Shown here piece by piece: positions 1-64,000 of a stretch of 64,000 nt of DNA. This stretch comes from Alistipes sp. (GTDB lineage: Bacteria; Bacteroidota; Bacteroidia; Bacteroidales; Rikenellaceae), in assembly GCA_017437045.1 (NCBI GenBank), contig JAFSBY010000041.1:1-64000 (forward strand). The letters are read 5' to 3'. Each line of letters starts with the position of its first letter. The first letter of the stretch is position 1. Position numbers and translations under genes: made by a program. Under the pieces are notes generated by a model, which worked only from the letters and a program-made list of their open reading frames with translations, was not told where the DNA came from and ran no database searches.

Positions 1-1
1 A

Positions 2-118
2 GTAGTTCTCCTCAACAATCAGGGTGAGATCCGTGGTACTCGTATCTTCGGTCCTGTAGCCCGTGAGTTGCGTGACCAGTATATGAAGATCATATCACTG
101 GCTCCCGAGGTATTGTAA
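2..118 (+). CDS. rplN: 50S ribosomal protein L14, 3' end (partial)
   Basis: The window opens inside this gene. The 38 visible codons read in frame from base 2 to a TAA at 116-118 and give the L14 C-terminus, including [13 protein letters not shown] and a terminal SLAPEVL. L14 sits at the subunit interface and contacts 16S rRNA and ribosome-assembly GTPases. The gene lies 19 nt upstream of rplX, the normal L14-L24-L5-S14 order of the spc operon. The 5' part is outside the window. Confidence 0.97.
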
Positions 119-137
119 TTTAAAAAACTATTGAGAT

Positions 138-458
138 ATGTCTAAATTGCATATTAAGAAGGGGGACATGGTTTTCGTGAACGCTGGTGACAACCGTGGT
201 CAGCAGGGTAAGGTTCTCTCTGTAGATGCAGCCAAGCAGCGTGCTATCGTTGAGGGTGTGAACATCTGCAAGAAGGCTACGAAGCCCAACGCGCAGAACC
301 CCCAGGGTGGCATCATCGAGAAGGAGGCTCCGATCCATGTATCGAACCTCCAGGTGCTGGACCCCAAGAGCGGCAAGCCGACGAAGGTGGGCCGCAAGGC
401 AGACGCCAATGGTAAATTAGTTCGTTACGCTAAAAAGTCAGGGGAGGAGATCAAATAA
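138..458 (+). CDS. rplX: 50S ribosomal protein L24
   Basis: A 106-residue L24, an early 23S rRNA assembly initiator near the polypeptide exit tunnel. The N-terminal KOW motif is clear: [20 protein letters not shown] at about residues 5-24, followed by the [14 protein letters not shown] segment typical of L24. The length is normal for the family. The TAA stop shares its last A with the ATG of rplE (taATG at 456-460), so the two are probably translationally coupled. Nothing unusual is seen. Confidence 0.98.
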
Positions 459-1018
459 TGGCAGCTTACATTCCTACACTCAAGACACAGTATAAGGAGC
501 AGATTTTGCCTGCCCTTATGAAGCAGTTCGGCTACTCGAGCGTGATGCAGTGCCCGAAGTTGGTGAAGATCGTCATCAACCAGGGTATGGGTCAGGCTAT
601 CGCCGACAAGAAGCTGATCGACGTGGCTCAGGAGGAGCTGACGCAGATCACGGGCCAGAAGGCCGTGCAGACTCGTTCGCGTAAGGATATCTCGAACTTC
701 AAACTGCGTAAGGGTATGCCGATCGGCGTACGTGTTACGCTGCGCGACCAGCGCATGTACGAGTTCCTGGAGCGTTTGGTAGCCGTTGCATTGCCGCGTA
801 TCCGCGACTTCAAGGGTATCAACGAGAAGTTCGATGGCCAGGGTAACTACACGCTGGGTATCACCGAGCAGATCATCTTCCCGGAGATCGACATCGACAA
901 GATCACGAAGATCTTCGGTATGGAGATTACCTTCGTTACGACGGCTAAGACCGACGAGGAGGGTTACGCTCTGCTGAAGGAGTTCGGTCTCCCTTTCAAA
1001 AACGCTAAAAAGAACTAA
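458..1018 (+). CDS. rplE: 50S ribosomal protein L5
   Basis: A 186-residue L5, which binds 5S rRNA in the central protuberance and contacts P-site tRNA. The family signature is visible around residues 60-80 ([20 protein letters not shown], with [13 protein letters not shown] just after), and the C-terminal half has the usual [12 protein letters not shown] segment. The start overlaps the rplX stop by one base, and rpsN follows after 3 nt. Length and order are normal for the spc operon. Confidence 0.98.
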
Positions 1019-1021
1019 GCC

Positions 1022-1318
1022 ATGGCAAAAGAGTCAATGAAGGCACGCGAGGTAAAGCGTGCAAAGCTTGCAAACCGCTACGCTCACAAGCGTGAGGAGA
1101 TCGCAGCTCAGCTCAAGGCCGGTGAGATCGACCACGAGGAGGCTTGGGTCGCTCTGTCGAAGTTGCCCCGCAACTCGAACCCGATCCGTCAGCACAACCG
1201 TTGCAAGATCACGGGCCGTCCGAAGGGTTATATCCGCCTGTTCGGTATCAGCCGTATTCAGTTCCGTGAGATGGCCTCGAAGGGCCTGATCCCGGGCGTT
1301 ACGAAGGCCAGCTGGTAG
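1022..1318 (+). CDS. rpsN: 30S ribosomal protein S14 (zinc-free type)
   Basis: A 98-residue S14 of the long, zinc-independent class. It lacks the paired CxxC motifs of the short zinc-ribbon form and has the long N-terminal arm plus the C-terminal core ([19 protein letters not shown], then [14 protein letters not shown]). S14 binds 16S rRNA in the 30S head. It starts 3 nt after rplE. It is the last gene before an unusual 789-nt break in the operon, and a GC-rich hairpin begins 12 nt after its stop. Confidence 0.97.
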
Positions 1319-1330
1319 TATATGCTTCGA

Positions 1331-1366
1331 CAAAGGGGAGCGCACACAGCGTGCGCATCCCCTTTG
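1331..1366 (+). terminator. GC-rich hairpin just after rpsN
   Basis: The arms CAAAGGGG-A-GCGCAC and GTGCGC-AT-CCCCTTTG fold around a 5-nt loop. The stem has 14 paired bases with one small asymmetric bulge. No U-tract follows, so it is not a textbook intrinsic terminator. It may attenuate transcription or protect the 3' end of the upstream mRNA. It sits exactly where the spc operon is interrupted. Confidence 0.6.
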
Positions 1367-1530
1367 CCGTATGCAAACTTTAGGACTCAACTACAATTAG
1401 CCGATAGGCAGGGAGGAGGTAAAAACCTCATGAACCGTCGGTTAAGAGTTCTGAATAGATCAATCGAGTTCGCTCATCTTTGGGTCAAGGGCCTGAGAGG
1501 GTGCGCATAGAAAACTCCGCGAATAAAACC

Positions 1531-1600
1531 GAGAGGTGCCGGGGTGCCGAGAGGTACTGAGAGATGCCGGAAGGTGCTGAAAAGTGTCGGAGGGTGCTGA
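1531..1600 (+). repeat. Degenerate ~10-bp tandem repeat
   Basis: Seven successive units of about 10 bases approximate GRRAGGTGCY: gagaggtgcc, ggggtgcc, gagaggtact, gagagatgcc, ggaaggtgct, gaaaagtgtc, ggagggtgct. The units are diverged, and one is 8 bases long. The run lies inside the non-coding gap of the ribosomal operon. The function is unknown. Confidence 0.55.
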
Positions 1601-1907
1601 CGTCCGGAATGGAGATCGGAGTGCGTGTTCCTCAAAAGAGAGTGAGCCAATACGCGTGCAGATGTCGTGTAATCGAGTCGCGTGATCGGGGAAAGTGCCG
1701 TTTTGAAAATGGTAACTTCTCGATGATGGGGCTTGAATGAGGGCTCGGCACGAAAGTACAGGGGGCTTGAAAGAGCCGTTACTGTCAAAAATCAACGAGA
1801 CTTACCTCGGATAGGTATGGGACACGTGTGTCGCATAGCCAATAGCGGGTGAGACTTGGCGTTTTTGGGTTGTAGCGAGCGGCTTTTTCGAGTAGTTGTG
1901 TGAGGAT

Positions 1908-1936
1908 GTGTTAGCAAAACAAGGGGTTGCTAACAC
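1908..1936. other. Perfect 10-bp inverted repeat
   Basis: GTGTTAGCAA (1908-1917) and TTGCTAACAC (1927-1936) are exact inverted repeats around a 9-nt loop. No U-tract follows. The element lies about 50-75 bases upstream of the rpsH promoter, so an operator or a structured leader is as likely as a terminator. Confidence 0.55.
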
Positions 1937-1986
1937 GACTCATGTAACCACCCGACGCACAAATTCGCTGAAAATTACGCTTTTGG

Positions 1987-2018
1987 CTTGTTTTTCTGCG
2001 AAATAATGCGTACATTTG
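1987..2018 (+). promoter_or_regulatory. Bacteroidota-type promoter for rpsH and downstream genes
   Basis: The -7 box TACATTTG (2011-2018) matches TAnnTTTG exactly. CTTG at 1987-1990, with 20 nt spacing, fits the -33 element. Transcription would start near 2025 and give a leader of about 80 nt that is AT-rich before rpsH. This suggests that the S8-to-L17 half of the cluster has its own promoter. Confidence 0.7.
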
Positions 2019-2107
2019 CGCGCTTATATGCGAACAAAGCAGCCGTAAAAAGCTGATAACATTTTAATAATTAACATTTTACACTAATTTTTAATTTCTT
2101 ATTCGTT

Positions 2108-2506
2108 ATGACAGATCCTATTGCGGACTTTCTGACCAGAATTAGAAACGCGGTGAAAGCCAACCACAAGGTGGTTGAAGCTCCCGGTTCAAAAATTAAG
2201 CGAGAGATCACCAAGATCCTCTACGAGCAGGGCTACATCCTGGCCTACAAATTCGACAATGATGAGAAGGGTCACCCGACCATCAAGATCGCTTTGAAGT
2301 GGGATGCCGCCACGAAGTGCAACGCGATCAAAGATCTGAAGCGCGTATCGCGTCCGGGTCTTCGTCAGTATGCTTCGGTAGCCGAGATGCCCCGCGTGTT
2401 GAACGGTCTGGGAATCGCTATTCTCTCGACCTCGAAGGGTATCATGACCGATGCCAAGGCTCGTCAGGAGCGTGTTGGTGGTGAGGTTCTCTGCTACATC
2501 TACTAG
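2108..2506 (+). CDS. rpsH: 30S ribosomal protein S8
   Basis: A 132-residue S8, a primary 16S rRNA-binding protein of the 30S platform and, in Enterobacteria, the autoregulator of the spc operon. It starts with the family hallmark [20 protein letters not shown], and the C-terminus carries the [13 protein letters not shown] segment. The length is normal. It is the first gene after the 789-nt gap and lies about 90 nt downstream of its own promoter. In E. coli S8 represses from a site in the L24-L5 region; the extra promoter here would uncouple the two halves of the operon. Confidence 0.98.
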
Positions 2507-2542
2507 TCGAAAAGTAACAAACAACTCAAAACACAAAGTACA

Positions 2543-3130
2543 ATGTCAAGAATTGGTAAATTACCTGTATACCTGCCTGCCGGCGTAACCGTAGAGGTTG
2601 CTGCTGACAATACGGTAAGCGTGAAAGGGCCTCTTGGTACGTTGAGTCAGAAGGTTGACTCGGACATTACCGTAACGGTCGGCACGCACACGGACGCTCG
2701 CACGAACGAGGAGAAGCCTGCTGTTCTGGTAACGCGTCCGACGAATCAGCCCCGTCACCGTTCGATGCACGGTTTGTACCGCGCTTTGATCAACAACATG
2801 GTTGTCGGTGTAACGAAGGGTTATGAGATCAAACAGGAGTTGGTCGGTGTCGGCTTCAAGGCCGAGGTGAAGGGCCAGGTGCTCGAGATGAGCCTGGGTT
2901 ATTCGCACGATACGCACTTCCTGCTTCCGGCCGAGGTTACGGCAACGGCTGTAACGGAGAAGAAGGGTGCCCCGATCGTAACGTTGAAGAGCATCGACAA
3001 GCAGCTGGTAGGCCAGGTGGCCGCAAAGTTGCGCTCGCTGCGTAAGCCGGAGCCTTATAAGGGCAAGGGTATCAAGTTCGTAGGCGAGGTTATCCGTCGT
3101 AAGGCCGGTAAGTCGGCAGGTGCTAAATAG
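2543..3130 (+). CDS. rplF: 50S ribosomal protein L6
   Basis: A 195-residue L6, which binds near the sarcin-ricin loop and the factor-binding site. It opens with SRIGKLPVYLPAGVTVEV and ends with the L6 signature LRKPEPYKGKGIKFVGE plus a basic tail. At 195 residues it is slightly longer than the usual 177-180, through a short insertion near residues 55-62 (HTDARTNEEKPAV). It lies 36 nt after rpsH in the standard order. Confidence 0.97.
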   Translation: MSRIGKLPVYLPAGVTVEVAADNTVSVKGPLGTLSQKVDSDITVTVGTHTDARTNEEKPAVLVTRPTNQPRHRSMHGLYRALINNMVVGVTKGYEIKQELVGVGFKAEVKGQVLEMSLGYSHDTHFLLPAEVTATAVTEKKGAPIVTLKSIDKQLVGQVAAKLRSLRKPEPYKGKGIKFVGEVIRRKAGKSAGAK

Positions 3131-3161
3131 TAGGTGGTAAACAAGTAAATAATCTGAAGAT

Positions 3162-3524
3162 ATGTCACTGAACAAGATAGAGAGAAGAGAGCGCATCAAG
3201 ATGCGCATCCGTAAGATTGTTACCGGTACGCCTGCACAGCCCCGCATGACGGTATTCCGCAGTAACAAGCAGATCTACGTACAGTTTATTGATGACCTGG
3301 CAGGTGTAACGTTGGCTTCGGCTTCTTCGTTGGAGAAGGAGGTTGTAGAGGCTGCTGCCGGTAAGAATAAGACGGAGGTAGCCGCCCTGGTAGGTAAGCT
3401 GGCCGCCGAGCGTGCCGCTGCCAAGGGCATCACGACGGTAGCCTTCGACCGCAACGGTTATCTGTATCACGGACGTGTAAAACAACTGGCCGAAGCAGCA
3501 CGCGAAGGCGGTCTTAAATTCTAA
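3162..3524 (+). CDS. rplR: 50S ribosomal protein L18
   Basis: A 120-residue L18, a 5S rRNA-binding protein of the central protuberance. The N-terminus has the basic arm ([14 protein letters not shown]). The core shows [19 protein letters not shown], and the C-terminus [20 protein letters not shown] is diagnostic. Length and position between L6 and S5 are as expected, and rpsE follows 8 nt later. Confidence 0.98.
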
Positions 3525-3532
3525 GCAATACT

Positions 3533-4048
3533 ATGGCTAATAACATGAAGACAGTACGCAATAGCGACCTGGAGCTCAAGGATAGACTGGTGAGCATTCA
3601 GCGTGTTACGAAGGTAACCAAGGGTGGTCGCACTTTCAGTTTCTCGGCAATCGTTGTCGTAGGTAACGAGGCAGGCGTCGTAGGTTACGGTCTGGGTAAG
3701 GCTTCGGAGGTTCAGGCAGCCATCGCCAAGGGCGTAGAGGATGCCAAGAAGAACCTGGTGAAGATCCCCGTGATCAACGGTACGATTCCTCACAAGCAGG
3801 AGTATCGTTTCGGCGGTTCGGAGGTGATGATCCGTCCGGCAGCTCCGGGTACGGGTATTATCGCCGGTGGTGCAATGCGCGCCGTGCTGGAGTCGCTCGG
3901 TATCAAGAACGTGTTGGCAAAGAGCAAGGGCTCGTCGAACCCCCACAACTTGGTGAAGGCTACGATCGGTGCTCTGTGCGAGCTGCGTGATGCAGCCAGC
4001 GTAGCTCACCTGCGCGGTATCTCGATGAATCAGGTGTTTAACGGTTAA
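3533..4048 (+). CDS. rpsE: 30S ribosomal protein S5
   Basis: A 171-residue S5, important for decoding accuracy and mRNA helicase activity at the entry channel. The S5 double-stranded RNA-binding domain signature is around residues 14-75 ([19 protein letters not shown], then [17 protein letters not shown]). The C-terminal domain has [20 protein letters not shown]. Length and order are normal. Confidence 0.98.
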
Positions 4049-4062
4049 ATTCGATTCAGACA

Positions 4063-4245
4063 ATGGCAAGATTGAAAATCACTCAGGTCAAGAGCCGCAT
4101 CGGCGCTACGAAGCGTCAGTGCGCCAATCTCGACGCGCTCGGTCTGAAGAAGATCGGTGCTACGGTCGAGCACGACGATTCGGTCATCATCAAGGGTATG
4201 ATCAATCGTGTACAGCACCTCGTAAAGGTCGAGGTCGTAGCTTAA
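4063..4245 (+). CDS. rpmD: 50S ribosomal protein L30
   Basis: A 60-residue L30 of the short bacterial class, with the pattern LKITQVKSRIGATKRQ at the N-terminus and a C-terminal segment with IKGMINRVQHLVKVEV. It lies between rpsE and rplO, as in other spc operons. L30 is a small globular protein on the solvent side of the 50S subunit. Nothing odd is seen. Confidence 0.97.
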   Translation: MARLKITQVKSRIGATKRQCANLDALGLKKIGATVEHDDSVIIKGMINRVQHLVKVEVVA

Positions 4246-4274
4246 GTTGAACCACTTAACGAAAAGAAAGACAC

Positions 4275-4721
4275 ATGGAACTGAATAATCTCAAACCCGC
4301 AAAGGGTTCAACGCACCACGACAAGCGAATCGGCCGCGGTGCAGGTTCGGGTCACGGTGGTACGGCCACGCGTGGTCACAAGGGTGCTCAGTCGCGTTCG
4401 GGTTACTCGCGTAAGCTCGGCTTCGAGGGTGGCCAGATGCCGCTGCAGCGTCGTCTGCCGAAATTCGGCTTTACCAATCTGAACCGTGTGGAGTTCAAGG
4501 CTATCAACCTCTCGACGCTCGAGGAGTTGGCTGGCAAGAAGAACCTCACGGAGATCACGGTAGAGACGCTCATCGCTGCCGGCTTCATCTCGTCGAAGGA
4601 TAAGGTGAAGATCCTGGGCAACGGTCAGCTGACCAAGGCTCTCGCCGTGAAGGCCAACGCCTTCTCGAAGAGCGCTGAGGCTGCCATTACGGCTGCCGGT
4701 GGTAGCGTAGAGAAAATCTAA
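4275..4721 (+). CDS. rplO: 50S ribosomal protein L15
   Basis: A 148-residue L15, a late 23S rRNA assembly protein. The N-terminal extension rich in Gly, Arg and His (KRIGRGAGSGHGGTATRGHK) and the GFEGGQMPLQRRLPKFGF block are diagnostic. The C-terminus carries the usual VKILGNGQLTKAL motif. It is directly followed by secY after 28 nt, the classic L15-SecY arrangement. Confidence 0.98.
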   Translation: MELNNLKPAKGSTHHDKRIGRGAGSGHGGTATRGHKGAQSRSGYSRKLGFEGGQMPLQRRLPKFGFTNLNRVEFKAINLSTLEELAGKKNLTEITVETLIAAGFISSKDKVKILGNGQLTKALAVKANAFSKSAEAAITAAGGSVEKI

Positions 4722-4749
4722 GGTAAAACCTGAAAGAAGCTAAAAAATT

Positions 4750-6132
4750 ATGAGTCAATATCTCGTTGTTGGTTTAGTCTTTTTAGTGATTATCGCTCTT
4801 TTGGCTGCCAACAAGAAAGTGGTCGAGACGCTCAAGAATATCTATAAGATCGAGGAGCTGCGCAAGCGTGTACTCTACACGATTGGCCTGCTGTTGATCT
4901 ATCGCTTGGGTAGTTTCGTAGTGATTCCGGGTATCGACCCTAACGCTTTGGGCGAGGGTTCGGCGTATGCCAGCCAGTTGGATGGTAACGGACTTCTGGG
5001 TCTGTTGAACGTCTTCTCTGGTGGTGCATTCGGCAACGCCGCTATTTTTGCACTCGGAGTTATGCCGTACATCACCGCCTCGATTATCATCCAGCTGATG
5101 GGTATGATGATCCCGTATTTCCAGAAAATGCAGAAGGAGGGTGAGAGCGGCCGCCGCAAGATGAACCAGTGGACCCGATTCTTGACGATCGGTGTGCTGA
5201 TGCTGCAGGGTCCGGCATTTATTGCCAACCTCTACCATCAGGCCCCCACGGCGTTCGTTTACGGCAACTCGTTCGGCTTCGTTTGCTATGCAACGACGAT
5301 CTTGATCGCCGGTACCATGTTTATTATGTGGTTGGGCGAGAAGATCACCGACAAGGGTATCGGCAACGGTATCTCGCTGATCATCATGATCGGTATCGTG
5401 GCACGTCTTCCCCACGCGCTGTTGGCTGAGGTTACGGCACGTTTCGAGACGGCTACCGGTAGCATGATCATGCTCATCTTCGAGTTGGTGCTGCTGTTCT
5501 TGGTCTTCATGGCAACGATCGCCCTGGTACAGGCTGTCCGCAAGGTGCCTGTGCAGTATGCTAAACGTATTGTCGGCAACAAGCAGTACGGTGGTGTACG
5601 TCAGTATATCCCGCTGAAGATGAATGCGGCCAATGTGATGCCGATCATCTTTGCGCAGGCTCTGATGTTCATCCCGGCTCTGTTCACCGAGTCGGCACCC
5701 GGTTTTGCAGCAGCCTTCAGCTCGATGACCGGTTTCTGGTACAACTTTACGTTGGCAGTGTTGGTAATCGCCTTCACCTACTTCTACACGGCGATTATCA
5801 TCAATCCTCAAATGATGGCCGATGACATGAAGCGCAACGGTGGCTTCATTCCGGGAGTGAAACCGGGTAAGCAGACCGTGAACTACATCGATGCTATCAT
5901 GACGCGTATCACCCTTCCGGGTTCGATCTTCCTGGCGATTGTGGCTATTCTGCCCGCGCTGGCGATCCGCTTCCTGGGTATTCAGCAGGAGTTCGCCTAC
6001 TTCTATGGCGGTACGTCGTTGCTGATTATGGTAGGTGTGGTACTCGACACTCTGAAGCAGATAGAGAGCTACTTGTTGATGCGTCACTACGATGGTCTGA
6101 TGAAGACCGGTCGTATCCAGGGCCGTCACTAA
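4750..6132 (+). CDS. secY: Preprotein translocase subunit SecY
   Basis: A 460-residue SecY, the channel subunit of SecYEG, which moves unfolded preproteins across or into the inner membrane with SecA or the ribosome. About ten hydrophobic segments are visible. Family motifs include LLIYRLGSFVVIPGID near the N-terminus, GVMPYITASIIIQLMGMMIP (plug and TM2 region), RKVPVQYAKR in the C4-C5 loop and PLKMNAANVMPIIFAQA. The N-terminus has an extra hydrophobic stretch ahead of KNIYKIEELRKR; a later start could also be used. It is co-transcribed with the ribosomal genes. Confidence 0.97.
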   Translation: MSQYLVVGLVFLVIIALLAANKKVVETLKNIYKIEELRKRVLYTIGLLLIYRLGSFVVIPGIDPNALGEGSAYASQLDGNGLLGLLNVFSGGAFGNAAIFALGVMPYITASIIIQLMGMMIPYFQKMQKEGESGRRKMNQWTRFLTIGVLMLQGPAFIANLYHQAPTAFVYGNSFGFVCYATTILIAGTMFIMWLGEKITDKGIGNGISLIIMIGIVARLPHALLAEVTARFETATGSMIMLIFELVLLFLVFMATIALVQAVRKVPVQYAKRIVGNKQYGGVRQYIPLKMNAANVMPIIFAQALMFIPALFTESAPGFAAAFSSMTGFWYNFTLAVLVIAFTYFYTAIIINPQMMADDMKRNGGFIPGVKPGKQTVNYIDAIMTRITLPGSIFLAIVAILPALAIRFLGIQQEFAYFYGGTSLLIMVGVVLDTLKQIESYLLMRHYDGLMKTGRIQGRH

Positions 6133-6175
6133 AAACAGGTAAGATAGAGAACAGAGAATCTTAGCTTAAGTTAAG

Positions 6176-6952
6176 ATGATTTATCTGAAGACGAACGAGG
6201 AGATTGAACTTCTCCGTGAAAATAATCTCTTGGTAAGCGAGACCCTGGCCGAGGTGGGTCGCCACATTCGGCCGGGTGTCACGACCAAGGAGTTGGATCG
6301 CATAGCGGAAGATTTCATCCGCTCGCACGGAGCTGTTCCCGCATTCCTCGGATACCAGGGCTATCCCGCCTCGTTGTGCATATCGGTCAATGAGCATGTA
6401 GTTCACGGTATCCCGTCAGACAAGATCGTTCTGAAGGAGGGCGATATTGTCTCGGTAGACTGCGGTACATTTATGAAGGGGTTTGTTGGTGACTCGGCCT
6501 ATACGTTTGCCGTTGGTGAGGTTGCTGCGGAAGTACAGCAACTCATGGAGGTCACAAAAGAGGCTCTTTATAGAGGTACTGCACAGGCGAAAGCCGGAAA
6601 TCGCGTAGGCGATATTTCGGCCGCCGTACAGGAATATGCCGAAAAGTTTGGATATGGCGTTGTACGCGAATTGGAGGGACATGGTTTGGGTCGGAAGATG
6701 CACGAGGCCCCGGGTGTTCCGAACTATGGCGCCAAAGGTCGTGGCCCGCTCCTGAAGGAGGGTATGGTCATCTGCATCGAGCCGATGATCAACATGGGTA
6801 CACGCGCGGTAGTATTCGAAGAGGACGGCTGGACCGTTCGTACGCGAGATCGCAAACCGGCAGCTCACTACGAGTTTGCAGTTGCGGTGCGTAAAAACGG
6901 CCCCGACGTGCTGACGGATTTCAGCATCATCGAACAGGCAATAAAACACTAA
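6176..6952 (+). CDS. map: Methionine aminopeptidase, type I
   Basis: A 258-residue type Ia methionine aminopeptidase that removes the initiator Met from nascent proteins in the cytoplasm. The pita-bread fold residues are present: the VNEHVVHGIP segment with its conserved His, the metal ligands in SVDCGTFMKGFVGDSAYTF (two Asp), GHGLGRKMHEAP (His), GMVICIEPMI (Glu) and the last Glu in AAHYEFAVAV. No zinc-finger N-terminal domain is present. It lies between secY and infA, a common arrangement. Confidence 0.97.
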   Translation: MIYLKTNEEIELLRENNLLVSETLAEVGRHIRPGVTTKELDRIAEDFIRSHGAVPAFLGYQGYPASLCISVNEHVVHGIPSDKIVLKEGDIVSVDCGTFMKGFVGDSAYTFAVGEVAAEVQQLMEVTKEALYRGTAQAKAGNRVGDISAAVQEYAEKFGYGVVRELEGHGLGRKMHEAPGVPNYGAKGRGPLLKEGMVICIEPMINMGTRAVVFEEDGWTVRTRDRKPAAHYEFAVAVRKNGPDVLTDFSIIEQAIKH

Positions 6953-6958
6953 GACTCT

Positions 6959-7177
6959 ATGGCAAAACAAGCTCATATCGAACGTGACGGGACAGTGATC
7001 GAGGCATTGTCGAATGCGAAATTTCGCGTTGAGTTGGACAATGGCCACGTGTTGCTGGCTCACATCTCGGGAAAGATGCGTATGCACTACATCAAGATCC
7101 TTCCCGGAGATAAGGTAAAGGTAGAGATGACTCCCTACGATCTGACGCAGGGTCGCATTTCGTTCCGATACAAATAA
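6959..7177 (+). CDS. infA: Translation initiation factor IF-1
   Basis: A 72-residue S1/OB-fold protein that occupies the 30S A site during initiation. The family motifs [40 protein letters not shown] and [14 protein letters not shown] are present, and the length is exactly that of the family. It starts 6 nt after map. A run of 10 A lies between its stop and rpmJ. Confidence 0.98.
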
Positions 7178-7217
7178 AAAAAAAGGTGTATATTAACCAC
7201 AGATTGCTTGAAAAACC

Positions 7218-7334
7218 ATGAAAGTAAAAGCATCCATCAAAAAGCGTAGCGAGGATTGCAAGATCGTGAAGCGTAAGGGCAAGCTCTACGTGATCTGCAA
7301 GAAGAACCCCAAGTTCAAAATGCGCCAAGGTTAA
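7218..7334 (+). CDS. rpmJ: 50S ribosomal protein L36 (degenerate zinc site)
   Basis: A 38-residue L36, found by reading the gap between infA and rps[21 protein letters not shown] followed by [18 protein letters not shown]. The zinc-binding form of L36 has C11, C14, C27 and H32. Here position 11 is Ser, C14 and C27 remain, and the His position is Phe or Lys. It therefore belongs to the zinc-independent class, as in other Bacteroidota. It is normally placed between infA and rpsM. Confidence 0.95.
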
Positions 7335-7361
7335 ACTAATTAAAGAAGAAAAAGAAACATT

Positions 7362-7742
7362 ATGGCACGTATTGTCGGTGTAGATTTACCCAAAAATAAG
7401 AGAGGCGAGATCGGCTTGACCTATATCTTCGGTATCGGTCGCTCGACGGCTCGTCAGATTCTCGATGTAGCAGGAATCAGCTACGACATCAAGGTCCAGG
7501 ATTGGACCGACGAGCAGGTAGGTGCAATTCGTTCGACGATTGCCGACCTGGGTCTGAAGGTAGAGGGCGAATGCCGTTCGCTCGTACAGCTCAACATCAA
7601 GCGCCTGATGGATATCGGTTGCTACCGTGGCATCCGTCACCGTCTGGGTCTTCCGGTTCGCGGTCAGTCGACCAAGAACAACGCACGTACGCGTAAGGGT
7701 AAGAAGAAGACTGTCGCAAACAAGAAAAAGGCAACAAAGTAA
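7362..7742 (+). CDS. rpsM: 30S ribosomal protein S13
   Basis: A 126-residue S13 of the 30S head, contacting the P-site tRNA and the 50S subunit. The N-terminus [20 protein letters not shown] and the C-terminal signature [20 protein letters not shown] followed by RTRKG are diagnostic. The tail is Lys-rich. It starts the S13-S11-S4-RpoA-L17 (alpha operon) block, with no promoter visible between it and rpmJ. Confidence 0.98.
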
Positions 7743-7755
7743 TCTTTAGAGAATT

Positions 7756-8145
7756 ATGGCAAAGAAAACTGGTACAGTTAAGAAGAAGGTTGTTAAGGTT
7801 GGTTTGGTGGGCAACGCCTATGTACATTCGACCTTCAACAACGTAATCATCACGATCACCAACGAGAATGGTGACGTCATCAGCTGGTCGTCGGCCGGTA
7901 AGATGGGTTTCCGTGGTTCGAAGAAGAATACGCCGTATGCAGCACAAACGTCGGCCGCAGATTGCGCCAAGGTAGCCTATGATATGGGTCTGCGCAAGGT
8001 GAAGGTTTACGTGAAGGGCCCGGGTCAGGGTCGTGAGTCGGCTGTTCGTACGATCCATGGTGCCGGTATCGAGGTAATGGAGATCATCGATGTTACTCCG
8101 CTGCCGCACAACGGTTGCCGTGCTCCCAACCGCCGTCGCGTATAA
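7756..8145 (+). CDS. rpsK: 30S ribosomal protein S11
   Basis: A 129-residue S11 of the 30S platform, contacting mRNA near the E site. Motifs [34 protein letters not shown] and the C-terminal [18 protein letters not shown] are diagnostic. It lies 13 nt after rpsM. Length and order are normal. Confidence 0.98.
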
Positions 8146-8207
8146 TTTTATCGTAAGATTTTACAGACGAAGGTTAAACACAAACTTTATTAAAAAGCAA
8201 CAAGAAA

Positions 8208-8816
8208 ATGGGAAAATACATAGGACCTAAATCGAAGATCGCCCGTAAGTTTGGCGAAGCTATCTATGGTGCCGATAAGGTGCTCGAGAAGCGCAACTAC
8301 CCTCCCGGACAGCACGGTCTGGCCCGCAAGCGCAAGAAGGTTTCGGAGTACGGTACGCAGCTGAGCGAGAAGCAGAAGGCAAAGTACACGTATGGTCTGT
8401 TGGAGAAGCAGTTCTCGCGTACGTATGAGCAGGCCGCACGTATGGGCGGTATCACGGGTGAGAACCTGTTGAAGCTGCTGGAGTGCCGTCTGGACAACGT
8501 AGTCTATCGTCTGGGTATTGCTCCGACGCGTGCAGCAGCTCGTCAGCTCGTTTCGCACTGCCATATCTGCGTAAATGGTGCTGTCGTAAACGTTCCTTCG
8601 TACTCGCTGCGCGCCGGCGATATCGTTTCGGTACGCGAGAAGTCGAAGAGCTTGGAGGTTATTACCAACTCGCTGGCAGGTGGTTCGAAGAGCCGCTATG
8701 CATGGCTGGAGTGGGATGGTGCCACGATGAGTGGTAAGTTCCTGCAGAAGCCGGAGCGCGAGGAGATCCCCGAGAACATCAAGGAGCAGCTCATCGTCGA
8801 GTTGTACTCGAAGTAG
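8208..8816 (+). CDS. rpsD: 30S ribosomal protein S4
   Basis: A 202-residue S4, a primary 16S rRNA-binding protein and, in several bacteria, the translational repressor of the alpha operon. The S4 RNA-binding domain is at about residues 90-155 ([20 protein letters not shown], then [18 protein letters not shown]). The N-terminal domain has no zinc-binding Cys cluster. The 62-nt spacer before it is the longest inside the alpha block and could hold the autoregulatory site, but I see no specific structure. Confidence 0.98.
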
Positions 8817-8840
8817 TAATTAAACAAATTCAAGATTTAT

Positions 8841-9833
8841 ATGGCAATATTAGCATTCCAGAAGCCTGAAAAGGTTATTATGCTCGAATCTACTTCGTCG
8901 TTCGGAAAGTTTGAGTTCCGACCGCTGGAGCCCGGGTTCGGTCGTACGGTCGGAAACGCTTTGCGCCGTATCCTGCTCTCGTCGTTGGAGGGTTATGCGA
9001 TTACGACCGTAAAGGTAGCCGGTGTAGACCACGAGTTCGCCGCTATTCCCGGCGTGAAGGAGGATATGTTACACATCATCCTCTTCCTGAAGCAGATTCG
9101 CTTTATCCGCACGGTTGATAACCAGGATTCCGAGAAGGTATCGATCAACGTAGCGGGTGTGACGGAGCTGACTGCCGGATATATCTCGAATTACCTGTCG
9201 TTCTTCAAGGTACTGAACCCCGAGTTGGTTATATGCCACCTGGCTCCCGGAACCAAGATGCAGATCACGCTCACCATCGGCAAGGGTCGCGGTTATGTGC
9301 CCGCCGAGGAGAACATGCCGGCCGACTGCGAGTTTGGTACGCTTCCGATTGACTCGATCTTCACGCCGATCAAGAACGTGAAGTATGCGATCGAGGACTA
9401 TCGTGTAGAGCAGCGCACGGACTACGAGAAATTGAATTTGGAAATTACTACCGACGGGTCGATTCACCCGAAGGATGCTCTGAAGGAGGCAGCCAAGATC
9501 TTGATCCAGCACTTTATGCTCTTCTCGGACGAGAAGATCACGGTGAACATGGAGGATAAGAATGGCGCCGAGGAGTTCGATGAGGATGTACTGCACATGC
9601 GTCAGTTGCTGAAGACGAAGCTTTCGGATCAGGATCTGAGCGTTCGTGCGTTGAACTGCCTGAAGGCTGCCGACGTTGATACGTTGGGCGACCTGGTGAA
9701 GCTCAATCGCAACGACCTGCTCAAGTTCCGTAACTTCGGAAAGAAGTCGCTCACGGAGCTTGACGAGTTGCTGGCCTCGCTGAACCTCAAGTTCGGAATG
9801 GATGTTTCGGTCTATAAGTTAGACAGAGATTAG
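8841..9833 (+). CDS. rpoA: DNA-directed RNA polymerase subunit alpha
   Basis: A 330-residue alpha subunit. The N-terminal dimerisation and assembly domain spans about residues 1-235 ([20 protein letters not shown] near residue 32), and a linker leads to the C-terminal domain from about residue 255, with helix-hairpin-helix motifs ([20 protein letters not shown] and [13 protein letters not shown]). Length and position between rpsD and rplQ are standard. Confidence 0.98.
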
Positions 9834-9901
9834 TCCGCTTCAACACCTTATAACACAGTAATAAACATTAGAGACGAGTTCTTGCTGAACTCACAGAAAT
9901 T

Positions 9902-10471
9902 ATGAGACATAACAAGAATTACAACCACCTCGGTCGTCAGGCAGGTCACCGCAAGGCGCTGATGTCGAACATGGCATCGTCGCTGATCCTGCACAAGCGC
10001 ATCGAGACCACGCTTGCCAAGGCCAAGGCGCTGCGTCAGTTCGTTGAGCCGCTGGTAACCAAGTCGAAGGAGGATACCACGCACTCGCGTCGTGTCGTAT
10101 TCTCGTACCTGAAACAGAAGGAGGCCGTTACGGAGTTGTTCCGTACGATCGCTCCGAAGATCGCTGAGCGCAACGGCGGTTACACGCGTATCCTGAAGAC
10201 GGGCTTCCGTCTGGGTGACGCTGCCGAGATGTGCATCATCGAGTTCGTTGACTTCAACGAGGCTTACACGCTGGGTGTACTGCCGCAGGCTGCTGCCGAG
10301 GCGAAGCCCAAGACGCGTCGCTCGCGCAAGAAGGCTACGGACGCTGTAGAGGATGCCGTTGTAGAGGGCGAGAAGAAGGCCCCGAAGGCTGCTCCGAAGG
10401 CTCCCAAGGCTGCTGCTAAGGCATCGGCTCCGAAGGTAGCTAAGAAGACGAACGTAGGTAAGAAGATGTAA
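9902..10471 (+). CDS. rplQ: 50S ribosomal protein L17 with long basic tail
   Basis: A 189-residue protein. Residues 1-125 are a normal L17 ([38 protein letters not shown]). From about residue 130 a low-complexity tail of about 60 residues rich in Ala, Lys and Pro follows. E. coli L17 is 127 residues, so the tail is an extension; similar Ala/Lys tails occur in other Bacteroidota L17. The tail probably threads along rRNA or is disordered. This is the last gene of the cluster, followed at once by a strong terminator. Confidence 0.96.
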
Positions 10472-10496
10472 TCTTCCCCGAGAGACGTTCTCGAGT

Positions 10497-10540
10497 AAAC
10501 GAGGCTGACAACATCAGTTGTCAGCCTCGTTTCGTTTTGT
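10497..10540. terminator. Strong intrinsic terminator after rplQ
   Basis: A perfect 16-bp stem (10497-10512 with 10517-10532; core ACGAGGCTGACAAC / GTTGTCAGCCTCGT) closes a 4-nt ATCA loop and is followed by TTCGTTTTGT. The AAA before the stem makes it usable on both strands, so it may also end the converging cls transcript. Confidence 0.93.
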
Positions 10541-10573
10541 ACATCCGGAAGGTGTCAGTAACGGAGTGGCTCT

Positions 10574-11992
10574 TTACAGCAGGGGAGAGAAGAGTCGCAT
10601 GAGCGATTCCGAGAGGCGTACCCAGCGTGATCGGCGGAACCATTCGGCCGCAGCGATGCGCCGACATTGTGTGCTGTCTTGCTCGTAGATGGTGGCCATC
10701 CGGGTGGCTAACTCTGCCCCATAGATGTAGCCATTGACCTCGAAGTTGTGCTCAAAACTGCGGAAATCGAGGTTTGCCGAGCCGACAATGGTCAGACGAT
10801 CGTCAATGATCATGAGCTTCGAGTGGAGGAAGCCGGCCATGTAGAAACTCACCTTCACACCGGCCCTCAACATATCGTCGAGATAGGAGTGTGCGGCCAG
10901 ATCGACAATACGCGAATCGGAGCGTTCGGGTAACATGAGCCGAACATCCAATCCGGCTAACGCGGCTGTTTGGAGGGCATTGTTCAACGCATCGGAGGGT
11001 AGATAGTAGGGTGTTTGGATCCAAATCCGCTTGCGAGCCCGTCCGATAGCCATGCAGATGGCCTGCAGTTGGGTACGCCACTTCCCGAAGGGGCCACTCT
11101 GCATGATCTGCATGACATTGTTGCTATGGCCTCGCGTGTGGGGTTGGTAGGGGCCTCGGAGTTCGATCCGTTGGCGGGTTGTGACATACCAATCGTTCAG
11201 GAAGATGGCCTGCAAACCGGCTACGCCGCCGCCTTGTAGTGCGAAGTGGGTGTCACGCCAGGGCCCCAGCGGTGAGCCGTAGATGTAGCGATCGGCGATA
11301 TTCATTCCACCGAAGAAACCGATGCGGCCGTCGATGACGACAATTTTGCGGTGGTTGCGATAGTTTACCTTGCTGGTGAAACGCGGGAATTTCACATGCA
11401 GGAACTCATAGACCTCGACTCCGGCATCCTGCATCTCGCGGAAGAACCGTTTGCGGACGCTGCGTGAGCCTACGTCGTCATAGAGTACGCGCACCTCGAC
11501 CCCCTCCTTGGCTTTGCGGATCAACAGCTCGCGCAGGGCTTCACCCGTTCGGTCGCTGTCGATGATGTAGTAGAGCAGGTGGATGTGATGCTCGGCCGAT
11601 GCGATTGCCTCCATCAAGGCCTGCATCTTGGAGGCTCCATCCGTATAGACCGTGATATCGGTATGGTAGAGCGGGGCTGCATGACCTCCGTTGATGATCA
11701 GCTGCCGCAACGGCTCCAATTCGGGGTCGATGGACGGATGGGGCAACCGCTCCTCGTCAGCTAAGTAGGCATCGAGTTGTTTGCGGGCGCGGCGGGTAAT
11801 GTTGCGCCGTTTGGAGAGATTCTGCCCAAAGAAGAAATAGACCACCAGACCGATGATCGGGGCGAACATCAACACAATGACCCACGGCACGCTCTTGAGT
11901 GGGTTTCGATTCTCCGAGATAATCACCAAGATAACCCCCAGGATCGAGAGAGCATAGAGGGTCAGCAGGCTATATAATACGATGGGGTTCAT
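10574..11992 (-). CDS. cls: Cardiolipin synthase (phospholipase D family)
   Basis: A 472-residue membrane enzyme that condenses two phosphatidylglycerols into cardiolipin and glycerol. Two N-terminal transmembrane segments (about residues 5-24 and 35-54) form a PLDc_N region. They are followed by two HKD catalytic motifs: NHRKIVVID (H214, K216, D221) with GGMN, and HSKLMIIDD (H390, K392, D397) with GSANLDFRSF. The length is typical of bacterial Cls. It lies 33 nt downstream of the DUF4837 lipoprotein gene on the same strand, so the two are probably co-transcribed. Confidence 0.95.
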   Translation of the reverse strand: MNPIVLYSLLTLYALSILGVILVIISENRNPLKSVPWVIVLMFAPIIGLVVYFFFGQNLSKRRNITRRARKQLDAYLADEERLPHPSIDPELEPLRQLIINGGHAAPLYHTDITVYTDGASKMQALMEAIASAEHHIHLLYYIIDSDRTGEALRELLIRKAKEGVEVRVLYDDVGSRSVRKRFFREMQDAGVEVYEFLHVKFPRFTSKVNYRNHRKIVVIDGRIGFFGGMNIADRYIYGSPLGPWRDTHFALQGGGVAGLQAIFLNDWYVTTRQRIELRGPYQPHTRGHSNNVMQIMQSGPFGKWRTQLQAICMAIGRARKRIWIQTPYYLPSDALNNALQTAALAGLDVRLMLPERSDSRIVDLAAHSYLDDMLRAGVKVSFYMAGFLHSKLMIIDDRLTIVGSANLDFRSFEHNFEVNGYIYGAELATRMATIYEQDSTQCRRIAAAEWFRRSRWVRLSESLMRLFSPLL

Positions 11993-12025
11993 GGTGTGGG
12001 TCTCGTTGGGGTGACGACCGAATGG

Positions 12026-13048
12026 TTATTTTGCTGCTTGGTCCGAGGCGTCGGGGAAGGAGATCGTGTAGAAGAGGTGCTCCAATCCGTGCATTAGGTT
12101 GCGCTTGTGGGGCGGCAGCTTGGGGGCATAGACATAGCAGTCGAAGGTGAAGACATAGCCGGTCGTGGTGTCGATGGTCGAGTAGCTCACGAAGGGACCG
12201 CCCATGAAGTCGTGCTCCACGTCCCAGAAGCCGCGCAACTCAACCCACAGACGCCCATCGAGGCGGAAGGTACGGGCGATCGGGGAGAATACGGGCGAGT
12301 TGGTCATGTAGGAGCCCTCCGACGGGCCGGGAATGCGACGCGCATAACGCATACGAGCCGCAGCAAGAGCCTCCTCGCTGAGCGAGGCTGTACCTTGACT
12401 GGGATAGCTGTAGATCATGAAACCCTGGCTGGCGTTCGGATACTCGAAGCGTGCCCAGATGAAATCGGGCTCGTTGGCGGCCAACATATATCCCTTTGGA
12501 ACGTGCATCGTCACGCCAAAACGCTCCTGAATAGCCTTCTCAACGACCGGGGCTCCATAACGCGTGGCATTCTCGATGGCTCGATTGCGCTCGGCCTGCT
12601 CGATCACCTGCACGAGCTTCGGTCCGTTGGCGGCCAGGTAGTCGATCAGCGACTGTTGGGTCGGACCCTGGAAGGTGAGCACGATCTGCGGATCGGAGGT
12701 GACGTTGTACTCCACGCCTACGGCAGCCTCTTGGATGGTCGGATCGACAAGTACCTTGAGGATGTTGCGATGATCGACCACCAGTTTGGTAAACCCGTCG
12801 GGGGAGACACGCAGCAGATCGAACTCCGGCTCACGTTGCGGCAGATAGTCGATCGGCGCAGCTAATACGGCGCGTAACGAATCGCCCAACTCGCCCTCCC
12901 AGATGGGTTGCGAGGCAACAACGATCAACTCATAGGGGCGTCCCTGAGCACTTTTGAGGGTTGAACTATCGAGCGTGCGGAAGGCATCGCAAGCCGAGAA
13001 GGTGAGCACGGTCAGCAGCAGTGTGGCCAATATACGCATGTGTTTCAT
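12026..13048 (-). CDS. DUF4837 family lipoprotein
   Basis: A 340-residue predicted lipoprotein. A short basic N-terminus and a hydrophobic stretch end in the lipobox TFSAC (Cys20). The segment GRPYELIVVASQPIWEGELG after it fits the Bacteroidota family DUF4837, whose function is not established as far as I know. Another recognisable stretch is GYMLAANEPDFIWARFEYPN. It probably shares a transcript with cls downstream, and a deacetylase gene diverges from it upstream. The family call rests on remembered sequence patterns. Confidence 0.8.
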   Translation of the reverse strand: MKHMRILATLLLTVLTFSACDAFRTLDSSTLKSAQGRPYELIVVASQPIWEGELGDSLRAVLAAPIDYLPQREPEFDLLRVSPDGFTKLVVDHRNILKVLVDPTIQEAAVGVEYNVTSDPQIVLTFQGPTQQSLIDYLAANGPKLVQVIEQAERNRAIENATRYGAPVVEKAIQERFGVTMHVPKGYMLAANEPDFIWARFEYPNASQGFMIYSYPSQGTASLSEEALAAARMRYARRIPGPSEGSYMTNSPVFSPIARTFRLDGRLWVELRGFWDVEHDFMGGPFVSYSTIDTTTGYVFTFDCYVYAPKLPPHKRNLMHGLEHLFYTISFPDASDQAAK

Positions 13049-13082
13049 AGCTTGATCGGATTGATGATAAACGTTATAGGAA

Positions 13083-13117
13083 CAAATTTACCCCTTTTTT
13101 TCGGGGATTGCAACAAA
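13083..13117 (-). promoter_or_regulatory. Candidate promoter for DUF4837-cls
   Basis: On the - strand TAAATTTG (13090-13083) matches the -7 consensus TAnnTTTG. A TTG-containing -33 candidate lies 20-23 nt upstream (13111-13117). A second TAAATTTG at 13141-13134 lacks a clear -33 box. Transcription would begin about 30 nt before the ATG at 13048. Confidence 0.5.
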
Positions 13118-13183
13118 TTGATTCAAAAATACACAAATTTAGCGGACAGAGAATCAGCCTTCTTGCCCCTTTTACCCCTTCGA

Positions 13184-13216
13184 TTTGCGATTCCGTCATC
13201 TTTTAGCTATCTTTGC
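13184..13216 (+). promoter_or_regulatory. Promoter immediately before the deacetylase gene
   Basis: TTTG (13184-13187), 21 nt spacing and TATCTTTG (13209-13216) match the Bacteroidota -33/-7 consensus. The ATG at 13222 is only 5 nt beyond the -7 box, so the transcript may be leaderless or have a leader of very few bases. Confidence 0.75.
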
Positions 13217-13221
13217 GGGCT

Positions 13222-13830
13222 ATGCGATTAAAACCACCCAAAATAATTCGTCGCTTGATGCCCGATCTGATTTGGGAGATCGACGATAAGGAGGGAATCT
13301 TCCTCACCTTCGATGATGGCCCGACACCGGGTGTCACCGAGTGGGTATTGGCTACGCTTGACAAGTACGATGCCAAAGCAACCTTCTTTGTTTTGGGGAA
13401 GAATGTGGAGATGTATCCCGACCTCTATCAGCGGATCGTCGATGCCGGTCATAAGATCGGTAATCACACCTATTCGCATCAACGAGGTTGGCGCATGTCG
13501 CTCGAACGCTATACGGAGGATGTGGATTTTGCTAACGACCTGATTCATAGCGATCTGTTTCGTCCTCCCTATGCGCAGATCACACCGGCACAAGCACGTT
13601 TTTTGGGTCAGCGCTATAAGCTGGTCATGTGGGATGTCATCTCGCGTGATTACAATCGCCACATCTCGCCGCGCACCTGCCTGCGCAATGTGATCAAGTA
13701 TCTGCAACCGGGCACCATCGTCGTGTTCCACGACAGCGAAAAGGCCTTCCGCAACATGCGTTATGCGCTGCCTCGTACCCTTGAGGCGATTCGTGAGGCG
13801 GGCTTGAAATGCAAAAGTATTGAATTGTAA
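13222..13830 (+). CDS. Polysaccharide deacetylase (NodB-type, CE4)
   Basis: A 202-residue metal-dependent deacetylase of the NodB/CE4 fold, which removes N- or O-acetyl groups from glycans such as peptidoglycan or chitooligosaccharides. Motif 1 is LTFDDGPTPG (D31-D32), motif 2 is NHTYSH (H82, H86) and motif 3 is FRPPY (R114). The ATG at 13222 is preferred over an in-frame TTG at 13213, because that TTG lies within the -7 promoter box. There is no clear signal peptide, so the protein is cytoplasmic or membrane-associated. The substrate is unknown. The nhaC gene follows 41 nt downstream. Confidence 0.9.
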   Translation: MRLKPPKIIRRLMPDLIWEIDDKEGIFLTFDDGPTPGVTEWVLATLDKYDAKATFFVLGKNVEMYPDLYQRIVDAGHKIGNHTYSHQRGWRMSLERYTEDVDFANDLIHSDLFRPPYAQITPAQARFLGQRYKLVMWDVISRDYNRHISPRTCLRNVIKYLQPGTIVVFHDSEKAFRNMRYALPRTLEAIREAGLKCKSIEL

Positions 13831-13871
13831 GGCGCGCAGGGCTGCTCCTTACCCCGAAAACGATCTCTCTG

Positions 13872-15314
13872 ATGAAACAACCACAAGCCAAAACACCGAA
13901 ACCGTGGGTCTCGGCCATTCCACTCTTGACACTGACACTCTTGTTGGCACTCGTGATCCGCAGCTTTGGCGGTGATGCCATCGAGGGAGGTAGTCAGATT
14001 GCGCTGTTGGCGGCCTCGTCCATTGCTGCCATGATTGCCATGGGCTGCTACGGTTGCAAATGGAGCCAGCTCGAAGAGTCGATCATCAACCATATCCGCT
14101 CCTCGACATCGGCCATTCTGATCCTGCTGCTCATCGGTGCGATTGCCGGCACCTGGATGCTTTCGGGCGTCGTGCCGACGCTGATCTACTATGGCTTGCA
14201 GGTGCTGCATCCCAGCTATTTTTTGGTCGCCTCGTGTGTGATCTGTAGTGTTGTGTCGATCATGACGGGTAGCTCGTGGACGACGATCGCAACCATTGGC
14301 GTAGCGTTGATGGGGGTCGGTAATGCCATGGAATTGCCCGAAGGATGGGTCGCCGGAGCGATTATCTCGGGAGCCTATTTTGGGGATAAGGTCTCGTTGC
14401 TCTCCGATACGACCGTCCTGGCCTCTTCGACCGTGGGTGTGCCGATCTTCACCCATATCCGCTACATGCTCTATACGACGGTCCCTTCGCTCGTGGTGGC
14501 GTTGATTGCCTTTGGTATTGCCGGATTGACGCTTCCCCATGCGGCTGATGCTACGACCGACCTCTTTTCCGAGCAGCTTGCCTCGACCTTTACGATCTCT
14601 CCGTGGCTGCTGCTCGTGCCGGTGCTTACCGGCATCTTGATTGCGCGTAAATTACCCGCGCTGATCACCCTTTTTGCCGCTGTCTTGTTTGCTTGTGTTG
14701 CGATGGTAGTGGCGCAGCCCGATCTGGTACATGAGGTGGCTCAAGGTGCCGACGAGGGGGCAACGGCACTCTTCAAAGGGGTGCTGATCACCTGCTATGG
14801 TTCAACGGCTATTGATACGGGCAATCCGGAGCTGAACGAGCTGGTTTCGACGGGAGGTATGGCCGGTATGTTGCATACGATTTGGCTGATTCTTTGCGCC
14901 ATGGTCTTTGGCGGCGTGATGACCGGCAGCGGCATGTTGCGCTCCTTGACGGAGATCTTCCTGCGATTGGTGCGCCGTACGGTTTCGGCTGTTGCTTCGA
15001 CGGTGGGTGCAGGTATCTTCTTCAACCTTTGCTCGGCCGACCAATATATCTCGATCATTCTGACGGGTCGCCTGTTCAAAGATTTGTACGAGGAACAGGG
15101 GCTTGAGCCGCGCCTATTGAGCCGTTCGGTGGAGGATGCGGCTACGGTTACCTCGGTGCTCATTCCGTGGAATTCGTGCGGCATGACGCAGGCCACGGTG
15201 CTGGGCGTGGCGACCTTTACCTATTTGCCCTATTGCATCTTTAATTTAGTCAGTCCGCTGATGTCGATCCTGGTCGCCTCGCTCGGCTGGCACATACAAC
15301 GTAAACGAGGATGA
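13872..15314 (+). CDS. nhaC: Na+/H+ antiporter, NhaC family
   Basis: A 480-residue inner-membrane protein with about 11-12 hydrophobic segments. Features of the NhaC family are the SSWTTIATIGVALMGVG segment, the GAIISGAYFGDKVSLLSDTT segment and the C-terminal ILIPWNSCGMTQATVLGV block. It would exchange Na+ for H+; some NhaC members instead exchange carboxylates or other solutes, so the substrate is inferred. The TGA stop overlaps the ATG of the next gene (ATGA at 15311-15314), so the two are coupled. Confidence 0.9.
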   Translation: MKQPQAKTPKPWVSAIPLLTLTLLLALVIRSFGGDAIEGGSQIALLAASSIAAMIAMGCYGCKWSQLEESIINHIRSSTSAILILLLIGAIAGTWMLSGVVPTLIYYGLQVLHPSYFLVASCVICSVVSIMTGSSWTTIATIGVALMGVGNAMELPEGWVAGAIISGAYFGDKVSLLSDTTVLASSTVGVPIFTHIRYMLYTTVPSLVVALIAFGIAGLTLPHAADATTDLFSEQLASTFTISPWLLLVPVLTGILIARKLPALITLFAAVLFACVAMVVAQPDLVHEVAQGADEGATALFKGVLITCYGSTAIDTGNPELNELVSTGGMAGMLHTIWLILCAMVFGGVMTGSGMLRSLTEIFLRLVRRTVSAVASTVGAGIFFNLCSADQYISIILTGRLFKDLYEEQGLEPRLLSRSVEDAATVTSVLIPWNSCGMTQATVLGVATFTYLPYCIFNLVSPLMSILVASLGWHIQRKRG

Positions 15315-15964
15315 GATACGAGTTGGTGATTTTTGATCTCGATGGTACCCTGCTCAATACGATCGGAGATCTTGCCGAGGCGGCAAACCATATGTTGCGT
15401 TTGCGCAACCTGCCCGAACATGACTATGCAACCTACTGCACCTTTGTCGGTAATGGGATCATGCGCCTGGTGGAGCGTGCATTGCCCGAGGCGTGGCGAA
15501 CAACGGAGCAGGTAGCGGCTGCGCGTGCCGATTTTCTGGCCTACTACATCGACCATATTGACCGCTATACCAAACCCTACGAGGGAATCCCGACCTTGCT
15601 CGCCACCTTGCAAGCGCAGGGGGTACGGCTTGCCGTAGCCTCCAATAAATTTCAAGCCGGCACCGAGAAACTTATTCGGGGATTTTTTCCGGAGATTCAT
15701 TTTGAGGAGATCTTTGGGCAACGCCCCGAAGTGCCCTTAAAGCCCGATCCGGCGGTGGTCGAAGAGATTCTTGCCAAGACAGCCGTTGCGCGTGAGCGTG
15801 TGCTCTATGTGGGCGATTCGGGGGTCGATATGCTGACGGCCCATGCTGCTCGGGTGCGTGGCGTGGGTGTCTCGTGGGGCTTCCGTTCGCGCGAGGAGTT
15901 GCAGGCTGCTGCTGCCGATCGCATCATCGACCACGCCGAAGCACTACTCGAAGAGTGGGCTTAA
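15311..15964 (+). CDS. HAD-family hydrolase, phosphoglycolate phosphatase-like
   Basis: A 217-residue HAD phosphatase. Motif I is FDLDGTLLNT (D9, D11), motif II lies in AVASNKF, motif III is the Lys in PLKPDP and motif IV is YVGDSGVDM. An alpha-helical cap domain lies between motifs I and II. The pattern resembles Gph and pyrophosphatase PpaX-like enzymes. The specificity cannot be read from sequence. It overlaps nhaC by 4 nt and converges with btuD, whose stop lies 1 nt away, so no room exists for a separate terminator between them. Confidence 0.9.
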   Translation: MRYELVIFDLDGTLLNTIGDLAEAANHMLRLRNLPEHDYATYCTFVGNGIMRLVERALPEAWRTTEQVAAARADFLAYYIDHIDRYTKPYEGIPTLLATLQAQGVRLAVASNKFQAGTEKLIRGFFPEIHFEEIFGQRPEVPLKPDPAVVEEILAKTAVARERVLYVGDSGVDMLTAHAARVRGVGVSWGFRSREELQAAAADRIIDHAEALLEEWA

Positions 15965-15965
15965 G

Positions 15966-16688
15966 CTATCGATTGCGCGTCGTCCGAAAGAGCCGTTCGA
16001 TTAGGCCACTTTGACGCATCTGCTCGATCGGCAGGTGGTGGAGTTGTGGCGTGTCGATCAGGGCAATCGAATCACACAACTGCTCGGCAATATCCAATTC
16101 GTGGGTCGAAAAGAGGATGCATTTCTGCTCTTCGTGTGCCAAACGTCCCAATAAATCGGCCAATTCATAGCGTCCGGGCAGATCCAAGAACGAGGTCGGC
16201 TCATCCAGCAGCATGATCGGGGTCTGCTGCGCCAATGCGCGGGCGATCATCACGCGCTGACATTCGCCATCCGACATGCGATCCATCGTCCGATCGAGAT
16301 AGTCGATCATGCCGACCCGCTCGAGGGCCTGCTCGACAATGCGACGATCCTCCTCCTGCATGTGTCCGATCCAATTCGTATAGGGGGCACGTCCCAAGGC
16401 CACCACATCGCGGCAACGCAGGTTGGCGATGCGTACACGTTCGGTCGTGACGAAGGCTATCTCGCGGGCTATTTGGGGTGGGGTGATTGTCTCCAGGGCT
16501 TTGCCTGCAATGCGAATACTGCCCTCGGTGAGGCCTCCCAATCCGATGATGGCTCGTAAGAGGGTCGATTTGCCAGTGCCGTTACGGCCTATCAGAGCGG
16601 TCAGTTGTCCGGCCTGAAAGTGGGCCGAGGCCTGTTTGACGAGCGTGCGGCCTTCGTAGCCGAGTGTGATGCGATCGAGTTCAATCAT
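15966..16688 (-). CDS. btuD: Cobalamin ABC transporter ATP-binding protein
   Basis: A 240-residue ABC ATPase of the FecCD/BtuD class. Walker A is GRNGTGKST (about residues 34-42), the signature is MSDGECQR (about 138-145; SDGEC replaces the usual LSGGE), Walker B is IMLLDEPTSFLD (about 158-169) and the H-loop is in FSTHELD. It powers import of B12 across the inner membrane with BtuC. It lies 3 nt after btuC and is the last gene of the riboswitch-led operon. The sequence alone would also fit iron-siderophore import; the riboswitch, BtuB and BtuG context favours B12. Confidence 0.88.
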   Translation of the reverse strand: MIELDRITLGYEGRTLVKQASAHFQAGQLTALIGRNGTGKSTLLRAIIGLGGLTEGSIRIAGKALETITPPQIAREIAFVTTERVRIANLRCRDVVALGRAPYTNWIGHMQEEDRRIVEQALERVGMIDYLDRTMDRMSDGECQRVMIARALAQQTPIMLLDEPTSFLDLPGRYELADLLGRLAHEEQKCILFSTHELDIAEQLCDSIALIDTPQLHHLPIEQMRQSGLIERLFRTTRNR

Positions 16689-16691
16689 CTT

Positions 16692-17699
16692 TTAGGCGAT
16701 ATTTTTGTGGCGGATCACCACCCATACGACAATCGGAATACCCATCAACGCCGTGATGGTGTTGATCGGCAGCGTGAACCATTTCGAGATGATATCACAG
16801 AGCAACAGCACGCAACTTCCGGTGAGTGCCGATGCCGGGAGTAGCACGCGGTGGTCGGCCTGACGGAAGAGCAGGCGCGCCAAGTGCGGCACGGCCAATC
16901 CGATGAACCCGACCGGACCACAGAAGGCTGTCACGGTGCCGGCCAGCAGGATGGTCGATAGGAAGATCAGCAGGCGGGCGCGACGAATCGAAAGCCCCAT
17001 CGTGCGGGCATATTGTTCTCCCAAGAGGAGCAGGTTGAGCGGTTTGATGGCGGCAACGGCCAGGATCAGTCCGCCGCAGAGAGCCAGCAGCAGGAGCCAG
17101 AGTTGGGTGGTCGTCACATCGCCCAGCGAGCCCATGGTCCAGATGACAAAGGATTTGAGAGCTCCCTCATTGCTGAGGTATTGCAGAATCTGCACCACCG
17201 CATCGATGCCCGACGAGAGCATCATGCCGAGGATCAGGATCACCATGATATCCTTGATGCGGCGACTCACCGAGGCGATCAGCAACAACACCAGGGCTGA
17301 CCCGATCCAGGCAGCACCGGCCAATCCGAAACTGGAGAAGAGCGTAGAGGCTTGCAGCCCCAGCAATGGTGCGCCGAGCAACAAGAGGGCGACACCCAGC
17401 GAAGCTCCGGAGCTGATACCCAGCACGAACGGACCCGCCAACGGGTTGCGGAAGAGGGTCTGCATTTGCAGGCCGCTGACGGCCAATGCTGCACCTGCGG
17501 CAATGGCTACCAGAGCCTTGACGAGGCGAATCGACCGAATGATGAGTAGGGTCGAAGGGTCGAGCTGATCGCTGCCGCAGAGTGCGCCCCACAGATCGCC
17601 TACCGAGATGGCGACTTTGCCGACCACCATATCAATCGCAAAGAGCGCGATCAGCAGCAGGCCGAGCAATATGAAGAGCAGAGAGGTTCGTGATTTCAT
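16692..17699 (-). CDS. btuC: Cobalamin ABC transporter permease
   Basis: A 335-residue FecCD-family permease with about ten transmembrane segments. Family motifs include LFRNPLAGPFVLGISSGASL near residue 90, GPVGFIGLAVPHLARLLF near residue 270 and the C-terminal TLPINTITALMGIPIVVW. It forms the inner-membrane channel for B12 with BtuD. It lies between btuB and btuD in the operon. The periplasmic binding protein BtuF is not in this window and must be encoded elsewhere or replaced. Confidence 0.88.
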   Translation of the reverse strand: MKSRTSLLFILLGLLLIALFAIDMVVGKVAISVGDLWGALCGSDQLDPSTLLIIRSIRLVKALVAIAAGAALAVSGLQMQTLFRNPLAGPFVLGISSGASLGVALLLLGAPLLGLQASTLFSSFGLAGAAWIGSALVLLLIASVSRRIKDIMVILILGMMLSSGIDAVVQILQYLSNEGALKSFVIWTMGSLGDVTTTQLWLLLLALCGGLILAVAAIKPLNLLLLGEQYARTMGLSIRRARLLIFLSTILLAGTVTAFCGPVGFIGLAVPHLARLLFRQADHRVLLPASALTGSCVLLLCDIISKWFTLPINTITALMGIPIVVWVVIRHKNIA

Positions 17700-17714
17700 C
17701 CTTCTTCGGGCTGT

Positions 17715-19820
17715 TTAGTTTCTCTTTTTACCCCATTTGGGGGTGATACTGATGAAAAATTCGTAGTTGATGCCCGGCATCGGACGCGCCAAGACCGAGA
17801 TATACTCCTCGTCGAAGAGGTTGCGGATCGAACCTTTGAGGTTGAGGTCGGCCCATCCGAGGCGGAAACCCTTCTCGAGGGTCACATCGCTCATGTAGTA
17901 GGCAGGCAGGTGACCCGTTAAGGTCGAGGCGTTGCTCGTCAGCGTGTATCGTTCGCTGTAATAGCACCATTTATAGAGGAGCGACCAGCTGCGCCACGTG
18001 AGGTGGGCCGTGCAGGTTGCCGAGTGTTCGGGAACGTAGGGGAGCTGCTTGCCCATGGATCGGTCTCCGGCCGTGAAGGGCTCGCCCTCGTTGATCGAGG
18101 GGGTCCACGAGTAGGTGCCGTGCAGGCGTGCCTTCAGATCGCGGGCCGGCTGCCATTCGAGCGAGGCGTCTAACTCCATGCCGTAGGCGTGTACCTGCTT
18201 GATATTCATAGGGGTGTAGTAGCCCTGCACGCGCGGTATCCAGATGATCCAATCATCGACCCACGACTCAAACCAAGTGGCCGAGCCGTTGAGGGTAAAC
18301 AGCCCGCTCTTGCCGGTCGAGAAACTCATGCCGAGGTCGTAGTTCCAGCCGCTTTCGTGCTTTAGATTGGGGTTGCCGCCCGGCTTGAAGTAGAGGTCGT
18401 TGAGGGTCGGGAAGCGGAAGTTGCGCGACAGGGAGGCTTTCGCTCCGATATTGCCGCGTTTGGAGAGGATGCCGTCTAAAAAGAGGGCCGGAATCAGGGG
18501 CGACCACCGATCGCCATAGAGCTCTTCACGGAGCGTGATACCCATGCCGAAATGCTCGATCGGACGCCAACGGGCTGTGGTGGCAGCCGAAAGCTCCATG
18601 CGGCTCTCGTCGTAGCCCACTACGGCGCGTTGCTTGCCGGTGGTGGGATCGACCTGCACGGTCATGATCGTCTTGTCGCGGCTCTCGGCCATGTGCTGAT
18701 GCAGGGCTACATCGGCCGATATGAACCACCGATTCGAGGGGGTCCATTCGCTGCCCAATTTGCCATAGAGCGTATGGACACGGTTGCGTGAGCGCACCAT
18801 CGTACCATCGGCCCAATCGGTCGTGGGGGTAGTGGTCGTAGACTCGGAGGGTCGCAGATCTTGTCGTTGATCGTAGGCCATCCAGGTGTGGATGTAACCC
18901 GCCTTGGCCATCCATTTCGTGGCTCCGCGATAGCGATCCCACGAGAGGACGCTGCGCAGCGTCTGCTCGCGCATGCGGTGGTCGAAATCGGTCTGGTCGG
19001 CATAGTTCGAGGTGATCCAGGGCATCTCGCGGTTCGAGGCCAGGTACCAGACATTCAACCCCAGCCGATCACCCCGTCCGGTGTTGTAGTAGGCCTCCTG
19101 CAGGAGATGGAAATCGTGAAATGCTCCGTTCTGGTTGCGTTCGATGGGGTAGTATTGATCGACGATGTTCATCAGCTCGTCGTAGACATTGACCGTCTTG
19201 TCGCGGTTGCGGTACTCGAAGTCGTTCTCCGAGAGCGAATAGACCACGCGGGTCGAGAGTTGCCAATGGGCATCGCCATAGGTCAGGCGCAAGAATTGGT
19301 CGTAGGTGCTGAACGAGCCGATACCCTGAATATACTGCAGCCCAAAGCCGTTGGCATTGGCCGGACGGCTCTCTAATCGCACGGCACCACCCAATCCGCC
19401 ACCGGTCTCGGCCACCGATGAGGTGCCGTGCAGCAGCGAGGCGTCGTCGATGAAATAGGAGGGGATCATCGAGAAATCGGTCATACCGAGCATTGGCGAA
19501 TTGATCTTCATGCCGTTCCACAAGACCTGCGTGTGCGAGGCCGAGGTGCCACGAAAGGCGACGGTCGATTGGCTGGCGCGGCCATAACTCTTCACAAAGA
19601 TTGAGGAATTGAATGCCAGCACATCGGCCATCGAGAGGGCGATATTCTCCTTCATGACCACCGAATCGAAGCGGGTGCGCTGCACGCCGATCTCCTTCAT
19701 GGGGCGTTGTCCGAGAATCTCGACCTCGCGGATCGAGACTTTGTGATCCACGCGCTCCTCTTGTGCGTGTGTCGGCAGCACGAGCCAGAGGGTAAACAGA
19801 AGTAGTACGATACGTTTCAT
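17715..19820 (-). CDS. btuB: TonB-dependent outer-membrane cobalamin receptor, BtuB type
   Basis: A 701-residue TonB-dependent receptor. A signal peptide ends near THAQ (about residue 19). A plug domain runs to about residue 150 (RASQSTVAFRGTSASHTQVL and WNGMKINSPMLGMTDFSMIP), and a 22-strand barrel ends in the aromatic NYEFFISITPKW. No carboxypeptidase-regulatory N-terminal domain is present, so it is not SusC-like. Context makes it a corrinoid receptor: it sits between the BtuG-like lipoprotein and btuC, under a cobalamin riboswitch. It would import B12 captured at the surface, driven by TonB. Confidence 0.88.
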   Translation of the reverse strand: MKRIVLLLFTLWLVLPTHAQEERVDHKVSIREVEILGQRPMKEIGVQRTRFDSVVMKENIALSMADVLAFNSSIFVKSYGRASQSTVAFRGTSASHTQVLWNGMKINSPMLGMTDFSMIPSYFIDDASLLHGTSSVAETGGGLGGAVRLESRPANANGFGLQYIQGIGSFSTYDQFLRLTYGDAHWQLSTRVVYSLSENDFEYRNRDKTVNVYDELMNIVDQYYPIERNQNGAFHDFHLLQEAYYNTGRGDRLGLNVWYLASNREMPWITSNYADQTDFDHRMREQTLRSVLSWDRYRGATKWMAKAGYIHTWMAYDQRQDLRPSESTTTTPTTDWADGTMVRSRNRVHTLYGKLGSEWTPSNRWFISADVALHQHMAESRDKTIMTVQVDPTTGKQRAVVGYDESRMELSAATTARWRPIEHFGMGITLREELYGDRWSPLIPALFLDGILSKRGNIGAKASLSRNFRFPTLNDLYFKPGGNPNLKHESGWNYDLGMSFSTGKSGLFTLNGSATWFESWVDDWIIWIPRVQGYYTPMNIKQVHAYGMELDASLEWQPARDLKARLHGTYSWTPSINEGEPFTAGDRSMGKQLPYVPEHSATCTAHLTWRSWSLLYKWCYYSERYTLTSNASTLTGHLPAYYMSDVTLEKGFRLGWADLNLKGSIRNLFDEEYISVLARPMPGINYEFFISITPKWGKKRN

Positions 19821-19832
19821 GCCTTCGCTGCT

Positions 19833-20897
19833 TTATTTCCAACAAAATGCCCCCGGGATGATACCAGCGTAGAATGAGTCAATCAGTTCGCCCTGCGACG
19901 AATAGCGGTAGATGATTCCCTGCTGCTGGTAGTCGATGGCGTCGGCTACGTAGAGCTCGCCACACTCGGGGTCGATCGTCAGACCGTAGTAGATCGTGTT
20001 GCGTGCCTCGATCAGGGGTGTGGTGGGCAACGAGGTGGCATCGACCGACATCGACCAAATCGACTCGTTGATCCAATAGAGGCGACTGCCATCTGATGAA
20101 ATCTGCACCTCGGAGCAACGATCTCCCTTGGTAAAGGTGAATACCTGTTCGATGCAGAAGTTTGCAGCATCAATTTTCACCAAGGCAGGGGCTTCATGAC
20201 CGTAGGGCGAACCTTCGTAGCCGCCATCGGTGATTACCCACAGCTTGTTATTGCGATCAGCCACAATCGAGGTGGGTTGAATGCCTACCGTTAGCTGATC
20301 GACCACGCGATCGGTGCGCGTGTCGATCTTTAAGACTCGATTCTGATACGACCAACAATTCACATAGAGAAAGTCTCCTATCTGCACCATCTGCTCGGTC
20401 GATCCCGACTCCATGGTCATTTCGGGACAGGTGATGTGGCCCGTGATCTTGTAGGTCGAGGGGTTGATGATGAAGATACGGTTGTCCCACAGTTGGGTCA
20501 CGTAGGCCTTTTCGTCGGATATGAAATGGATGTAACGCGGCGAGGTGAGATTGACAATGCGACCCACCTCGCGGAAGGTGGTCGGGTCGATGGCAAAGAG
20601 TACATGCGAATTGTTCACGACCACCCATCCGAGGCCGTTGTGCAGCGTCATCGACTGGGCAATATCGCCCAGACGATAGCCGTTGGCGCGGATGAATACC
20701 TCGTTTTCGACCTGTTTGGTCGCCGGATCGTAGAACGAAAGGGTGGCGTTGCCATATTGGAAGTTCCCTTCGTTGGTAATGAAGAGCCCGTGAGCCGGAG
20801 CCTCGAACGATTCCCGATCGACATAGTCCCACTCCATGCAGCTGCTGAAGGTGCAGAGCAGAAGAGCGGTCAGTAGGTGGTGCAGATAGTGACGCAT
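19833..20897 (-). CDS. btuG: BtuG-like surface beta-propeller lipoprotein (B12 capture)
   Basis: A 354-residue lipoprotein with lipobox FSSC (about residue 20) and YncE/DUF5074-type beta-propeller repeats, for example ILHN-type strands such as GLGWVVVNNSHVLFAIDP, KAYVTQLWDNRIFIINP and KLWVITDGG. In Bacteroides, BtuG is a surface beta-propeller lipoprotein that binds B12 very tightly and caps BtuB (established for B. thetaiotaomicron BT1954). The gene lies 12 nt upstream of btuB, as in those loci. The BtuG call rests on fold, size and position, not on an alignment. Confidence 0.8.
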   Translation of the reverse strand: MRHYLHHLLTALLLCTFSSCMEWDYVDRESFEAPAHGLFITNEGNFQYGNATLSFYDPATKQVENEVFIRANGYRLGDIAQSMTLHNGLGWVVVNNSHVLFAIDPTTFREVGRIVNLTSPRYIHFISDEKAYVTQLWDNRIFIINPSTYKITGHITCPEMTMESGSTEQMVQIGDFLYVNCWSYQNRVLKIDTRTDRVVDQLTVGIQPTSIVADRNNKLWVITDGGYEGSPYGHEAPALVKIDAANFCIEQVFTFTKGDRCSEVQISSDGSRLYWINESIWSMSVDATSLPTTPLIEARNTIYYGLTIDPECGELYVADAIDYQQQGIIYRYSSQGELIDSFYAGIIPGAFCWK

Positions 20898-20915
20898 GGC
20901 TTTTTTCGATACGAA

Positions 20916-21896
20916 TTAGAAACAGTGGTCGTCGCTGACGCCGCAGACCTCAGTCGAGACCTCACCCAGCGGGCCACTTTGTGTCAACATGGCTGATTGG
21001 ATCTTCACGAAGTCGATGAATTTGAGTTCGGCCGCCGATCCGTCAGCCTTGATGGCGTTGCTGATCTTGAAATGGTTCGGGGAGCTGTTTCCGCCACCCA
21101 TGTTGGCATTGTTCGACAGCCGATCTACGGGCGAGAAGTTGTCGGCATAGCCCCACTCGTAGGCTTTGTTTTGCCATAGGCCGTTGTCGCTCTGGGTCGG
21201 ATCGTCGGTGTTGGTCGTCAGTTTGGTGCCGGTGAGGGTATAGCTGTCGGCCTCGATCCATGCCGGGTAGTAATAGTCTTGATTGTGGAATTGAGCCATA
21301 TAGAGTACCTGACCCGTATTCCCGAAGCTATCAATCCATTCGACGGCTTGTTGCGGAGCCGATGGACGGAAGTAGGTGACCGAGTAGTTTCGGAGGCAGG
21401 TTGCCTTGTCGGACTCCGAGCCCTTCAGTTCATACCACACATCATCGGGCTCACCATTGCCGTTTTCGTCCTGCATGACCCAGACGATGCCCGGTTCGGA
21501 GGAGCCGGCAAAGGAGTTGGCCATGATGGTGAAGTCGTAGCCTCCCGAGTTGCGGATCGAGTGGTCGAAACCGACCACCAAATAGCCTCCAAAGGCTCCC
21601 AGCGAGACCCAATTTCCGGCCCTGAGCCGATCTTCGGCATAGGCTGTAGCTTCGGCGTGAGAGGTGATCGGGGTGTTAAATCCGCCGGTCTTTTGTTCGT
21701 TAATGAATTGACCGGGGGCGGGGATGTAGCTGTACACCCGATCAAAGTGATCCGAACTTTGCTCTGTGGCAGGACGGTAGTGCGGACCAAATTCGTCGTC
21801 GATCTCGATGGTGATCTCGTTACTTTCGTTGCAGGCCGTCAGGGTGATTAGCGTAGCAGCCAGCAGGTGCCATAAGGGGACGTTTTTCATCGTCAT
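20916..21896 (-). CDS. Cobalamin-locus surface lipoprotein (PKD/cell-surface type), function unknown
   Basis: A 326-residue predicted lipoprotein with lipobox TLTAC (about residue 21; a second in-frame ATG at 21890 could be the start). The segments GGYDFTIMANSFAGSSEPG, WVMQDENGNGEPDDVWYELK and SLGAFGGYLVVGFDH resemble a Bacteroidota cell-surface family often found beside TonB receptors. It lies 18 nt upstream of the BtuG-like gene. A role in corrinoid binding at the surface is inferred from context only. Two stable hairpins precede it in the 127-nt spacer. Confidence 0.7.
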   Translation of the reverse strand: MTMKNVPLWHLLAATLITLTACNESNEITIEIDDEFGPHYRPATEQSSDHFDRVYSYIPAPGQFINEQKTGGFNTPITSHAEATAYAEDRLRAGNWVSLGAFGGYLVVGFDHSIRNSGGYDFTIMANSFAGSSEPGIVWVMQDENGNGEPDDVWYELKGSESDKATCLRNYSVTYFRPSAPQQAVEWIDSFGNTGQVLYMAQFHNQDYYYPAWIEADSYTLTGTKLTTNTDDPTQSDNGLWQNKAYEWGYADNFSPVDRLSNNANMGGGNSSPNHFKISNAIKADGSAAELKFIDFVKIQSAMLTQSGPLGEVSTEVCGVSDDHCF

Positions 21897-21925
21897 AAAC
21901 TGTTTTTTTATTTGTGGGAATACGC

Positions 21926-22006
21926 CGTATCTCCCGCATTGGAGATACGACGTAGTCCGCTAAAAGCAAATACCCAAAAGTGATCTTTATACTGCCCTTC
22001 GGCAGT
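21926..22006 (-). other. Two hairpins in the intra-operon spacer
   Basis: The 127-nt spacer between the DUF4988/DUF4465 gene and the next lipoprotein gene holds two perfect stems: ACTGCC-CTTC-GGCAGT at 21991-22006 and CGTATCTCC / GGAGATACG with a 6-nt loop at 21926-21949. Neither is followed by a U-tract. They may be processing or stability elements that let the lipoproteins and transporter genes be expressed at different levels. Confidence 0.55.
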
Positions 22007-22023
22007 TGTACGCCGGAGTCGCG

Positions 22024-23217
22024 CTACTCAAAGCGAACGGCGATATCGTCGTAGGCGAAATAGGCCGGTTGCGAGAAGCCGTATCCGTTGTCGCTCGATC
22101 CGGTGATGTTAAATTCGACCTTGACCACTTTACCGAGCGAGGACAACTCCCATTTGGTCCACTCGGTGACGATCTGGTCGGGACCGTTGCAGAGGTAGCA
22201 CTCCGCTGTTGTCGTCGTTCCATCCTCGGCGTAGCCCGTAGCGAGAATCTTCACCCAATCCTCGGGCCCGATCTTGGCCGTGAGGCCGTTGCCATCCATG
22301 TAGCAAGCCATCGCATAGCAGGAGTTCATGACCCACATGTGGTCGATTACACGTGCGACCCCATCCCCGAAATAAAACGAGGGCAGCATCTCGGTCATGT
22401 TGTAGGGCGAACCGTCCATGTAGCCGTAGTGCATTGCGAAGTTGGAGGATCCGTTGTGTCCACCCTTGCCTGCTTCGCCATAGACTGTCTGCTGGTTCTG
22501 ATACGTGCCGTTGGTCAGATAGTCGGTCGAGGCGTAGTTGCTCACTACGTGGCCTCCGCCCCAATAGATGCGGCTGCCATAGTTGGTCGGGAGATCGGAT
22601 CGGAGGAAGGTGTTGTTTTCGTCATACCAATAGTAGTCGCAACCGATCTGCTGGCCCATATAGCCCATGTCACCGTAGATCAGCGGGCCGCCATATTCCG
22701 GCGTGTCGATCAGGTCGTTCCAGGTCGATACCTGATGGTCGTAGTAGTTGCCCGCTGCGCTGTTGTAGCCGGTGATCGTGTAGGGGGTAAAGCGGGCGGT
22801 ACCCTCCTCGAAGCTCAGCACGCGAATGTCCTCCTTCATGAGGGGCAGTTCGATCACGGTGCCGTCCGAGAGGGTGATGATCACCGAGTCGTCGGTTACC
22901 TCGACTGATTGGAAGTAGGAGTCTCCGTTGGTGCCATCCTGACCGTCGGCGCCATCCTTTCCGTGGTGGATCGAAACGGCCGATCCGTCGCTAAAATGCA
23001 GCGTGTAACCCTCGGCCGTCTGCTCAACGGACATGATTACTTTGCCTTGATTCAGGGCGTCGATGAGTTGCTGAAGGGTTGCAATGGTTTGGCTGTTTTG
23101 ATCAACCTGCTCTTCGAGCTCATTGACTTTGTTCCAGAGAGCTTCGTCGTCGTATTCGCAGCCGGCCACTCCGGTGAGCAGCAATGCGGCCATCCATACG
23201 TTTAATAGATGTTTCAT
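22024..23217 (-). CDS. DUF4465-type lipoprotein with coiled-coil and collagen-like N-terminal region
   Basis: A 397-residue lipoprotein (lipobox VAGC, about residue 20). Residues 25-55 form a coiled coil (VNELEEQVDQNSQTIATLQQ). A DUF4988-like part with a short collagen-like GKDGADGQDGTNGDS stretch follows near residue 87. From about residue 135 it matches its neighbour at 23236-24072 along the whole length: GGHNGSSNF, FGDGVARVIDHMWV and the terminal YFAYDDIAVRF. That C-terminal domain looks like DUF4465. Placement under the B12 riboswitch suggests surface corrinoid binding, in line with the BtuH-type proteins described from Bacteroides; this is inferred. Confidence 0.75.
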   Translation of the reverse strand: MKHLLNVWMAALLLTGVAGCEYDDEALWNKVNELEEQVDQNSQTIATLQQLIDALNQGKVIMSVEQTAEGYTLHFSDGSAVSIHHGKDGADGQDGTNGDSYFQSVEVTDDSVIITLSDGTVIELPLMKEDIRVLSFEEGTARFTPYTITGYNSAAGNYYDHQVSTWNDLIDTPEYGGPLIYGDMGYMGQQIGCDYYWYDENNTFLRSDLPTNYGSRIYWGGGHVVSNYASTDYLTNGTYQNQQTVYGEAGKGGHNGSSNFAMHYGYMDGSPYNMTEMLPSFYFGDGVARVIDHMWVMNSCYAMACYMDGNGLTAKIGPEDWVKILATGYAEDGTTTTAECYLCNGPDQIVTEWTKWELSSLGKVVKVEFNITGSSDNGYGFSQPAYFAYDDIAVRFE

Positions 23218-23235
23218 GGTGGTTAAGTCGTGTTG

Positions 23236-24072
23236 TTAGTTCTGATCAAAGCGGACAGCTACATCGTCGTAGGCGAAATAGGCCGGGGCATATAGCCCGT
23301 ACTCGTTCGTGTAGCTCCCTTTGATGTTAAACTCGACTTTTGTCACTTTACCCATTGCGGCGAGCGACCATTTGGTCCACTCATCGAGGATCTTGCCACC
23401 CTGCTCGAGGGCGATCTCCGGCTCGGCGGCCACCTTCTGACCTGCCGCGTCGTAACCCGTGGCTACCACCTTGAGGTAGCTCGTGTCCGAGCTCTCTCCG
23501 GTGAGGGCGTTGAGTTGGTAGTTGGTCACCTTGATCCACAGGTGGTCGATCACGCGAGCCACACCATCGCCGAAACAGAGCGTCGGCAGCATGTCAGCCG
23601 AGTAGCCCGATCCGTCGCTATAGCCGTTGTGGACGCAAAAGTTACGCGATCCGTTGTGGCCGCCCTGCCCATTGGGGGCATGAACCTCGAGTTGGGTCAG
23701 GTAGCTGCCCGTGGCGGGGTCGGTGGAGGTGTAGTCCGAGATGGCATGGCCTCCGGCGGCATAGTTCGTCGCGCCCCAATTCATCGGCAGGGTGTGCTGC
23801 AACTCCGTGTTGCCTTTGTCATACCATCCATACTCGACCGATCCATACGACCAGGTGTTGGGGTCGTAGGGGCCATAGAGCAACGAGCCCTCATACTGTT
23901 TCGAGTCGATGAGCGAGCTCCAGTAGCCGACCGTAGCTGCCGAACCTTTGTAATCGGCATCCTCGAAGGTTAGTACCCGAATTTCAGGACCCGTAGATGA
24001 ATCCTCGTCCGAGCAGGCCGTCAGGCCGATCATCGCAAGTGCAAATAGTGCAAAAGTGAGCTGTTTTTTCAT
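23236..24072 (-). CDS. DUF4465-type lipoprotein, first gene of the B12 operon
   Basis: A 278-residue lipoprotein starting at the ATG at 24072 (MKKQLTFALFALAMIGLTAC, Cys at residue 20); an upstream in-frame start at 24108 would put 12 residues ahead of the signal peptide and is rejected. The mature part is one DUF4465-like domain, a paralogue of the next gene, with GGHNGSRNF, FGDGVARVIDHLWI and a terminal YFAYDDVAVRF. As the promoter-proximal gene behind the cobalamin riboswitch it is likely a surface corrinoid-binding protein. The closest described function I can name is the BtuH class; the equivalence is not proven. Confidence 0.78.
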   Translation of the reverse strand: MKKQLTFALFALAMIGLTACSDEDSSTGPEIRVLTFEDADYKGSAATVGYWSSLIDSKQYEGSLLYGPYDPNTWSYGSVEYGWYDKGNTELQHTLPMNWGATNYAAGGHAISDYTSTDPATGSYLTQLEVHAPNGQGGHNGSRNFCVHNGYSDGSGYSADMLPTLCFGDGVARVIDHLWIKVTNYQLNALTGESSDTSYLKVVATGYDAAGQKVAAEPEIALEQGGKILDEWTKWSLAAMGKVTKVEFNIKGSYTNEYGLYAPAYFAYDDVAVRFDQN

Positions 24073-24167
24073 AATTTTGGTTCTCTTGTATGTTGGTTTT
24101 ATGCGCATAAAAGTGCTTACCCCACCGACAGCTCCTTTTTACTGCGTGCTCCGCCTCGGACCAGCTA

Positions 24168-24205
24168 CAAAAAAAATCGCCGTCTGCTCCTGCTGGAGTG
24201 ACGGC
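24168..24205 (-). terminator. Candidate riboswitch-controlled attenuator
   Basis: On the - strand GCCGTC-A-CTCC-AGCA-GGAG-CA-GACGGC (24205-24179) forms a nested stem and runs straight into GATTTTTTTT. It is an intrinsic terminator about 110 nt after the B12 box and about 100 nt before the first ATG. This fits the expression platform of a riboswitch that ends transcription when B12 is bound. I could not identify the anti-terminator pairing. Confidence 0.75.
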
Positions 24206-24303
24206 TACCTCGAACCGAGCCTTTTTCTCTTCTTGTGTGAGGTGGCAGATCTCCACCCCTCCTTTCGGCTCTGATTCCCCTCCCCGACACCTGCAGGTTG
24301 TTC

Positions 24304-24512
24304 ATCTATGTACGAAAGGCAGGTCTTCTGACTCGTTCCGTTTGTGGCGCCTTCCCAGCCTCACACGACCAGTGGCTCTTGCAACAAACTTTTTCGGAAC
24401 TTACAGCAGCAGGTACTGTTCCGGACTCACACCGGATTCCCTCTTCGCTCCCGGAGAGATCACGCGGGCTTAACGGCCCTCGCTCTACCCCCTGGGGAGA
24501 TCCTTTCTGTAC
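24304..24512 (-). ncRNA. Cobalamin riboswitch
   Basis: Read on the - strand, the stretch shows the conserved cobalamin aptamer order: AGGGAATCCGGTGTGAGTCC, then GCTGCTGTAAG, GCCACTG, GGGAAGGCGCC and the B12 box AGTCAGAAGACCTGCC (24333-24318). It begins about 10 nt after the promoter and lies 230 nt ahead of the first lipoprotein gene of the uptake operon. Binding of adenosylcobalamin or a related corrinoid would turn the operon off. Confidence 0.95.
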
Positions 24513-24514
24513 TG

Positions 24515-24546
24515 CAAAGATAGCAGATGCAAAATAAAAAAACAAC
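24515..24546 (-). promoter_or_regulatory. Promoter of the B12 uptake operon
   Basis: TATCTTTG on the - strand (24522-24515) matches the -7 consensus exactly. GTTG (24546-24543), 20 nt upstream, is the -33 candidate. The start would be near 24508, directly before the riboswitch. The -33 box overlaps the U-tract of the preceding terminator. Confidence 0.75.
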
Positions 24547-24576
24547 ACGAAATGCAATTTTTTTTGCACTTCGTGT
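24531..24576 (-). terminator. Intrinsic terminator of the upstream rhamnosidase operon
   Basis: On the - strand ACACGAAGTGCAA pairs with TTGCATTTCGTGT (one G-T pair) around a short A-rich loop (plus-strand arms 24545-24557 and 24564-24576). TTGTTTTTTTATTTT follows. It separates the pectin operon from the B12 operon. Confidence 0.88.
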
Positions 24577-24623
24577 CGTCGGTGTTTGTTTGGAATTGGC
24601 CTTATGTTCTGATAGTCAGCCGG

Positions 24624-25088
24624 TTATTTCTTCTGCTGCATCTCGATAAAGGCCTTAAGCAGCGAGTCGCGCATCTGCGTCCAGATGCTGTCGGGAATCG
24701 AAAGTCCCCGTTGATCCAATCGGGCGAGGGTCTCATTGAGGGAGCTCTCTACCCGTTGCCGGTAATACTCGTCGAGCGATACACGGATGCGTATCTCGTC
24801 TTGCGGACGCAGGGTAATCGTTTGCGAGAGGCTGCAGCAGGGAATCTCTACGGTAGCTTCAAGTTCCGTTTGGCCGATCTCGGCTTGTAGCTCAAAACGA
24901 TGCTCTTGCACCATACACGAATCGAGTAGCCCTTCTCCTCCCTTGAGATAGACCCACTGATAATTCACTCCTGTCAATTCATCGGGGAATGAGCCGACAA
25001 TGGTAGCCGTGTGGTTGTTGCGACTCACCATAAAGGGGATCAATGCCACAACGGCAACCACGCAAAGAAGCATCCATGTATTGCGCAT
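24624..25088 (-). CDS. Small secreted or anchored protein, unrecognised
   Basis: A 154-residue protein with an N-terminal hydrophobic segment (about residues 5-21, WMLLCVVAVVALIPFMV) that is a signal anchor or uncleaved signal. The next part (SFPDELTGVNYQWVYLKGGE, then a short DSCMVQEHRFELQAEIG stretch) looks like the beginning of a DUF4369-type domain, but the match is weak. No catalytic motif is seen. It lies 25 nt after the GH78 fusion gene and just before the operon terminator, so it is probably the last gene of that transcript. I do not recognise a function. Confidence 0.6.
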   Translation of the reverse strand: MRNTWMLLCVVAVVALIPFMVSRNNHTATIVGSFPDELTGVNYQWVYLKGGEGLLDSCMVQEHRFELQAEIGQTELEATVEIPCCSLSQTITLRPQDEIRIRVSLDEYYRQRVESSLNETLARLDQRGLSIPDSIWTQMRDSLLKAFIEMQQKK

Positions 25089-25113
25089 GACTCGATTTGT
25101 TTGTTGAGCGGTT

Positions 25114-28100
25114 TTACAATTTGATCTGCACGTGCTTGATGCGCTCTCTGCGCCACGTGTAGAGGATGTGGACCGTTCCGTCAGCAGCCTCGATAACGGC
25201 CGGATAGGAGTACTCTCCCAGCGGACTGCTCTCGAGGGTCAGCCGATGCTGCCATGTCTTGCCGTCGCTTGACAGAGCTACCGACAGCGGGTTGCGCGGT
25301 CCTTTGGGCGTGCCGTCGATCGTCTCGAAGTTGTTATAGACCAACAGATGTTGCCCATCGCGCAGCGTGACGGCATCCAAGCCCGACTGGTTGTGCCCCA
25401 GATCGAGTAACGTCACCTCGCTCCAGGTCGTACCGCGATCCGACGAGTAGGCCGTGCCGACCTTGCCATTGCGGGTGCGGCAGAGCATCTGCAGACGTCC
25501 GTCGGCGAGTTTGAGAATCGTCGGCTGAATCGCCTCGATGGGGCGCGCCTTCGACGCATCGTAGGGCTTGGTCCCCTCCTCGGCCTTCGTCGCAACGGCC
25601 GGACGCATGCGCGTCGGCACATTCATCATCCCCTGCAGAGCGGGGGTGCGCTGCCACGTTTTGCCGTAGTCGTCCGTGTACTCGAAGTGCACGGTCCAAG
25701 CACCCTGTTCGTCGGACGAGGGGCAGAGAATGCGCCCATCGACCCATACAGGTTTGTTTTTGATCGCTCCGAAGATCCCCTCGGGCAATTGTTCGGGCTT
25801 GGACCAGCTCTTGCCGCCATTTTTCGAGCGGATCAGATAGCCCTTCCATTGGGGAACATTGGGGCCTACCTTATAAAAGAGCCACAACTCCCGCTTGCCG
25901 GGCACCTGATAGAGTACCGGATTCCAGGTCGGGTAACGCAACGTGTCATTGACGATGCCGTCAGCCACCTTCGTCGGGGCACTCCACGCATCACTGCCTT
26001 TGCGCTTGGTCGAGGTCCAGATGCAGACATCGGGATTCTTCTCGCGCGTGCCCCCAAACCAAGCGGCAATCAGATCGCCGTTGGGTAGCTCCTCGATCGT
26101 CGAGGCGTGGCACTGCTTGAAGGGTGCCTCGGTGTAGATAAACTCATTGACCAGAATGCCCTCGCGCTGTTGGCCTACGGCCGGATCGAGCCGGATGGAG
26201 ATCGAGTAGCTACCCGAACCCACCTGCCAAAGGGAGTTGTTCCCCTCGCGGCCTACGAAGCGGATCGCCGGATCGTTTACGGCCTGCTCGTCGAGCGTCG
26301 GCAGCACAAGTGTTGCGGTCGTGTTGCAGGGGATCTCGATTTGCCAATCGAGCTGCATGGGCGTTTTGCGCCAGCTGCTGCGGATCGTGCCGTGCAACGA
26401 CTCGTAGGAGGCCTCGATGCGGTCGAGGTTCTCGATCGAGAAGTCGGGCGCGAGGCGAATCTCCTTGTAGGCGGGCTTGGCGGGGTTGATACCGGCCAGG
26501 TCGCGGTAGAACCAGGGAATCAAATCGCCGAGCATCATCACATGGTTGCCCGAGTTCATCCAGGGGTTGGCCGTGTCGCCATTCCAGAGTTCCCAGATGG
26601 TCGTGGCGCCGCGTGCGGCCATGTACCCGAAGCTGGGGTAGGTGTCCTGTGAGGCCAGACGATAGGCCAGATCGCCTCGTCCCATCTTCGTTAGGTAGCG
26701 CAGCGTCCAATTCTGACCACAGACACCGCTGCTGATGTGCTCCTTGTTCTCGACAATGAGTCGCTTCAGGATCTGCTTCTCGACCTCGGCACGATATTGC
26801 TCGGGTACCAGGTCGAAGGCTACGGCCAAGAGGTTGGCCGTGACGGTGTTGTTGTCATAATAGATGCGGTCGGGGTAGAGCGCATGCTCCGGGCGAAGCG
26901 AGGTACCCTCCTCGACATGCAGGAAGGCGCGATTGAAGGCCTCCTTGGCCGCCTCGGCACGTGCTGCATAGTCAGCACGATCGGCCTCTTGTCCCAACAA
27001 CTCGGCAAAGCGGGCCATCATGGTCGAAACCTTGCTGTAATAGGCCGTGGCAATGAGTGTTGTGTTAGTTACGCGGGCCGGATCTTTACTATGGATCAGT
27101 TCGAGCGACTCGGGCGGTACACACCAATCGCCATACTTCTCCTTGGTGATCAACCCCTGGCTGTTCATGTAGCGATCGCGCATGTGGTCCATCCACCGCT
27201 TCATCGCCTCATAGTTGCGCTTGAGCGGTTCGATGTTGCCGTTGTGCTCGTAGAGCATCTCGCAGATGATCGGGAGCACCGACTGCCATACCATGCCGTC
27301 CGTGTAGTAGTTCCAGAAGGCGGGTACCACATCGGGAATACAGCCATCCTCGCGTTGTGCCTCGCGGATGTCGTCCATCCATTTGGCGTACATCGTGCCA
27401 CAATCGAACATAAAGGCCTCGCCCCAGGTGCCTACGGCATGGTCGCCCAACCAAGGCTGACGCTCGTTGCGCTGCGGGCAGTCGAGCGGAACACCTTTGT
27501 AGTTCGAGGCCAAGCCCCACCAGGCATTGCGATAGACGGTGTTGATCACCGCATTCGAGCTCTCGAACGAACCGATCGTGGGCATGTTGTCGAAGATGAA
27601 CTCGGCCTCGAAATCCTCTACCGTGGGATTCTTTAGACCCGTGATCTCGATGTAGCGGAACCCATGGTAGGAGAAGCGTGCACTCCAGTGTCGTCCCTGC
27701 TCCGTGCCGTTGGCGATGTAGATGTCGCGGCTCCAGGCATCGCGCAGGTTGCGCACGTAGAGCGAGTCGCCACGATCATTGAGCCGCTCGGCATAGCGCA
27801 TCAGGATCGTATCACCGGCCTTCGTGTCGCGGACATTGAGTTTGACCCATCCGGCCATGTTTTGGCCAAAATCGACGATCGTGCGCCCCTCGTAGTGGGT
27901 CACGCTTTGGGCCTTGAGGCGACGCATCACCTTCATGTTGGGCGAGGAGGCTCCGCGCAACGTGCCGTAAGGAATCTCGGTGCGCTGCGCCTTGATCCAT
28001 TGCGAATCGTCGTAGCCGGCTCGGGTCCAGTCGCCCAGCTCCATGCGGGCATCGTAGATCTCACCGTCGTACTCGTTGTTCGAGCGGATGGGCCCTTGTG

Positions 28101-28956
28101 CGGTCAGTCGCCACGAAGGGTCGCTGGCAATCTTTTGCGTGGTGCCGTCCTCGTACTCGACGATCAGATTCAGACGCATCTTCGGATAGCCGAAGTTGGG
28201 AATCTTGTAGGGCTTGTAGTTCTGGCGCATGGTGTAGTAACGGCCGTTGCCTAACACCACACCGATCGCGTTCGGCCCCTCGGTCGAGAGCTCCTGGGTG
28301 ACATCGAACGAGTTGTAGGTGATCGTACGACGATAGTCGGTCGGCACGGGGGCCAGCACCTGATCGCCGATCTGCGCTCCGTTGATAAAGAGCTCGTACA
28401 TGCCGACACCGGCTATGTGGAGCGTAGCTCGACGAATCGGTTTCGATTCCAGCGCAAACTCGTTACGCAGGTAGCGGGCACTGAGCTCGCTGTGTGTGAT
28501 CTCTTTATCCCAGGCAAAGGGGGCATCCCAGCCGATCCAGCGGCCGCTCCAATGGGTCTCACCGAGCAATCCCATGCCCCATTCGGCCACCTCGCTCCAG
28601 GGGCTTTCGCCGCGGGTCGTGGCGACCTGCACCTGCCAATAGCAACGCTGATTGCTCTGCAGGCGTTTGCCGCCATAAGGTACCCAGATGGATTGATCCG
28701 AGGCAACCACGCCCGAGTCCCACAGGTCGGCCTTTCCCTCGGCCAGCAGTTCGGGAGCGGTGGCTACGCGGATGTGGTAGGCGGTCTGCATCACATCGCG
28801 CTGGTCAGAGGTGATCACCCAGCTCAATCGGGGTGCTGCGCGCTCGACCGAGAGTGGGCGAGCCATCTGCTCCACCTCCAACCCTCCGACGCGCACCCCT
28901 GCTAAAAGCATGAGGGGCGCGGTCAAGAGTGTAATCAGGATTGAAAGTCGTTTCAT
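25114..28956 (-). CDS. GH78 alpha-L-rhamnosidase fused to a BNR_2 sialidase-like propeller
   Basis: A 1280-residue secreted protein (signal peptide to about residue 19). Residues 20-930 are a GH78 alpha-L-rhamnosidase: N-terminal beta-sandwich domains, then the (alpha/alpha)6 barrel with the acid-bearing DCPQRNERQPWLGD (E498) and the base-bearing ATTIWELWNGD (E789). From about residue 935 a second domain begins with EAPFKQCHASTIEELPNGD and has the repeated Asp-box style blades (SKNGGKSW, TDDYGKTW, SSDRGTTW, SSDGKTW) of a BNR_2 propeller. The first half would release L-rhamnose from pectin side chains. The propeller may be a second hydrolase acting on an adjacent sugar. The fusion is uncommon to my knowledge. 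Confidence 0.88.
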   Translation of the reverse strand: MKRLSILITLLTAPLMLLAGVRVGGLEVEQMARPLSVERAAPRLSWVITSDQRDVMQTAYHIRVATAPELLAEGKADLWDSGVVASDQSIWVPYGGKRLQSNQRCYWQVQVATTRGESPWSEVAEWGMGLLGETHWSGRWIGWDAPFAWDKEITHSELSARYLRNEFALESKPIRRATLHIAGVGMYELFINGAQIGDQVLAPVPTDYRRTITYNSFDVTQELSTEGPNAIGVVLGNGRYYTMRQNYKPYKIPNFGYPKMRLNLIVEYEDGTTQKIASDPSWRLTAQGPIRSNNEYDGEIYDARMELGDWTRAGYDDSQWIKAQRTEIPYGTLRGASSPNMKVMRRLKAQSVTHYEGRTIVDFGQNMAGWVKLNVRDTKAGDTILMRYAERLNDRGDSLYVRNLRDAWSRDIYIANGTEQGRHWSARFSYHGFRYIEITGLKNPTVEDFEAEFIFDNMPTIGSFESSNAVINTVYRNAWWGLASNYKGVPLDCPQRNERQPWLGDHAVGTWGEAFMFDCGTMYAKWMDDIREAQREDGCIPDVVPAFWNYYTDGMVWQSVLPIICEMLYEHNGNIEPLKRNYEAMKRWMDHMRDRYMNSQGLITKEKYGDWCVPPESLELIHSKDPARVTNTTLIATAYYSKVSTMMARFAELLGQEADRADYAARAEAAKEAFNRAFLHVEEGTSLRPEHALYPDRIYYDNNTVTANLLAVAFDLVPEQYRAEVEKQILKRLIVENKEHISSGVCGQNWTLRYLTKMGRGDLAYRLASQDTYPSFGYMAARGATTIWELWNGDTANPWMNSGNHVMMLGDLIPWFYRDLAGINPAKPAYKEIRLAPDFSIENLDRIEASYESLHGTIRSSWRKTPMQLDWQIEIPCNTTATLVLPTLDEQAVNDPAIRFVGREGNNSLWQVGSGSYSISIRLDPAVGQQREGILVNEFIYTEAPFKQCHASTIEELPNGDLIAAWFGGTREKNPDVCIWTSTKRKGSDAWSAPTKVADGIVNDTLRYPTWNPVLYQVPGKRELWLFYKVGPNVPQWKGYLIRSKNGGKSWSKPEQLPEGIFGAIKNKPVWVDGRILCPSSDEQGAWTVHFEYTDDYGKTWQRTPALQGMMNVPTRMRPAVATKAEEGTKPYDASKARPIEAIQPTILKLADGRLQMLCRTRNGKVGTAYSSDRGTTWSEVTLLDLGHNQSGLDAVTLRDGQHLLVYNNFETIDGTPKGPRNPLSVALSSDGKTWQHRLTLESSPLGEYSYPAVIEAADGTVHILYTWRRERIKHVQIKL

Positions 28957-28978
28957 GTAGGTTTGTTCGGGTTAGCGG

Positions 28979-30415
28979 TTAGATAGCCTGCTCGCCGGCC
29001 TCGATGTAGCTCTTCTCGGCATCGAAGGCGATCAGTACGCGGTCGTTGGTCGGGCCCTGCTCACCCTCGCCCTGGAAGGTGTGGATGCCGTTCTCCAACT
29101 CACCGGCTGCTGTCAGCGTACCATCCGAAGGATTCATCCACCAGATCTGCTTCTTCTGACCGGCAATCTTCGTCAGGTCGATCTGCATCGGTCGGTTGGT
29201 GTAGGTGTAGACCATCAGGTAGTCCTCACCGCGCGTTGCGATGGCGCGGTCGTAGCGGAAGCCGTTCTCAGCGGCAATCACCGACTGATCGCCTACACGC
29301 TCAAAGAAGGGGAAGCGCAGGATGAGCTTCTTGACATACTGCATCTGCGAGAAGCCGGGATCTTGCAAACCCTCTTTCCAGCTCTTGATGGCACCGTAGC
29401 CACCCGGCTTGTCGCCACCCTTGTGCATCTGCATGATCGAGTTGTGGCCGTAGGTATGGCCAAAGGCACCGGCAAATACCGACCAGTAGGCATAACGACG
29501 TACATCGTGCGACTTCCACCACGGCTCTGAAGGATCGTGCAGACCCTGCGGGATCTCCTCATACGAAGGCTCGCCATCGAGAATCGGCTTCTGCGGTTCG
29601 AGGGCCAGACCCTCCTCTACGTAGCGCCAGTTATCCTCGGCAACCGAAGCCTGGGCCGTGTCGTCGCCATCGCCACGCGTCTGATCGTAACGACGGTGAC
29701 CGCTCTGGAACATGTTGAAATCGAGCCACTCGGCGTTGTGGAACCAACGTACCGACGAGGTGCGACCAAAGGGGTGGAAGGTCATCAGGTGGTTCTGATC
29801 GATGCTCTTAATGGTGCGAGCCAGCGTCTCCCACGAGGCGGTCTCGACATCACCTTTGATATCGCCACCGATAAACCAGATGATGTTGGGCTGATCCTTG
29901 TAGCGGTTGGCTAAGAACTCACCATAGGCTTTGGCCTCCTCGACGGTCATCAGACCCTTCTTCACCAGACCGCCCCAGATGCAGACCATACCGATGTAGA
30001 TACCGTTCTGCTCGGCTTTGCTGATCAGGTAGTCCATGTTCTGCCAATAGCCCTGCTCGCCCTCGGCCTCGATCTGCGAGAAGTCATAACCGTTCGGGTG
30101 CGAAAGTTTGCCATACACGTTCGTCGCGGGCACACCATTGACCGTCTGCACCTGTACGACATTGTAGCCGGCCGTTTTGCAGGCATCGAGGTAGAAGTCT
30201 GCCTCCTCGCGGGTCAGCTTCTCGGGCAGCAACCAGCCCGTCTCACCCAACCAGAAGAAGGGGGTGCCGTTCTCGTGTTGCAGATAGCGGCCATTCTCCG
30301 AAACACACAATTTGCCGTTCTCCCACGGCAGCTGTGCGGTTGCCTCCTCGGCCTGGGGCTGTGATGCGCAGGCTGCCATGCAGGCTGCGGCCAAAAATAA
30401 CAGAATCTTTTTCAT
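28979..30415 (-). CDS. GH140-type apiosidase-like hydrolase (DUF4038)
   Basis: A 478-residue lipoprotein (lipobox MAAC, Cys16). A TIM-barrel DUF4038 domain spans about residues 35-375 and a small C-terminal beta domain follows (putative collagen-binding domain type). The candidate catalytic residues are D185 in FIGGDIKGD and E282 in DGEPSYE. Their 97-residue spacing equals that of the two catalytic residues I recall for the B. thetaiotaomicron RG-II apiosidase BT1012 (GH140). It would cut the apiose link that joins RG-II side chains A or B to the backbone. It lies between two GH78 genes, 22 nt from the next. Confidence 0.85.
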   Translation of the reverse strand: MKKILLFLAAACMAACASQPQAEEATAQLPWENGKLCVSENGRYLQHENGTPFFWLGETGWLLPEKLTREEADFYLDACKTAGYNVVQVQTVNGVPATNVYGKLSHPNGYDFSQIEAEGEQGYWQNMDYLISKAEQNGIYIGMVCIWGGLVKKGLMTVEEAKAYGEFLANRYKDQPNIIWFIGGDIKGDVETASWETLARTIKSIDQNHLMTFHPFGRTSSVRWFHNAEWLDFNMFQSGHRRYDQTRGDGDDTAQASVAEDNWRYVEEGLALEPQKPILDGEPSYEEIPQGLHDPSEPWWKSHDVRRYAYWSVFAGAFGHTYGHNSIMQMHKGGDKPGGYGAIKSWKEGLQDPGFSQMQYVKKLILRFPFFERVGDQSVIAAENGFRYDRAIATRGEDYLMVYTYTNRPMQIDLTKIAGQKKQIWWMNPSDGTLTAAGELENGIHTFQGEGEQGPTNDRVLIAFDAEKSYIEAGEQAI

Positions 30416-30459
30416 AAGTTTATGGTAGTTTGTTTGATTATTGTTTGCGGTTGGGTTGT

Positions 30460-33000
30460 CTATTTCTTCTCGGCGGCAGCTTTCGCGGCAGCCTTCTCGG
30501 CATTGCGCTTATCGACGTAGGCCTTGAAGAGGGCGCGCCAATCGCGGCCTTGAGCGTTCAGGTATTGCTCACATTTGGTCTTATAGACCTCGAATACCTG
30601 CGAAATGGCCTTCATGCGACGACACTCCAACGCCTCCTCGCGTGCCTGCTCTAAATAGCCACGCAGCACAGCGGCCTCCTGATCGGTCAGGTCGGGGATG
30701 ATGGCATAGTAGCCTCGCATCGTGAAATCGACCTTGCCGATCGTGTAACCGTCGTAGATTTGGATGATCTGCTCGGCCGAGAGGTGCTTCTTCAGCCCCT
30801 TGACAAGTGCTTTGCGTACCGAGGCGGGGATGGATAGGTCGGCCATCATTTCGCGCTCTACCTCGTTGAGTTTACGTCCCGTTTTGGCCTCGACCTCGGG
30901 GATGGAGGTGTAGGGGTGTGCGTTGTGCCACTCGACCACCGCTGTGCGATGTGCGCGTACGATCTCGGTGACGGCTGCCGCTTTGGCCGAATCGGTCAGG
31001 TTGAGGGCGGCAACGATCTGCTCACTTTTGGCCATGTACTTTTCGTCATCCTGCTTGGCCTTCTTCTCGGCCTTGCGCTTGTCGGTGTAGCTCTTGTAGA
31101 GCTGACGCCAGGGACGACCCGTGTTGGTGAAGTGCTGCTCGCACTTCGTCTTGTAGATCTCAAAGACCTGCGAGATGGCCTTCATGCTCTTGCAGTCGAT
31201 CGCCTCGCTGCGAGCTATTTTGAGCTGCTCGAGGATGTAGGCCTCATCCTCGGCCGTCATGTCAGGGACAATCGATTTGTAACCCTGCAATGTGAAATTC
31301 ACCTTGCCGATTGTGTAGAGGTCCAGCACCTGCTCGATCTGCTCGGGGGTCAGCACGCGCCCCAGATCCTTCATCAGGCGAGCACGCTCCGAGGCGGGAA
31401 TCGTCCGATCGGCCATCATCTCGCGCTCGACCTTCGAGAGTTTGCGTCCGGTGGCTTTATCGACCTCGGGGATGATCGTGTAGGGGTGCGAGTTGTGCCA
31501 ATCGCGCACGGCACGACGGTGGTTGTAGATCGCCGTCGTGGCAATTTGGATCGCCTTCGGATCGCTCAACTCGAGCTTGGCAACCATCTCCCGAGCCTGC
31601 TTGAGCACCGACTCATCCGCTGCGGCGGCACGTACACGCTGCTTGCCAAAGAAGGGAGCTAACCCATTGACCGAACGAATCGCGTGCTCGGGCATCAGCT
31701 CACCCGCTTTACCAAACGAGTAGAGTGCCTCGTACGGCTCGATCGTCACCGCAGCCTCGTCAATTTGGCTCTTGTCGAGCTGGAAGGCCGTACCGAAGAA
31801 ATCATAGACGGCATTGCGCTTGTTCGGACCGAAGTCGTGCCCCTCGTTAGCCAGGTGTACATTCGAGAGCTGCTCCTCGGCACCATACATGCGATAGACC
31901 TTTTGCAGGTAGGGATACTCGACCGTCGGCACGCTCGACGTCCAATCCTTGCCGTCCGAGACTACACACAACGGCTTGGGGGCAAAGATGGCAGCCATCT
32001 CGGCCATGCAGGTGCCACCTCCGGCCTGCGTGACCGGCATGCCACTCTCGCAAGGACATCCGCCATCGAAGTGCGACGAAAGGCTCACGACAGGGCAGAG
32101 AGCCGTATAGCGATCATCCACGACGCTGAGCAGCACCGAGTGCGCACCGCCGCCCGAACCGCCATTGACACCCACGCGGCTCTTGTCGGCCGTGGGGAGG
32201 GTCAGCAGGTAGTCCAAGATGGTGATGCCGTTCAGGATCTGAATCTGCTGACCATACGAGGTGCGGTGTGCTACGGATGAAACCTGCCACTCCGACTCAC
32301 CCCAACCGAAGAGGTCAAAGTCGGCACAGATAGCACCCATGCGGGCCAGCGTAGCCATGCGCTGCTGCTGATCTTTGCGGTAGCGGCCATCGCCAAAGTG
32401 GCCGTTGGGGCAGATGATGATCGGATGCGAACCTTTGGTCGTGGGGGCATAGATCGAGCCACAGACAAAGAGCCCGGGCAGGGTCTCGATGGCAAAGTTC
32501 TGCACCGTGTAACCCTTGAATTTACGCACCTTCGAGAGGATCGGCTTGAGCTCGACACGCAGGGCCAGGAGTCGCTCCAAATCGAGCGTCTCGCGCACCT
32601 GGCGGCGGATCACCTCACCTCGAGCTTCGAGTGCCTCGGTCGAGGTGTAGAGCGAAAGCAGGTACTCGACCAGCTGCGCCCCCTCTTCGACCGTACGGCG
32701 GTGGTGCTCGTAGGGCTTAATCTTGTAATAGGAGTCCGTCTGCTTGACAAATTTGTAGTCAAAGAGCTTCAATACGTTGTCCATCGACTCTTCGACCGAG
32801 TAGGGACGAATGCGCGAGGCTGCATAGGGAACCTTGCGACCGGTCGTGTCCACCTCAATCTTGAGTTTGACGCCAAATTGGGTCGAAATGCCATTCAGCA
32901 CCTCGCTCAACGAGCGGGTTTGTGCCTCATCTTGCGCCATCACCCCGGAGGTGAGAAGCAGGAGCGCTGCGAGCAGGAGTGTGATTCTCTTCATATTCAT
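30460..33000 (-). CDS. STN domain + alpha/beta-hydrolase esterase + two DUF3826 domains
   Basis: An 846-residue secreted protein with an unusual build. Signal peptide to about residue 22; residues 30-97 resemble the STN (secretin/TonB N-terminal) domain; about 160-450 is an acetylxylan-esterase-like alpha/beta hydrolase with nucleophile Ser282 in NGGSGGG and His388 in NEGHDFG; about 464-640 and 654-832 are two copies of DUF3826. The copies share REMMAD, YTIGKV and MKAISQVFE exactly 190 residues apart. In an RG-II-like locus the esterase could be related to the CE19 methylesterase BT1017, but that is inferred. The function of DUF3826 is unknown to me. Confidence 0.8.
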   Translation of the reverse strand: MNMKRITLLLAALLLLTSGVMAQDEAQTRSLSEVLNGISTQFGVKLKIEVDTTGRKVPYAASRIRPYSVEESMDNVLKLFDYKFVKQTDSYYKIKPYEHHRRTVEEGAQLVEYLLSLYTSTEALEARGEVIRRQVRETLDLERLLALRVELKPILSKVRKFKGYTVQNFAIETLPGLFVCGSIYAPTTKGSHPIIICPNGHFGDGRYRKDQQQRMATLARMGAICADFDLFGWGESEWQVSSVAHRTSYGQQIQILNGITILDYLLTLPTADKSRVGVNGGSGGGAHSVLLSVVDDRYTALCPVVSLSSHFDGGCPCESGMPVTQAGGGTCMAEMAAIFAPKPLCVVSDGKDWTSSVPTVEYPYLQKVYRMYGAEEQLSNVHLANEGHDFGPNKRNAVYDFFGTAFQLDKSQIDEAAVTIEPYEALYSFGKAGELMPEHAIRSVNGLAPFFGKQRVRAAAADESVLKQAREMVAKLELSDPKAIQIATTAIYNHRRAVRDWHNSHPYTIIPEVDKATGRKLSKVEREMMADRTIPASERARLMKDLGRVLTPEQIEQVLDLYTIGKVNFTLQGYKSIVPDMTAEDEAYILEQLKIARSEAIDCKSMKAISQVFEIYKTKCEQHFTNTGRPWRQLYKSYTDKRKAEKKAKQDDEKYMAKSEQIVAALNLTDSAKAAAVTEIVRAHRTAVVEWHNAHPYTSIPEVEAKTGRKLNEVEREMMADLSIPASVRKALVKGLKKHLSAEQIIQIYDGYTIGKVDFTMRGYYAIIPDLTDQEAAVLRGYLEQAREEALECRRMKAISQVFEVYKTKCEQYLNAQGRDWRALFKAYVDKRNAEKAAAKAAAEKK

Positions 33001-33022
33001 TCTGGTTTATTATGCTTGTTGC

Positions 33023-35785
33023 TTACTGATTGGAACGCCACACGATCGGCTCCTCACCGCCGTTTAAGAGTTGGATCGGTTGTCCGGGCAGGACGAGGCG
33101 TACGCGGCAGTTGGCCGGAGCCTCTACGCGAAGCTCGGCAGCCCCCTTCTCGTGTTGCCACTCGATCGTGTAGAGACCATAAAGCGATTGGTAGGTTGCC
33201 TTGACGCGGGTCTCGTCACCCACCATCTCGGGGGCGATCGTCACCTCTTGATAGCCCTTGCCGTTGGCATCGGGCTGCAGGCCCACGAGCGAGCGGAACA
33301 ACCACTCGTCGATCTGACCCATCATGAAGTGATTCCACGAGGATCCCTGGCGCGGATCCCACTGCTCGGTGAGGGTCGTAGCGCCGTATTTGAGTTGGAA
33401 CCCGTAACCCGGAGCCTCCCAGTGGTTGTGCATCTCGAACATCAGATCGTTGAGCCCGTTGCGTGCCAGCGTCTGGAATAGATAGCGGTTGCCGACATCG
33501 CCCGTAGTCAGGCGGGTGCCGTGTGCCCGAATATCGGCCACGAGGTTGTCGAGCACGGCTTGACGGTCGGCTGTCGGTACCATTTCGAGGAAGAGCGGCA
33601 GGGCGTTGCTGCATTGGCTGCCGGAGCCATATTGCTTGGTCACCGGATCGAGGTATTTGGCATTGAAGGCCTCCTTGATCTGCTCGGCAAGGGTCGTGTA
33701 GTAGGCTTTGTCGTAGCTGTTGCCGACCATCTCGGCCGCTTTGGAGAGTTGCGTAGCTCCGAGGTAATAGTGAGCCGAGGCTACCAACCCAATGGGGGTA
33801 TTGCGAGAGAATCCGGCACGGAAATCGCCGTAGTCGTACCAATCGCCCAGACCGAAGTCGATCAGGTGCCCCTCCGCACGGGAGGTCAGATAGTCCACCC
33901 AGCGACGCATGGCAGGGTAATAGTCGCGGATCAGGCGATCGTCGCCATAGGCCTCGTAATACATAAACGGAGCCATGATGACCGTGATGCTCCACTCGGG
34001 CGAGTCGTGGAAGACATCCATGCCCGGCCCCTCGAAGATGACGTAGTTGGGTGCCGTGGTTGGGATCATGCCGTTGGGTCGTTGTGCGTCGGCAATGTCG
34101 CGCATGACCTTCGGCAGGTAGGTCGTCAGGTCGTAGTTGTAGTGCAGACCCGGACCATTGAGGTGTACCTGCTCCAGCCAGCCGAGCTTTTCGCGGTGGG
34201 GACAGTCGGTCCATACCGATTGCATGTTGCTGCGCACGGCGTGGTGGATGAGCCGATGGGCGGCATTGAAGACCTCGATGTTGCTCTCAAACGTGGCGAC
34301 ATCGGCCGCTGCATTGTGTACGAAGCAGGCGTTGATCTGCTCCATGACGGGCAGCTTCGACGGATTTTTCATCCCCTTCAGTACTGCCCCTTCAAGTTGG
34401 ATATAGCGGAATCCGTAGTAGGAAAACCGTGGATGCCAGGTCTCGATGCCCTCGCCCTTGAGCGTATAGGTGTAGTAGTGCTGGCGGCCGGTCTGACGCT
34501 GCTCGGTGGCGTTGAAGTCGTTTTTGGCTTCGGCGACCACCAGCGTGATCTGCTGCCCGCGCTTACCCTTGACGCGAATCTCGGGGAAGCCGGCCATGTT
34601 TTGCCCCATATCGAGCAGGATGGCCGACGGATCGACCGTGCGCTTGGTCTTCACGGAGGCCTGCGCAACCTCCTCGGGGGTCAGTTTGTGCCACTCTTTG
34701 ACTCCGTAGCGTTGCATGATCTGTACGGGCGGGGCCTGCTGCGGGGTGAGTACTCCGCGCGGAGCCTCCTGCACGACGACGGGCTGCCAAGCCGCATCGT
34801 CGAAATGAGCGGTGTCCCAGCCGGCTTGTTCGAGACGGGCATCGTAGTCTTCGCCGCCGTAGATCGTGTTGAAGGTGATCGGGCTGAGCGTGTAACGCCA
34901 CGTGCTGTCCGAGGCGACGATCTGCTCGCTGCCGTCCGTGTAGCGGATGCGCATCTTCAGGTTGAGTGTCTCGGGGCCGAAGCCGATTTGCAGCTTGCGG
35001 TAACGCTTGCGATCGGCGATGTTGTAAAATCCGTTGCCCAGCAGCACGCCTACGGCATTCTCGCCGCGGTTGAGTTGCTCGGTTACGTCGTACGTGTTGT
35101 AATAGACCGTTTTGTGGTAATCACTCCAGAGGGGGGCAAATTCGCTCTGGCCGACCTTCTGTCCGTTGAGCGAGAGTTCGTAGTGCCCCAATCCGCAGAC
35201 GTAAATGACGGCTTCGGCAATGGGTTTCGGGGTCGAGAACTCCTTGCGAAGTTGGATCGAACGCCAAGCCAGCGAATCGACAGCATCCCACGCGGCACGC
35301 ACCTCGGGTTTCTTGAGTTCTCCGCCATGGAACTTACGGCCTGCGGGCATGGCGGCATCGGCATAGGTGATGGCGCCGATCCAGTCGGCATCCATCCATG
35401 CGGCCGTTGGAGCTAAACGGAAGGTGCCCCATTGGCTCCATGCCGAGGCTTGATCCTGCTGATCCCACACCTGCACACGCCAACGGTAGGGGTTCATGGG
35501 CTGCAGCGCACCACCGCCATAGGGCACTAATTGGCTCTTTGCGGAGTGCACTTTGCCCGTTTGCCAGACGATCGTCCCTTGCTCATCAATCACCTCGATG
35601 GCGTAGGCCGACTGTTGGCTCGACCCCTGTCGGCCGGTCAGTTGCCAGCCGAAGCGGGGGGTAGCGGTGTCGAGAGCGAGCGGTGCCGGGCGAAATTCAC
35701 ACAGCAACTGCTTGATCTCGAGCGCCGAAGCGGTCCACGAGTTGATCAGCGTGGTCAGGAGTAGTAGGTATCGAACTAAACGCAT
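33023..35785 (-). CDS. GH78 alpha-L-rhamnosidase
   Basis: A 920-residue secreted GH78 (signal peptide to about residue 21). The N-terminal Fn3-like and beta-sandwich domains (PLALDTATPRFGWQLTGRQG) precede the (alpha/alpha)6 barrel. Catalytic candidates are E532 in CPHREKLGW and E807 in ATTLTEQWD. The C-terminal beta domain closes the protein. It removes terminal alpha-L-rhamnose. It starts 3 nt downstream of the stop of the GH143-GH142 gene, so the two are surely co-transcribed. Which rhamnosyl linkage it cuts cannot be read from sequence. Confidence 0.93.
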   Translation of the reverse strand: MRLVRYLLLLTTLINSWTASALEIKQLLCEFRPAPLALDTATPRFGWQLTGRQGSSQQSAYAIEVIDEQGTIVWQTGKVHSAKSQLVPYGGGALQPMNPYRWRVQVWDQQDQASAWSQWGTFRLAPTAAWMDADWIGAITYADAAMPAGRKFHGGELKKPEVRAAWDAVDSLAWRSIQLRKEFSTPKPIAEAVIYVCGLGHYELSLNGQKVGQSEFAPLWSDYHKTVYYNTYDVTEQLNRGENAVGVLLGNGFYNIADRKRYRKLQIGFGPETLNLKMRIRYTDGSEQIVASDSTWRYTLSPITFNTIYGGEDYDARLEQAGWDTAHFDDAAWQPVVVQEAPRGVLTPQQAPPVQIMQRYGVKEWHKLTPEEVAQASVKTKRTVDPSAILLDMGQNMAGFPEIRVKGKRGQQITLVVAEAKNDFNATEQRQTGRQHYYTYTLKGEGIETWHPRFSYYGFRYIQLEGAVLKGMKNPSKLPVMEQINACFVHNAAADVATFESNIEVFNAAHRLIHHAVRSNMQSVWTDCPHREKLGWLEQVHLNGPGLHYNYDLTTYLPKVMRDIADAQRPNGMIPTTAPNYVIFEGPGMDVFHDSPEWSITVIMAPFMYYEAYGDDRLIRDYYPAMRRWVDYLTSRAEGHLIDFGLGDWYDYGDFRAGFSRNTPIGLVASAHYYLGATQLSKAAEMVGNSYDKAYYTTLAEQIKEAFNAKYLDPVTKQYGSGSQCSNALPLFLEMVPTADRQAVLDNLVADIRAHGTRLTTGDVGNRYLFQTLARNGLNDLMFEMHNHWEAPGYGFQLKYGATTLTEQWDPRQGSSWNHFMMGQIDEWLFRSLVGLQPDANGKGYQEVTIAPEMVGDETRVKATYQSLYGLYTIEWQHEKGAAELRVEAPANCRVRLVLPGQPIQLLNGGEEPIVWRSNQ

Positions 35786-35788
35786 GGT

Positions 35789-38700
35789 TTAGAGAACGTT
35801 TTCGCAGATGATACGATCCAGATTCTCGTTGTGGCCTACCTTCTTGCCATCGACGAGCAGGGTCAGACCCTTGCCCAGATGGTAGCGGTCGCCATGACGA
35901 TCCCAAACGATCGTGATGATGTGGTTGTGGTAGAGAACGTTGTCCAGGCAGAACCAATCCCACTCGGTGTCCGGAATGAGCGGATTGACCTCCAGTGTGC
36001 GGTCGGCACGCGGACGAAGACCCACCAAGCCGGTGATCATCAGGTCGTTGAAGGTCGAGTGGTTGTAGTAGCGGGCGCGCTCCTGGTCGCCCTTGAGCCA
36101 ATAGCCGGTCACCTCGTCGAGATACTCGCCGATGTAGGGGCGGCCACGGTGGTGCATCGACTCGACATAGAGCTCCATGTGGCGGAAATAGCTCTGCTCG
36201 GTCACCACGGGATCCTTCTCCGTGTTGAGGTAGTTGGCCAGCGCAGTCAGCGTCTGCGACGAGGCAAAGGGCCAGATGGCACCATCCCACTCACATTTGC
36301 CCACACCGTGCGTGCGGAACTCGGGGTGGCGACGCTCGGCCGTCGTCAGACCATAGGGGGCATCGAAGCCCTCCTTGTCGTTGATCTGCAGCCAGGCATT
36401 CTCGTGCTGTTTCTCGGGCAGATTGAAGTACCAGGGGATGTAACCGATCGCCTCGCGAACGTTCGATCGCTCCTCGCCGCGCATCGTCTCGAAGAAGCCG
36501 TGCTCGTCGTTCCAGAGCTTCGTGTAGATCAGCTCCTTGATCTCGGCGGCCTTCTGCTCATAGAGCTGCTCGTCGGCCTGGTTACCCAACAGACGGGCCA
36601 CCTCGGCCAATGCTTTGGCGTTACCATACATGTAGCTGTTGATCGTCGGACGGGCATACTGCTTTTTGCGGCCGCCGCTGATCGACTCCTCCATGCCATC
36701 CTGCACGTCGCCCTGCCAATAGAGACCGTTGGGCAGACGGTGCGTCTCCTCCCAATAGGCATACTCGGCCTTCAGGTCGGCATACAGATCTGTCAGATAG
36801 GCCTTGTCCATGTTCACCAGGTAGCGATTCCATACCGCGTTGGGATTCCACGAACTGAATTTGATCATCTTGGCCATCGGTTTACCCTCGTTGCCACGAT
36901 ACCACGTGTGGATGATCTGATTCAGATAATCCTGGTTGTGGAGCCAACGGCTCTCGTAGATGTGGTGACCGATGGCGCAGGCGATCAGGTTGTATTTGTC
37001 GGCATAGGAACGATTGACTAAGAACTCGGTCATGCCATAACCTACGGGCGTCTCCTTGATGTGCTTGCGGAGCGTCCACCAACGGTAGTAGAAGAGCTCC
37101 TCGAAATTGTGTTGCGGGCACTCGAACAGGGGAATATTCTGCTCCATCCAGGCCGACGATGCGCTGTTGGGGATAGCCTGCACGATATTTTCGTCCTCCA
37201 TGGCGTTGAAACGCTCGGCATAGTGGGCGAAGTCGGCATAGTGCAGCACGGCGGCCGTGCCATTTACGTCGCGCGAAATGCTCTTGAACGATCCGATGCG
37301 GTACGTAGCCTCGGGATCCGCCTCGTTGCAGCGCGGCAGATCGTCGAATTGGTCTGCCCACGTATCGACGGTCGGGTGGTGGCGACGTGCTCCGGTGCGG
37401 AATACGACGCGCTCGATCGACTCTACCGGAGCAAATAACATACGGGTCGTGGTCTTTTTACCATCAATATAGACCGTCGAATTGCGATTCTCGAGCGTGA
37501 TATCGACCTTCACGTGGTAGACCTTCCCCGGCTCGTAGTTTACGACGCGGCCGTAGCGGGCACCGCCCTTCGAGCGCATCTCGCCCTGGTCGGTCAGGTC
37601 GATGCGGGCACAAGCCGTGCCCTCGTCATCGACAAACTCGATCTCGAGGTGGCCGCGGTCGGCCTGCTCGGCCATCAAGTCGAACTCGACCGTCAGCTCG
37701 CGCGTATGGGGAATTTTGCGCTCGACTTTGGCATCGAAGAAGGGGTCTTTATCCTTGAGTGTGAGCCATGTGCGGCCTCCCTTCTCTTCGAGCGATACGG
37801 GGGCCCATACGCCCGAATAGAGGTTCCACATGGTCAGCTCCGAGAGCTGCTTGAATTGCGAGAAATCTTCGTCGGCGTGGGCCGTAGCCTCCTGCTGTAC
37901 GGGGACCGGAATGCGGCTGACCCACATATCCTCCTTATTGACGCTGTAGGTGATCCACAGATCGCCATCCTCGGGCACACCGTTACCCTCCTGTATGCCG
38001 CGTACATACTGCGGGCCAAACGACTTATACTGACCGGCATAGCGCATCGGGGGCACCTCGCCGTAGATCAGATTCAGGGTCGTGTATTCCAAACCGTCCT
38101 TCGAGAGCGAAATGGCCAGCGGCCAACGGAATTCCGAGGGGTTATAGACCGTAGCAAATGAGCCGTCCGAGAGGCGTTGTCCCCAGATTTTGGCGTTTGA
38201 ATTGACAAAGCCTTTGGCGCGGGCGATCGGCTCGGCCCAGGTGTTACCGCCATCCTCCGAAATCGAGGTCAGCGCATGCTTCCAAAGCGAGACAATGCGT
38301 CCATCGTCGAGCGTGTAGCTGCAGAAGGCCTTGTAGGGCTTATGGAGCGGGATGAGCGGATCGTTACGATCGGCCTCCTCAACCCATTGCATGCGCTGCA
38401 GCGGATTGGCTAAAATCTCCTCGCAGGCAGCACGGAACCCCTTATCCTTCGAGCGGGTGTAGTGCGGGTAGGCGACATTCTTCTCGTTGAAGGCGTGGTT
38501 GAAATAGATGAAGTAGATCGGGCCAAATGATCCGTCCTCGTAGATCTCACGTACGACACGCCCGATGCCGTTGCCATCGTTCGGATCATCCTTCGGGAAG
38601 AGCGAAATACCGTAATTGCCGATCGCCAGCAGACGGTCCGATTTCGAGATGTAGAAACCGACGCGCTGGTGCATGATGGCATCCATATTCTTGGCCACCA

Positions 38701-39109
38701 CCGTGCCATCCTTCGTAAAGCCGTCCGGAATGCGATAGACCGGGAAGAGCACTTCGGGATCGGTCCACGTGTAACCATCCTTCGAGGTCTGCAACATGGT
38801 CATCGAGGGGGGTACATGCTCATCGACCGGGTCGCACAGATAGTGCATGTAGAACGAGCCGCGCCAATAGGCCATCATCGACTGGTGGTTGTAGGTCCAG
38901 CCGTTGCCGTTGGTCGCATAGGGCAATTTGCGGTTGGCGCGCATGGTCTGGATGTTGTGGACACCGACGACGGGCGATAGACCTCCGTCGTGCAGGTTCG
39001 GATTCGAGAGTTCCGATCCGGTGTAGTGGATGCGATCTTGCGCTCCAACACCCGATGCGAATCCAAGTGCTGCCACAAAAAGCAGGCTTTTGGTGAAAAT
39101 CTTGTTCAT
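35789..39109 (-). CDS. GH143-GH142 type fusion (DHA hydrolase / beta-L-arabinofuranosidase)
   Basis: A 1106-residue secreted protein (signal peptide ends near GVGAQ, about residue 24). Residues 30-405 form a sialidase-like propeller (YNHQSMMAYWRGSFYMHYLC, ISEDGGNTW). About 415-590 is a jelly-roll linker (TVEFDLMAEQADRGHLEIEF). About 610-1100 is an (alpha/alpha)6 barrel of the MGH1 kind (NGLYWQGDVQDGMEESISGG, WDGAIWPFASSQ). Length and order match B. thetaiotaomicron BT1020, whose N-terminal GH143 releases DHA and C-terminal GH142 releases beta-L-arabinofuranose from RG-II side chains. The match is from memory of architecture. It is the first gene of the - strand operon. Confidence 0.83.
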   Translation of the reverse strand: MNKIFTKSLLFVAALGFASGVGAQDRIHYTGSELSNPNLHDGGLSPVVGVHNIQTMRANRKLPYATNGNGWTYNHQSMMAYWRGSFYMHYLCDPVDEHVPPSMTMLQTSKDGYTWTDPEVLFPVYRIPDGFTKDGTVVAKNMDAIMHQRVGFYISKSDRLLAIGNYGISLFPKDDPNDGNGIGRVVREIYEDGSFGPIYFIYFNHAFNEKNVAYPHYTRSKDKGFRAACEEILANPLQRMQWVEEADRNDPLIPLHKPYKAFCSYTLDDGRIVSLWKHALTSISEDGGNTWAEPIARAKGFVNSNAKIWGQRLSDGSFATVYNPSEFRWPLAISLSKDGLEYTTLNLIYGEVPPMRYAGQYKSFGPQYVRGIQEGNGVPEDGDLWITYSVNKEDMWVSRIPVPVQQEATAHADEDFSQFKQLSELTMWNLYSGVWAPVSLEEKGGRTWLTLKDKDPFFDAKVERKIPHTRELTVEFDLMAEQADRGHLEIEFVDDEGTACARIDLTDQGEMRSKGGARYGRVVNYEPGKVYHVKVDITLENRNSTVYIDGKKTTTRMLFAPVESIERVVFRTGARRHHPTVDTWADQFDDLPRCNEADPEATYRIGSFKSISRDVNGTAAVLHYADFAHYAERFNAMEDENIVQAIPNSASSAWMEQNIPLFECPQHNFEELFYYRWWTLRKHIKETPVGYGMTEFLVNRSYADKYNLIACAIGHHIYESRWLHNQDYLNQIIHTWYRGNEGKPMAKMIKFSSWNPNAVWNRYLVNMDKAYLTDLYADLKAEYAYWEETHRLPNGLYWQGDVQDGMEESISGGRKKQYARPTINSYMYGNAKALAEVARLLGNQADEQLYEQKAAEIKELIYTKLWNDEHGFFETMRGEERSNVREAIGYIPWYFNLPEKQHENAWLQINDKEGFDAPYGLTTAERRHPEFRTHGVGKCEWDGAIWPFASSQTLTALANYLNTEKDPVVTEQSYFRHMELYVESMHHRGRPYIGEYLDEVTGYWLKGDQERARYYNHSTFNDLMITGLVGLRPRADRTLEVNPLIPDTEWDWFCLDNVLYHNHIITIVWDRHGDRYHLGKGLTLLVDGKKVGHNENLDRIICENVL

Positions 39110-39321
39110 TGTGTTAGCGGTTTTTTATTTGTCTCTTTTAATTTGTTTTCTGCTCGTTATTAGGTAGTTGCATGCGTCGATCTTGTTGCCTCGAAAGGCT
39201 CGGAAAGGCCCATGCTATTCCACGTTACAATATTAGCAAGAAAAGCCCGAACGAGCTATAAATTATTGCTATTTTTTTTGCGGTTTTTGAAACTATACCT
39301 CTTTTTATAAAAAATATAACG

Positions 39322-39329
39322 TATCTTTG
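39322..39329 (+). promoter_or_regulatory. Candidate -7 box for the GH127 gene
   Basis: TATCTTTG matches TAnnTTTG exactly and lies 35 nt before the GH127 ATG at 39365. The expected -33 region is only T-rich (near 39298-39306). The 255-nt divergent spacer (39110-39364) must also hold the promoter of the - strand operon, for which I see only a near match at 39228-39235. No other structure is evident in the spacer. Confidence 0.55.
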
Positions 39330-39364
39330 TTTAGAGATAATATAATTTTTACTACATAACCTTT

Positions 39365-41470
39365 ATGCTAAAACGATTTTTTGTATTTGTTGCGGTGGCG
39401 ACGGCTTCGTTGACCGCATCATCGGTAGTGGCTCAAGATGCCGCTACGGCCGGTCTTACGGATATGCGTAAGAGTGAATTTTCAAAGATGGCCAATGTGC
39501 CCCTCGGAGCTGTACGTTGGACGGGCGGCTTCTGGGGCGAACGCTTCGATGTGTACAGCAACACCTCGGTGCAGCACATGTGGGATATTTGGTGCAATGC
39601 CGACCTTTCGCACGGTCTGCGTAACTTCGAGATTGCAGCCGGTGAGTGTGAGGGCCATCACGACGGTCCTCCGTTCCACGATGGCGATATGTACAAGTGG
39701 TTGGAGGGTGTGGCTGCGGTCTATGCCGTGACCAAGAATCCCGAGTTGGACAAGATTATGGATGACTTTATCGCCCGCGTGGTCAAGGCACAACGTGAGG
39801 ATGGCTATATCCATACGCCGGTCATTATCGACGAGCGCAACCGCGGTGTCGATACCCATGCCCACAACCATAAGCAGCAGGCTATCGGCACGAAGGTGGG
39901 TGGTGCCGACGAGAAGGGTGCCTTCGCCAACCGTCTGAACTTCGAGACCTATAACCTCGGTCACCTGATGATGGCCGGTATTACGCACTACCGCGCTACG
40001 GGTAAGCGTACGCTCTTCGAGGCGGCAATCAAGGCGACCGACTTCCTCTGCCTCTTCTACGAGACCGCCTCGGCCGAGCTGGCACGTAACGCCATCTGCC
40101 CGTCGCACTACATGGGTGTGGTGGAGATGTACCGCGCTACGGGCAATCCGCGCTATTTGGCCCTCTCGAAGAACCTGATTGACATTCGTGGTATGGTCGA
40201 GAATGGTACGGACGACAACCAGGATCGTATCCCCTTCCGCGAGCAGTACAATGCCATGGGTCATGCCGTGCGTGCTAATTACCTCTATGCCGGTGTGGCG
40301 GATGTCTATGCCGAGACGGGTGAGGAGCAGCTGATGAAGAACCTAAAGAGCATCTGGAAGGATATCGTGACGCGCAAGATGTACATCACGGGTGCCTGCG
40401 GTGCCCTCTACGATGGTACGTCGCCCGATGGTACGGCCTATGAGCCGGACTCGATCCAGAAGGTACACCAGAGCTATGGCCGTGCCTTCCAGCTGCCGCA
40501 ATCGACCGCCCATAACGAGACCTGTGCCAATATCGGTAACATGCTCTTCAATTGGCGCATGTTGCAATCGACGGGTGATGCCAAATATGCCGAGATTGTC
40601 GAGACGGCCCTCTACAACAGCGTGTTGAGCGGTGTAAGCCTCGACGGTAAGCACTATTTCTACACCAACCCGCTGCGCCTGTCGGCCGACTTCCCCTACA
40701 CGTTGCGTTGGTCGAAGACGCGCGAGGAGTATATCAAACTCTGCAACTGCTGCCCGCCCAATACGCTGCGTACGATCTGCGAGGCACAGAATTATGCCTA
40801 CACGATGAGCGAGGAGGCCCTCTGGTGCAACCTCTATGGCGAGAGCGAGCTGAAGACGACCTACCTGGGTCAGCCCTTTGTCGTGGAGCAGAAGACGGGT
40901 TATCCCTACGACGGCAAGATCGTGCTGACCTTTGCCGAGGTGGCCAAGAAGGCACCGATGAAGCTCCACCTGCGCATTCCCGAGTGGTGCGATCAGGCGA
41001 CTGTGAAGCTGAACGGTCAGCCGGTAGAGGTGGCTACGAAGGCCAATACCTATGCCACCATCGAGCGAGCATGGAAACGTGGTGATCGCGTGGAGCTGGA
41101 GCTGGAGATGCGTCCGAAACTGCTGGAGTCGCATCCGCTGGTGGAGGAGAGCCGCAACGAGACGGTGGTGAAGCGTGGTCCGCTTGTTTATTGCCTGGAG
41201 AGCTGCGACATCGAGGGCGGCAAAAAGATCGACAACGTCTTGATCCCGGCCGACATGCACTTCACGGAGGTGCCCATCGAGATCGAGGGCTCGAAGATGA
41301 TCGCCTTAGAGGGTGAGGCCCGCCTGATCAACGAGGATTCGTGGCAGGATACGCTCTACCGCGAGGTGGGAAAGGCTGACGGCAAGGTGAAGATTCGCCT
41401 GATCCCCTATTTTGCGTGGGGTAACCGTGAGAAGGCCGAGATGACCGTGTGGATGCCGCTGGCAAGATAA
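39365..41470 (+). CDS. GH127 family hydrolase (beta-L-arabinofuranosidase / aceric acid hydrolase class)
   Basis: A 701-residue secreted protein (signal peptide ends near SVVAQ, about residue 24) of the DUF1680/GH127 (alpha/alpha)6 family. The zinc-cysteine active site is present: E385 and C387 in HNETCANIGN, C462 and C463 in LCNCCPPN, of which C462 aligns with the nucleophilic Cys of HypBA1. The segment that carries the acid/base Glu in HypBA1 (YGEAF) reads YGRAF here. RG-II contains both beta-L-arabinofuranose and aceric acid, and GH127 members act on each in B. thetaiotaomicron. It is the first + strand gene after the divergent spacer. Confidence 0.88.
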   Translation: MLKRFFVFVAVATASLTASSVVAQDAATAGLTDMRKSEFSKMANVPLGAVRWTGGFWGERFDVYSNTSVQHMWDIWCNADLSHGLRNFEIAAGECEGHHDGPPFHDGDMYKWLEGVAAVYAVTKNPELDKIMDDFIARVVKAQREDGYIHTPVIIDERNRGVDTHAHNHKQQAIGTKVGGADEKGAFANRLNFETYNLGHLMMAGITHYRATGKRTLFEAAIKATDFLCLFYETASAELARNAICPSHYMGVVEMYRATGNPRYLALSKNLIDIRGMVENGTDDNQDRIPFREQYNAMGHAVRANYLYAGVADVYAETGEEQLMKNLKSIWKDIVTRKMYITGACGALYDGTSPDGTAYEPDSIQKVHQSYGRAFQLPQSTAHNETCANIGNMLFNWRMLQSTGDAKYAEIVETALYNSVLSGVSLDGKHYFYTNPLRLSADFPYTLRWSKTREEYIKLCNCCPPNTLRTICEAQNYAYTMSEEALWCNLYGESELKTTYLGQPFVVEQKTGYPYDGKIVLTFAEVAKKAPMKLHLRIPEWCDQATVKLNGQPVEVATKANTYATIERAWKRGDRVELELEMRPKLLESHPLVEESRNETVVKRGPLVYCLESCDIEGGKKIDNVLIPADMHFTEVPIEIEGSKMIALEGEARLINEDSWQDTLYREVGKADGKVKIRLIPYFAWGNREKAEMTVWMPLAR

Positions 41471-41477
41471 AAAGACC

Positions 41478-41582
41478 CTGACAAGCGAAATTTCTGCGTT
41501 ACGCTCGCCCGCAAAATCCTCATTTACGCTCGGTAAACTGCTGTTTTGCGCGCTTCGCAAGCCTTGAACTTTCACTTGTCAG
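41478..41582. repeat. Structured intergenic repeat, copy 1
   Basis: The element is bounded by CTGACAAGCGAAA and TTTCACTTGTCAG, an inverted repeat of 12 pairs. Inside lie the motifs GCGTTACGCTCGCCC, TTTACGCTCGGTAAA (a small hairpin), GCAAAA / TTTTGC and AGCCTTGA. A diverged copy with the same order lies at 58750-58853. It occupies most of the spacer between the GH127 and MFS genes and is probably a dispersed repeat of this genome. Confidence 0.7.
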
Positions 41583-41650
41583 CGCCTTTTCACCACTGAA
41601 ACTGAACAGCATGCTACATGCTAAATTTTGAATTTTGAATTTTACCTAAT

Positions 41651-43006
41651 ATGGCTCAAAAAACTTCCCTCAAAAGTACGTTGGCCGTTTCGCTGACCAA
41701 CTATCTCGATGCCGGTGCTATTGTCGCCGGTGCCAGTGGCCTGACCCTCTGGCAGAACTATCTTGGCCTCTCGGAGGGTGACCTCGGTTGGCTGAATGCC
41801 ATCTCGGCCAACTGCCTCGGTGCCGCTATTGGCGCGATCATCGGCGGTGTGCTGGCCGATAAGTTTGGCCGCAAGGCTATCTACACCTACAACATGTTGA
41901 TCTACATGTTTGGTGTGGCACTGATCATGTGTTCGATCAACTTCCCGATGTTGCTCACCGGCTTCCTCGTGACGGGTATCTCGGTCGGTGTCGGTGTGCC
42001 GGCGTCGTGGACCTATATCTCCGAGAATTCGGAGGTGGGCAACCGTGGCCGCAACATCGGTATCTCGCAGATGGCATGGGGTATCGGTCCGCTCATTATC
42101 CTGCTGCTCGGTACGCTGCTGGCTCCGCCGACCGGTGCTGCTGACAGTGGTGTCGCCTATCCGTTGGTGGCGTGGGTTGGCTCGTTCTTCGGGGTAGAGG
42201 GCACAGCGCTGCATGTCTTCTCGAGCCGCATTGTATTCTTCTCGCTCTTTGTCGTGGCCTTTATTGCCTGGCTGCTGCAGCGTCGTCTGGACGAGTCGGC
42301 CGAGTGGAAGGCTGCCAAGGCGGCCGAACAACAGGCTCCGAAGGCGGGGAGCGTCTTTGCCTCGTTCGGTAAGCTCTTTACGAACAAGACCAATATCCTC
42401 ACGATGCTGTTCCTGGCCGGTATGTACCTGACGTGGAACCTCGTCTGCTCGGTGATGGGTATGTTCCAACCCCACATCTACGAGACGGCCGGAGGTCTCT
42501 CGAACGAGTATGCCAATATGCTCTCGGCCGGTCAGTGGCTGGTGATCATCCTGACGACCTTCTTCTTCTCGCTGATCGTCGATCGCGTCAATCAGCGTTG
42601 GCTCTATGCCGTGGGCGTGAGCTTCGGTGTGCTGGCTTGGGTGATTGTGATCTTCTTGGGCGTCAATAGCATGCAGGGCCTGATCTTCTTCACGCTGCTG
42701 TGGGCTTTGCAGGCCGGTATCTCGGTGCAGTCGTTCTATGCTTTGTGGGCTTCGGAGCTCTTCCCGGCCAAATATCGTGCCGCGGCGCAGGGCGTCATGT
42801 TCTTTGTCGTGCGCGGTCTGTCGGCCGTCTGGGGTATGGTATTCGTCCATATCTACGGTGAAAAAGGTGAGGGCTTTACGGTGGCCGCTTCGATCATGTT
42901 GGCCTTCTTTGTCATCTCGCTGCTCATCGGTACGATTTGGGCTCCGGTGACCCGTGGTAAGAGTTTGGAACAAATCACACGCGAACGCTATGGCGACGAC
43001 TTCTAA
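41651..43006 (+). CDS. MFS sugar transporter
   Basis: A 451-residue major facilitator with twelve hydrophobic segments and a cytoplasmic loop near residues 210-240. The loop 2-3 motif GGVLADKFGRKAIY (about residues 65-78) and WTYISENSEVGNRGR after segment 4 are typical of the sugar-porter branch. It would carry a mono- or oligosaccharide across the inner membrane. Its 3' end overlaps the start of a signal-less GH78 by 17 nt, so the likely cargo is a rhamnose-containing glycan. The substrate is inferred from context. Confidence 0.88.
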   Translation: MAQKTSLKSTLAVSLTNYLDAGAIVAGASGLTLWQNYLGLSEGDLGWLNAISANCLGAAIGAIIGGVLADKFGRKAIYTYNMLIYMFGVALIMCSINFPMLLTGFLVTGISVGVGVPASWTYISENSEVGNRGRNIGISQMAWGIGPLIILLLGTLLAPPTGAADSGVAYPLVAWVGSFFGVEGTALHVFSSRIVFFSLFVVAFIAWLLQRRLDESAEWKAAKAAEQQAPKAGSVFASFGKLFTNKTNILTMLFLAGMYLTWNLVCSVMGMFQPHIYETAGGLSNEYANMLSAGQWLVIILTTFFFSLIVDRVNQRWLYAVGVSFGVLAWVIVIFLGVNSMQGLIFFTLLWALQAGISVQSFYALWASELFPAKYRAAAQGVMFFVVRGLSAVWGMVFVHIYGEKGEGFTVAASIMLAFFVISLLIGTIWAPVTRGKSLEQITRERYGDDF

Positions 43007-45083
43007 TCAGGCAACCTGGATCTGGTATCCGGGCGACTACGAAATTTGGCTCGGCAACCGCATGAACAACCGTCGCACGGAGCGCGGAGCCTTCTTCCCG
43101 CCCTTCTGGAAGGCGGATAGCCACTATGTGACGGTGGAGTTCTCGACCGAGGTCGATCTGGCCGAGGCCGAGGAGGTGGAGATCGCCGTGGAGGGCATTT
43201 TCAACATCAAACTTGATGGCAAACTGCAATTTGGCATGCCGTCGAAATTCCTCCTGCCGGCCGGTCGCCACAACCTCAATATCAAGGTGTGGAATCAGGC
43301 TACCCCGCCGGCTCTCTATGTCGAGGGTAAGAGTGTGCGCACGAACAGCGCGTGGCGGGTGACCTACGAGGATAAGGAGTGGATCGACGAGAGCGGCAAG
43401 GCGAGCGATACGTCGGCAACGATCTACGCCTCGGCCGGTTGTTGGAACTTTACGAAGGAGCAACGCCCCTCGGCCTACACCCTTTGCCGCGAGCCGCTGG
43501 CGGCTGTAGCGGTCGAGGAGGTGACGGGCGGCCGCCTCTATGACTTTGGGCGCGAGACCTTCGGTTATGTCACCTTTGCCGGTGTTGAGGGCGAAGGTGA
43601 GGTGGCTGTTTACTATGGCGAGAGCCCCGAGGAGGCGCAAGATACGGCCTATTGTGAGACGCTGGATCGTATCCGCTTCACGGCCGAGGAGGTGATCGAT
43701 CTGGCTACGGGGATGGCTGCGCCGCGTGGCGAGCTCTATACGTTCAACAACAGCAAGGCCTTCCGCTACCTCTATGTCGTGTGCCAGGGGGTGACGATCG
43801 AACAGGTCGGCATGGCCTATGAGTATGCACCGGTTAGCTATCGTGGCTCGTTCAAGTGTAACGACGAGGAGCTGAACCGCATCTGGGAGGTGGGAGCCTA
43901 CACGATGCACCTCACGACACGTGAGTTTTTCATCGACGGCATCAAGCGTGACCGCTGGGTGTGGAGTGGCGATGCCGTGCAGAGCTACCTGATGAACTAT
44001 TACCTCTTCTTCGATTCGGAGTGTGTAAAGCGCACGACCTGGCTGTTGCGCGGTAAGGATCCGGTGACGAGCCATACGAATACGATCATGGACTATACCT
44101 TCTATTGGTTCATTGGTATCTACGACTATTATATGTACACGGGCGATCGTGCCTTTGTCGAGCAGATCTACCCCCGCATGCAGACGATGATGGAGTATGT
44201 GTTGGGTCGCACGAACCGCAACGGCATGGTCGAGGGCATGACCGGTGATTGGGTCTTTGTTGATTGGGCCGATGGCTATCTGGATAAGAAGGGCGAACTG
44301 TCGATCGAGCAGGTGCTGCTCTGCAAGAGCTTGGAAACGATGGCCCTGTGTGCTGCCTTGGCGGGCGAGGAGGCCGATGTCGAGCATTATCAGCAGCTCT
44401 CCGAGGCGTTGCGCAGCCAACTCAAACCGGCCTTCTGGAACGAGGCGAAGCAGGCCTTGGTACACAACCGCATCGACGGCGTACAGTCCGAGGCGGTGAC
44501 CCGCTATGCCAATATGTTTGCCACCTTCTACGGCTACCTCACGCCCGAGGAGCAGACGGCCATTAAATCTTCGGTGTTGCTCAACGATGCCGTGCTGAAG
44601 ATTGTGACCCCCTACATGCGTTTCTATGAGCTCGAAGCACTCTGTGTGCTGGGCGAGCAGGAGGCCGTTATGCGCGAGATGAAGGCCTATTGGGGTGGTA
44701 TGCTCCGCGAGGGGGCTACCTCGTTCTGGGAGAAGTACAACCCCGAGGAGCAGGGCCGTGAGCATCTGCAGATGTATGGCCGTCCCTATGGCAAGAGCCT
44801 TTGCCATGCTTGGGGTGCTTCGCCGATCTATCTGCTGGGTCGCTACTACCTCGGAGTGAAACCTACGACGCCGGGCTATGCCACCTACGAGGTGCGTCCC
44901 GTCCTGGGCGGTCTGGAGTGGATGGAGGGTACGATCCCCACACCGCAGGGTGAGATCTATGTCTCGGTCACGCCGCACGAGGTGCGCGTACGAGCTACGG
45001 CAGGTGAGGGTCTGCTCTATCTGCCCGGTCAGGCCGATCCGGTGAAGATCGAGGCCGGCGTGGATCGTGTTGTTGCATACTAA
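42990..45083 (+). CDS. Signal-less (probably cytoplasmic) GH78 alpha-L-rhamnosidase
   Basis: A 697-residue GH78 when started at the ATG at 42990 (MATTSNQATWIWYPGDYE); a start 36 nt upstream exists but is less likely. No signal peptide or lipobox is seen, unlike the other two GH78 proteins. A short N-terminal beta domain (residues 10-115) precedes the (alpha/alpha)6 barrel. Catalytic candidates are D321 in GIKRDRWVWSGD and E581 in GATSFWEKY. It overlaps the MFS gene by 17 nt, pointing to coupled import and hydrolysis of a rhamnosylated sugar. The substrate is inferred. Confidence 0.87.
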   Translation: MATTSNQATWIWYPGDYEIWLGNRMNNRRTERGAFFPPFWKADSHYVTVEFSTEVDLAEAEEVEIAVEGIFNIKLDGKLQFGMPSKFLLPAGRHNLNIKVWNQATPPALYVEGKSVRTNSAWRVTYEDKEWIDESGKASDTSATIYASAGCWNFTKEQRPSAYTLCREPLAAVAVEEVTGGRLYDFGRETFGYVTFAGVEGEGEVAVYYGESPEEAQDTAYCETLDRIRFTAEEVIDLATGMAAPRGELYTFNNSKAFRYLYVVCQGVTIEQVGMAYEYAPVSYRGSFKCNDEELNRIWEVGAYTMHLTTREFFIDGIKRDRWVWSGDAVQSYLMNYYLFFDSECVKRTTWLLRGKDPVTSHTNTIMDYTFYWFIGIYDYYMYTGDRAFVEQIYPRMQTMMEYVLGRTNRNGMVEGMTGDWVFVDWADGYLDKKGELSIEQVLLCKSLETMALCAALAGEEADVEHYQQLSEALRSQLKPAFWNEAKQALVHNRIDGVQSEAVTRYANMFATFYGYLTPEEQTAIKSSVLLNDAVLKIVTPYMRFYELEALCVLGEQEAVMREMKAYWGGMLREGATSFWEKYNPEEQGREHLQMYGRPYGKSLCHAWGASPIYLLGRYYLGVKPTTPGYATYEVRPVLGGLEWMEGTIPTPQGEIYVSVTPHEVRVRATAGEGLLYLPGQADPVKIEAGVDRVVAY

Positions 45084-45109
45084 CTAATTTGAACTACGAA
45101 AACTAAATA

Positions 45110-47785
45110 ATGATGAAGAGATTGTTTTGGGTGGTTGTGATAGCCGTTGCCGGCTACCTCTGCTACCAATATTGGGACTGCAAGCCGACCGTAGAGTTGC
45201 GCCTGCCCGAAGAGCCGAATGCACAGACGCTGTTTGCTGCCGAGCACCTCACCGAGGCCTTGACCGAGGCGGGACATGAGGTGGTGACAAGCGAGGGTGA
45301 GCAGGTTGTGATCCTGGCCCTCGATAGCGAGGCCGCTTTGAAGAAAGAGGGCTTCCGCATCGAGCGGGAGGAGACGACGATCCGCGTGACGGGTAAAGAT
45401 GGTAATGGTCTGCTCTATGGCTGCCGCGAATTGATCGACCGCATGGAGGCGGCTGGGGAATTGACCGCTCCGGAGCACTTTGAGGATGCCCCCGAGATGG
45501 TGCTGCGCGGCACCTGCATCGGTGTGCAGAAGCCCTACTACCTGCCCGGACGCACGGTCTATGAGTATCCCTACACGCCCGAAACCTTCCCTTGGTTCTA
45601 CGATAAAGAGCTGTGGGTGAAGTACCTCGATATGCTGGTCGAGAATCGCATGAACTCGGTCTATCTGTGGAATGGCCACCCCTTTGCCTCGCTGGTGCGA
45701 TTGGAGGATTATCCCTTTGCCGTAGAGGTGGACGAGGAGACCTTCCGCAAGAACGAGGAGATCTATTCGTTTATTACGAATGAGGCCTCAAAGCGTGGTA
45801 TCTTCGTCATACAGATGTTCTATAACATCCTGCTCTCGAAACCCTTTGCCGAGCACTATGGGCTGCGGACTCAGGATCGCAACCGCCCGATCACACCGCT
45901 CGTGAGCGACTATACGCGCAAGAGCGTGGCAGCCTTTGTCGAAAAGTATCCGAACGTGGGTCTGCTGGTCTGCCTGGGTGAGGCTATGGCGACCTACGAG
46001 GATGATGTGGAGTGGTTTACGAAGACCATTCTGCCGGGTGTCAAGGATGGTTTGAAGGCCTTGGGCCGCACCGATGAGCCGCCCGTGTTGTTGCGTGCGC
46101 ACGATACGAATTGCCGCATGGTGATGGATGCCGCACTGCCCATCTACAAGAACCTCTATACGATGCACAAATACAACGGCGAGTCGCTGACGACCTATAC
46201 GCCGCGTGGCCCTTGGGGTGAGATTCACAAGGATTTGAGCTCGCTCGGCTCGACCCATATCTCGAACGTGCACATTCTGGCCAACCTGGAGCCCTTCCGC
46301 TGGGCTTCGCCCGACTTTACGCAGAAGACCGTACAGGCGATGCATGATGTGCATGGTGCCAATGCCCTGCACCTCTATCCGCAGGCCTCCTATTGGGATT
46401 GGCCCTACGCGGCCGATAAACTGGCCGATGGCTCGCGCCTCGAGCAGTTGGATCGTGATTGGGCTTGGTATAAGGCGTGGGGTCGCTATGCGTGGAATTG
46501 CCGCCGTGACCGTGCCGAGGAGATCGCCTTCTGGGATCAGACCTTTGCCGAGTACTTCGGGACGTCGGTCGAGGGGGGTGCTGCGATTCGTACGGCCTAC
46601 GAAGAGGCCGGAGAGATCGCCCCGAAGTTCCTGCGTCGCTTTGGTATCACGGAGGGTAACCGCCAGACCTTGCTGCTCGGTATGTTTATGAGCCAGCTGG
46701 TCAATCCCTATAAATATACGATCTACCCGGGCTTCTACGAGAGCTGCGGCCCGGAGGGTGAGAAGCTGATCGAGTATATCGAGAAGGAGTTTAAGGGTGA
46801 GCCGCACATTGCCGGTGGCGAGATGCCGCTGACGCTCATCGAAGAGTGTGTAGCCCACGGTGAGGCGGCTGTGGCAGCCATTGAGCAGGTCGAGGGCGAT
46901 CGTAACGAGGCCGAGTTAGCGCGTGTGAAGAATGATATGCGTTGCTACCGAGCCTTTGCCAATGCCTTCAGCTGGAAGGTGAAGGCGGCGGCCGAGGTGT
47001 TGCGCTATCAGTGGTCGAAGGATGTGGCCTACCTGGATGCCGCTGTGCCACTGCTCGAAAAGAGCCTCGGCTACTACCGCGAATTGGTCAATCTGACGCG
47101 CGACAGCTATCACTATGCCAACAGCATGCAGACGCAGCAACGTCGTATCCCGATCAGTGGCGGCGATGCCAAGAATAAGACCTGGGAGGAGATGCTGCCC
47201 CACTACGAGGCCGAGTTGGCCGCTTTGAAGGCCAATATCGAGCTGCTCAAGAACGATGGTAAGGGCGCCGAGGTGGAGTTGGTGCAGGCCCAAGATGCTG
47301 CTGTGCAGTTGCAGGGTACGTTCCGCCGCACGACGTTGAAGGAGGGTGCTTCGCTCTTCTCGAATCGTCCGGAATTGGTGGTGGACGGTCTGGCTCCCGA
47401 GTTGGAGGGGCTGACGGCCTTTGTCTTTGATGGTGAGAAGAAACGCAGCGAGGCGACGACCTTCGAGTTTACCTGCGAGAAACCCGTGAAACTGCTTGTC
47501 GCCTATTTCAAGGGCGATAACAAGCGTTTTGCCCACGCTCCGAAGCTCGAGACCGATGCTACGGCCAACGACTACAATCAGGCCGAGCCGCTCTTGACCA
47601 ATGCCGTGAGCGTGAAGGGCTGGGCGTTGGCCAATGTGCATCCCTACTCGTTCGAGGCGGGCAGCCACTCGGTGACGCTGCCGCGCGGCTATCTGCTGGT
47701 GTTGGGCTTTACCGATAGCGCGCTCAAGAACCGCAATGTGGGTCTGGCCGGATCGGATGAGGAGTGTGATTGGCTGTTCTACTAA
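45110..47785 (+). CDS. Probable GH138-type alpha-D-galacturonidase
   Basis: An 891-residue protein with an N-terminal hydrophobic segment (about residues 4-20: signal or anchor). A domain like the small beta domain that precedes GH20 barrels spans about 27-120, then a TIM-like barrel (YDKELWVKYLDMLVENRMNS) and helical and beta C-terminal parts. Candidate catalytic residues are E291 in VCLGEAMATYEDD and E358 in HKYNGESLTTY. Their 67-residue spacing equals what I recall for the two catalytic Glu of characterised GH138. GH138 removes alpha-1,2-GalA from RG-II chain A. The gene lies next to a GH137-GH2 fusion, as BT0997 does to BT0996. A different, unclassified family is possible. Confidence 0.65.
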   Translation: MMKRLFWVVVIAVAGYLCYQYWDCKPTVELRLPEEPNAQTLFAAEHLTEALTEAGHEVVTSEGEQVVILALDSEAALKKEGFRIEREETTIRVTGKDGNGLLYGCRELIDRMEAAGELTAPEHFEDAPEMVLRGTCIGVQKPYYLPGRTVYEYPYTPETFPWFYDKELWVKYLDMLVENRMNSVYLWNGHPFASLVRLEDYPFAVEVDEETFRKNEEIYSFITNEASKRGIFVIQMFYNILLSKPFAEHYGLRTQDRNRPITPLVSDYTRKSVAAFVEKYPNVGLLVCLGEAMATYEDDVEWFTKTILPGVKDGLKALGRTDEPPVLLRAHDTNCRMVMDAALPIYKNLYTMHKYNGESLTTYTPRGPWGEIHKDLSSLGSTHISNVHILANLEPFRWASPDFTQKTVQAMHDVHGANALHLYPQASYWDWPYAADKLADGSRLEQLDRDWAWYKAWGRYAWNCRRDRAEEIAFWDQTFAEYFGTSVEGGAAIRTAYEEAGEIAPKFLRRFGITEGNRQTLLLGMFMSQLVNPYKYTIYPGFYESCGPEGEKLIEYIEKEFKGEPHIAGGEMPLTLIEECVAHGEAAVAAIEQVEGDRNEAELARVKNDMRCYRAFANAFSWKVKAAAEVLRYQWSKDVAYLDAAVPLLEKSLGYYRELVNLTRDSYHYANSMQTQQRRIPISGGDAKNKTWEEMLPHYEAELAALKANIELLKNDGKGAEVELVQAQDAAVQLQGTFRRTTLKEGASLFSNRPELVVDGLAPELEGLTAFVFDGEKKRSEATTFEFTCEKPVKLLVAYFKGDNKRFAHAPKLETDATANDYNQAEPLLTNAVSVKGWALANVHPYSFEAGSHSVTLPRGYLLVLGFTDSALKNRNVGLAGSDEECDWLFY

Positions 47786-47848
47786 TCGAAGCAATCTCGC
47801 CAAATTATGCTGGTTGCAGATACTTCCTGGTATTCTAAAAACTAATTG

Positions 47849-50800
47849 ATGAAAAAACTCTTTTTGCTGCTTGGCAGCCTGATGATGGCCACGACGCTCG
47901 TGGCGCAGACACACGTCTCGCAGGAGCGTATGGCCGAGGTCTATGAGGAGGCCCGTACACCTTATAAATATGGTCTGGTCATTGCTCCGACGACCAACAA
48001 GGCCAAGATCGATTGCCCGACCGTGTTTCGCGAGGGGGATCGCTGGTATATGACCTATGTGCTCTACAATGGTAAAGGGGCGCAGGATGGTCGTGGCTAC
48101 GAAACGTGGCTGGCCGAGAGCGACAACCTGCTGGAGTGGCGTACGCTGGGACGGGTGCTCTCGTACCGCGATGGCGCATGGGATGAAAATCAGCGCGGCG
48201 GCTTCCTTTCGTTGGTCGATATGGAGTGGGGCGGATCGTATGCCCTGCAACGCTATAAGGGGCGTCGCTGGATGACCTATATCGGTGGTGCCGGTACGGG
48301 TTATGAGGCGGTCAATGGTCCGTTGCATGTTGGTCTGGCCTCGACGAAGGGCGACCCGACCGAGGCGCACGAGTGGCAGGCTCCGAAGCGACCGATCCTC
48401 TCGATCCACGATCGTGATGTGCAGTGGTGGGAGAGCCTGGTGCAGTATAAAAGTATGGTCTATTGGGATCGTAGCGAAACACTCGGTGCCCCCTTTGTGA
48501 TGTATTACAACGCCGGTGGTAAGAATCCCGAGACGGGTTTCAAGGGCGAACGCATCGGTATCGCGTTGTCGGATAACATGACCAAGTGGCGTCGCTATGA
48601 AGGGAACCCGATCTTCTCGCACGAGGCACAGGGGACGATCACGGGCGATGCACAGATTGCCAAGATGGGCGATCTGTATGTCATGTTCTACTTCTCGGCC
48701 TTCAATCCGAGCCGCCCCTACAAGGCCTATAATACCTTTGCCTGCTCCTACGACATGGTGACGTGGGACGATTGGCAGGGCGATGATCTGATCTATCCGA
48801 CCAAACCCTACGACGAGCTGTTTGCCCACAAGAGTTTTGTCGTGAAACACGACGGGGTGGTCTATCACTTCTATTGTGCTGTCAATAACGACGATCAGCG
48901 CGGTATCGCGGTCGCTACGAGCCGCCCGATGGGCCGATCGAAGGTCTCGTTCCCGGCTCCCGAGCGCAAAAAACGACGTGAGGTGACCGAACTCGCCGCG
49001 GGGTGGACCACCTGGTTGGAGGGGGCAGAAAACAGGCCGCAAACGGTGACCGTGCCCCACAATTGGGACGATTATTATGGCTATCGCCAACTGCTGCATG
49101 GCAACCTGCACGGCACGGCCCATTACGAGAAACGTTTCGAGGCTCCGGCCTTGCAGGGCAAACGCGCCTTCCTGCACTTTGAGGGCGTCGGCACCTACGC
49201 TACGATCACGCTCAACGGACACGATCTGGGTCGTCATCCGGTGGGTCGCACGGTCCTCTCGCTCGATGTGACCGACTACGTGAAGGCCTCGGGTGAGAAC
49301 TGCTTGCAGGTCAAGGCCGAACATCCGTCGTTGATTGCCGACATGCCGTGGGTGTGCGGAGGTTGCTCGTCGGAGGTGGGCTTTAGCGAGGGTTCGCAGC
49401 CGCTCGGCATCTTCCGTCCGGTGAAGTTTGAGGTTACGGACGAGATCCGTATCGAGCCCTTTGGCGTGCACATCTGGAACGAGGCAGACAATCGCACGGT
49501 GCATATTCGTACCGAGGTGAAGAACTACACCGATCACCGCGAGACGATTCAGGTGGTCAATAAACTCTCGAACGCCAACGGCGGCCAGACCTTCCGCTTG
49601 GTCGAGGAGGTGACGCTCGAGGCAGGTGAGACGAAGATCGTCGAGCAACAGGCCGTGGTCGAGCAGGCTGAGCTTTGGTCGCCCGAACGACCCTATCTCT
49701 ATTCGTTGGCCTCGATGATCAAACGCGATGGCGGCAAACGTACGACGGACGAGATCACGACCCCTTACGGCATTCGTACCTTCTCGTGGCCCTGCTTCCG
49801 CCAAGATGGCGATGGACGTTTCTATGTCAATGGGGTGCCGACCTTCATCAACGGTGTTTGCGAATATGAGCACCAATTTGGTCAGAGCCATGCCTTCTCG
49901 CACGAGCAGGTGGCTGCTCGTGTCAAGCAGATGCGCGCTGCCGGTTTCAATGCCTTCCGCGATGCGCATCAGCCACACCATTTGGACTATCAAGGCTATT
50001 GGGATAAGCACGGCATCCTCTTCTGGACGCAACTTTCGGCCCATATTTGGTACGACACGCCCGAGTTCCGCGAGAATTTCAAGTTGATGTTGCGCCGTTG
50101 GGTCAAGGAGCGCAGAAACTCCCCTTCGGTGATGATGTGGGGCTTGCAGAACGAGAGTGTGCTGCCGCGTGATTTTGCCGAGGAGTGTGTCGCTATCATC
50201 CGCGAGATGGATCCCACGTCGGCCACGATGCGTCCGGTGACCACCTGCAACGGCGGTGTGGGCACGGATTGGAACGTCGTGCAGAATTGGAGCGGTACGT
50301 ATGGCGGCGATCTGTTTGCCTATGGCGAGGAGCTCTCGCGACCCACGCAGTTGCTCAATGGCGAGTATGGCGCCTGGCGTACGACGGGCTTCCACGAGGA
50401 GCTGCAGGGCTTCGACCCGGCCGGTGGCTGGAGTGAGGATCGAATGGCCTTGCTCATGGAGACCAAGGTGCGTCTGGCCGAGGAGAATAAGGCGCGTCTG
50501 TGTGGCCAATTCCAATGGATCTATAGTAGCCACGACAATCCGGGACGTCGTCAGCCCGAGGAGGGCTATCGCCGTATCGACAAGGTTGGCCCCTTCAACA
50601 ACAAGGGTTTGGTCACTCCGTGGGAGGAGCCGAACGATGTCTACTACATGTACCGCGCCAACTACATTTCGCCCAAAAAAGACCCGATGGTCTATCTCGT
50701 TTCGCACACGTGGGCCGATCGTTTTGCTACGGGAGCTCGTCGGGCGACGATCGAGGCCTATAGCAACTGCGACTCGGTGCTCTTGTACAACGATGCGGTC

Positions 50801-52033
50801 GATAATCCGAAATGTTTCTTGGGTCGCAAACGCCAACAGGGCGTAGGTACGCACTTTACGTGGGAGCACCGCTTGGTACAGTACAACGTGCTGCGTGCGG
50901 TAGCTTATTATGGCGGTAAGGCGGTTGCCGAGGATATGATTGTGCTCCAAGGCTTGGAGCAGGCGCCCCATTTTGAGGCTCTTTATGCAGAGGCCAAACC
51001 GCTCGTGCAGGGAGCTGAGGGGTATAACTACCTCTACCGTGTAAATTGTGGTGGCGATCGCTATACCGACTCATTCGGACAGGTTTGGGATACGGACGAT
51101 GTACGCTATTCGCGCTCTTGGAGTGCCGATTTTGAGTCGCTTTCGCCCTATTTGGCCAGCCAACGTCGCACCTTTGATCCGATTCGTGGCACGCGCGATT
51201 GGGAACTCTTCCAGTCGTTCCGCTTTGGTCGTCATAAGCTCAACTATCGCTTTGCGGTGCCGGATGGACGCTATCGGGTAGAGCTTTACTTTGTCGAGCC
51301 GTGGCATGGCACGGGCGGCGGTTGGGGTACCGACTGCGAGGGGTTGCGTCTGTTCGATGTGGCCGTGAATGGTCGCACGGTGGTCGATGACCTCGATATC
51401 TGGGCCGAGAAGGGGCACGATGGTGCGCTCAAACAGGTGGTTGAGGTGCAGGTGGAAGGCGGTGAACTGACGATCGACTTCCCGGAGGTCAAAGCCGGTC
51501 AGGCGGTGATCTCGGCCATTGCCATTGCAACGACTGATCGTGAGACGCGTGCAGCCGACATGCCCGCCTCGACCTGGAGTTGGGCTGCTGCCGAGCGTGA
51601 TGTAGTGGCCAAAACACCGAAGGAGGAGCTGCCCGAAGAGCCGGATACCCGCCCGACGGTCACCTATGAGGCCGAACAGGCCAAGATCGAGGGCAAGCAC
51701 CACGTAGAGCTGCTCCGCAAACGCGAGGGTGTCTTCTTCGAGGGCGGCGCAGGCAGCATCGAGTGGACCATCCAGACGGGTCTGGCGCAGGTCTATGCCT
51801 TCCGCTTTAAGTATGTCAATTTTACAGGTCGGCAGGTGCCGCTGCGTCTGCAATTGATCGCTCCGAATGGGGTGACGTTACGCGATCAGGAGGTGCTGTT
51901 GCCTGACCTGGGTGAGAAGTGGCGCGTGTTGAGCACCACTTCGGGAAGTTATATCAATGCCGGCGAATACCGTGTGATCCTCTCGGGTGAGGAGCTTTCG
52001 GGATTGGCCTTTGAATCGTTGGATGTTCAGTAA
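47849..52033 (+). CDS. GH137-GH2 type fusion (beta-L-arabinofuranosidase / beta-glucuronidase) with malectin and CBM-like domains
   Basis: A 1394-residue secreted protein (ATG at 47849; the codon before it is TTG; signal peptide ends near TLVAQ). Residues 20-385 are a five-bladed-propeller hydrolase of GH43/GH137 appearance (CPTVFREGDRWYMTYVLYNG). About 400-1010 is a GH2 with E769 in GLQNESV (acid/base) and E839 in LNGEYGAW (nucleophile). A malectin-like domain follows at about 1095-1215 and a CBM6/35-like domain at about 1240-1394. Build and length match the RG-II enzyme BT0996, recalled as GH137 beta-L-arabinofuranosidase plus GH2 beta-glucuronidase. Confidence 0.8.
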   Translation: MKKLFLLLGSLMMATTLVAQTHVSQERMAEVYEEARTPYKYGLVIAPTTNKAKIDCPTVFREGDRWYMTYVLYNGKGAQDGRGYETWLAESDNLLEWRTLGRVLSYRDGAWDENQRGGFLSLVDMEWGGSYALQRYKGRRWMTYIGGAGTGYEAVNGPLHVGLASTKGDPTEAHEWQAPKRPILSIHDRDVQWWESLVQYKSMVYWDRSETLGAPFVMYYNAGGKNPETGFKGERIGIALSDNMTKWRRYEGNPIFSHEAQGTITGDAQIAKMGDLYVMFYFSAFNPSRPYKAYNTFACSYDMVTWDDWQGDDLIYPTKPYDELFAHKSFVVKHDGVVYHFYCAVNNDDQRGIAVATSRPMGRSKVSFPAPERKKRREVTELAAGWTTWLEGAENRPQTVTVPHNWDDYYGYRQLLHGNLHGTAHYEKRFEAPALQGKRAFLHFEGVGTYATITLNGHDLGRHPVGRTVLSLDVTDYVKASGENCLQVKAEHPSLIADMPWVCGGCSSEVGFSEGSQPLGIFRPVKFEVTDEIRIEPFGVHIWNEADNRTVHIRTEVKNYTDHRETIQVVNKLSNANGGQTFRLVEEVTLEAGETKIVEQQAVVEQAELWSPERPYLYSLASMIKRDGGKRTTDEITTPYGIRTFSWPCFRQDGDGRFYVNGVPTFINGVCEYEHQFGQSHAFSHEQVAARVKQMRAAGFNAFRDAHQPHHLDYQGYWDKHGILFWTQLSAHIWYDTPEFRENFKLMLRRWVKERRNSPSVMMWGLQNESVLPRDFAEECVAIIREMDPTSATMRPVTTCNGGVGTDWNVVQNWSGTYGGDLFAYGEELSRPTQLLNGEYGAWRTTGFHEELQGFDPAGGWSEDRMALLMETKVRLAEENKARLCGQFQWIYSSHDNPGRRQPEEGYRRIDKVGPFNNKGLVTPWEEPNDVYYMYRANYISPKKDPMVYLVSHTWADRFATGARRATIEAYSNCDSVLLYNDAVDNPKCFLGRKRQQGVGTHFTWEHRLVQYNVLRAVAYYGGKAVAEDMIVLQGLEQAPHFEALYAEAKPLVQGAEGYNYLYRVNCGGDRYTDSFGQVWDTDDVRYSRSWSADFESLSPYLASQRRTFDPIRGTRDWELFQSFRFGRHKLNYRFAVPDGRYRVELYFVEPWHGTGGGWGTDCEGLRLFDVAVNGRTVVDDLDIWAEKGHDGALKQVVEVQVEGGELTIDFPEVKAGQAVISAIAIATTDRETRAADMPASTWSWAAAERDVVAKTPKEELPEEPDTRPTVTYEAEQAKIEGKHHVELLRKREGVFFEGGAGSIEWTIQTGLAQVYAFRFKYVNFTGRQVPLRLQLIAPNGVTLRDQEVLLPDLGEKWRVLSTTSGSYINAGEYRVILSGEELSGLAFESLDVQ

Positions 52034-52036
52034 CCT

Positions 52037-55000
52037 ATGAAACGACTTTTGATGCTGCTGGCGGCAGCCGTAATTACCGCCCCGACATGGGCCTCGACGC
52101 CCGATTGGGAGAACCACCATGTGTTGCAAATCAACCGCGAGCCGGCGCGCGCCTCGTTTATCCCCTTTGGCGAGGTGAAGGGCGATCGGACGCTGCTGCT
52201 CAATGGTACCTGGCAATTTCGTTGGACGAAGCATCCCGACGAGCGTGTGGTGGATTTCTATCGCACGGACTTTGACGATCGTGCATGGACGGCATTTCCC
52301 GTGCCGGCTAACTGGGAGGTAAACGGATATGGTACACCGATTTACGCCTCGGCGGGCTACGTCTTTAAGATTGATCCGCCGCGGGTGATGGGAACTCCGA
52401 AACAGAAATTTACGACCTTCGAAGAGCGTAACCCCGTGGGGCAGTATCGTCGCTCGTTTACGCTACCCGAGGGGTGGTCGGACGGGCAGACCTTCCTGCG
52501 CTTCGAGGGGGTGATGAGTGCCTTCTATGTTTGGATCAATGGCAAGCAGGTCGGCTACTCGCAGGGGAGCATGGAGCCTTCGGAGTTTAACATCACGACC
52601 TACCTGCAGCCGGGCGAGAACCAAATCGCCGTTGAGGTCTATCGGTATAGCGATGGCTCGTATCTGGAGGATCAGGATTTCTGGCGTTTTGGCGGCATCC
52701 ACCGCGATGTGTTGCTCTACCATACGGGCGATGTACGTTTGACCGATTATGCTGTGCGGACATTGCCCGATGCGGCGTATCGCAACTTTACGTTGCAGAT
52801 CGATCCCGAATTTGCCGTCTATCGGGGCGAGCGAGGCGAGGGATATACCTTCGAGGCTACGCTTACGGATGCCGGTGGTGAGCAGGTCGAGCAGCTTGCA
52901 ATTCCGATTGAGCCGGTGTTGGATCTGAATCATAAGGCAGCCAATATGAATGAGTGGTTCCCGCAGCGCGGCCCGCGTAAGTTGGGACGCATGACGGCCA
53001 CGATCACCGCTCCGCAGCGTTGGACGGCCGAAACGCCTTACCTCTATACGCTGCACCTCGTGCTGAAGAATGCGCAAGGCGAGGTGGTGGAACGCGCCTC
53101 GCAGCGGCTTGGCTTCCGCTCCGTTGAGGTGAAGAATGGGCAGGTGCTCATCAACGGAGAGCCAATCCGTTTTCGTGGTGTGAACCGCCACGAACATGAT
53201 CCGCTGACGGCCCGTGTGATGACCGAGGAGCGGATGTTGCAAGATGTACTGCTGATGAAACGTGCTAATATCAACGCCGTGCGCACGGCCCACTATCCCG
53301 ATGTGCCGCGTTGGTATGAGTTGTGTGATTCGCTGGGCCTCTATGTGATGGATGAGGCTGATATCGAGGAACATGGCCTGCGTGGTACGTTAGCCTCTAC
53401 ACCCGATTGGCATGCCGCCTTCCTGGATCGAGCCGTCCGCATGGCCGAGCGCGATAAGAACTGCACATCGGTGGTCTTTTGGTCGATGGGCAACGAGAGT
53501 GGCTATGGCCCCAATTTTGCCGCCATCTCGGCCTGGTTGCACGATTTTGACCCGACACGTCCGGTGCATTACGAAGGGGCACAGGGTGTTGGCGGCAGTC
53601 CCGATCCGGCAACGGTCGATGTCATCAGCCGTTTCTATCCGCGCGTGAAGGCCGATTACCTGAATCCGGGCATTCCTGAGGGGGCCGATGCCGAGCGTGC
53701 CGAGAATGCCCGCTGGGAGCGTCTGTTGGAGATTGCCGAGCGGGAAAATGATACACGTCCTGTTCTGACGAGCGAATATGCCCACTCGATGGGTAATGCG
53801 CTGGGCAATTTCCAGGAGTATTGGGACGAGATTTACAGCCATCCGCGCATGCTGGGCGGCTTTATCTGGGATTGGTGCGATCAAGGCATCTTACGCACGC
53901 TGCCCGATGGCCGCACACAGATGGCCTATGGTGGCGACTTTGGCGATCAGCCCAATCTGAAAGCCTTCTGCATGAACGGTGTGATCTTTGCCGATCGCAC
54001 GTATGGCCCGAAATACGATGAGGTGAAACGGGTCTATCAGCCGGTCTATTTTGCCCTGAAGGGCTTTGACAGCTCCTGTTTCCGCGTTGCGCTGACCAAC
54101 CATAACCACCACGTCGGATTGGAGCAGTATGGTGGTCGCTACGAGTTGATTGTCGATGGCCGTGCACGTTGCTCGGGCTTCTTTACGATGCCTGATTTGG
54201 CTCCCGGAGCAAGTGGCGAGGTGCATATCCATCCCAACGAGAAGGTGGTGCGCACGATTGATTTTGAACGCCAGGATGTGCGTCTGAATCTTTCGGTCTA
54301 TTTGAAACAGCCGACCGTATGGGCCGAGGCCGGTTTTGAGGTGGCACACGATCAGCTGACCCTGCACGATGCCCAAGTGGCCGTCTCGCAGCGTGCGGTG
54401 AAGCCGACGGGTCGCGTGGCGGCTGTGCAGAGCGATGCGATGGAGCTTCAGGCGGGAAATACGCGCCTTGTGATCGATCGGCAGACGGGACATCTGAAGG
54501 AGTTGACCTATGGTGGTCGCGCCATCTTTGTGGAGGTGGATTCGTTGGCCGGAAATGCCTTTACGGCCTTCCGCGCACCGACCGATAACGATAAATCGTT
54601 TGGCAACTGGCTGGCCAAGGATTGGACGCGCCACGGCATGGCTGCACCGAAGGTTGAGTTGCTGCGCCTTGAGCAGCAGACGGTCGATGAGCGCACGTTG
54701 CGCGTCGAGGTGGAGCAGCGTTATGGCTATGCTGAAGGGGTGATTCGTGTGGCTAATCAGTATACGGTGTATGGCGACGGCACGGTCGATTTCGAACAAC
54801 ATTACGCCTTCGAGGGGACATTGCCCGAGGTGGCTACCTTAGCAACGGTTTGGACGGCAGCCAAACGCTTTGAGACGATAGAGTGGTATGGCTATGGTCC
54901 GATGGAGAGCTATCCGGATCGTTATCGGGCCGCCTCGATCGGACGTTGGTCGGGGATCATTGCAGATCAATATACCCACTATCCGCGTCCGCAAGATTCG

Positions 55001-55297
55001 GGTAACAAGGAGCAGGTCTCCGAGCTCGCGTTGTTGGATGCGCAGGGACGAGGCGTACGCATTACGGCACTCGATCGGCCCTTCTCGGCCAAATATTTGC
55101 CCTATACGGCCGAGCAGCTGGCCACGACGAGCCATGACTGCTTCCTCGAGGAGCATCCGTCGCGCAATTTCCTGACCCTGTCGGCTGCTGTGCTGGGTCT
55201 TGGTAACAGCAGTTGCGGCCCGGGTGTGTTGAAGAAATATGCGATTGATAAGCGCAAGGAGCATACGTTGAAGGTGCGTATTCAGCCCATTCGATAG
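52037..55297 (+). CDS. GH2 beta-galactosidase-like enzyme
   Basis: A 1086-residue secreted GH2 of LacZ architecture (signal peptide ends near TWAS). Sugar-binding jelly roll (PVPANWEVNGYGTPIYASAG), Ig-like domains, TIM barrel with acid/base E487 in WSMGNESGYG and nucleophile E580 in TSEYAHSMGN, then a beta-sandwich and a C-terminal Bgal_small domain (WYGYGPMESYPDR). It starts 3 nt after the GH137-GH2 stop. It would remove a terminal beta-galactosyl or related residue from a pectin side chain; GH2 enzymes in RG-II loci also act on other sugars, so the substrate is open. Confidence 0.88.
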   Translation: MKRLLMLLAAAVITAPTWASTPDWENHHVLQINREPARASFIPFGEVKGDRTLLLNGTWQFRWTKHPDERVVDFYRTDFDDRAWTAFPVPANWEVNGYGTPIYASAGYVFKIDPPRVMGTPKQKFTTFEERNPVGQYRRSFTLPEGWSDGQTFLRFEGVMSAFYVWINGKQVGYSQGSMEPSEFNITTYLQPGENQIAVEVYRYSDGSYLEDQDFWRFGGIHRDVLLYHTGDVRLTDYAVRTLPDAAYRNFTLQIDPEFAVYRGERGEGYTFEATLTDAGGEQVEQLAIPIEPVLDLNHKAANMNEWFPQRGPRKLGRMTATITAPQRWTAETPYLYTLHLVLKNAQGEVVERASQRLGFRSVEVKNGQVLINGEPIRFRGVNRHEHDPLTARVMTEERMLQDVLLMKRANINAVRTAHYPDVPRWYELCDSLGLYVMDEADIEEHGLRGTLASTPDWHAAFLDRAVRMAERDKNCTSVVFWSMGNESGYGPNFAAISAWLHDFDPTRPVHYEGAQGVGGSPDPATVDVISRFYPRVKADYLNPGIPEGADAERAENARWERLLEIAERENDTRPVLTSEYAHSMGNALGNFQEYWDEIYSHPRMLGGFIWDWCDQGILRTLPDGRTQMAYGGDFGDQPNLKAFCMNGVIFADRTYGPKYDEVKRVYQPVYFALKGFDSSCFRVALTNHNHHVGLEQYGGRYELIVDGRARCSGFFTMPDLAPGASGEVHIHPNEKVVRTIDFERQDVRLNLSVYLKQPTVWAEAGFEVAHDQLTLHDAQVAVSQRAVKPTGRVAAVQSDAMELQAGNTRLVIDRQTGHLKELTYGGRAIFVEVDSLAGNAFTAFRAPTDNDKSFGNWLAKDWTRHGMAAPKVELLRLEQQTVDERTLRVEVEQRYGYAEGVIRVANQYTVYGDGTVDFEQHYAFEGTLPEVATLATVWTAAKRFETIEWYGYGPMESYPDRYRAASIGRWSGIIADQYTHYPRPQDSGNKEQVSELALLDAQGRGVRITALDRPFSAKYLPYTAEQLATTSHDCFLEEHPSRNFLTLSAAVLGLGNSSCGPGVLKKYAIDKRKEHTLKVRIQPIR

Positions 55298-55322
55298 CGT
55301 AAACTGAATAGGACTTCAAACG

Positions 55323-55370
55323 AACAAGGGACTGTCGCAACACGTTTGTTGGACAGTCCCTTGTTTGTTG
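55323..55370. terminator. Bidirectional terminator between GH2 and GH28
   Basis: AACAAGGGACTGTC (55323-55336) and GACAGTCCCTTGTT (55352-55365) form a perfect 14-bp stem around a 15-nt loop, followed by TGTTGG on + and TCGTTT on -. It lies in the 87-nt convergent spacer and would serve both genes. Confidence 0.8.
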
Positions 55371-55384
55371 GTTTGAAGGGGTGA

Positions 55385-56782
55385 TTACTCGGCAACCTCT
55401 TCGGGTGCGAGATTCATGGTCACATTCTCGTAGTGGATCGGGTCACACATACCCGAGATCGACTCCTCGGCCTTGACGTTGTTGAAGGTGCAATTCTTCA
55501 GGTAGATCTCGTGGACGTTCGAGAGCGAATCAAGCGCCGTGACACAGACACCGTAGCGGCTCTTCTGGCTGGTCATGTTCTCCAGATAGACATGCTGCAC
55601 GGTGGGGTGGAACTGGGCATCCTTGATCTCCTTCGTGTCATAAATCAGGTTGATCTTCAGGATCGCCTCCTTGCACTCACCGACGGTCACGTTACGTACG
55701 TAGATGTGCTCGATGAGGCCACCGCGACGGCTGTTGGTCTTGATGCGGATGGCACGATCCAGCTGGGGCGAATCCATCGTGCAGTTCTCGACAAAGAGGT
55801 TCTTGTAACCACTGCCGATCTCGCTGCCGATTACCACGCCACCGTGGCCGTTCTTCATCTCGCAGTTGCGGACGATCATGTTCTGGCTCGGAATGTTGAT
55901 CGAACGGGCATCCTCGTCACGACCCGATTTGATGGCGATGCAGTCGTCGCCGGTGTTGAAGAAGCAATCCTCGATCAGCACGTAGTTGCACGATTCGGGG
56001 TCGCAACCGTCGCCGTTCGGGCCGTCGTTGATGAACTTCACGTCGCGTACGGTGATGTTCTCGCAGAATACAGGGTGGAGATTCCAGAAGGGCGAACGGA
56101 TCATCGTAACACCCTCAATCAGAATATTCTTACACTCAAAGGGGCTGACTAACTGCGGACGCATGCCGTAGCCATGACCCAGCAGACGCTCCTCGACGGG
56201 CTTGCCCTGCTCGAGCCACTCCTTGAGCAGCGGACGACCCACCTTCTGCGAGGCGCGACGCTCCGGCTCCCAATCGGTCTCCAGATTCCAGCACATAGCC
56301 CACCAATTCTTCACCGAAGCACCGCCATCGAGCGTGCCGAGACCCGTTACGGCGATGTTCTCCTGGTTGTTGGCGTAGATCATCGGCGAGTAGTTGTAGC
56401 AATCCATGCCCTCCCAGCGGGTGCGTACCATGGGGTAGTGGTCCAGATCGTCCGAGAAGAGGATTGTAGCCCCCTCTTCGAGGTGCAGATCGACATTCGA
56501 GAGTAGCGTGATGGCGCCCGAAAGCCACTGGCCGGCCGGAACAATGACATGGCCACCGCCCTCGGCGTTGCAGGCCTGAATGGCGGCATTGATTGCCTCG
56601 TGGCAGGCCACCTCGGGCTGTGCACCGAAGTCGCGGATGTCAAAATTGCGATCGGGGAAGGTTGGAGCGACGATCTTGGCCTCGATCTGCGGATAGAGCT
56701 CGCTCCAAGCTTTGTCAGCCGGCGAGGTGCAGGCCACACACGCCAATGCGGCCAGGGGCAGGAAAAGATGAGGAATTTTCAT
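55385..56782 (-). CDS. GH28 polygalacturonase / alpha-galacturonidase lipoprotein
   Basis: A 465-residue right-handed beta-helix enzyme with a lipobox CVAC (Cys18). All GH28 motifs are present: GPNGDGCDPES (D258, D261), NTGDDCIAIKSG (D279, D280), NGHGGVVIGSE (H313) and RAIRIKTN (R346, K348). It hydrolyses alpha-1,4-linked galacturonic acid, here probably exo-acting on short oligosaccharides; the GDGCDPES form is common in exo-type bacterial members. It is the only - strand gene in the 39-64 kb half and diverges from fucI. Confidence 0.93.
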   Translation of the reverse strand: MKIPHLFLPLAALACVACTSPADKAWSELYPQIEAKIVAPTFPDRNFDIRDFGAQPEVACHEAINAAIQACNAEGGGHVIVPAGQWLSGAITLLSNVDLHLEEGATILFSDDLDHYPMVRTRWEGMDCYNYSPMIYANNQENIAVTGLGTLDGGASVKNWWAMCWNLETDWEPERRASQKVGRPLLKEWLEQGKPVEERLLGHGYGMRPQLVSPFECKNILIEGVTMIRSPFWNLHPVFCENITVRDVKFINDGPNGDGCDPESCNYVLIEDCFFNTGDDCIAIKSGRDEDARSINIPSQNMIVRNCEMKNGHGGVVIGSEIGSGYKNLFVENCTMDSPQLDRAIRIKTNSRRGGLIEHIYVRNVTVGECKEAILKINLIYDTKEIKDAQFHPTVQHVYLENMTSQKSRYGVCVTALDSLSNVHEIYLKNCTFNNVKAEESISGMCDPIHYENVTMNLAPEEVAE

Positions 56783-56891
56783 GAATAATGGTAGGTTAGT
56801 GTAAAAAATGAAATGAAATTTTGTGAAAAAAAATATTTTGATTACTTTTGTTAGCTGGGGTGTTAAATCGTTTTAGATTTGCCGCTCTTTG

Positions 56892-56921
56892 CAAAGTTAG
56901 CCAAAAAAAGCGAAATTCAAA
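56892..56921 (-). promoter_or_regulatory. Promoter of the GH28 gene
   Basis: On the - strand TAACTTTG (56899-56892) matches the -7 box, with TTTG (56921-56918) 18 nt upstream. Transcription would start near 56886, about 100 nt before the ATG. For the divergent fucI gene the best + candidate is TAGATTTG at 56874-56881, with TTTG 23 nt upstream, which is a looser fit. Confidence 0.6.
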
Positions 56922-56951
56922 CAAGAACCATAAACTAATACGAAAAACAGT

Positions 56952-58724
56952 ATGAAAAACTATCCCAAAATTGGTATTCGTCCTGTGATCGACGGCCGCC
57001 GTCGCGGTATCCGCGAGTCGTTGGAGCAGAAGACGATGGGCATGGCCGAGGCTGTGGCCAAGTTCTATGCCGAGCATTTGTGCTATGCTGACGGTACGCC
57101 CGTGCAGTGTGTGATCGCCGACACGACGATCGGTGGTGTGGCAGAGGCTGCTGCTTGTGCCGATAAGTTCCGTGACAACAACGTAGGTGCCGTTTTGTCG
57201 GTAACGCCCTGCTGGTGCTATGGTACGGAGACGATCGATATGGATCCGCTCATGCCGAAGGCTATCTGGGGTTTCAATGGTACGGAGCGTCCGGGTGCTG
57301 TGTATTTGGCTGCTGCGCTGGCTGCCCACACGCAGAAGGGTCTGCCCGCATTTGGCATCTATGGCCGTGATGTGCAGGATCTGGAGGATATGTCGATTCC
57401 GGAGGATGTGCAGGAGAAGCTTTTGCTCTTCGGTCGTGCCGCTGTAGCGCTGATGCAGATGAAGGGTAAGGCTTACCTCTCGATCGGTTCGGTTTCGATG
57501 GGTATTGCCGGTTCGACCTGTAACCCCGACTTCTTCCAGGAGTACCTGGGCATGCGCAACGAGTTCGTCGATTGTACGGAGCTGCTGCGCCGCATGGATC
57601 AGGGCATCTATGACAAGGAGGAGTTCGAGAAGGCAATGGCTTGGGTTGAGAAGTATTGCAAGCCCAACGAGGGTCAGGATTGGAACCGCGAGGATCTGGT
57701 TTACGACCGCGAGCAGAAGGATAAGAACTGGGAGTTCGTCGTGAAGATGATGCTCATCATGCGCGACCTGATGATCGGCAACGAGAAGCTCACCGAGATG
57801 GGCTTCGAGGAGGAGGGCTGCGGCCATAACGCTATTGCCGGTGGTTTCCAGGGTCAGCGTCAGTGGACCGACTGGCAGCCCAACGGCGACTTCGCCGAGG
57901 CAATGCTCAACACGTCGTTCGACTGGAACGGTATCCGTGAGCCGTTTGCATTTGCTACCGAAAACGATACGCTCAACGGTGCTTCGATGCTGCTGATGAA
58001 GCTCCTTACGAACCGTGCACAGATGTTCGCCGATGTGCGTACGTTCTGGTCGCCCGAGGCTGTAGAGCGCGTAACGGGTATGAAGCTCGAGGGTAAGGCT
58101 GCCGGTGGTATTATCCACCTGATCAACTCGGGTGCTTGTACGCTCGATGCGACGGGTCAGCAGTCGGATGAGAACGGCAACCCGATCATGAAGCCCTTCT
58201 GGGAGATCACCGAGGAGGAGAAGGAGAAGTGTCTGGAGGCTACGACGTGGTTCCCCGCAGACCGCGGTTACTTCCGTGGAGGCGGTTACTCGTCGCACTT
58301 CCTTACGCGCGGTGAGATGCCGATGACCATGTGCCGTCTGAATCTGGTGAAGGGTCTGGGCCCCGTGATGCAGATTGCCGAGGGTTGGGCAGTGGATACC
58401 GATCCGCACATCTTCGAGGTGATTAACAAGCGTACGGACCGCACGTGGCCGACGACGTGGTTTGCTCCGCGTCTGACCGGCGAGGGTGCTTTCCGTGATG
58501 TTTACTCGGTGATGAACAACTGGGGTGCCAACCACGGTGCGATCAGCTATGGCCACATCGGTGCCGAGATCATCACGCTCTGCTCGATGCTGCGTATTCC
58601 GGTTTGCATGCACAACGTGGCCTCGGAGAAGATCTTCCGTCCGTCGGCCTGGGCATCGTTCGGTATGGATCCCGAGGGCTCGGATTACCGTGCTTGCGAG
58701 ACCTACGGTCCGGTGTATAAGTAG
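56952..58724 (+). CDS. fucI: L-fucose isomerase
   Basis: A 590-residue cytoplasmic isomerase that converts L-fucose to L-fuculose (also D-arabinose to D-ribulose). The length is within one or two residues of E. coli FucI. Family motifs are [65 protein letters not shown] and [20 protein letters not shown], which carries the metal-binding Glu and Asp. Fucose and 2-O-methylfucose are RG-II sugars, so this gene would process a released monosaccharide. No fucK, fucA or fucP is next to it. Confidence 0.95.
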
Positions 58725-58749
58725 TAGTTAGCATTTCAGTTGAAGTCGT

Positions 58750-58853
58750 CTGATTAGGTGATTTTTGCGTCTTGCTCGCCCTGGAGGGGCTCGTTTATGG
58801 GTCAATAAACACACCTTCTCGGGTCTTGTGAGCCTTGAGAATTCCGCTAGTCA
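58750..58853. repeat. Structured intergenic repeat, copy 2 (diverged)
   Basis: The same order of motifs as at 41478-41582: outer arms CTGATTAGGTGA / TCCGCTAGTCA (with G-T pairs), GCGTCTTGCTCGCCC, a small hairpin GTTTAT-GGGTCA-ATAAAC and AGCCTTGAGAATTC. Bases in the stems differ from copy 1, yet pairing is kept, which suggests a conserved structure. Confidence 0.6.
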
Positions 58854-58871
58854 TACGCTTCCCGATCACAA

Positions 58872-58915
58872 GGGGCTGTCCAACAATGATTGTCGGACAG
58901 CCCCAATTTTTTGTT
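58872..58915 (+). terminator. Intrinsic terminator after fucI
   Basis: GGGGCTGTCC (58872-58881) pairs with GGACAGCCCC (58895-58904). The inner ACAAT-G-ATTGT extends the stem. AATTTTTTGTTTTT follows. It is a strong terminator for the fucI transcript and sits about 45 nt before the next promoter. Confidence 0.9.
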
Positions 58916-58947
58916 TTTGGTAAAAGCATAGCTTTTCTTGCCTTTCG

Positions 58948-58979
58948 TTTGGCATTGTCGTGGGCTTTTCGTATATTTG
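58948..58979 (+). promoter_or_regulatory. Promoter of the GH106-SASA-DUF5703 operon
   Basis: TTTG (58948-58951), 20 nt spacing and TATATTTG (58972-58979) match the Bacteroidota consensus on both boxes. The start would be near 58985, about 18 nt before the GH106 ATG at 59003. Confidence 0.82.
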
Positions 58980-59002
58980 TAAAATACCGAAGGACTACAC
59001 TT

Positions 59003-62000
59003 ATGAACTCCGTTATACGCAAAATTGCAGGTTTGATGCTCCTGCTTGGCTGTACGCTCTCGGCTGCGGCGCAATCGTTGGAAGAGGCTTTCCGAGCCCC
59101 GTCGGGTGATGCCAAACCCTGGACGTTGTGGTATTGGATGTATGGCGCAGTCTCGGATGAGGCGGTGCGAGCCGATTTGGAGGCTATGTCGCAAGCCGGA
59201 TTGGGCGGTGCCTATCTGGTGACGATCCGTTCGAGCGACGATCCGCGTGGCGGGGAGTATCGTGGTGATTCGGATCAGCTGACCGAGAATTGGTGGAAGC
59301 GTGTGCATACGGCCATTGCGGAGGCCGATCGACTGGGGCTGCAGTTGGGTGTGCATATCTCGGACGGCTTTGCGCTGGCCGGAGGTCCCTGGATCGCACC
59401 CGAGGAGTCGATGCAAAAGGTGGTCTTCTCGAATACGTATCTGCAGGAGGGTGGTCGCGTGGAATTGACCCTGCCCAAACCGGCCCATTACGAGGACTAT
59501 TACGAGGATATTGCTCTCTTTGCACTGCCCTATGAGGGCTATGTCGGGCCTTCGTGTGAGCCTTCGGTGCGTTGCGAGAACTTAGATCCGCAGGCGACCG
59601 AAAAGCAGCGCGTCTCGATCGACGAGAAGGGGGTAATTCGTGCCGGAGCACCCTGCCGATTGCTCTATACCTTCCCCGAAGAGGTGGAGGTGCGCCATGT
59701 TGAGATCATCCTCTCGGGCAATAATTACCAGGCCCATCGCCTGACGATGCTGGCCAAAGGGGCGGATGGGGCCTATCATTTGGTGTCGCAACTCGAACCG
59801 GCCCGCCATGGTTGGCAGAATACCGATTTCCAATCGACCCACGCTGTTCCGGTGACGAAGAGCCGCGAATTTGCCTTCGAATGGACACCCGCAGGCAGTG
59901 AGCCCGGATCGGAGGATCTGGATGCAGCCAAGTGGAAGCCCAATCTGAAGATCAAGGAGATTCGCTTTGGGGTTGAGCCGCGTATCCACCAATGGGAGGG
60001 TAAAGCCGGTTATGTGTGGCGCGTAGCAGCTTCGACGGGCGATCGCGTGGCCACGTCCGACTGCTATGCCATGGATCAGGTCATCTGCCTGACCGATAGT
60101 CTGGAGGGCGATCAGCTGCGTTGTACGTTGCCCGAGGGCCATTGGCGACTGTTGCGCATGGGGCACACCTCGACGGGCCATACGAATGCCACGGGAGGTG
60201 CCGGTCGCGGTCTGGAGTGTGATAAATTCAGCCGTGAGGCGGTCTCAGAGCAGATTGATAATTGGTTTGGTAGGGTGTATGAGTCGGTGGATCGCGCCGT
60301 GGCCGAGCGAGTGCTGAAGGTGCTCTATGTCGATAGCTGGGAGTGTGGTTCGCAGAATTGGAGCAAGCATTTTGCGGCCGAATTTAAGGCACGACGGGGC
60401 TATGACCTGACCCCCTGGATGCCGCTCTATGCCGGAGTGCCGATGGTCTCGGTGGAGGATTCGGAGCGCGTATTGCGCGATATTCGCACGACGATCGGTG
60501 AGTTGATTCACGATGTCTTCTTCGATGTGTTGGCGGCGAAGGCCGATCATTATGGTTGTCGCTTTACGGCCGAGAGTGTGGCCCCGACAATGGTTAGTGA
60601 TGGTATGTATCACTACGATAAGGTCGATCTGCCGATGGGTGAGTTTTGGCTCGACAGCCCCACGCACGACAAACCGAATGATATGTTGGATGCCATCAGT
60701 GGCGGCCATGTCTATGGAAAGCGGATCATCTCGGCCGAAGGTTTTACCGAGGTGCGAGGCGTGTGGAACGAGACTCCGGCGATGCTCAAACCGGTCTTGG
60801 ACCGCAACTATGCGCTGGGCTTGAATCGCTTGGTGTACCACGTAATGACTCATAATCCCTGGATGGATCGTCGTCCGGGCATGACGCTCGACGGCATTGG
60901 CCTCTTCTTCCAGCGCGACAACAGTTGGTGGGAGCATGGCGCTTCGGCCTTGAGCAGTTATGCGGCACGAGCCCAGACGCTGTTGCAATATGGTACTCCG
61001 GTGGTGGATTTGGCGGTCTTTACGGGTGAGGAGATGCCGCGTCGCTCGATCCTGCCCGATCGGTTGGTGCCGACGTTGCCCGGTGTGTTTGGCGAGGAGC
61101 GGGTCGAGAGCGAGCGGCTGCGCCTGAAAAACGAGGGGCAACCGCTGCGTGTTAAGCCGGTGGGCGTAACCCATTCGGCCAATATGGCCGATCCGGAGGA
61201 TTGGATCAACCCGCTGCGGGGCTATGCCTACGACTCGTTCAACCGCGACGCCTTGTTGCGTTTGGCCAAGGTCGAGGATGGGCGGATGGTGCTGCCCGGA
61301 GGGGCTTCGTATCGTGTCTTTGTGGTACCCGAGCCACGTCCGTTGAATCCCGAGCGTCCGATGAGCGAAGCGGTGCGCGCCAAGATCGAAGAGCTGCGCC
61401 AGGGAGGCGTTGTGGTGGTCGATACCCCCTATACGGAGGCCGATTTTGCGGCCTATGACCTGCCGCGCGATGTGGAGGTACCCGCGCAGATTGCTTGGGC
61501 GCATCGTCGCTCGGAGCAGGAGCATACCGATATCTATTTCTTGGCCAATCAAACCCCCGAGCGGCGATCGTTCACCGCTTCGCTGCGGGTAGCCGGTCGT
61601 ATTCCCGAGTTGTGGGATGCCGAGAAGGGGACGATCTGCGATGCCGCCTCGTGGCGCGTGGCAGAAGGCCGTACGGAGGTTGATGTGGTGTTGGATGCCT
61701 ATGCCTCGATCTTCGTTGTGCTGCGTCGGGAGGGTACTCCGACCGCACAGCAACAGCCGCAAGAGGCGGTGCAACCCCTGGAGACCGCTTCGTGGCAGGT
61801 GAGCTTCGATCGGCATGCCGACGGCGTGTTGGAGGTGGAGAGCCCGGCACTCTTTGACTGGGCGCAGAGCGAGCAGGAGCAGATCCGCTACTTCTCGGGT
61901 ACGGCAACCTATCGCACGACGTTCCGCTATCGTAGAAAGGGCGAGCGTGTGGTGCTGCGTCTGGGCGATGTGCGCGATGTGGCAGCCGTGACGGTCAATG

Positions 62001-62248
62001 GCGTAGCGTGTGGTGTGGCGTGGACAGCCCCCTATGAGGTGGAGATCACCGAGGCCCTCCGTCGGGGTGAAAACCGATTGGAGATTCGCCTCTCGAACAG
62101 TTGGGCCAATGCTATCTTGGGTATGGACGAGGGTAAGGCTCCCTATAGCGGTATTTGGACCAATGCCCGCTACCGCACGAAGAACCAACAGCTGATTCCG
62201 GCCGGTCTGCTTGGCCCGCTGGAGTTGGTCACCAGCCAGCAAGAATAG
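59003..62248 (+). CDS. GH106 alpha-L-rhamnosidase
   Basis: A 1081-residue secreted enzyme. The start at 59003 is chosen because it gives a signal peptide (KIAGLMLLLGCTLSAAAQ) directly downstream of a good promoter; longer in-frame readings from 58835 run through that promoter and a terminator. The GH106 opening FRAPSGDAKPWTLWYWMYG and the barrel motifs YVDSWECGSQNW, RRGYDLTPWMP and FTAESVAPTMVSDG are diagnostic. The C-terminal beta-sandwich (RLSNSWANAILGMDEGKAPY) closes the protein. It releases L-rhamnose by inversion, and two GH106 enzymes act on RG-II in B. thetaiotaomicron. Confidence 0.92.
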   Translation: MNSVIRKIAGLMLLLGCTLSAAAQSLEEAFRAPSGDAKPWTLWYWMYGAVSDEAVRADLEAMSQAGLGGAYLVTIRSSDDPRGGEYRGDSDQLTENWWKRVHTAIAEADRLGLQLGVHISDGFALAGGPWIAPEESMQKVVFSNTYLQEGGRVELTLPKPAHYEDYYEDIALFALPYEGYVGPSCEPSVRCENLDPQATEKQRVSIDEKGVIRAGAPCRLLYTFPEEVEVRHVEIILSGNNYQAHRLTMLAKGADGAYHLVSQLEPARHGWQNTDFQSTHAVPVTKSREFAFEWTPAGSEPGSEDLDAAKWKPNLKIKEIRFGVEPRIHQWEGKAGYVWRVAASTGDRVATSDCYAMDQVICLTDSLEGDQLRCTLPEGHWRLLRMGHTSTGHTNATGGAGRGLECDKFSREAVSEQIDNWFGRVYESVDRAVAERVLKVLYVDSWECGSQNWSKHFAAEFKARRGYDLTPWMPLYAGVPMVSVEDSERVLRDIRTTIGELIHDVFFDVLAAKADHYGCRFTAESVAPTMVSDGMYHYDKVDLPMGEFWLDSPTHDKPNDMLDAISGGHVYGKRIISAEGFTEVRGVWNETPAMLKPVLDRNYALGLNRLVYHVMTHNPWMDRRPGMTLDGIGLFFQRDNSWWEHGASALSSYAARAQTLLQYGTPVVDLAVFTGEEMPRRSILPDRLVPTLPGVFGEERVESERLRLKNEGQPLRVKPVGVTHSANMADPEDWINPLRGYAYDSFNRDALLRLAKVEDGRMVLPGGASYRVFVVPEPRPLNPERPMSEAVRAKIEELRQGGVVVVDTPYTEADFAAYDLPRDVEVPAQIAWAHRRSEQEHTDIYFLANQTPERRSFTASLRVAGRIPELWDAEKGTICDAASWRVAEGRTEVDVVLDAYASIFVVLRREGTPTAQQQPQEAVQPLETASWQVSFDRHADGVLEVESPALFDWAQSEQEQIRYFSGTATYRTTFRYRRKGERVVLRLGDVRDVAAVTVNGVACGVAWTAPYEVEITEALRRGENRLEIRLSNSWANAILGMDEGKAPYSGIWTNARYRTKNQQLIPAGLLGPLELVTSQQE

Positions 62249-62276
62249 ACGAAAAAAAGAATAATAACCTACAACG

Positions 62277-63728
62277 ATGAAACAGATGAAATCTTTGATG
62301 CTGCTCATCGCCCTGATGATGGCGGTGACGGCAACGGCCGAGGTGCGTATGCCGGCCTTCTTTGGTGATAATATGGTGCTGCAACAGCAGAGCGATGCTC
62401 CGCTGTGGGGCTGGGCAACTCCCAAGAAAAAGGTGACGGTGAGCCCGTCGTGGAGCGAGGAGAGCTATACGACCAAGGCCGATGAGCAGGGTCGTTGGCG
62501 CGTGAGCCTGCCGACACCGGAGGCCGGAGGTCCCTACTCGATTACGATTTCGGATGGCGAGGAGCTGACGCTGCAGAATGTCATGCTGGGCGAGGTGTGG
62601 ATCTGCTCGGGCCAGTCGAACATGGAGATGCCGATGAAGGGTTTCAAGAATCAGCCTGTCGAAAACGGCAACCTCGATGCTGCGAAGGGTACGAACCCGA
62701 ATATCCGCCTCTTCACGGTGAAGCGCAATGCGCAGCTTGAAGCCGTAGAGGATGTGACGGGTAAATGGGCCGAGGCCAAGCCCCTTTCGATTCGTGATTT
62801 CTCGGCTACGGCCTACTACTTCGGTCGTATGATCGAGGAGGAGTTGCAGGTGCCCGTAGGTTTGATCTGTGTGGCGTGGGGCGGCTCGGCATGTGAGGCG
62901 TGGATGACCCCCGAGATGCTTTCGGCCTTCCCGCAGGTGAAGTTGCCGGCCACACAGGCCGAGGTCGATAAGACCAAGCAACGTTGCCCGACTGCCCTCT
63001 GGAACGGCATGCTCAAACCGTTGGTGGGTATGGCTATGCGCGGCGTGATCTGGTACCAGGGTTGCGACAACTGGAACCGCGCCTACTACTATGCCGATCT
63101 GCACGCGACGATGATCCGTGGCTGGCGTGAGCAGTGGGGTATTGGCGATTTCCCCTTCTACTATTGCCAGATCGCTCCGTTCGATTACGATATCATCACG
63201 GCCGTAGGGCAGCCGCGTTACAATTCGGCCTACCTGCGCGAGCAGCAGGCCAAGGTGGAGCACATGGTGCCCAATACGGGTATGGCCGTGTTGCTCGATG
63301 TCGGTATGGAGCGAGGCATCCACCCCTATGATAAGCAGACTCCGGGCGAGCGCCTGGCGCTGCACGCCTTGTCGAAAACCTATGGCTTCGAGGGTATCTA
63401 TTGCGATAGCCCCGTCTTTAAGGGGATCGAAATTAAAGGCAATGTTGTGGAGGTTTCGTTCGATCGCTCGCCGATGTGGATCTCGTGCAAGCATGGCTTT
63501 GCCTCGAAGTGCTTTGAGGTGGCCGGTGAGGATCGGGTATTCTACCCCGCCAAGGCTGAGGTGAAGCAGAAGAAGATGATCGTCAGCTCGGAGCAGGTAC
63601 CGAACCCCGTAGCCGTGCGCTATGGCTTCAAGGATTGGGTTGTGGGCGATCTGTTTGGCTCGGATGGTCTGCCGATCTCGTCGTTCCGATCGGATGATTG
63701 GGCCGATCCGGCACCGATCAAGCAGTAG
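62277..63728 (+). CDS. SASA-family carbohydrate O-acetylesterase (sialate O-acetylesterase-like)
   Basis: A 483-residue secreted SGNH-type esterase (signal peptide ends near VTATA). An N-terminal beta domain (MPAFFGDNMVLQQ) is interleaved with the SASA catalytic domain: nucleophile S114 in CSGQSNMEMP, GLICVAWGGSACEAWM, and the Asp/His block in MERGIHPYDKQTPGERLAL. The usual GVIWYQGESN segment reads GVIWYQGCDN here. In this locus it would remove acetyl groups from pectin sugars (RG-II carries O-acetylated methylfucose and aceric acid) rather than from sialic acid. It lies 28 nt after GH106. Confidence 0.85.
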   Translation: MKQMKSLMLLIALMMAVTATAEVRMPAFFGDNMVLQQQSDAPLWGWATPKKKVTVSPSWSEESYTTKADEQGRWRVSLPTPEAGGPYSITISDGEELTLQNVMLGEVWICSGQSNMEMPMKGFKNQPVENGNLDAAKGTNPNIRLFTVKRNAQLEAVEDVTGKWAEAKPLSIRDFSATAYYFGRMIEEELQVPVGLICVAWGGSACEAWMTPEMLSAFPQVKLPATQAEVDKTKQRCPTALWNGMLKPLVGMAMRGVIWYQGCDNWNRAYYYADLHATMIRGWREQWGIGDFPFYYCQIAPFDYDIITAVGQPRYNSAYLREQQAKVEHMVPNTGMAVLLDVGMERGIHPYDKQTPGERLALHALSKTYGFEGIYCDSPVFKGIEIKGNVVEVSFDRSPMWISCKHGFASKCFEVAGEDRVFYPAKAEVKQKKMIVSSEQVPNPVAVRYGFKDWVVGDLFGSDGLPISSFRSDDWADPAPIKQ

Positions 63729-63760
63729 TTCAGTGCAAATTTAGCAGGTAGCATTCCACC

Positions 63761-64000
63761 ATGATCCATGTAAAAACGCTTCTTTTCACCATAGGGATGG
63801 TGTTGTGGTCGTTGATGACCATGGCACAACCGGCCGATTACAGTTGGACAACGCAAAGTGCCAACTCTTCGGAGTCGATGCCGTTAGGCGGCCATGATCT
63901 AGGTCTTAATGTCTGGGTCGAGCAGAACGATCTGCTGTTCTACATCACCCGCAGCGGCTCGTATGACGAACACAATACGCTGCTCAAGGCGGGGCGTGTG
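63761..64000 (+). CDS. DUF5703-type secreted glycan enzyme, 5' part only
   Basis: The first 80 codons of a gene that runs off the window. A signal peptide (KTLLFTIGMVLWSLMTMAQ) is followed by DYSWTTQSANSSESMPLGGH and GLNVWVEQNDLLFYITRSGS, then HNTLLKAGRV. This is the opening of the Bacteroidota DUF5703 N-terminal domain, found in large secreted proteins related to GH95-like (alpha/alpha)6 enzymes. It lies 32 nt after the esterase gene and is in the same operon. The catalytic part is outside the window, so the substrate is unknown. Confidence 0.8.
   Translation, partial: MIHVKTLLFTIGMVLWSLMTMAQPADYSWTTQSANSSESMPLGGHDLGLNVWVEQNDLLFYITRSGSYDEHNTLLKAGRV

Follow-up and report, generated by a model that had tools for sequence, protein, structure and literature searches.

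The window, i.e. the whole 64,000-nucleotide stretch analysed, lies on contig C39 of a Rikenellaceae genome related to Alistipes and carries a cluster of carbohydrate-active enzyme genes. The cluster occupies positions 25114-73561 of the contig, extending 9.6 kb beyond the window edge, and is bounded by a V-ATPase operon. The following features were assigned (positions on C39).

25114..28956, minus strand: GH78-type alpha-L-rhamnosidase with a sialidase-like BNR_2 domain fused at the C-terminus (Pfam Bac_rhamnosid6H 2.5e-106, BNR_2 1.2e-85)
28979..30415, minus strand: GH140-type apiosidase, predicted lipoprotein by a simple N-terminus rule (Pfam Apiosidase 1.9e-116)
30460..33000, minus strand: BT1017-type pectin methylesterase with DUF3826 (PDB 6goc 2e-256)
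33023..35785, minus strand: alpha-L-rhamnosidase (GH78 type; Pfam Bac_rhamnosid6H 1e-102)
35789..39109, minus strand: GH143-GH142 bimodular enzyme (BT1020 type; Pfam BT_1020 beta-propeller 3e-116; PDB 5mqr 1820.9 bits)
39110..39364, no strand: divergent promoter region (alignment of 7 Alistipes genomes)
39365..41470, plus strand: GH127, aceric acid hydrolase type (NCBIfam NF049879 1066.7 bits, cut-off 950; Pfam GH127 5.1e-116)
41651..43006, plus strand: MFS sugar-type transporter (Pfam Sugar_tr/MFS_1)
42954..45083, plus strand: alpha-rhamnosidase-like, BT1001 type (PDB 3cih 1170.6 bits; Pfam PF21209 1.6e-93)
45110..47785, plus strand: GH138 alpha-galacturonidase (PDB BPa0997 1321 bits; NCBIfam NF049878 1401.8 bits, cut-off 1300)
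47846..52033, plus strand: GH137-GH2, beta-glucuronidase/beta-L-arabinofuranosidase (BT0996 type; PDB 5mt2 1.4e-196; NCBIfam NF049877 2431.3 bits, cut-off 1800)
52037..55297, plus strand: GH2 enzyme (LacZ type; Pfam Glyco_hydro_2_C 2.6e-92; under every NCBIfam equivalog cut-off listed)
55385..56782, minus strand: GH28 enzyme, predicted lipoprotein (Pfam GH28 7.2e-25)
56952..58724, plus strand: L-fucose isomerase FucI (NCBIfam TIGR01089 1064.6 bits, cut-off 850)
58835..62248, plus strand: GH106 alpha-L-rhamnosidase (Pfam GH106 1.9e-139)
62277..63728, plus strand: SASA-family carbohydrate esterase (Pfam SASA 2.4e-15)
63761..64000, plus strand: 5' part of a DUF5703 gene (entire gene C39:63761-66028)
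66059-68674, beyond the window: GH2
68798-70483, beyond the window: pectate lyase-like
70496-73561, beyond the window: DUF6298

Most enzymes of the cluster possess a predicted signal peptide. The BT1001-type gene probably starts downstream of 42954, and the real start of the GH106 gene may also lie further downstream. The rhamnosidase-BNR_2 protein shares 77-81% identity with relatives in five Alistipes genomes. In a comparison of loci, the MFS gene occupies the position of GH141 in several other loci, and the G006 locus holds both genes.

All RG-II-like enzyme classes named in a preliminary description of this DNA were found between 25114 and 63728 with Pfam profiles; for several enzymes, an NCBIfam equivalog scoring above its cut-off or a close hit to a solved enzyme adds to this assignment. 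Diagnostic for RG-II are the GH143-142 enzyme, the aceric acid hydrolase GH127, GH138, GH137-GH2, the apiosidase, and the BT1017-type methylesterase. RG-II as the target, proposed earlier, is now better supported: the aceric acid hydrolase equivalog and two further RG-II-type NCBIfam equivalogs score above cut-off, GH143-142 matches 5mqr at 1820.9 bits, and catalytic residues are conserved in both enzymes for which they were examined: the reported Ser/Asp/His triad of the methylesterase (alignment) and E361 of GH138 (compared with BPa0997). Judged from sequence, the C39 genes would provide a near-complete enzyme kit for the degradation of RG-II.

Genes for DUF5703, another GH2, a pectate lyase-like protein, and DUF6298 carry the cluster on to 73561, past the end at 64000 that had been described. 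The reported lack of a pectate lyase is not confirmed past the window edge, where the pectate lyase-like protein reaches 128 bits in NCBIfam, far under the cut-off of 840, and matches no lyase family in Pfam. The stated absence of GH33 is doubtful, with residues 960-1264 of the protein at 25114-28956 matching the BNR_2 profile (1.2e-85). GH95 and GH141 are absent from the cluster, as claimed, but not from the genome: a GH141-domain protein is encoded at C26:133.7 kb (27% identity to B. faecis GH141), GH95 genes occur at two sites on C38 (48% and 38% versus the B. faecis locus member), and GH88-type matches are located on C43, C8, and C41, plus one below cut-off on C40, with orthology unproven in each case. 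None of GH141, GH95, and GH88/105, all members of a B. faecis locus, lies within the C39 enzyme cluster.

Six-frame profile searches of C39:1-142000, together with two SusD families, revealed no SusC/SusD before 112 kb, and the C39 CAZymes have no linked susC/D pair, the criterion of a polysaccharide utilisation locus (PUL). The nearest pairs on C39, at 112-117 and 134-140 kb, were rejected as partners, being not of the RG-II type; with the RG-II SusC profile, their SusC reach 358 and 448 bits, compared to 1462-1926 bits for eight linked RG-II SusC that are themselves among its source sequences. Another source sequence is the SusC of G007 (959 bits), which lies 62 kb away. The pair at 112-117 kb is situated near LRR and subtilase genes. 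Longest-ORF-first gene calling missed some genes in the G+C-rich genomes analysed, among them a SusC and FucI in the window genome, and for this reason SusC/SusD were re-counted on all six-frame stretches. A caller trained on the codons of the window genome performed poorly on other genomes, which is why the reference genes of eight of ten genomes derive from the longest-ORF-first caller.

Such an array could belong to a scavenger that possesses no RG-II importer, trims oligosaccharides freed by other bacteria, and takes them up via general porins and the MFS transporter; the stretch of C39 devoid of SusC/D before 112 kb and the lack of a linked Reg_prop sensor are consistent with it. However, profiles of SusC and SusD found near GH143-142 in other genomes identified a receptor island at C26:86.6-106.7 kb of the window genome, composed of two divergent RG-II-type SusC/SusD pairs. 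The first unit is ordered DUF3826, two pectate lyase-like genes, SusD, SusC, and DUF4992, and the second, divergent unit DUF4992, SusC, and SusD; the proteins that accompany the pairs are lipoproteins of the DUF4992/DUF4957 type, a pair of pectate lyase-like proteins, and a single DUF3826 protein. The two SusC reach 1623 and 1485 bits (next SusC of the genome among the matches listed, 432) and both exceed the TIGR04056 cut-off, while the SusD reach 888 and 860 bits (next SusD among the matches listed, 77). SusC/D are therefore lacking around the enzyme cluster but present elsewhere in the genome. The earlier statement that no SusCD pair is present is thus correct for the window and its neighbourhood and incorrect for the genome; the distant uptake system suggested as one option gains support, and the scavenger without any uptake system, suggested as the other, is disfavoured.

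Across 180 genomes of the genus Alistipes, full-length GH143-142 is present in 10 and RG-II SusC in 11, a number that could be a lower bound given that four SusC candidates were scored per genome. All 10 GH143-142 genomes are common to both sets (Fisher p 1.4e-15, uncorrected for kinship), each holding at least one RG-II-type SusC, which adds support for the distant uptake system. Six of the Alistipes genomes are MAGs by record title. In several of the 10, pectate lyase-like genes reside near the RG-II-type SusC. The presence of RG-II-type SusC in all 10 and the nearby pectate lyase-like genes argue against the scavenger, which we consider very improbable, even though a Muribaculaceae genome (G027) contains GH143-142 while RG-II-type SusC and SusD were not found in it.

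A block of DUF3826, pectate lyase-like, SusD, SusC, and DUF4992 genes adjoins GH143-142 in B. xylanisolvens, B. faecis, and B. graminisolvens. Compared to these three blocks, the first C26 unit shows identities of 61% for SusC, 67-75% for the pectate lyase-like proteins, 63-67% for DUF3826, 49-50% for SusD, and 28-37% for DUF4992. The C26 module might nevertheless act on a different pectin (homogalacturonan or RG-I, for instance), with the enzyme cluster supplied by another route, as sequence alone does not reveal a SusC/D substrate, pectate lyase-like proteins are part of the module, and one genome (G183) has RG-II SusC without GH143-142. The synteny with the Bacteroides block and the presence of the module's SusC alongside GH143-142 in 10/10 genus genomes oppose this possibility and render it improbable.

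No case of linkage between GH143-142 and RG-II SusC was seen among these 10 Alistipes genomes. In the window genome, at least 84 kb separate GH143-142 from the closest C26-type SusC, as calculated from contig ends, and the distance is at least 30 kb in eight of the 10. Contig ends in G146 are compatible with linkage, and the minimum distance in G193 (22.8 kb) is near the largest linked gap (21.1 kb) of other genomes. Among 30 non-Alistipes genomes of a set of 36, drawn from 50, the two genes lie 1.3-21 kb apart in 21 and on different contigs in eight, with minimum distances of 28.6-165 kb from contig ends; SusC was not found in one. A set of 80 loci with flanks of at most 10 kb was left out of this count because such flanks miss pairs 16-21 kb away. 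The fragmentation of the window genome (45 contigs, 92.8% completeness) and the small margins in G146 and G193 would allow the separation to be an assembly or binning artefact. This is extremely improbable in view of the 84 kb minimum and of G140 and G141, where single contigs hold both genes 226 and 139 kb apart.

Gene content, SusC/D homology to GH143-142-linked pairs, co-occurrence, and physical separation together indicate that this Alistipes lineage probably has a dispersed system for RG-II utilisation, with the C39 cluster as its enzyme half and the uptake half on C26. In such a system, the two sites would cooperate on RG-II as their substrate. The C26 SusC/D complexes would bind RG-II or large fragments and import them across the outer membrane, the C39 enzymes, most of them with signal peptides, would act in the periplasm to remove both the side chains and the backbone, the MFS transporter would carry monosaccharides into the cytoplasm, and FucI would isomerise L-fucose. 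Common induction may be expected, and RG-II should then induce the distant SusC/D genes along with the enzyme cluster.

As described earlier, no hybrid two-component sensor (HTCS) was found at the enzyme locus: Reg_prop matches in the window genome occur only on C12 and C41, and none at the enzyme or receptor site. When these two sensors were compared with the HTCS from the P. paurosaccharolyticus RG-II locus, neither proved a clear orthologue (23% for the sensor portion and 33% for the kinase portion). Within the GH143-142/GH127 intergenic region (39110..39364), a box at 39256-39269 is kept in 6/7 Alistipes genomes with at most one change, together with a TAnnTTTG element. A regulatory motif common to both sites was sought and rejected; with up to three mismatches, the box is absent from the receptor stretches L201 and L188 and from L095, and in the window it has three matches versus 2.1 expected by chance. 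Four A/T-rich 8-mers (two and their reverse complements) are shared by both promoter sets and occur in none of 20 mononucleotide shuffles; this sharing was not counted as evidence because the shuffle null is too weak.

The RG-II locus of Bacteroides thetaiotaomicron is given as BT0977-BT1030 in passages of PMC3243724, PMC7939467, and PMC12282258, and our comparison with it was made via relatives in B. faecis and B. xylanisolvens. According to PMC7939467, B. thetaiotaomicron reportedly leaves the 2-O-Me-Xyl-Fuc disaccharide of RG-II uncleaved. Enzyme classes are the same, with 53-71% identity of the C39 enzymes to these relatives except for GH28 (just 35-36%), and the C26 SusC/SusD share their lineage and receptor-block order. 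In contrast to those Bacteroides, where the receptor block adjoins GH143-142, it occupies a separate site in the Alistipes genome, two divergently arranged SusC/D pairs take the place of one, no linked HTCS was found, and no GH141 lies between GH127 and the BT1001-type gene. PMC6499787 reports 2533 SusC/D-less CAZyme clusters in PULDB and suggests most of them to be fragmentary PULs. The C39 cluster likewise consists of contiguous CAZymes without susC/D, but its partner module can be named and traced across a genus. Dispersed laminarin genes in Maribacter, established by proteomics according to excerpts of PMC11345257, are similarly placed outside the canonical PUL layout, for another glycan and with proteomics where we rely on comparative genomics. 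SusCD-less and dispersed clusters are already described, and the proposed Alistipes RG-II split is a variant of these. Where PULs are called via susC/D linkage, a near-complete set of genes for degrading the most complex of plant pectins can be overlooked, and tracing the receptor lineage is a way to recover the missing uptake half. Furthermore, an Alistipes sublineage whose named members come from water deer, water buffalo, and 'Lapin' samples joins the probable RG-II users.

A more far-reaching proposal, to which we assign a low but appreciable likelihood, envisages a stable two-part system whose enzyme island is apart from, yet kept paired with, a receptor island that is duplicated and divergent; it would have spread between Rikenellaceae and Bacteroidaceae lineages and be regulated in trans, with SusC/D paralogues for different RG-II forms (e.g. 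monomer and borate dimer). The branching of the SusC tree departs from that of the enzyme tree, so that the enzyme and receptor halves need not have one common history: 12 of the 14 Alistipes SusC fall into a separate clade, whereas two group with those of Phocaeicola/Prevotella.

The RG-II cluster, which begins at 25114 on contig C39, contains every enzyme class named in the preliminary description. Judged by profile and structure matches, its strongest RG-II markers in the window are:

30460-33000, BT1017-type methylesterase (PDB 6goc, 2e-256)
35789-39109, GH143-142, a BT1020-type bimodular enzyme (PDB 5mqr, 1820.9 bits)
39365-41470, 'aceric acid hydrolase' (NCBIfam, 1066.7 against a cut-off of 950)
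45110-47785, GH138 (NF049878, 1401.8 against a cut-off of 1300)
47846-52033, GH137-GH2 (NF049877, 2431.3 against a cut-off of 1800)

The BT genes behind PDB 6goc, 5mt2, 5mqr and 3cih and behind these NCBIfam models, as well as several CAZy family numbers of the cluster enzymes, are our presumed assignments. The window GH138 keeps the glutamate that is mutated in PDB entry 'BPa0997 N-ter E361S'. The catalytic triad reported for BT1017 (S282, D352, H388; PMC7939467) is identical in the methylesterase when aligned, each 6goc position being shifted by a constant 6. The cluster does not end at 64000, as initially proposed; its genes continue to 73561, beyond the window edge:

C39:63761-66028, DUF5703 protein (PDB 9hyq match)
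C39:66059-68674, GH2
C39:68798-70483, pectate lyase-like protein (PelZ profile 3e-37, scoring 128 bits where the cut-off is 840; no Pfam lyase family)
C39:70496-73561, DUF6298 protein

DUF5703 and DUF6298 proteins (stretch L095) appear repeatedly across RG-II loci from several families and are candidates for unassigned RG-II steps. The supposed absence of GH33 is doubtful, as the protein at 25114-28956 has a C-terminal BNR_2 domain. We take its B. theta counterpart to be a GH78-GH33 protein, for which the search listed no confirmation. The position of the MFS gene (41651-43006) is taken by GH141 in the loci of B. faecis, B. graminisolvens, Paludibacter and genome G007; a Phocaeicola MAG (G006) has both genes there, and no GH141 was found at the MFS position in G000, G003 and G008. 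The divergent promoter at 39110-39364 shows a footprint across seven aligned Alistipes genomes, made up of a TAnnTTTG element and a box spanning 39256-39269.

The cluster had been described as an RG-II set without SusC/SusD in the window, belonging perhaps to a scavenger or to an organism with a distant or unusual uptake system. The claim of a set without uptake falls, as RG-II-type SusC and SusD genes are found on C26, another contig of the same genome; it gives way to a probable split RG-II system whose two parts are retained together. A related SusC/SusD pair lies 3.7-21 kb from GH143-142 in eight genomes of several families. In Bacteroides-type loci, the pair sits in a block of DUF3826, pectate lyase-like, SusD, SusC and DUF4992 genes, with members missing from some loci. 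Profiles of these SusC (A1, 5 rows) and SusD (A2, 7 rows) proteins, both run against whole genomes, locate two pairs on C26:

C26:91189-93516, SusD (888 bits)
C26:93533-96937, SusC (1623 bits)
C26:101046-104435, SusC (1485 bits)
C26:104454-106664, SusD (860 bits)

Among the matches listed for this genome, the next SusC scores 432 bits and the next SusD 77 bits. The minus strand carries, in this order, DUF3826, a pair of pectate lyase-like genes, SusD, SusC and a DUF4992/DUF4957 lipoprotein; next, on the plus strand, come DUF4992/DUF4957, SusC and SusD, followed by a further, unlike SusC/SusD pair. Compared with the SusC proteins of B. xylanisolvens, B. faecis, B. graminisolvens and P. paurosaccharolyticus, the two on C26 show identities of 61-63% and 54-57%. 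Both C26 pectate lyase-like proteins share 54-55% identity with that of the enzyme cluster, and the one searched of the two matches PDB 9buj (1.3e-42). The divergent two-pair layout is present in 6/8 Alistipes receptor loci fetched; in the G141 locus a single pair is followed by a SusC of another kind, and the stretch from G155 is cut off by a contig end. Six-frame profile searches of C39:1-142000 detect two SusC/SusD pairs only. One, at 112.3-116.9 kb, has a SusC score of 358 bits and neighbours subtilase and LRR genes; the other, at 134.2-139.6 kb, has a SusC score of 448 bits. On this contig, the SusD families place SusD nowhere but at these two positions.

Within the genus, full-length GH143-142 occurs in 10 of 180 genomes searched, and two further genomes match only its C-terminal half (45%). 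At E up to 1e-200, RG-II SusC is present in 11/180, which could be a lower bound, with four candidates scored per genome. All ten GH143-142 genomes are among these eleven (Fisher's exact p 1.4e-15, uncorrected for kinship); the remaining one, G183 (85% complete), carries SusC on a 6.1 kb contig. Linkage of the two genes is seen in none of the ten. They share a contig in G140 (about 226 kb apart) and G141 (139 kb) and lie on different contigs in the other eight, where the minimum gap set by contig ends is 84 kb for the window's genome, 30-140 kb for G153, G155, G223 and G085, roughly 127 kb for G101, 22.8 kb for G193 and only some 6 kb for G146. By these distances, separation is firm in 8/10 genomes, with G193 a borderline case and G146 compatible with either arrangement.

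Among 30 further genomes with GH143-142 outside the genus, SusC lies on the same contig in 21, at 1.3-21.1 kb; its best match falls below 1300 bits in five of these (G021, G024, where it is split over two frames, G025, G032 and G033). In eight genomes, four Bacteroidaceae and four Prevotellaceae, SusC is on a different contig from GH143-142, with a gap of at least 28.6 kb. In the remaining one, the Muribaculaceae genome G027, neither RG-II-type SusC nor SusD was found, and G027 is possibly a true scavenger or a remnant. Its GH143-142 is full-length, and the roughly 38 kb to each side of it hold no other cluster genes apart from one weak GH28 match (L173-L176).

Mapped onto a GH143-142 tree of 37 proteins, the linked/unlinked label requires 3 changes, against 11.7 in shuffles. 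The seven Alistipes rows are nested in a clade with 99/99 support that also contains three Phocaeicola rows, one Bacteroides MAG and the Muribaculaceae row. Together with the 10/180 distribution, this mixed clade suggests that GH143-142 may have spread horizontally. In the SusC tree, 12/14 Alistipes proteins form one clade and two group with Phocaeicola/Prevotella; given this partial agreement, we do not claim joint movement of both parts as shown.

The source genome comprises 2.22 Mb in 45 contigs (92.8% complete), with C39 spanning 144,330 bases, of which the window covers 1-64000. Its nearest named GH143-142 relatives are Alistipes/Rikenellaceae MAGs, with water deer, water buffalo and 'Lapin' as named sources. 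Between its start and 24.1 kb, the window carries rpoA, a Na+/H+ antiporter and other genes; the stretch ahead of the RG-II cluster also includes:

15966-24108, probable B12-uptake locus (TonB receptor, FecCD permease, ABC ATPase, DUF4465 and DUF5074 proteins)
24301-24479, minus strand, cobalamin riboswitch upstream of this locus

A V-ATPase operon lies beyond the RG-II cluster. The cluster of Alistipes G008 has the same gene order apart from three inserted genes, one of them a second methylesterase-like gene; it is flanked by a BtuB-like gene and, on the other side, by genes sized about like V-ATPase subunits; the cluster thus seems to occupy the same site in both. A BtuB-like gene near the cluster also in G001, G002, G003, G004 and G008 suggests one insertion site.

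A simple signal-peptide rule of our own assigns a Sec signal to most of the cluster enzymes and none to FucI; by the same rule, GH140, GH28, SusD and the DUF4992 proteins are lipoprotein-like. Following the B. theta RG-II model, the most likely scheme is that the C26 SusC/SusD pairs would import RG-II, the C39 enzymes would dismantle it in the periplasm, and the MFS transporter would take up monosaccharides. Further enzymes of the system may be scattered in the genome, where C38 carries GH95 and C26 encodes, at 133.7 kb, a GH141-domain protein. Beside the latter, C26:126.2-135.9 kb (L184, L185) encodes a threonate-kinase-like protein, a PdxA-like dehydrogenase, an Fe-ADH, a DHDPS-type aldolase and a 536-aa protein, which possibly serve the unusual keto-deoxy sugars of RG-II; the G008 cluster contains a related aldolase (30%).

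CAZyme clusters without susC/D are documented, with 2533 in PULDB (PMC6499787), and dispersed laminarin genes are reported in Maribacter (PMC11345257). Among the papers listed in literature searches, titles and abstract openings describe no RG-II system in Alistipes, a scope outside which most subscription papers lie. Reg_prop-type sensors occur in the window's genome only on C12 and C41, with no clear orthologue there of the HTCS sensor in the RG-II locus of G031. In B. theta, two PULs are reported to be expressed in response to RG-II without an associated regulator (PMC3243724).
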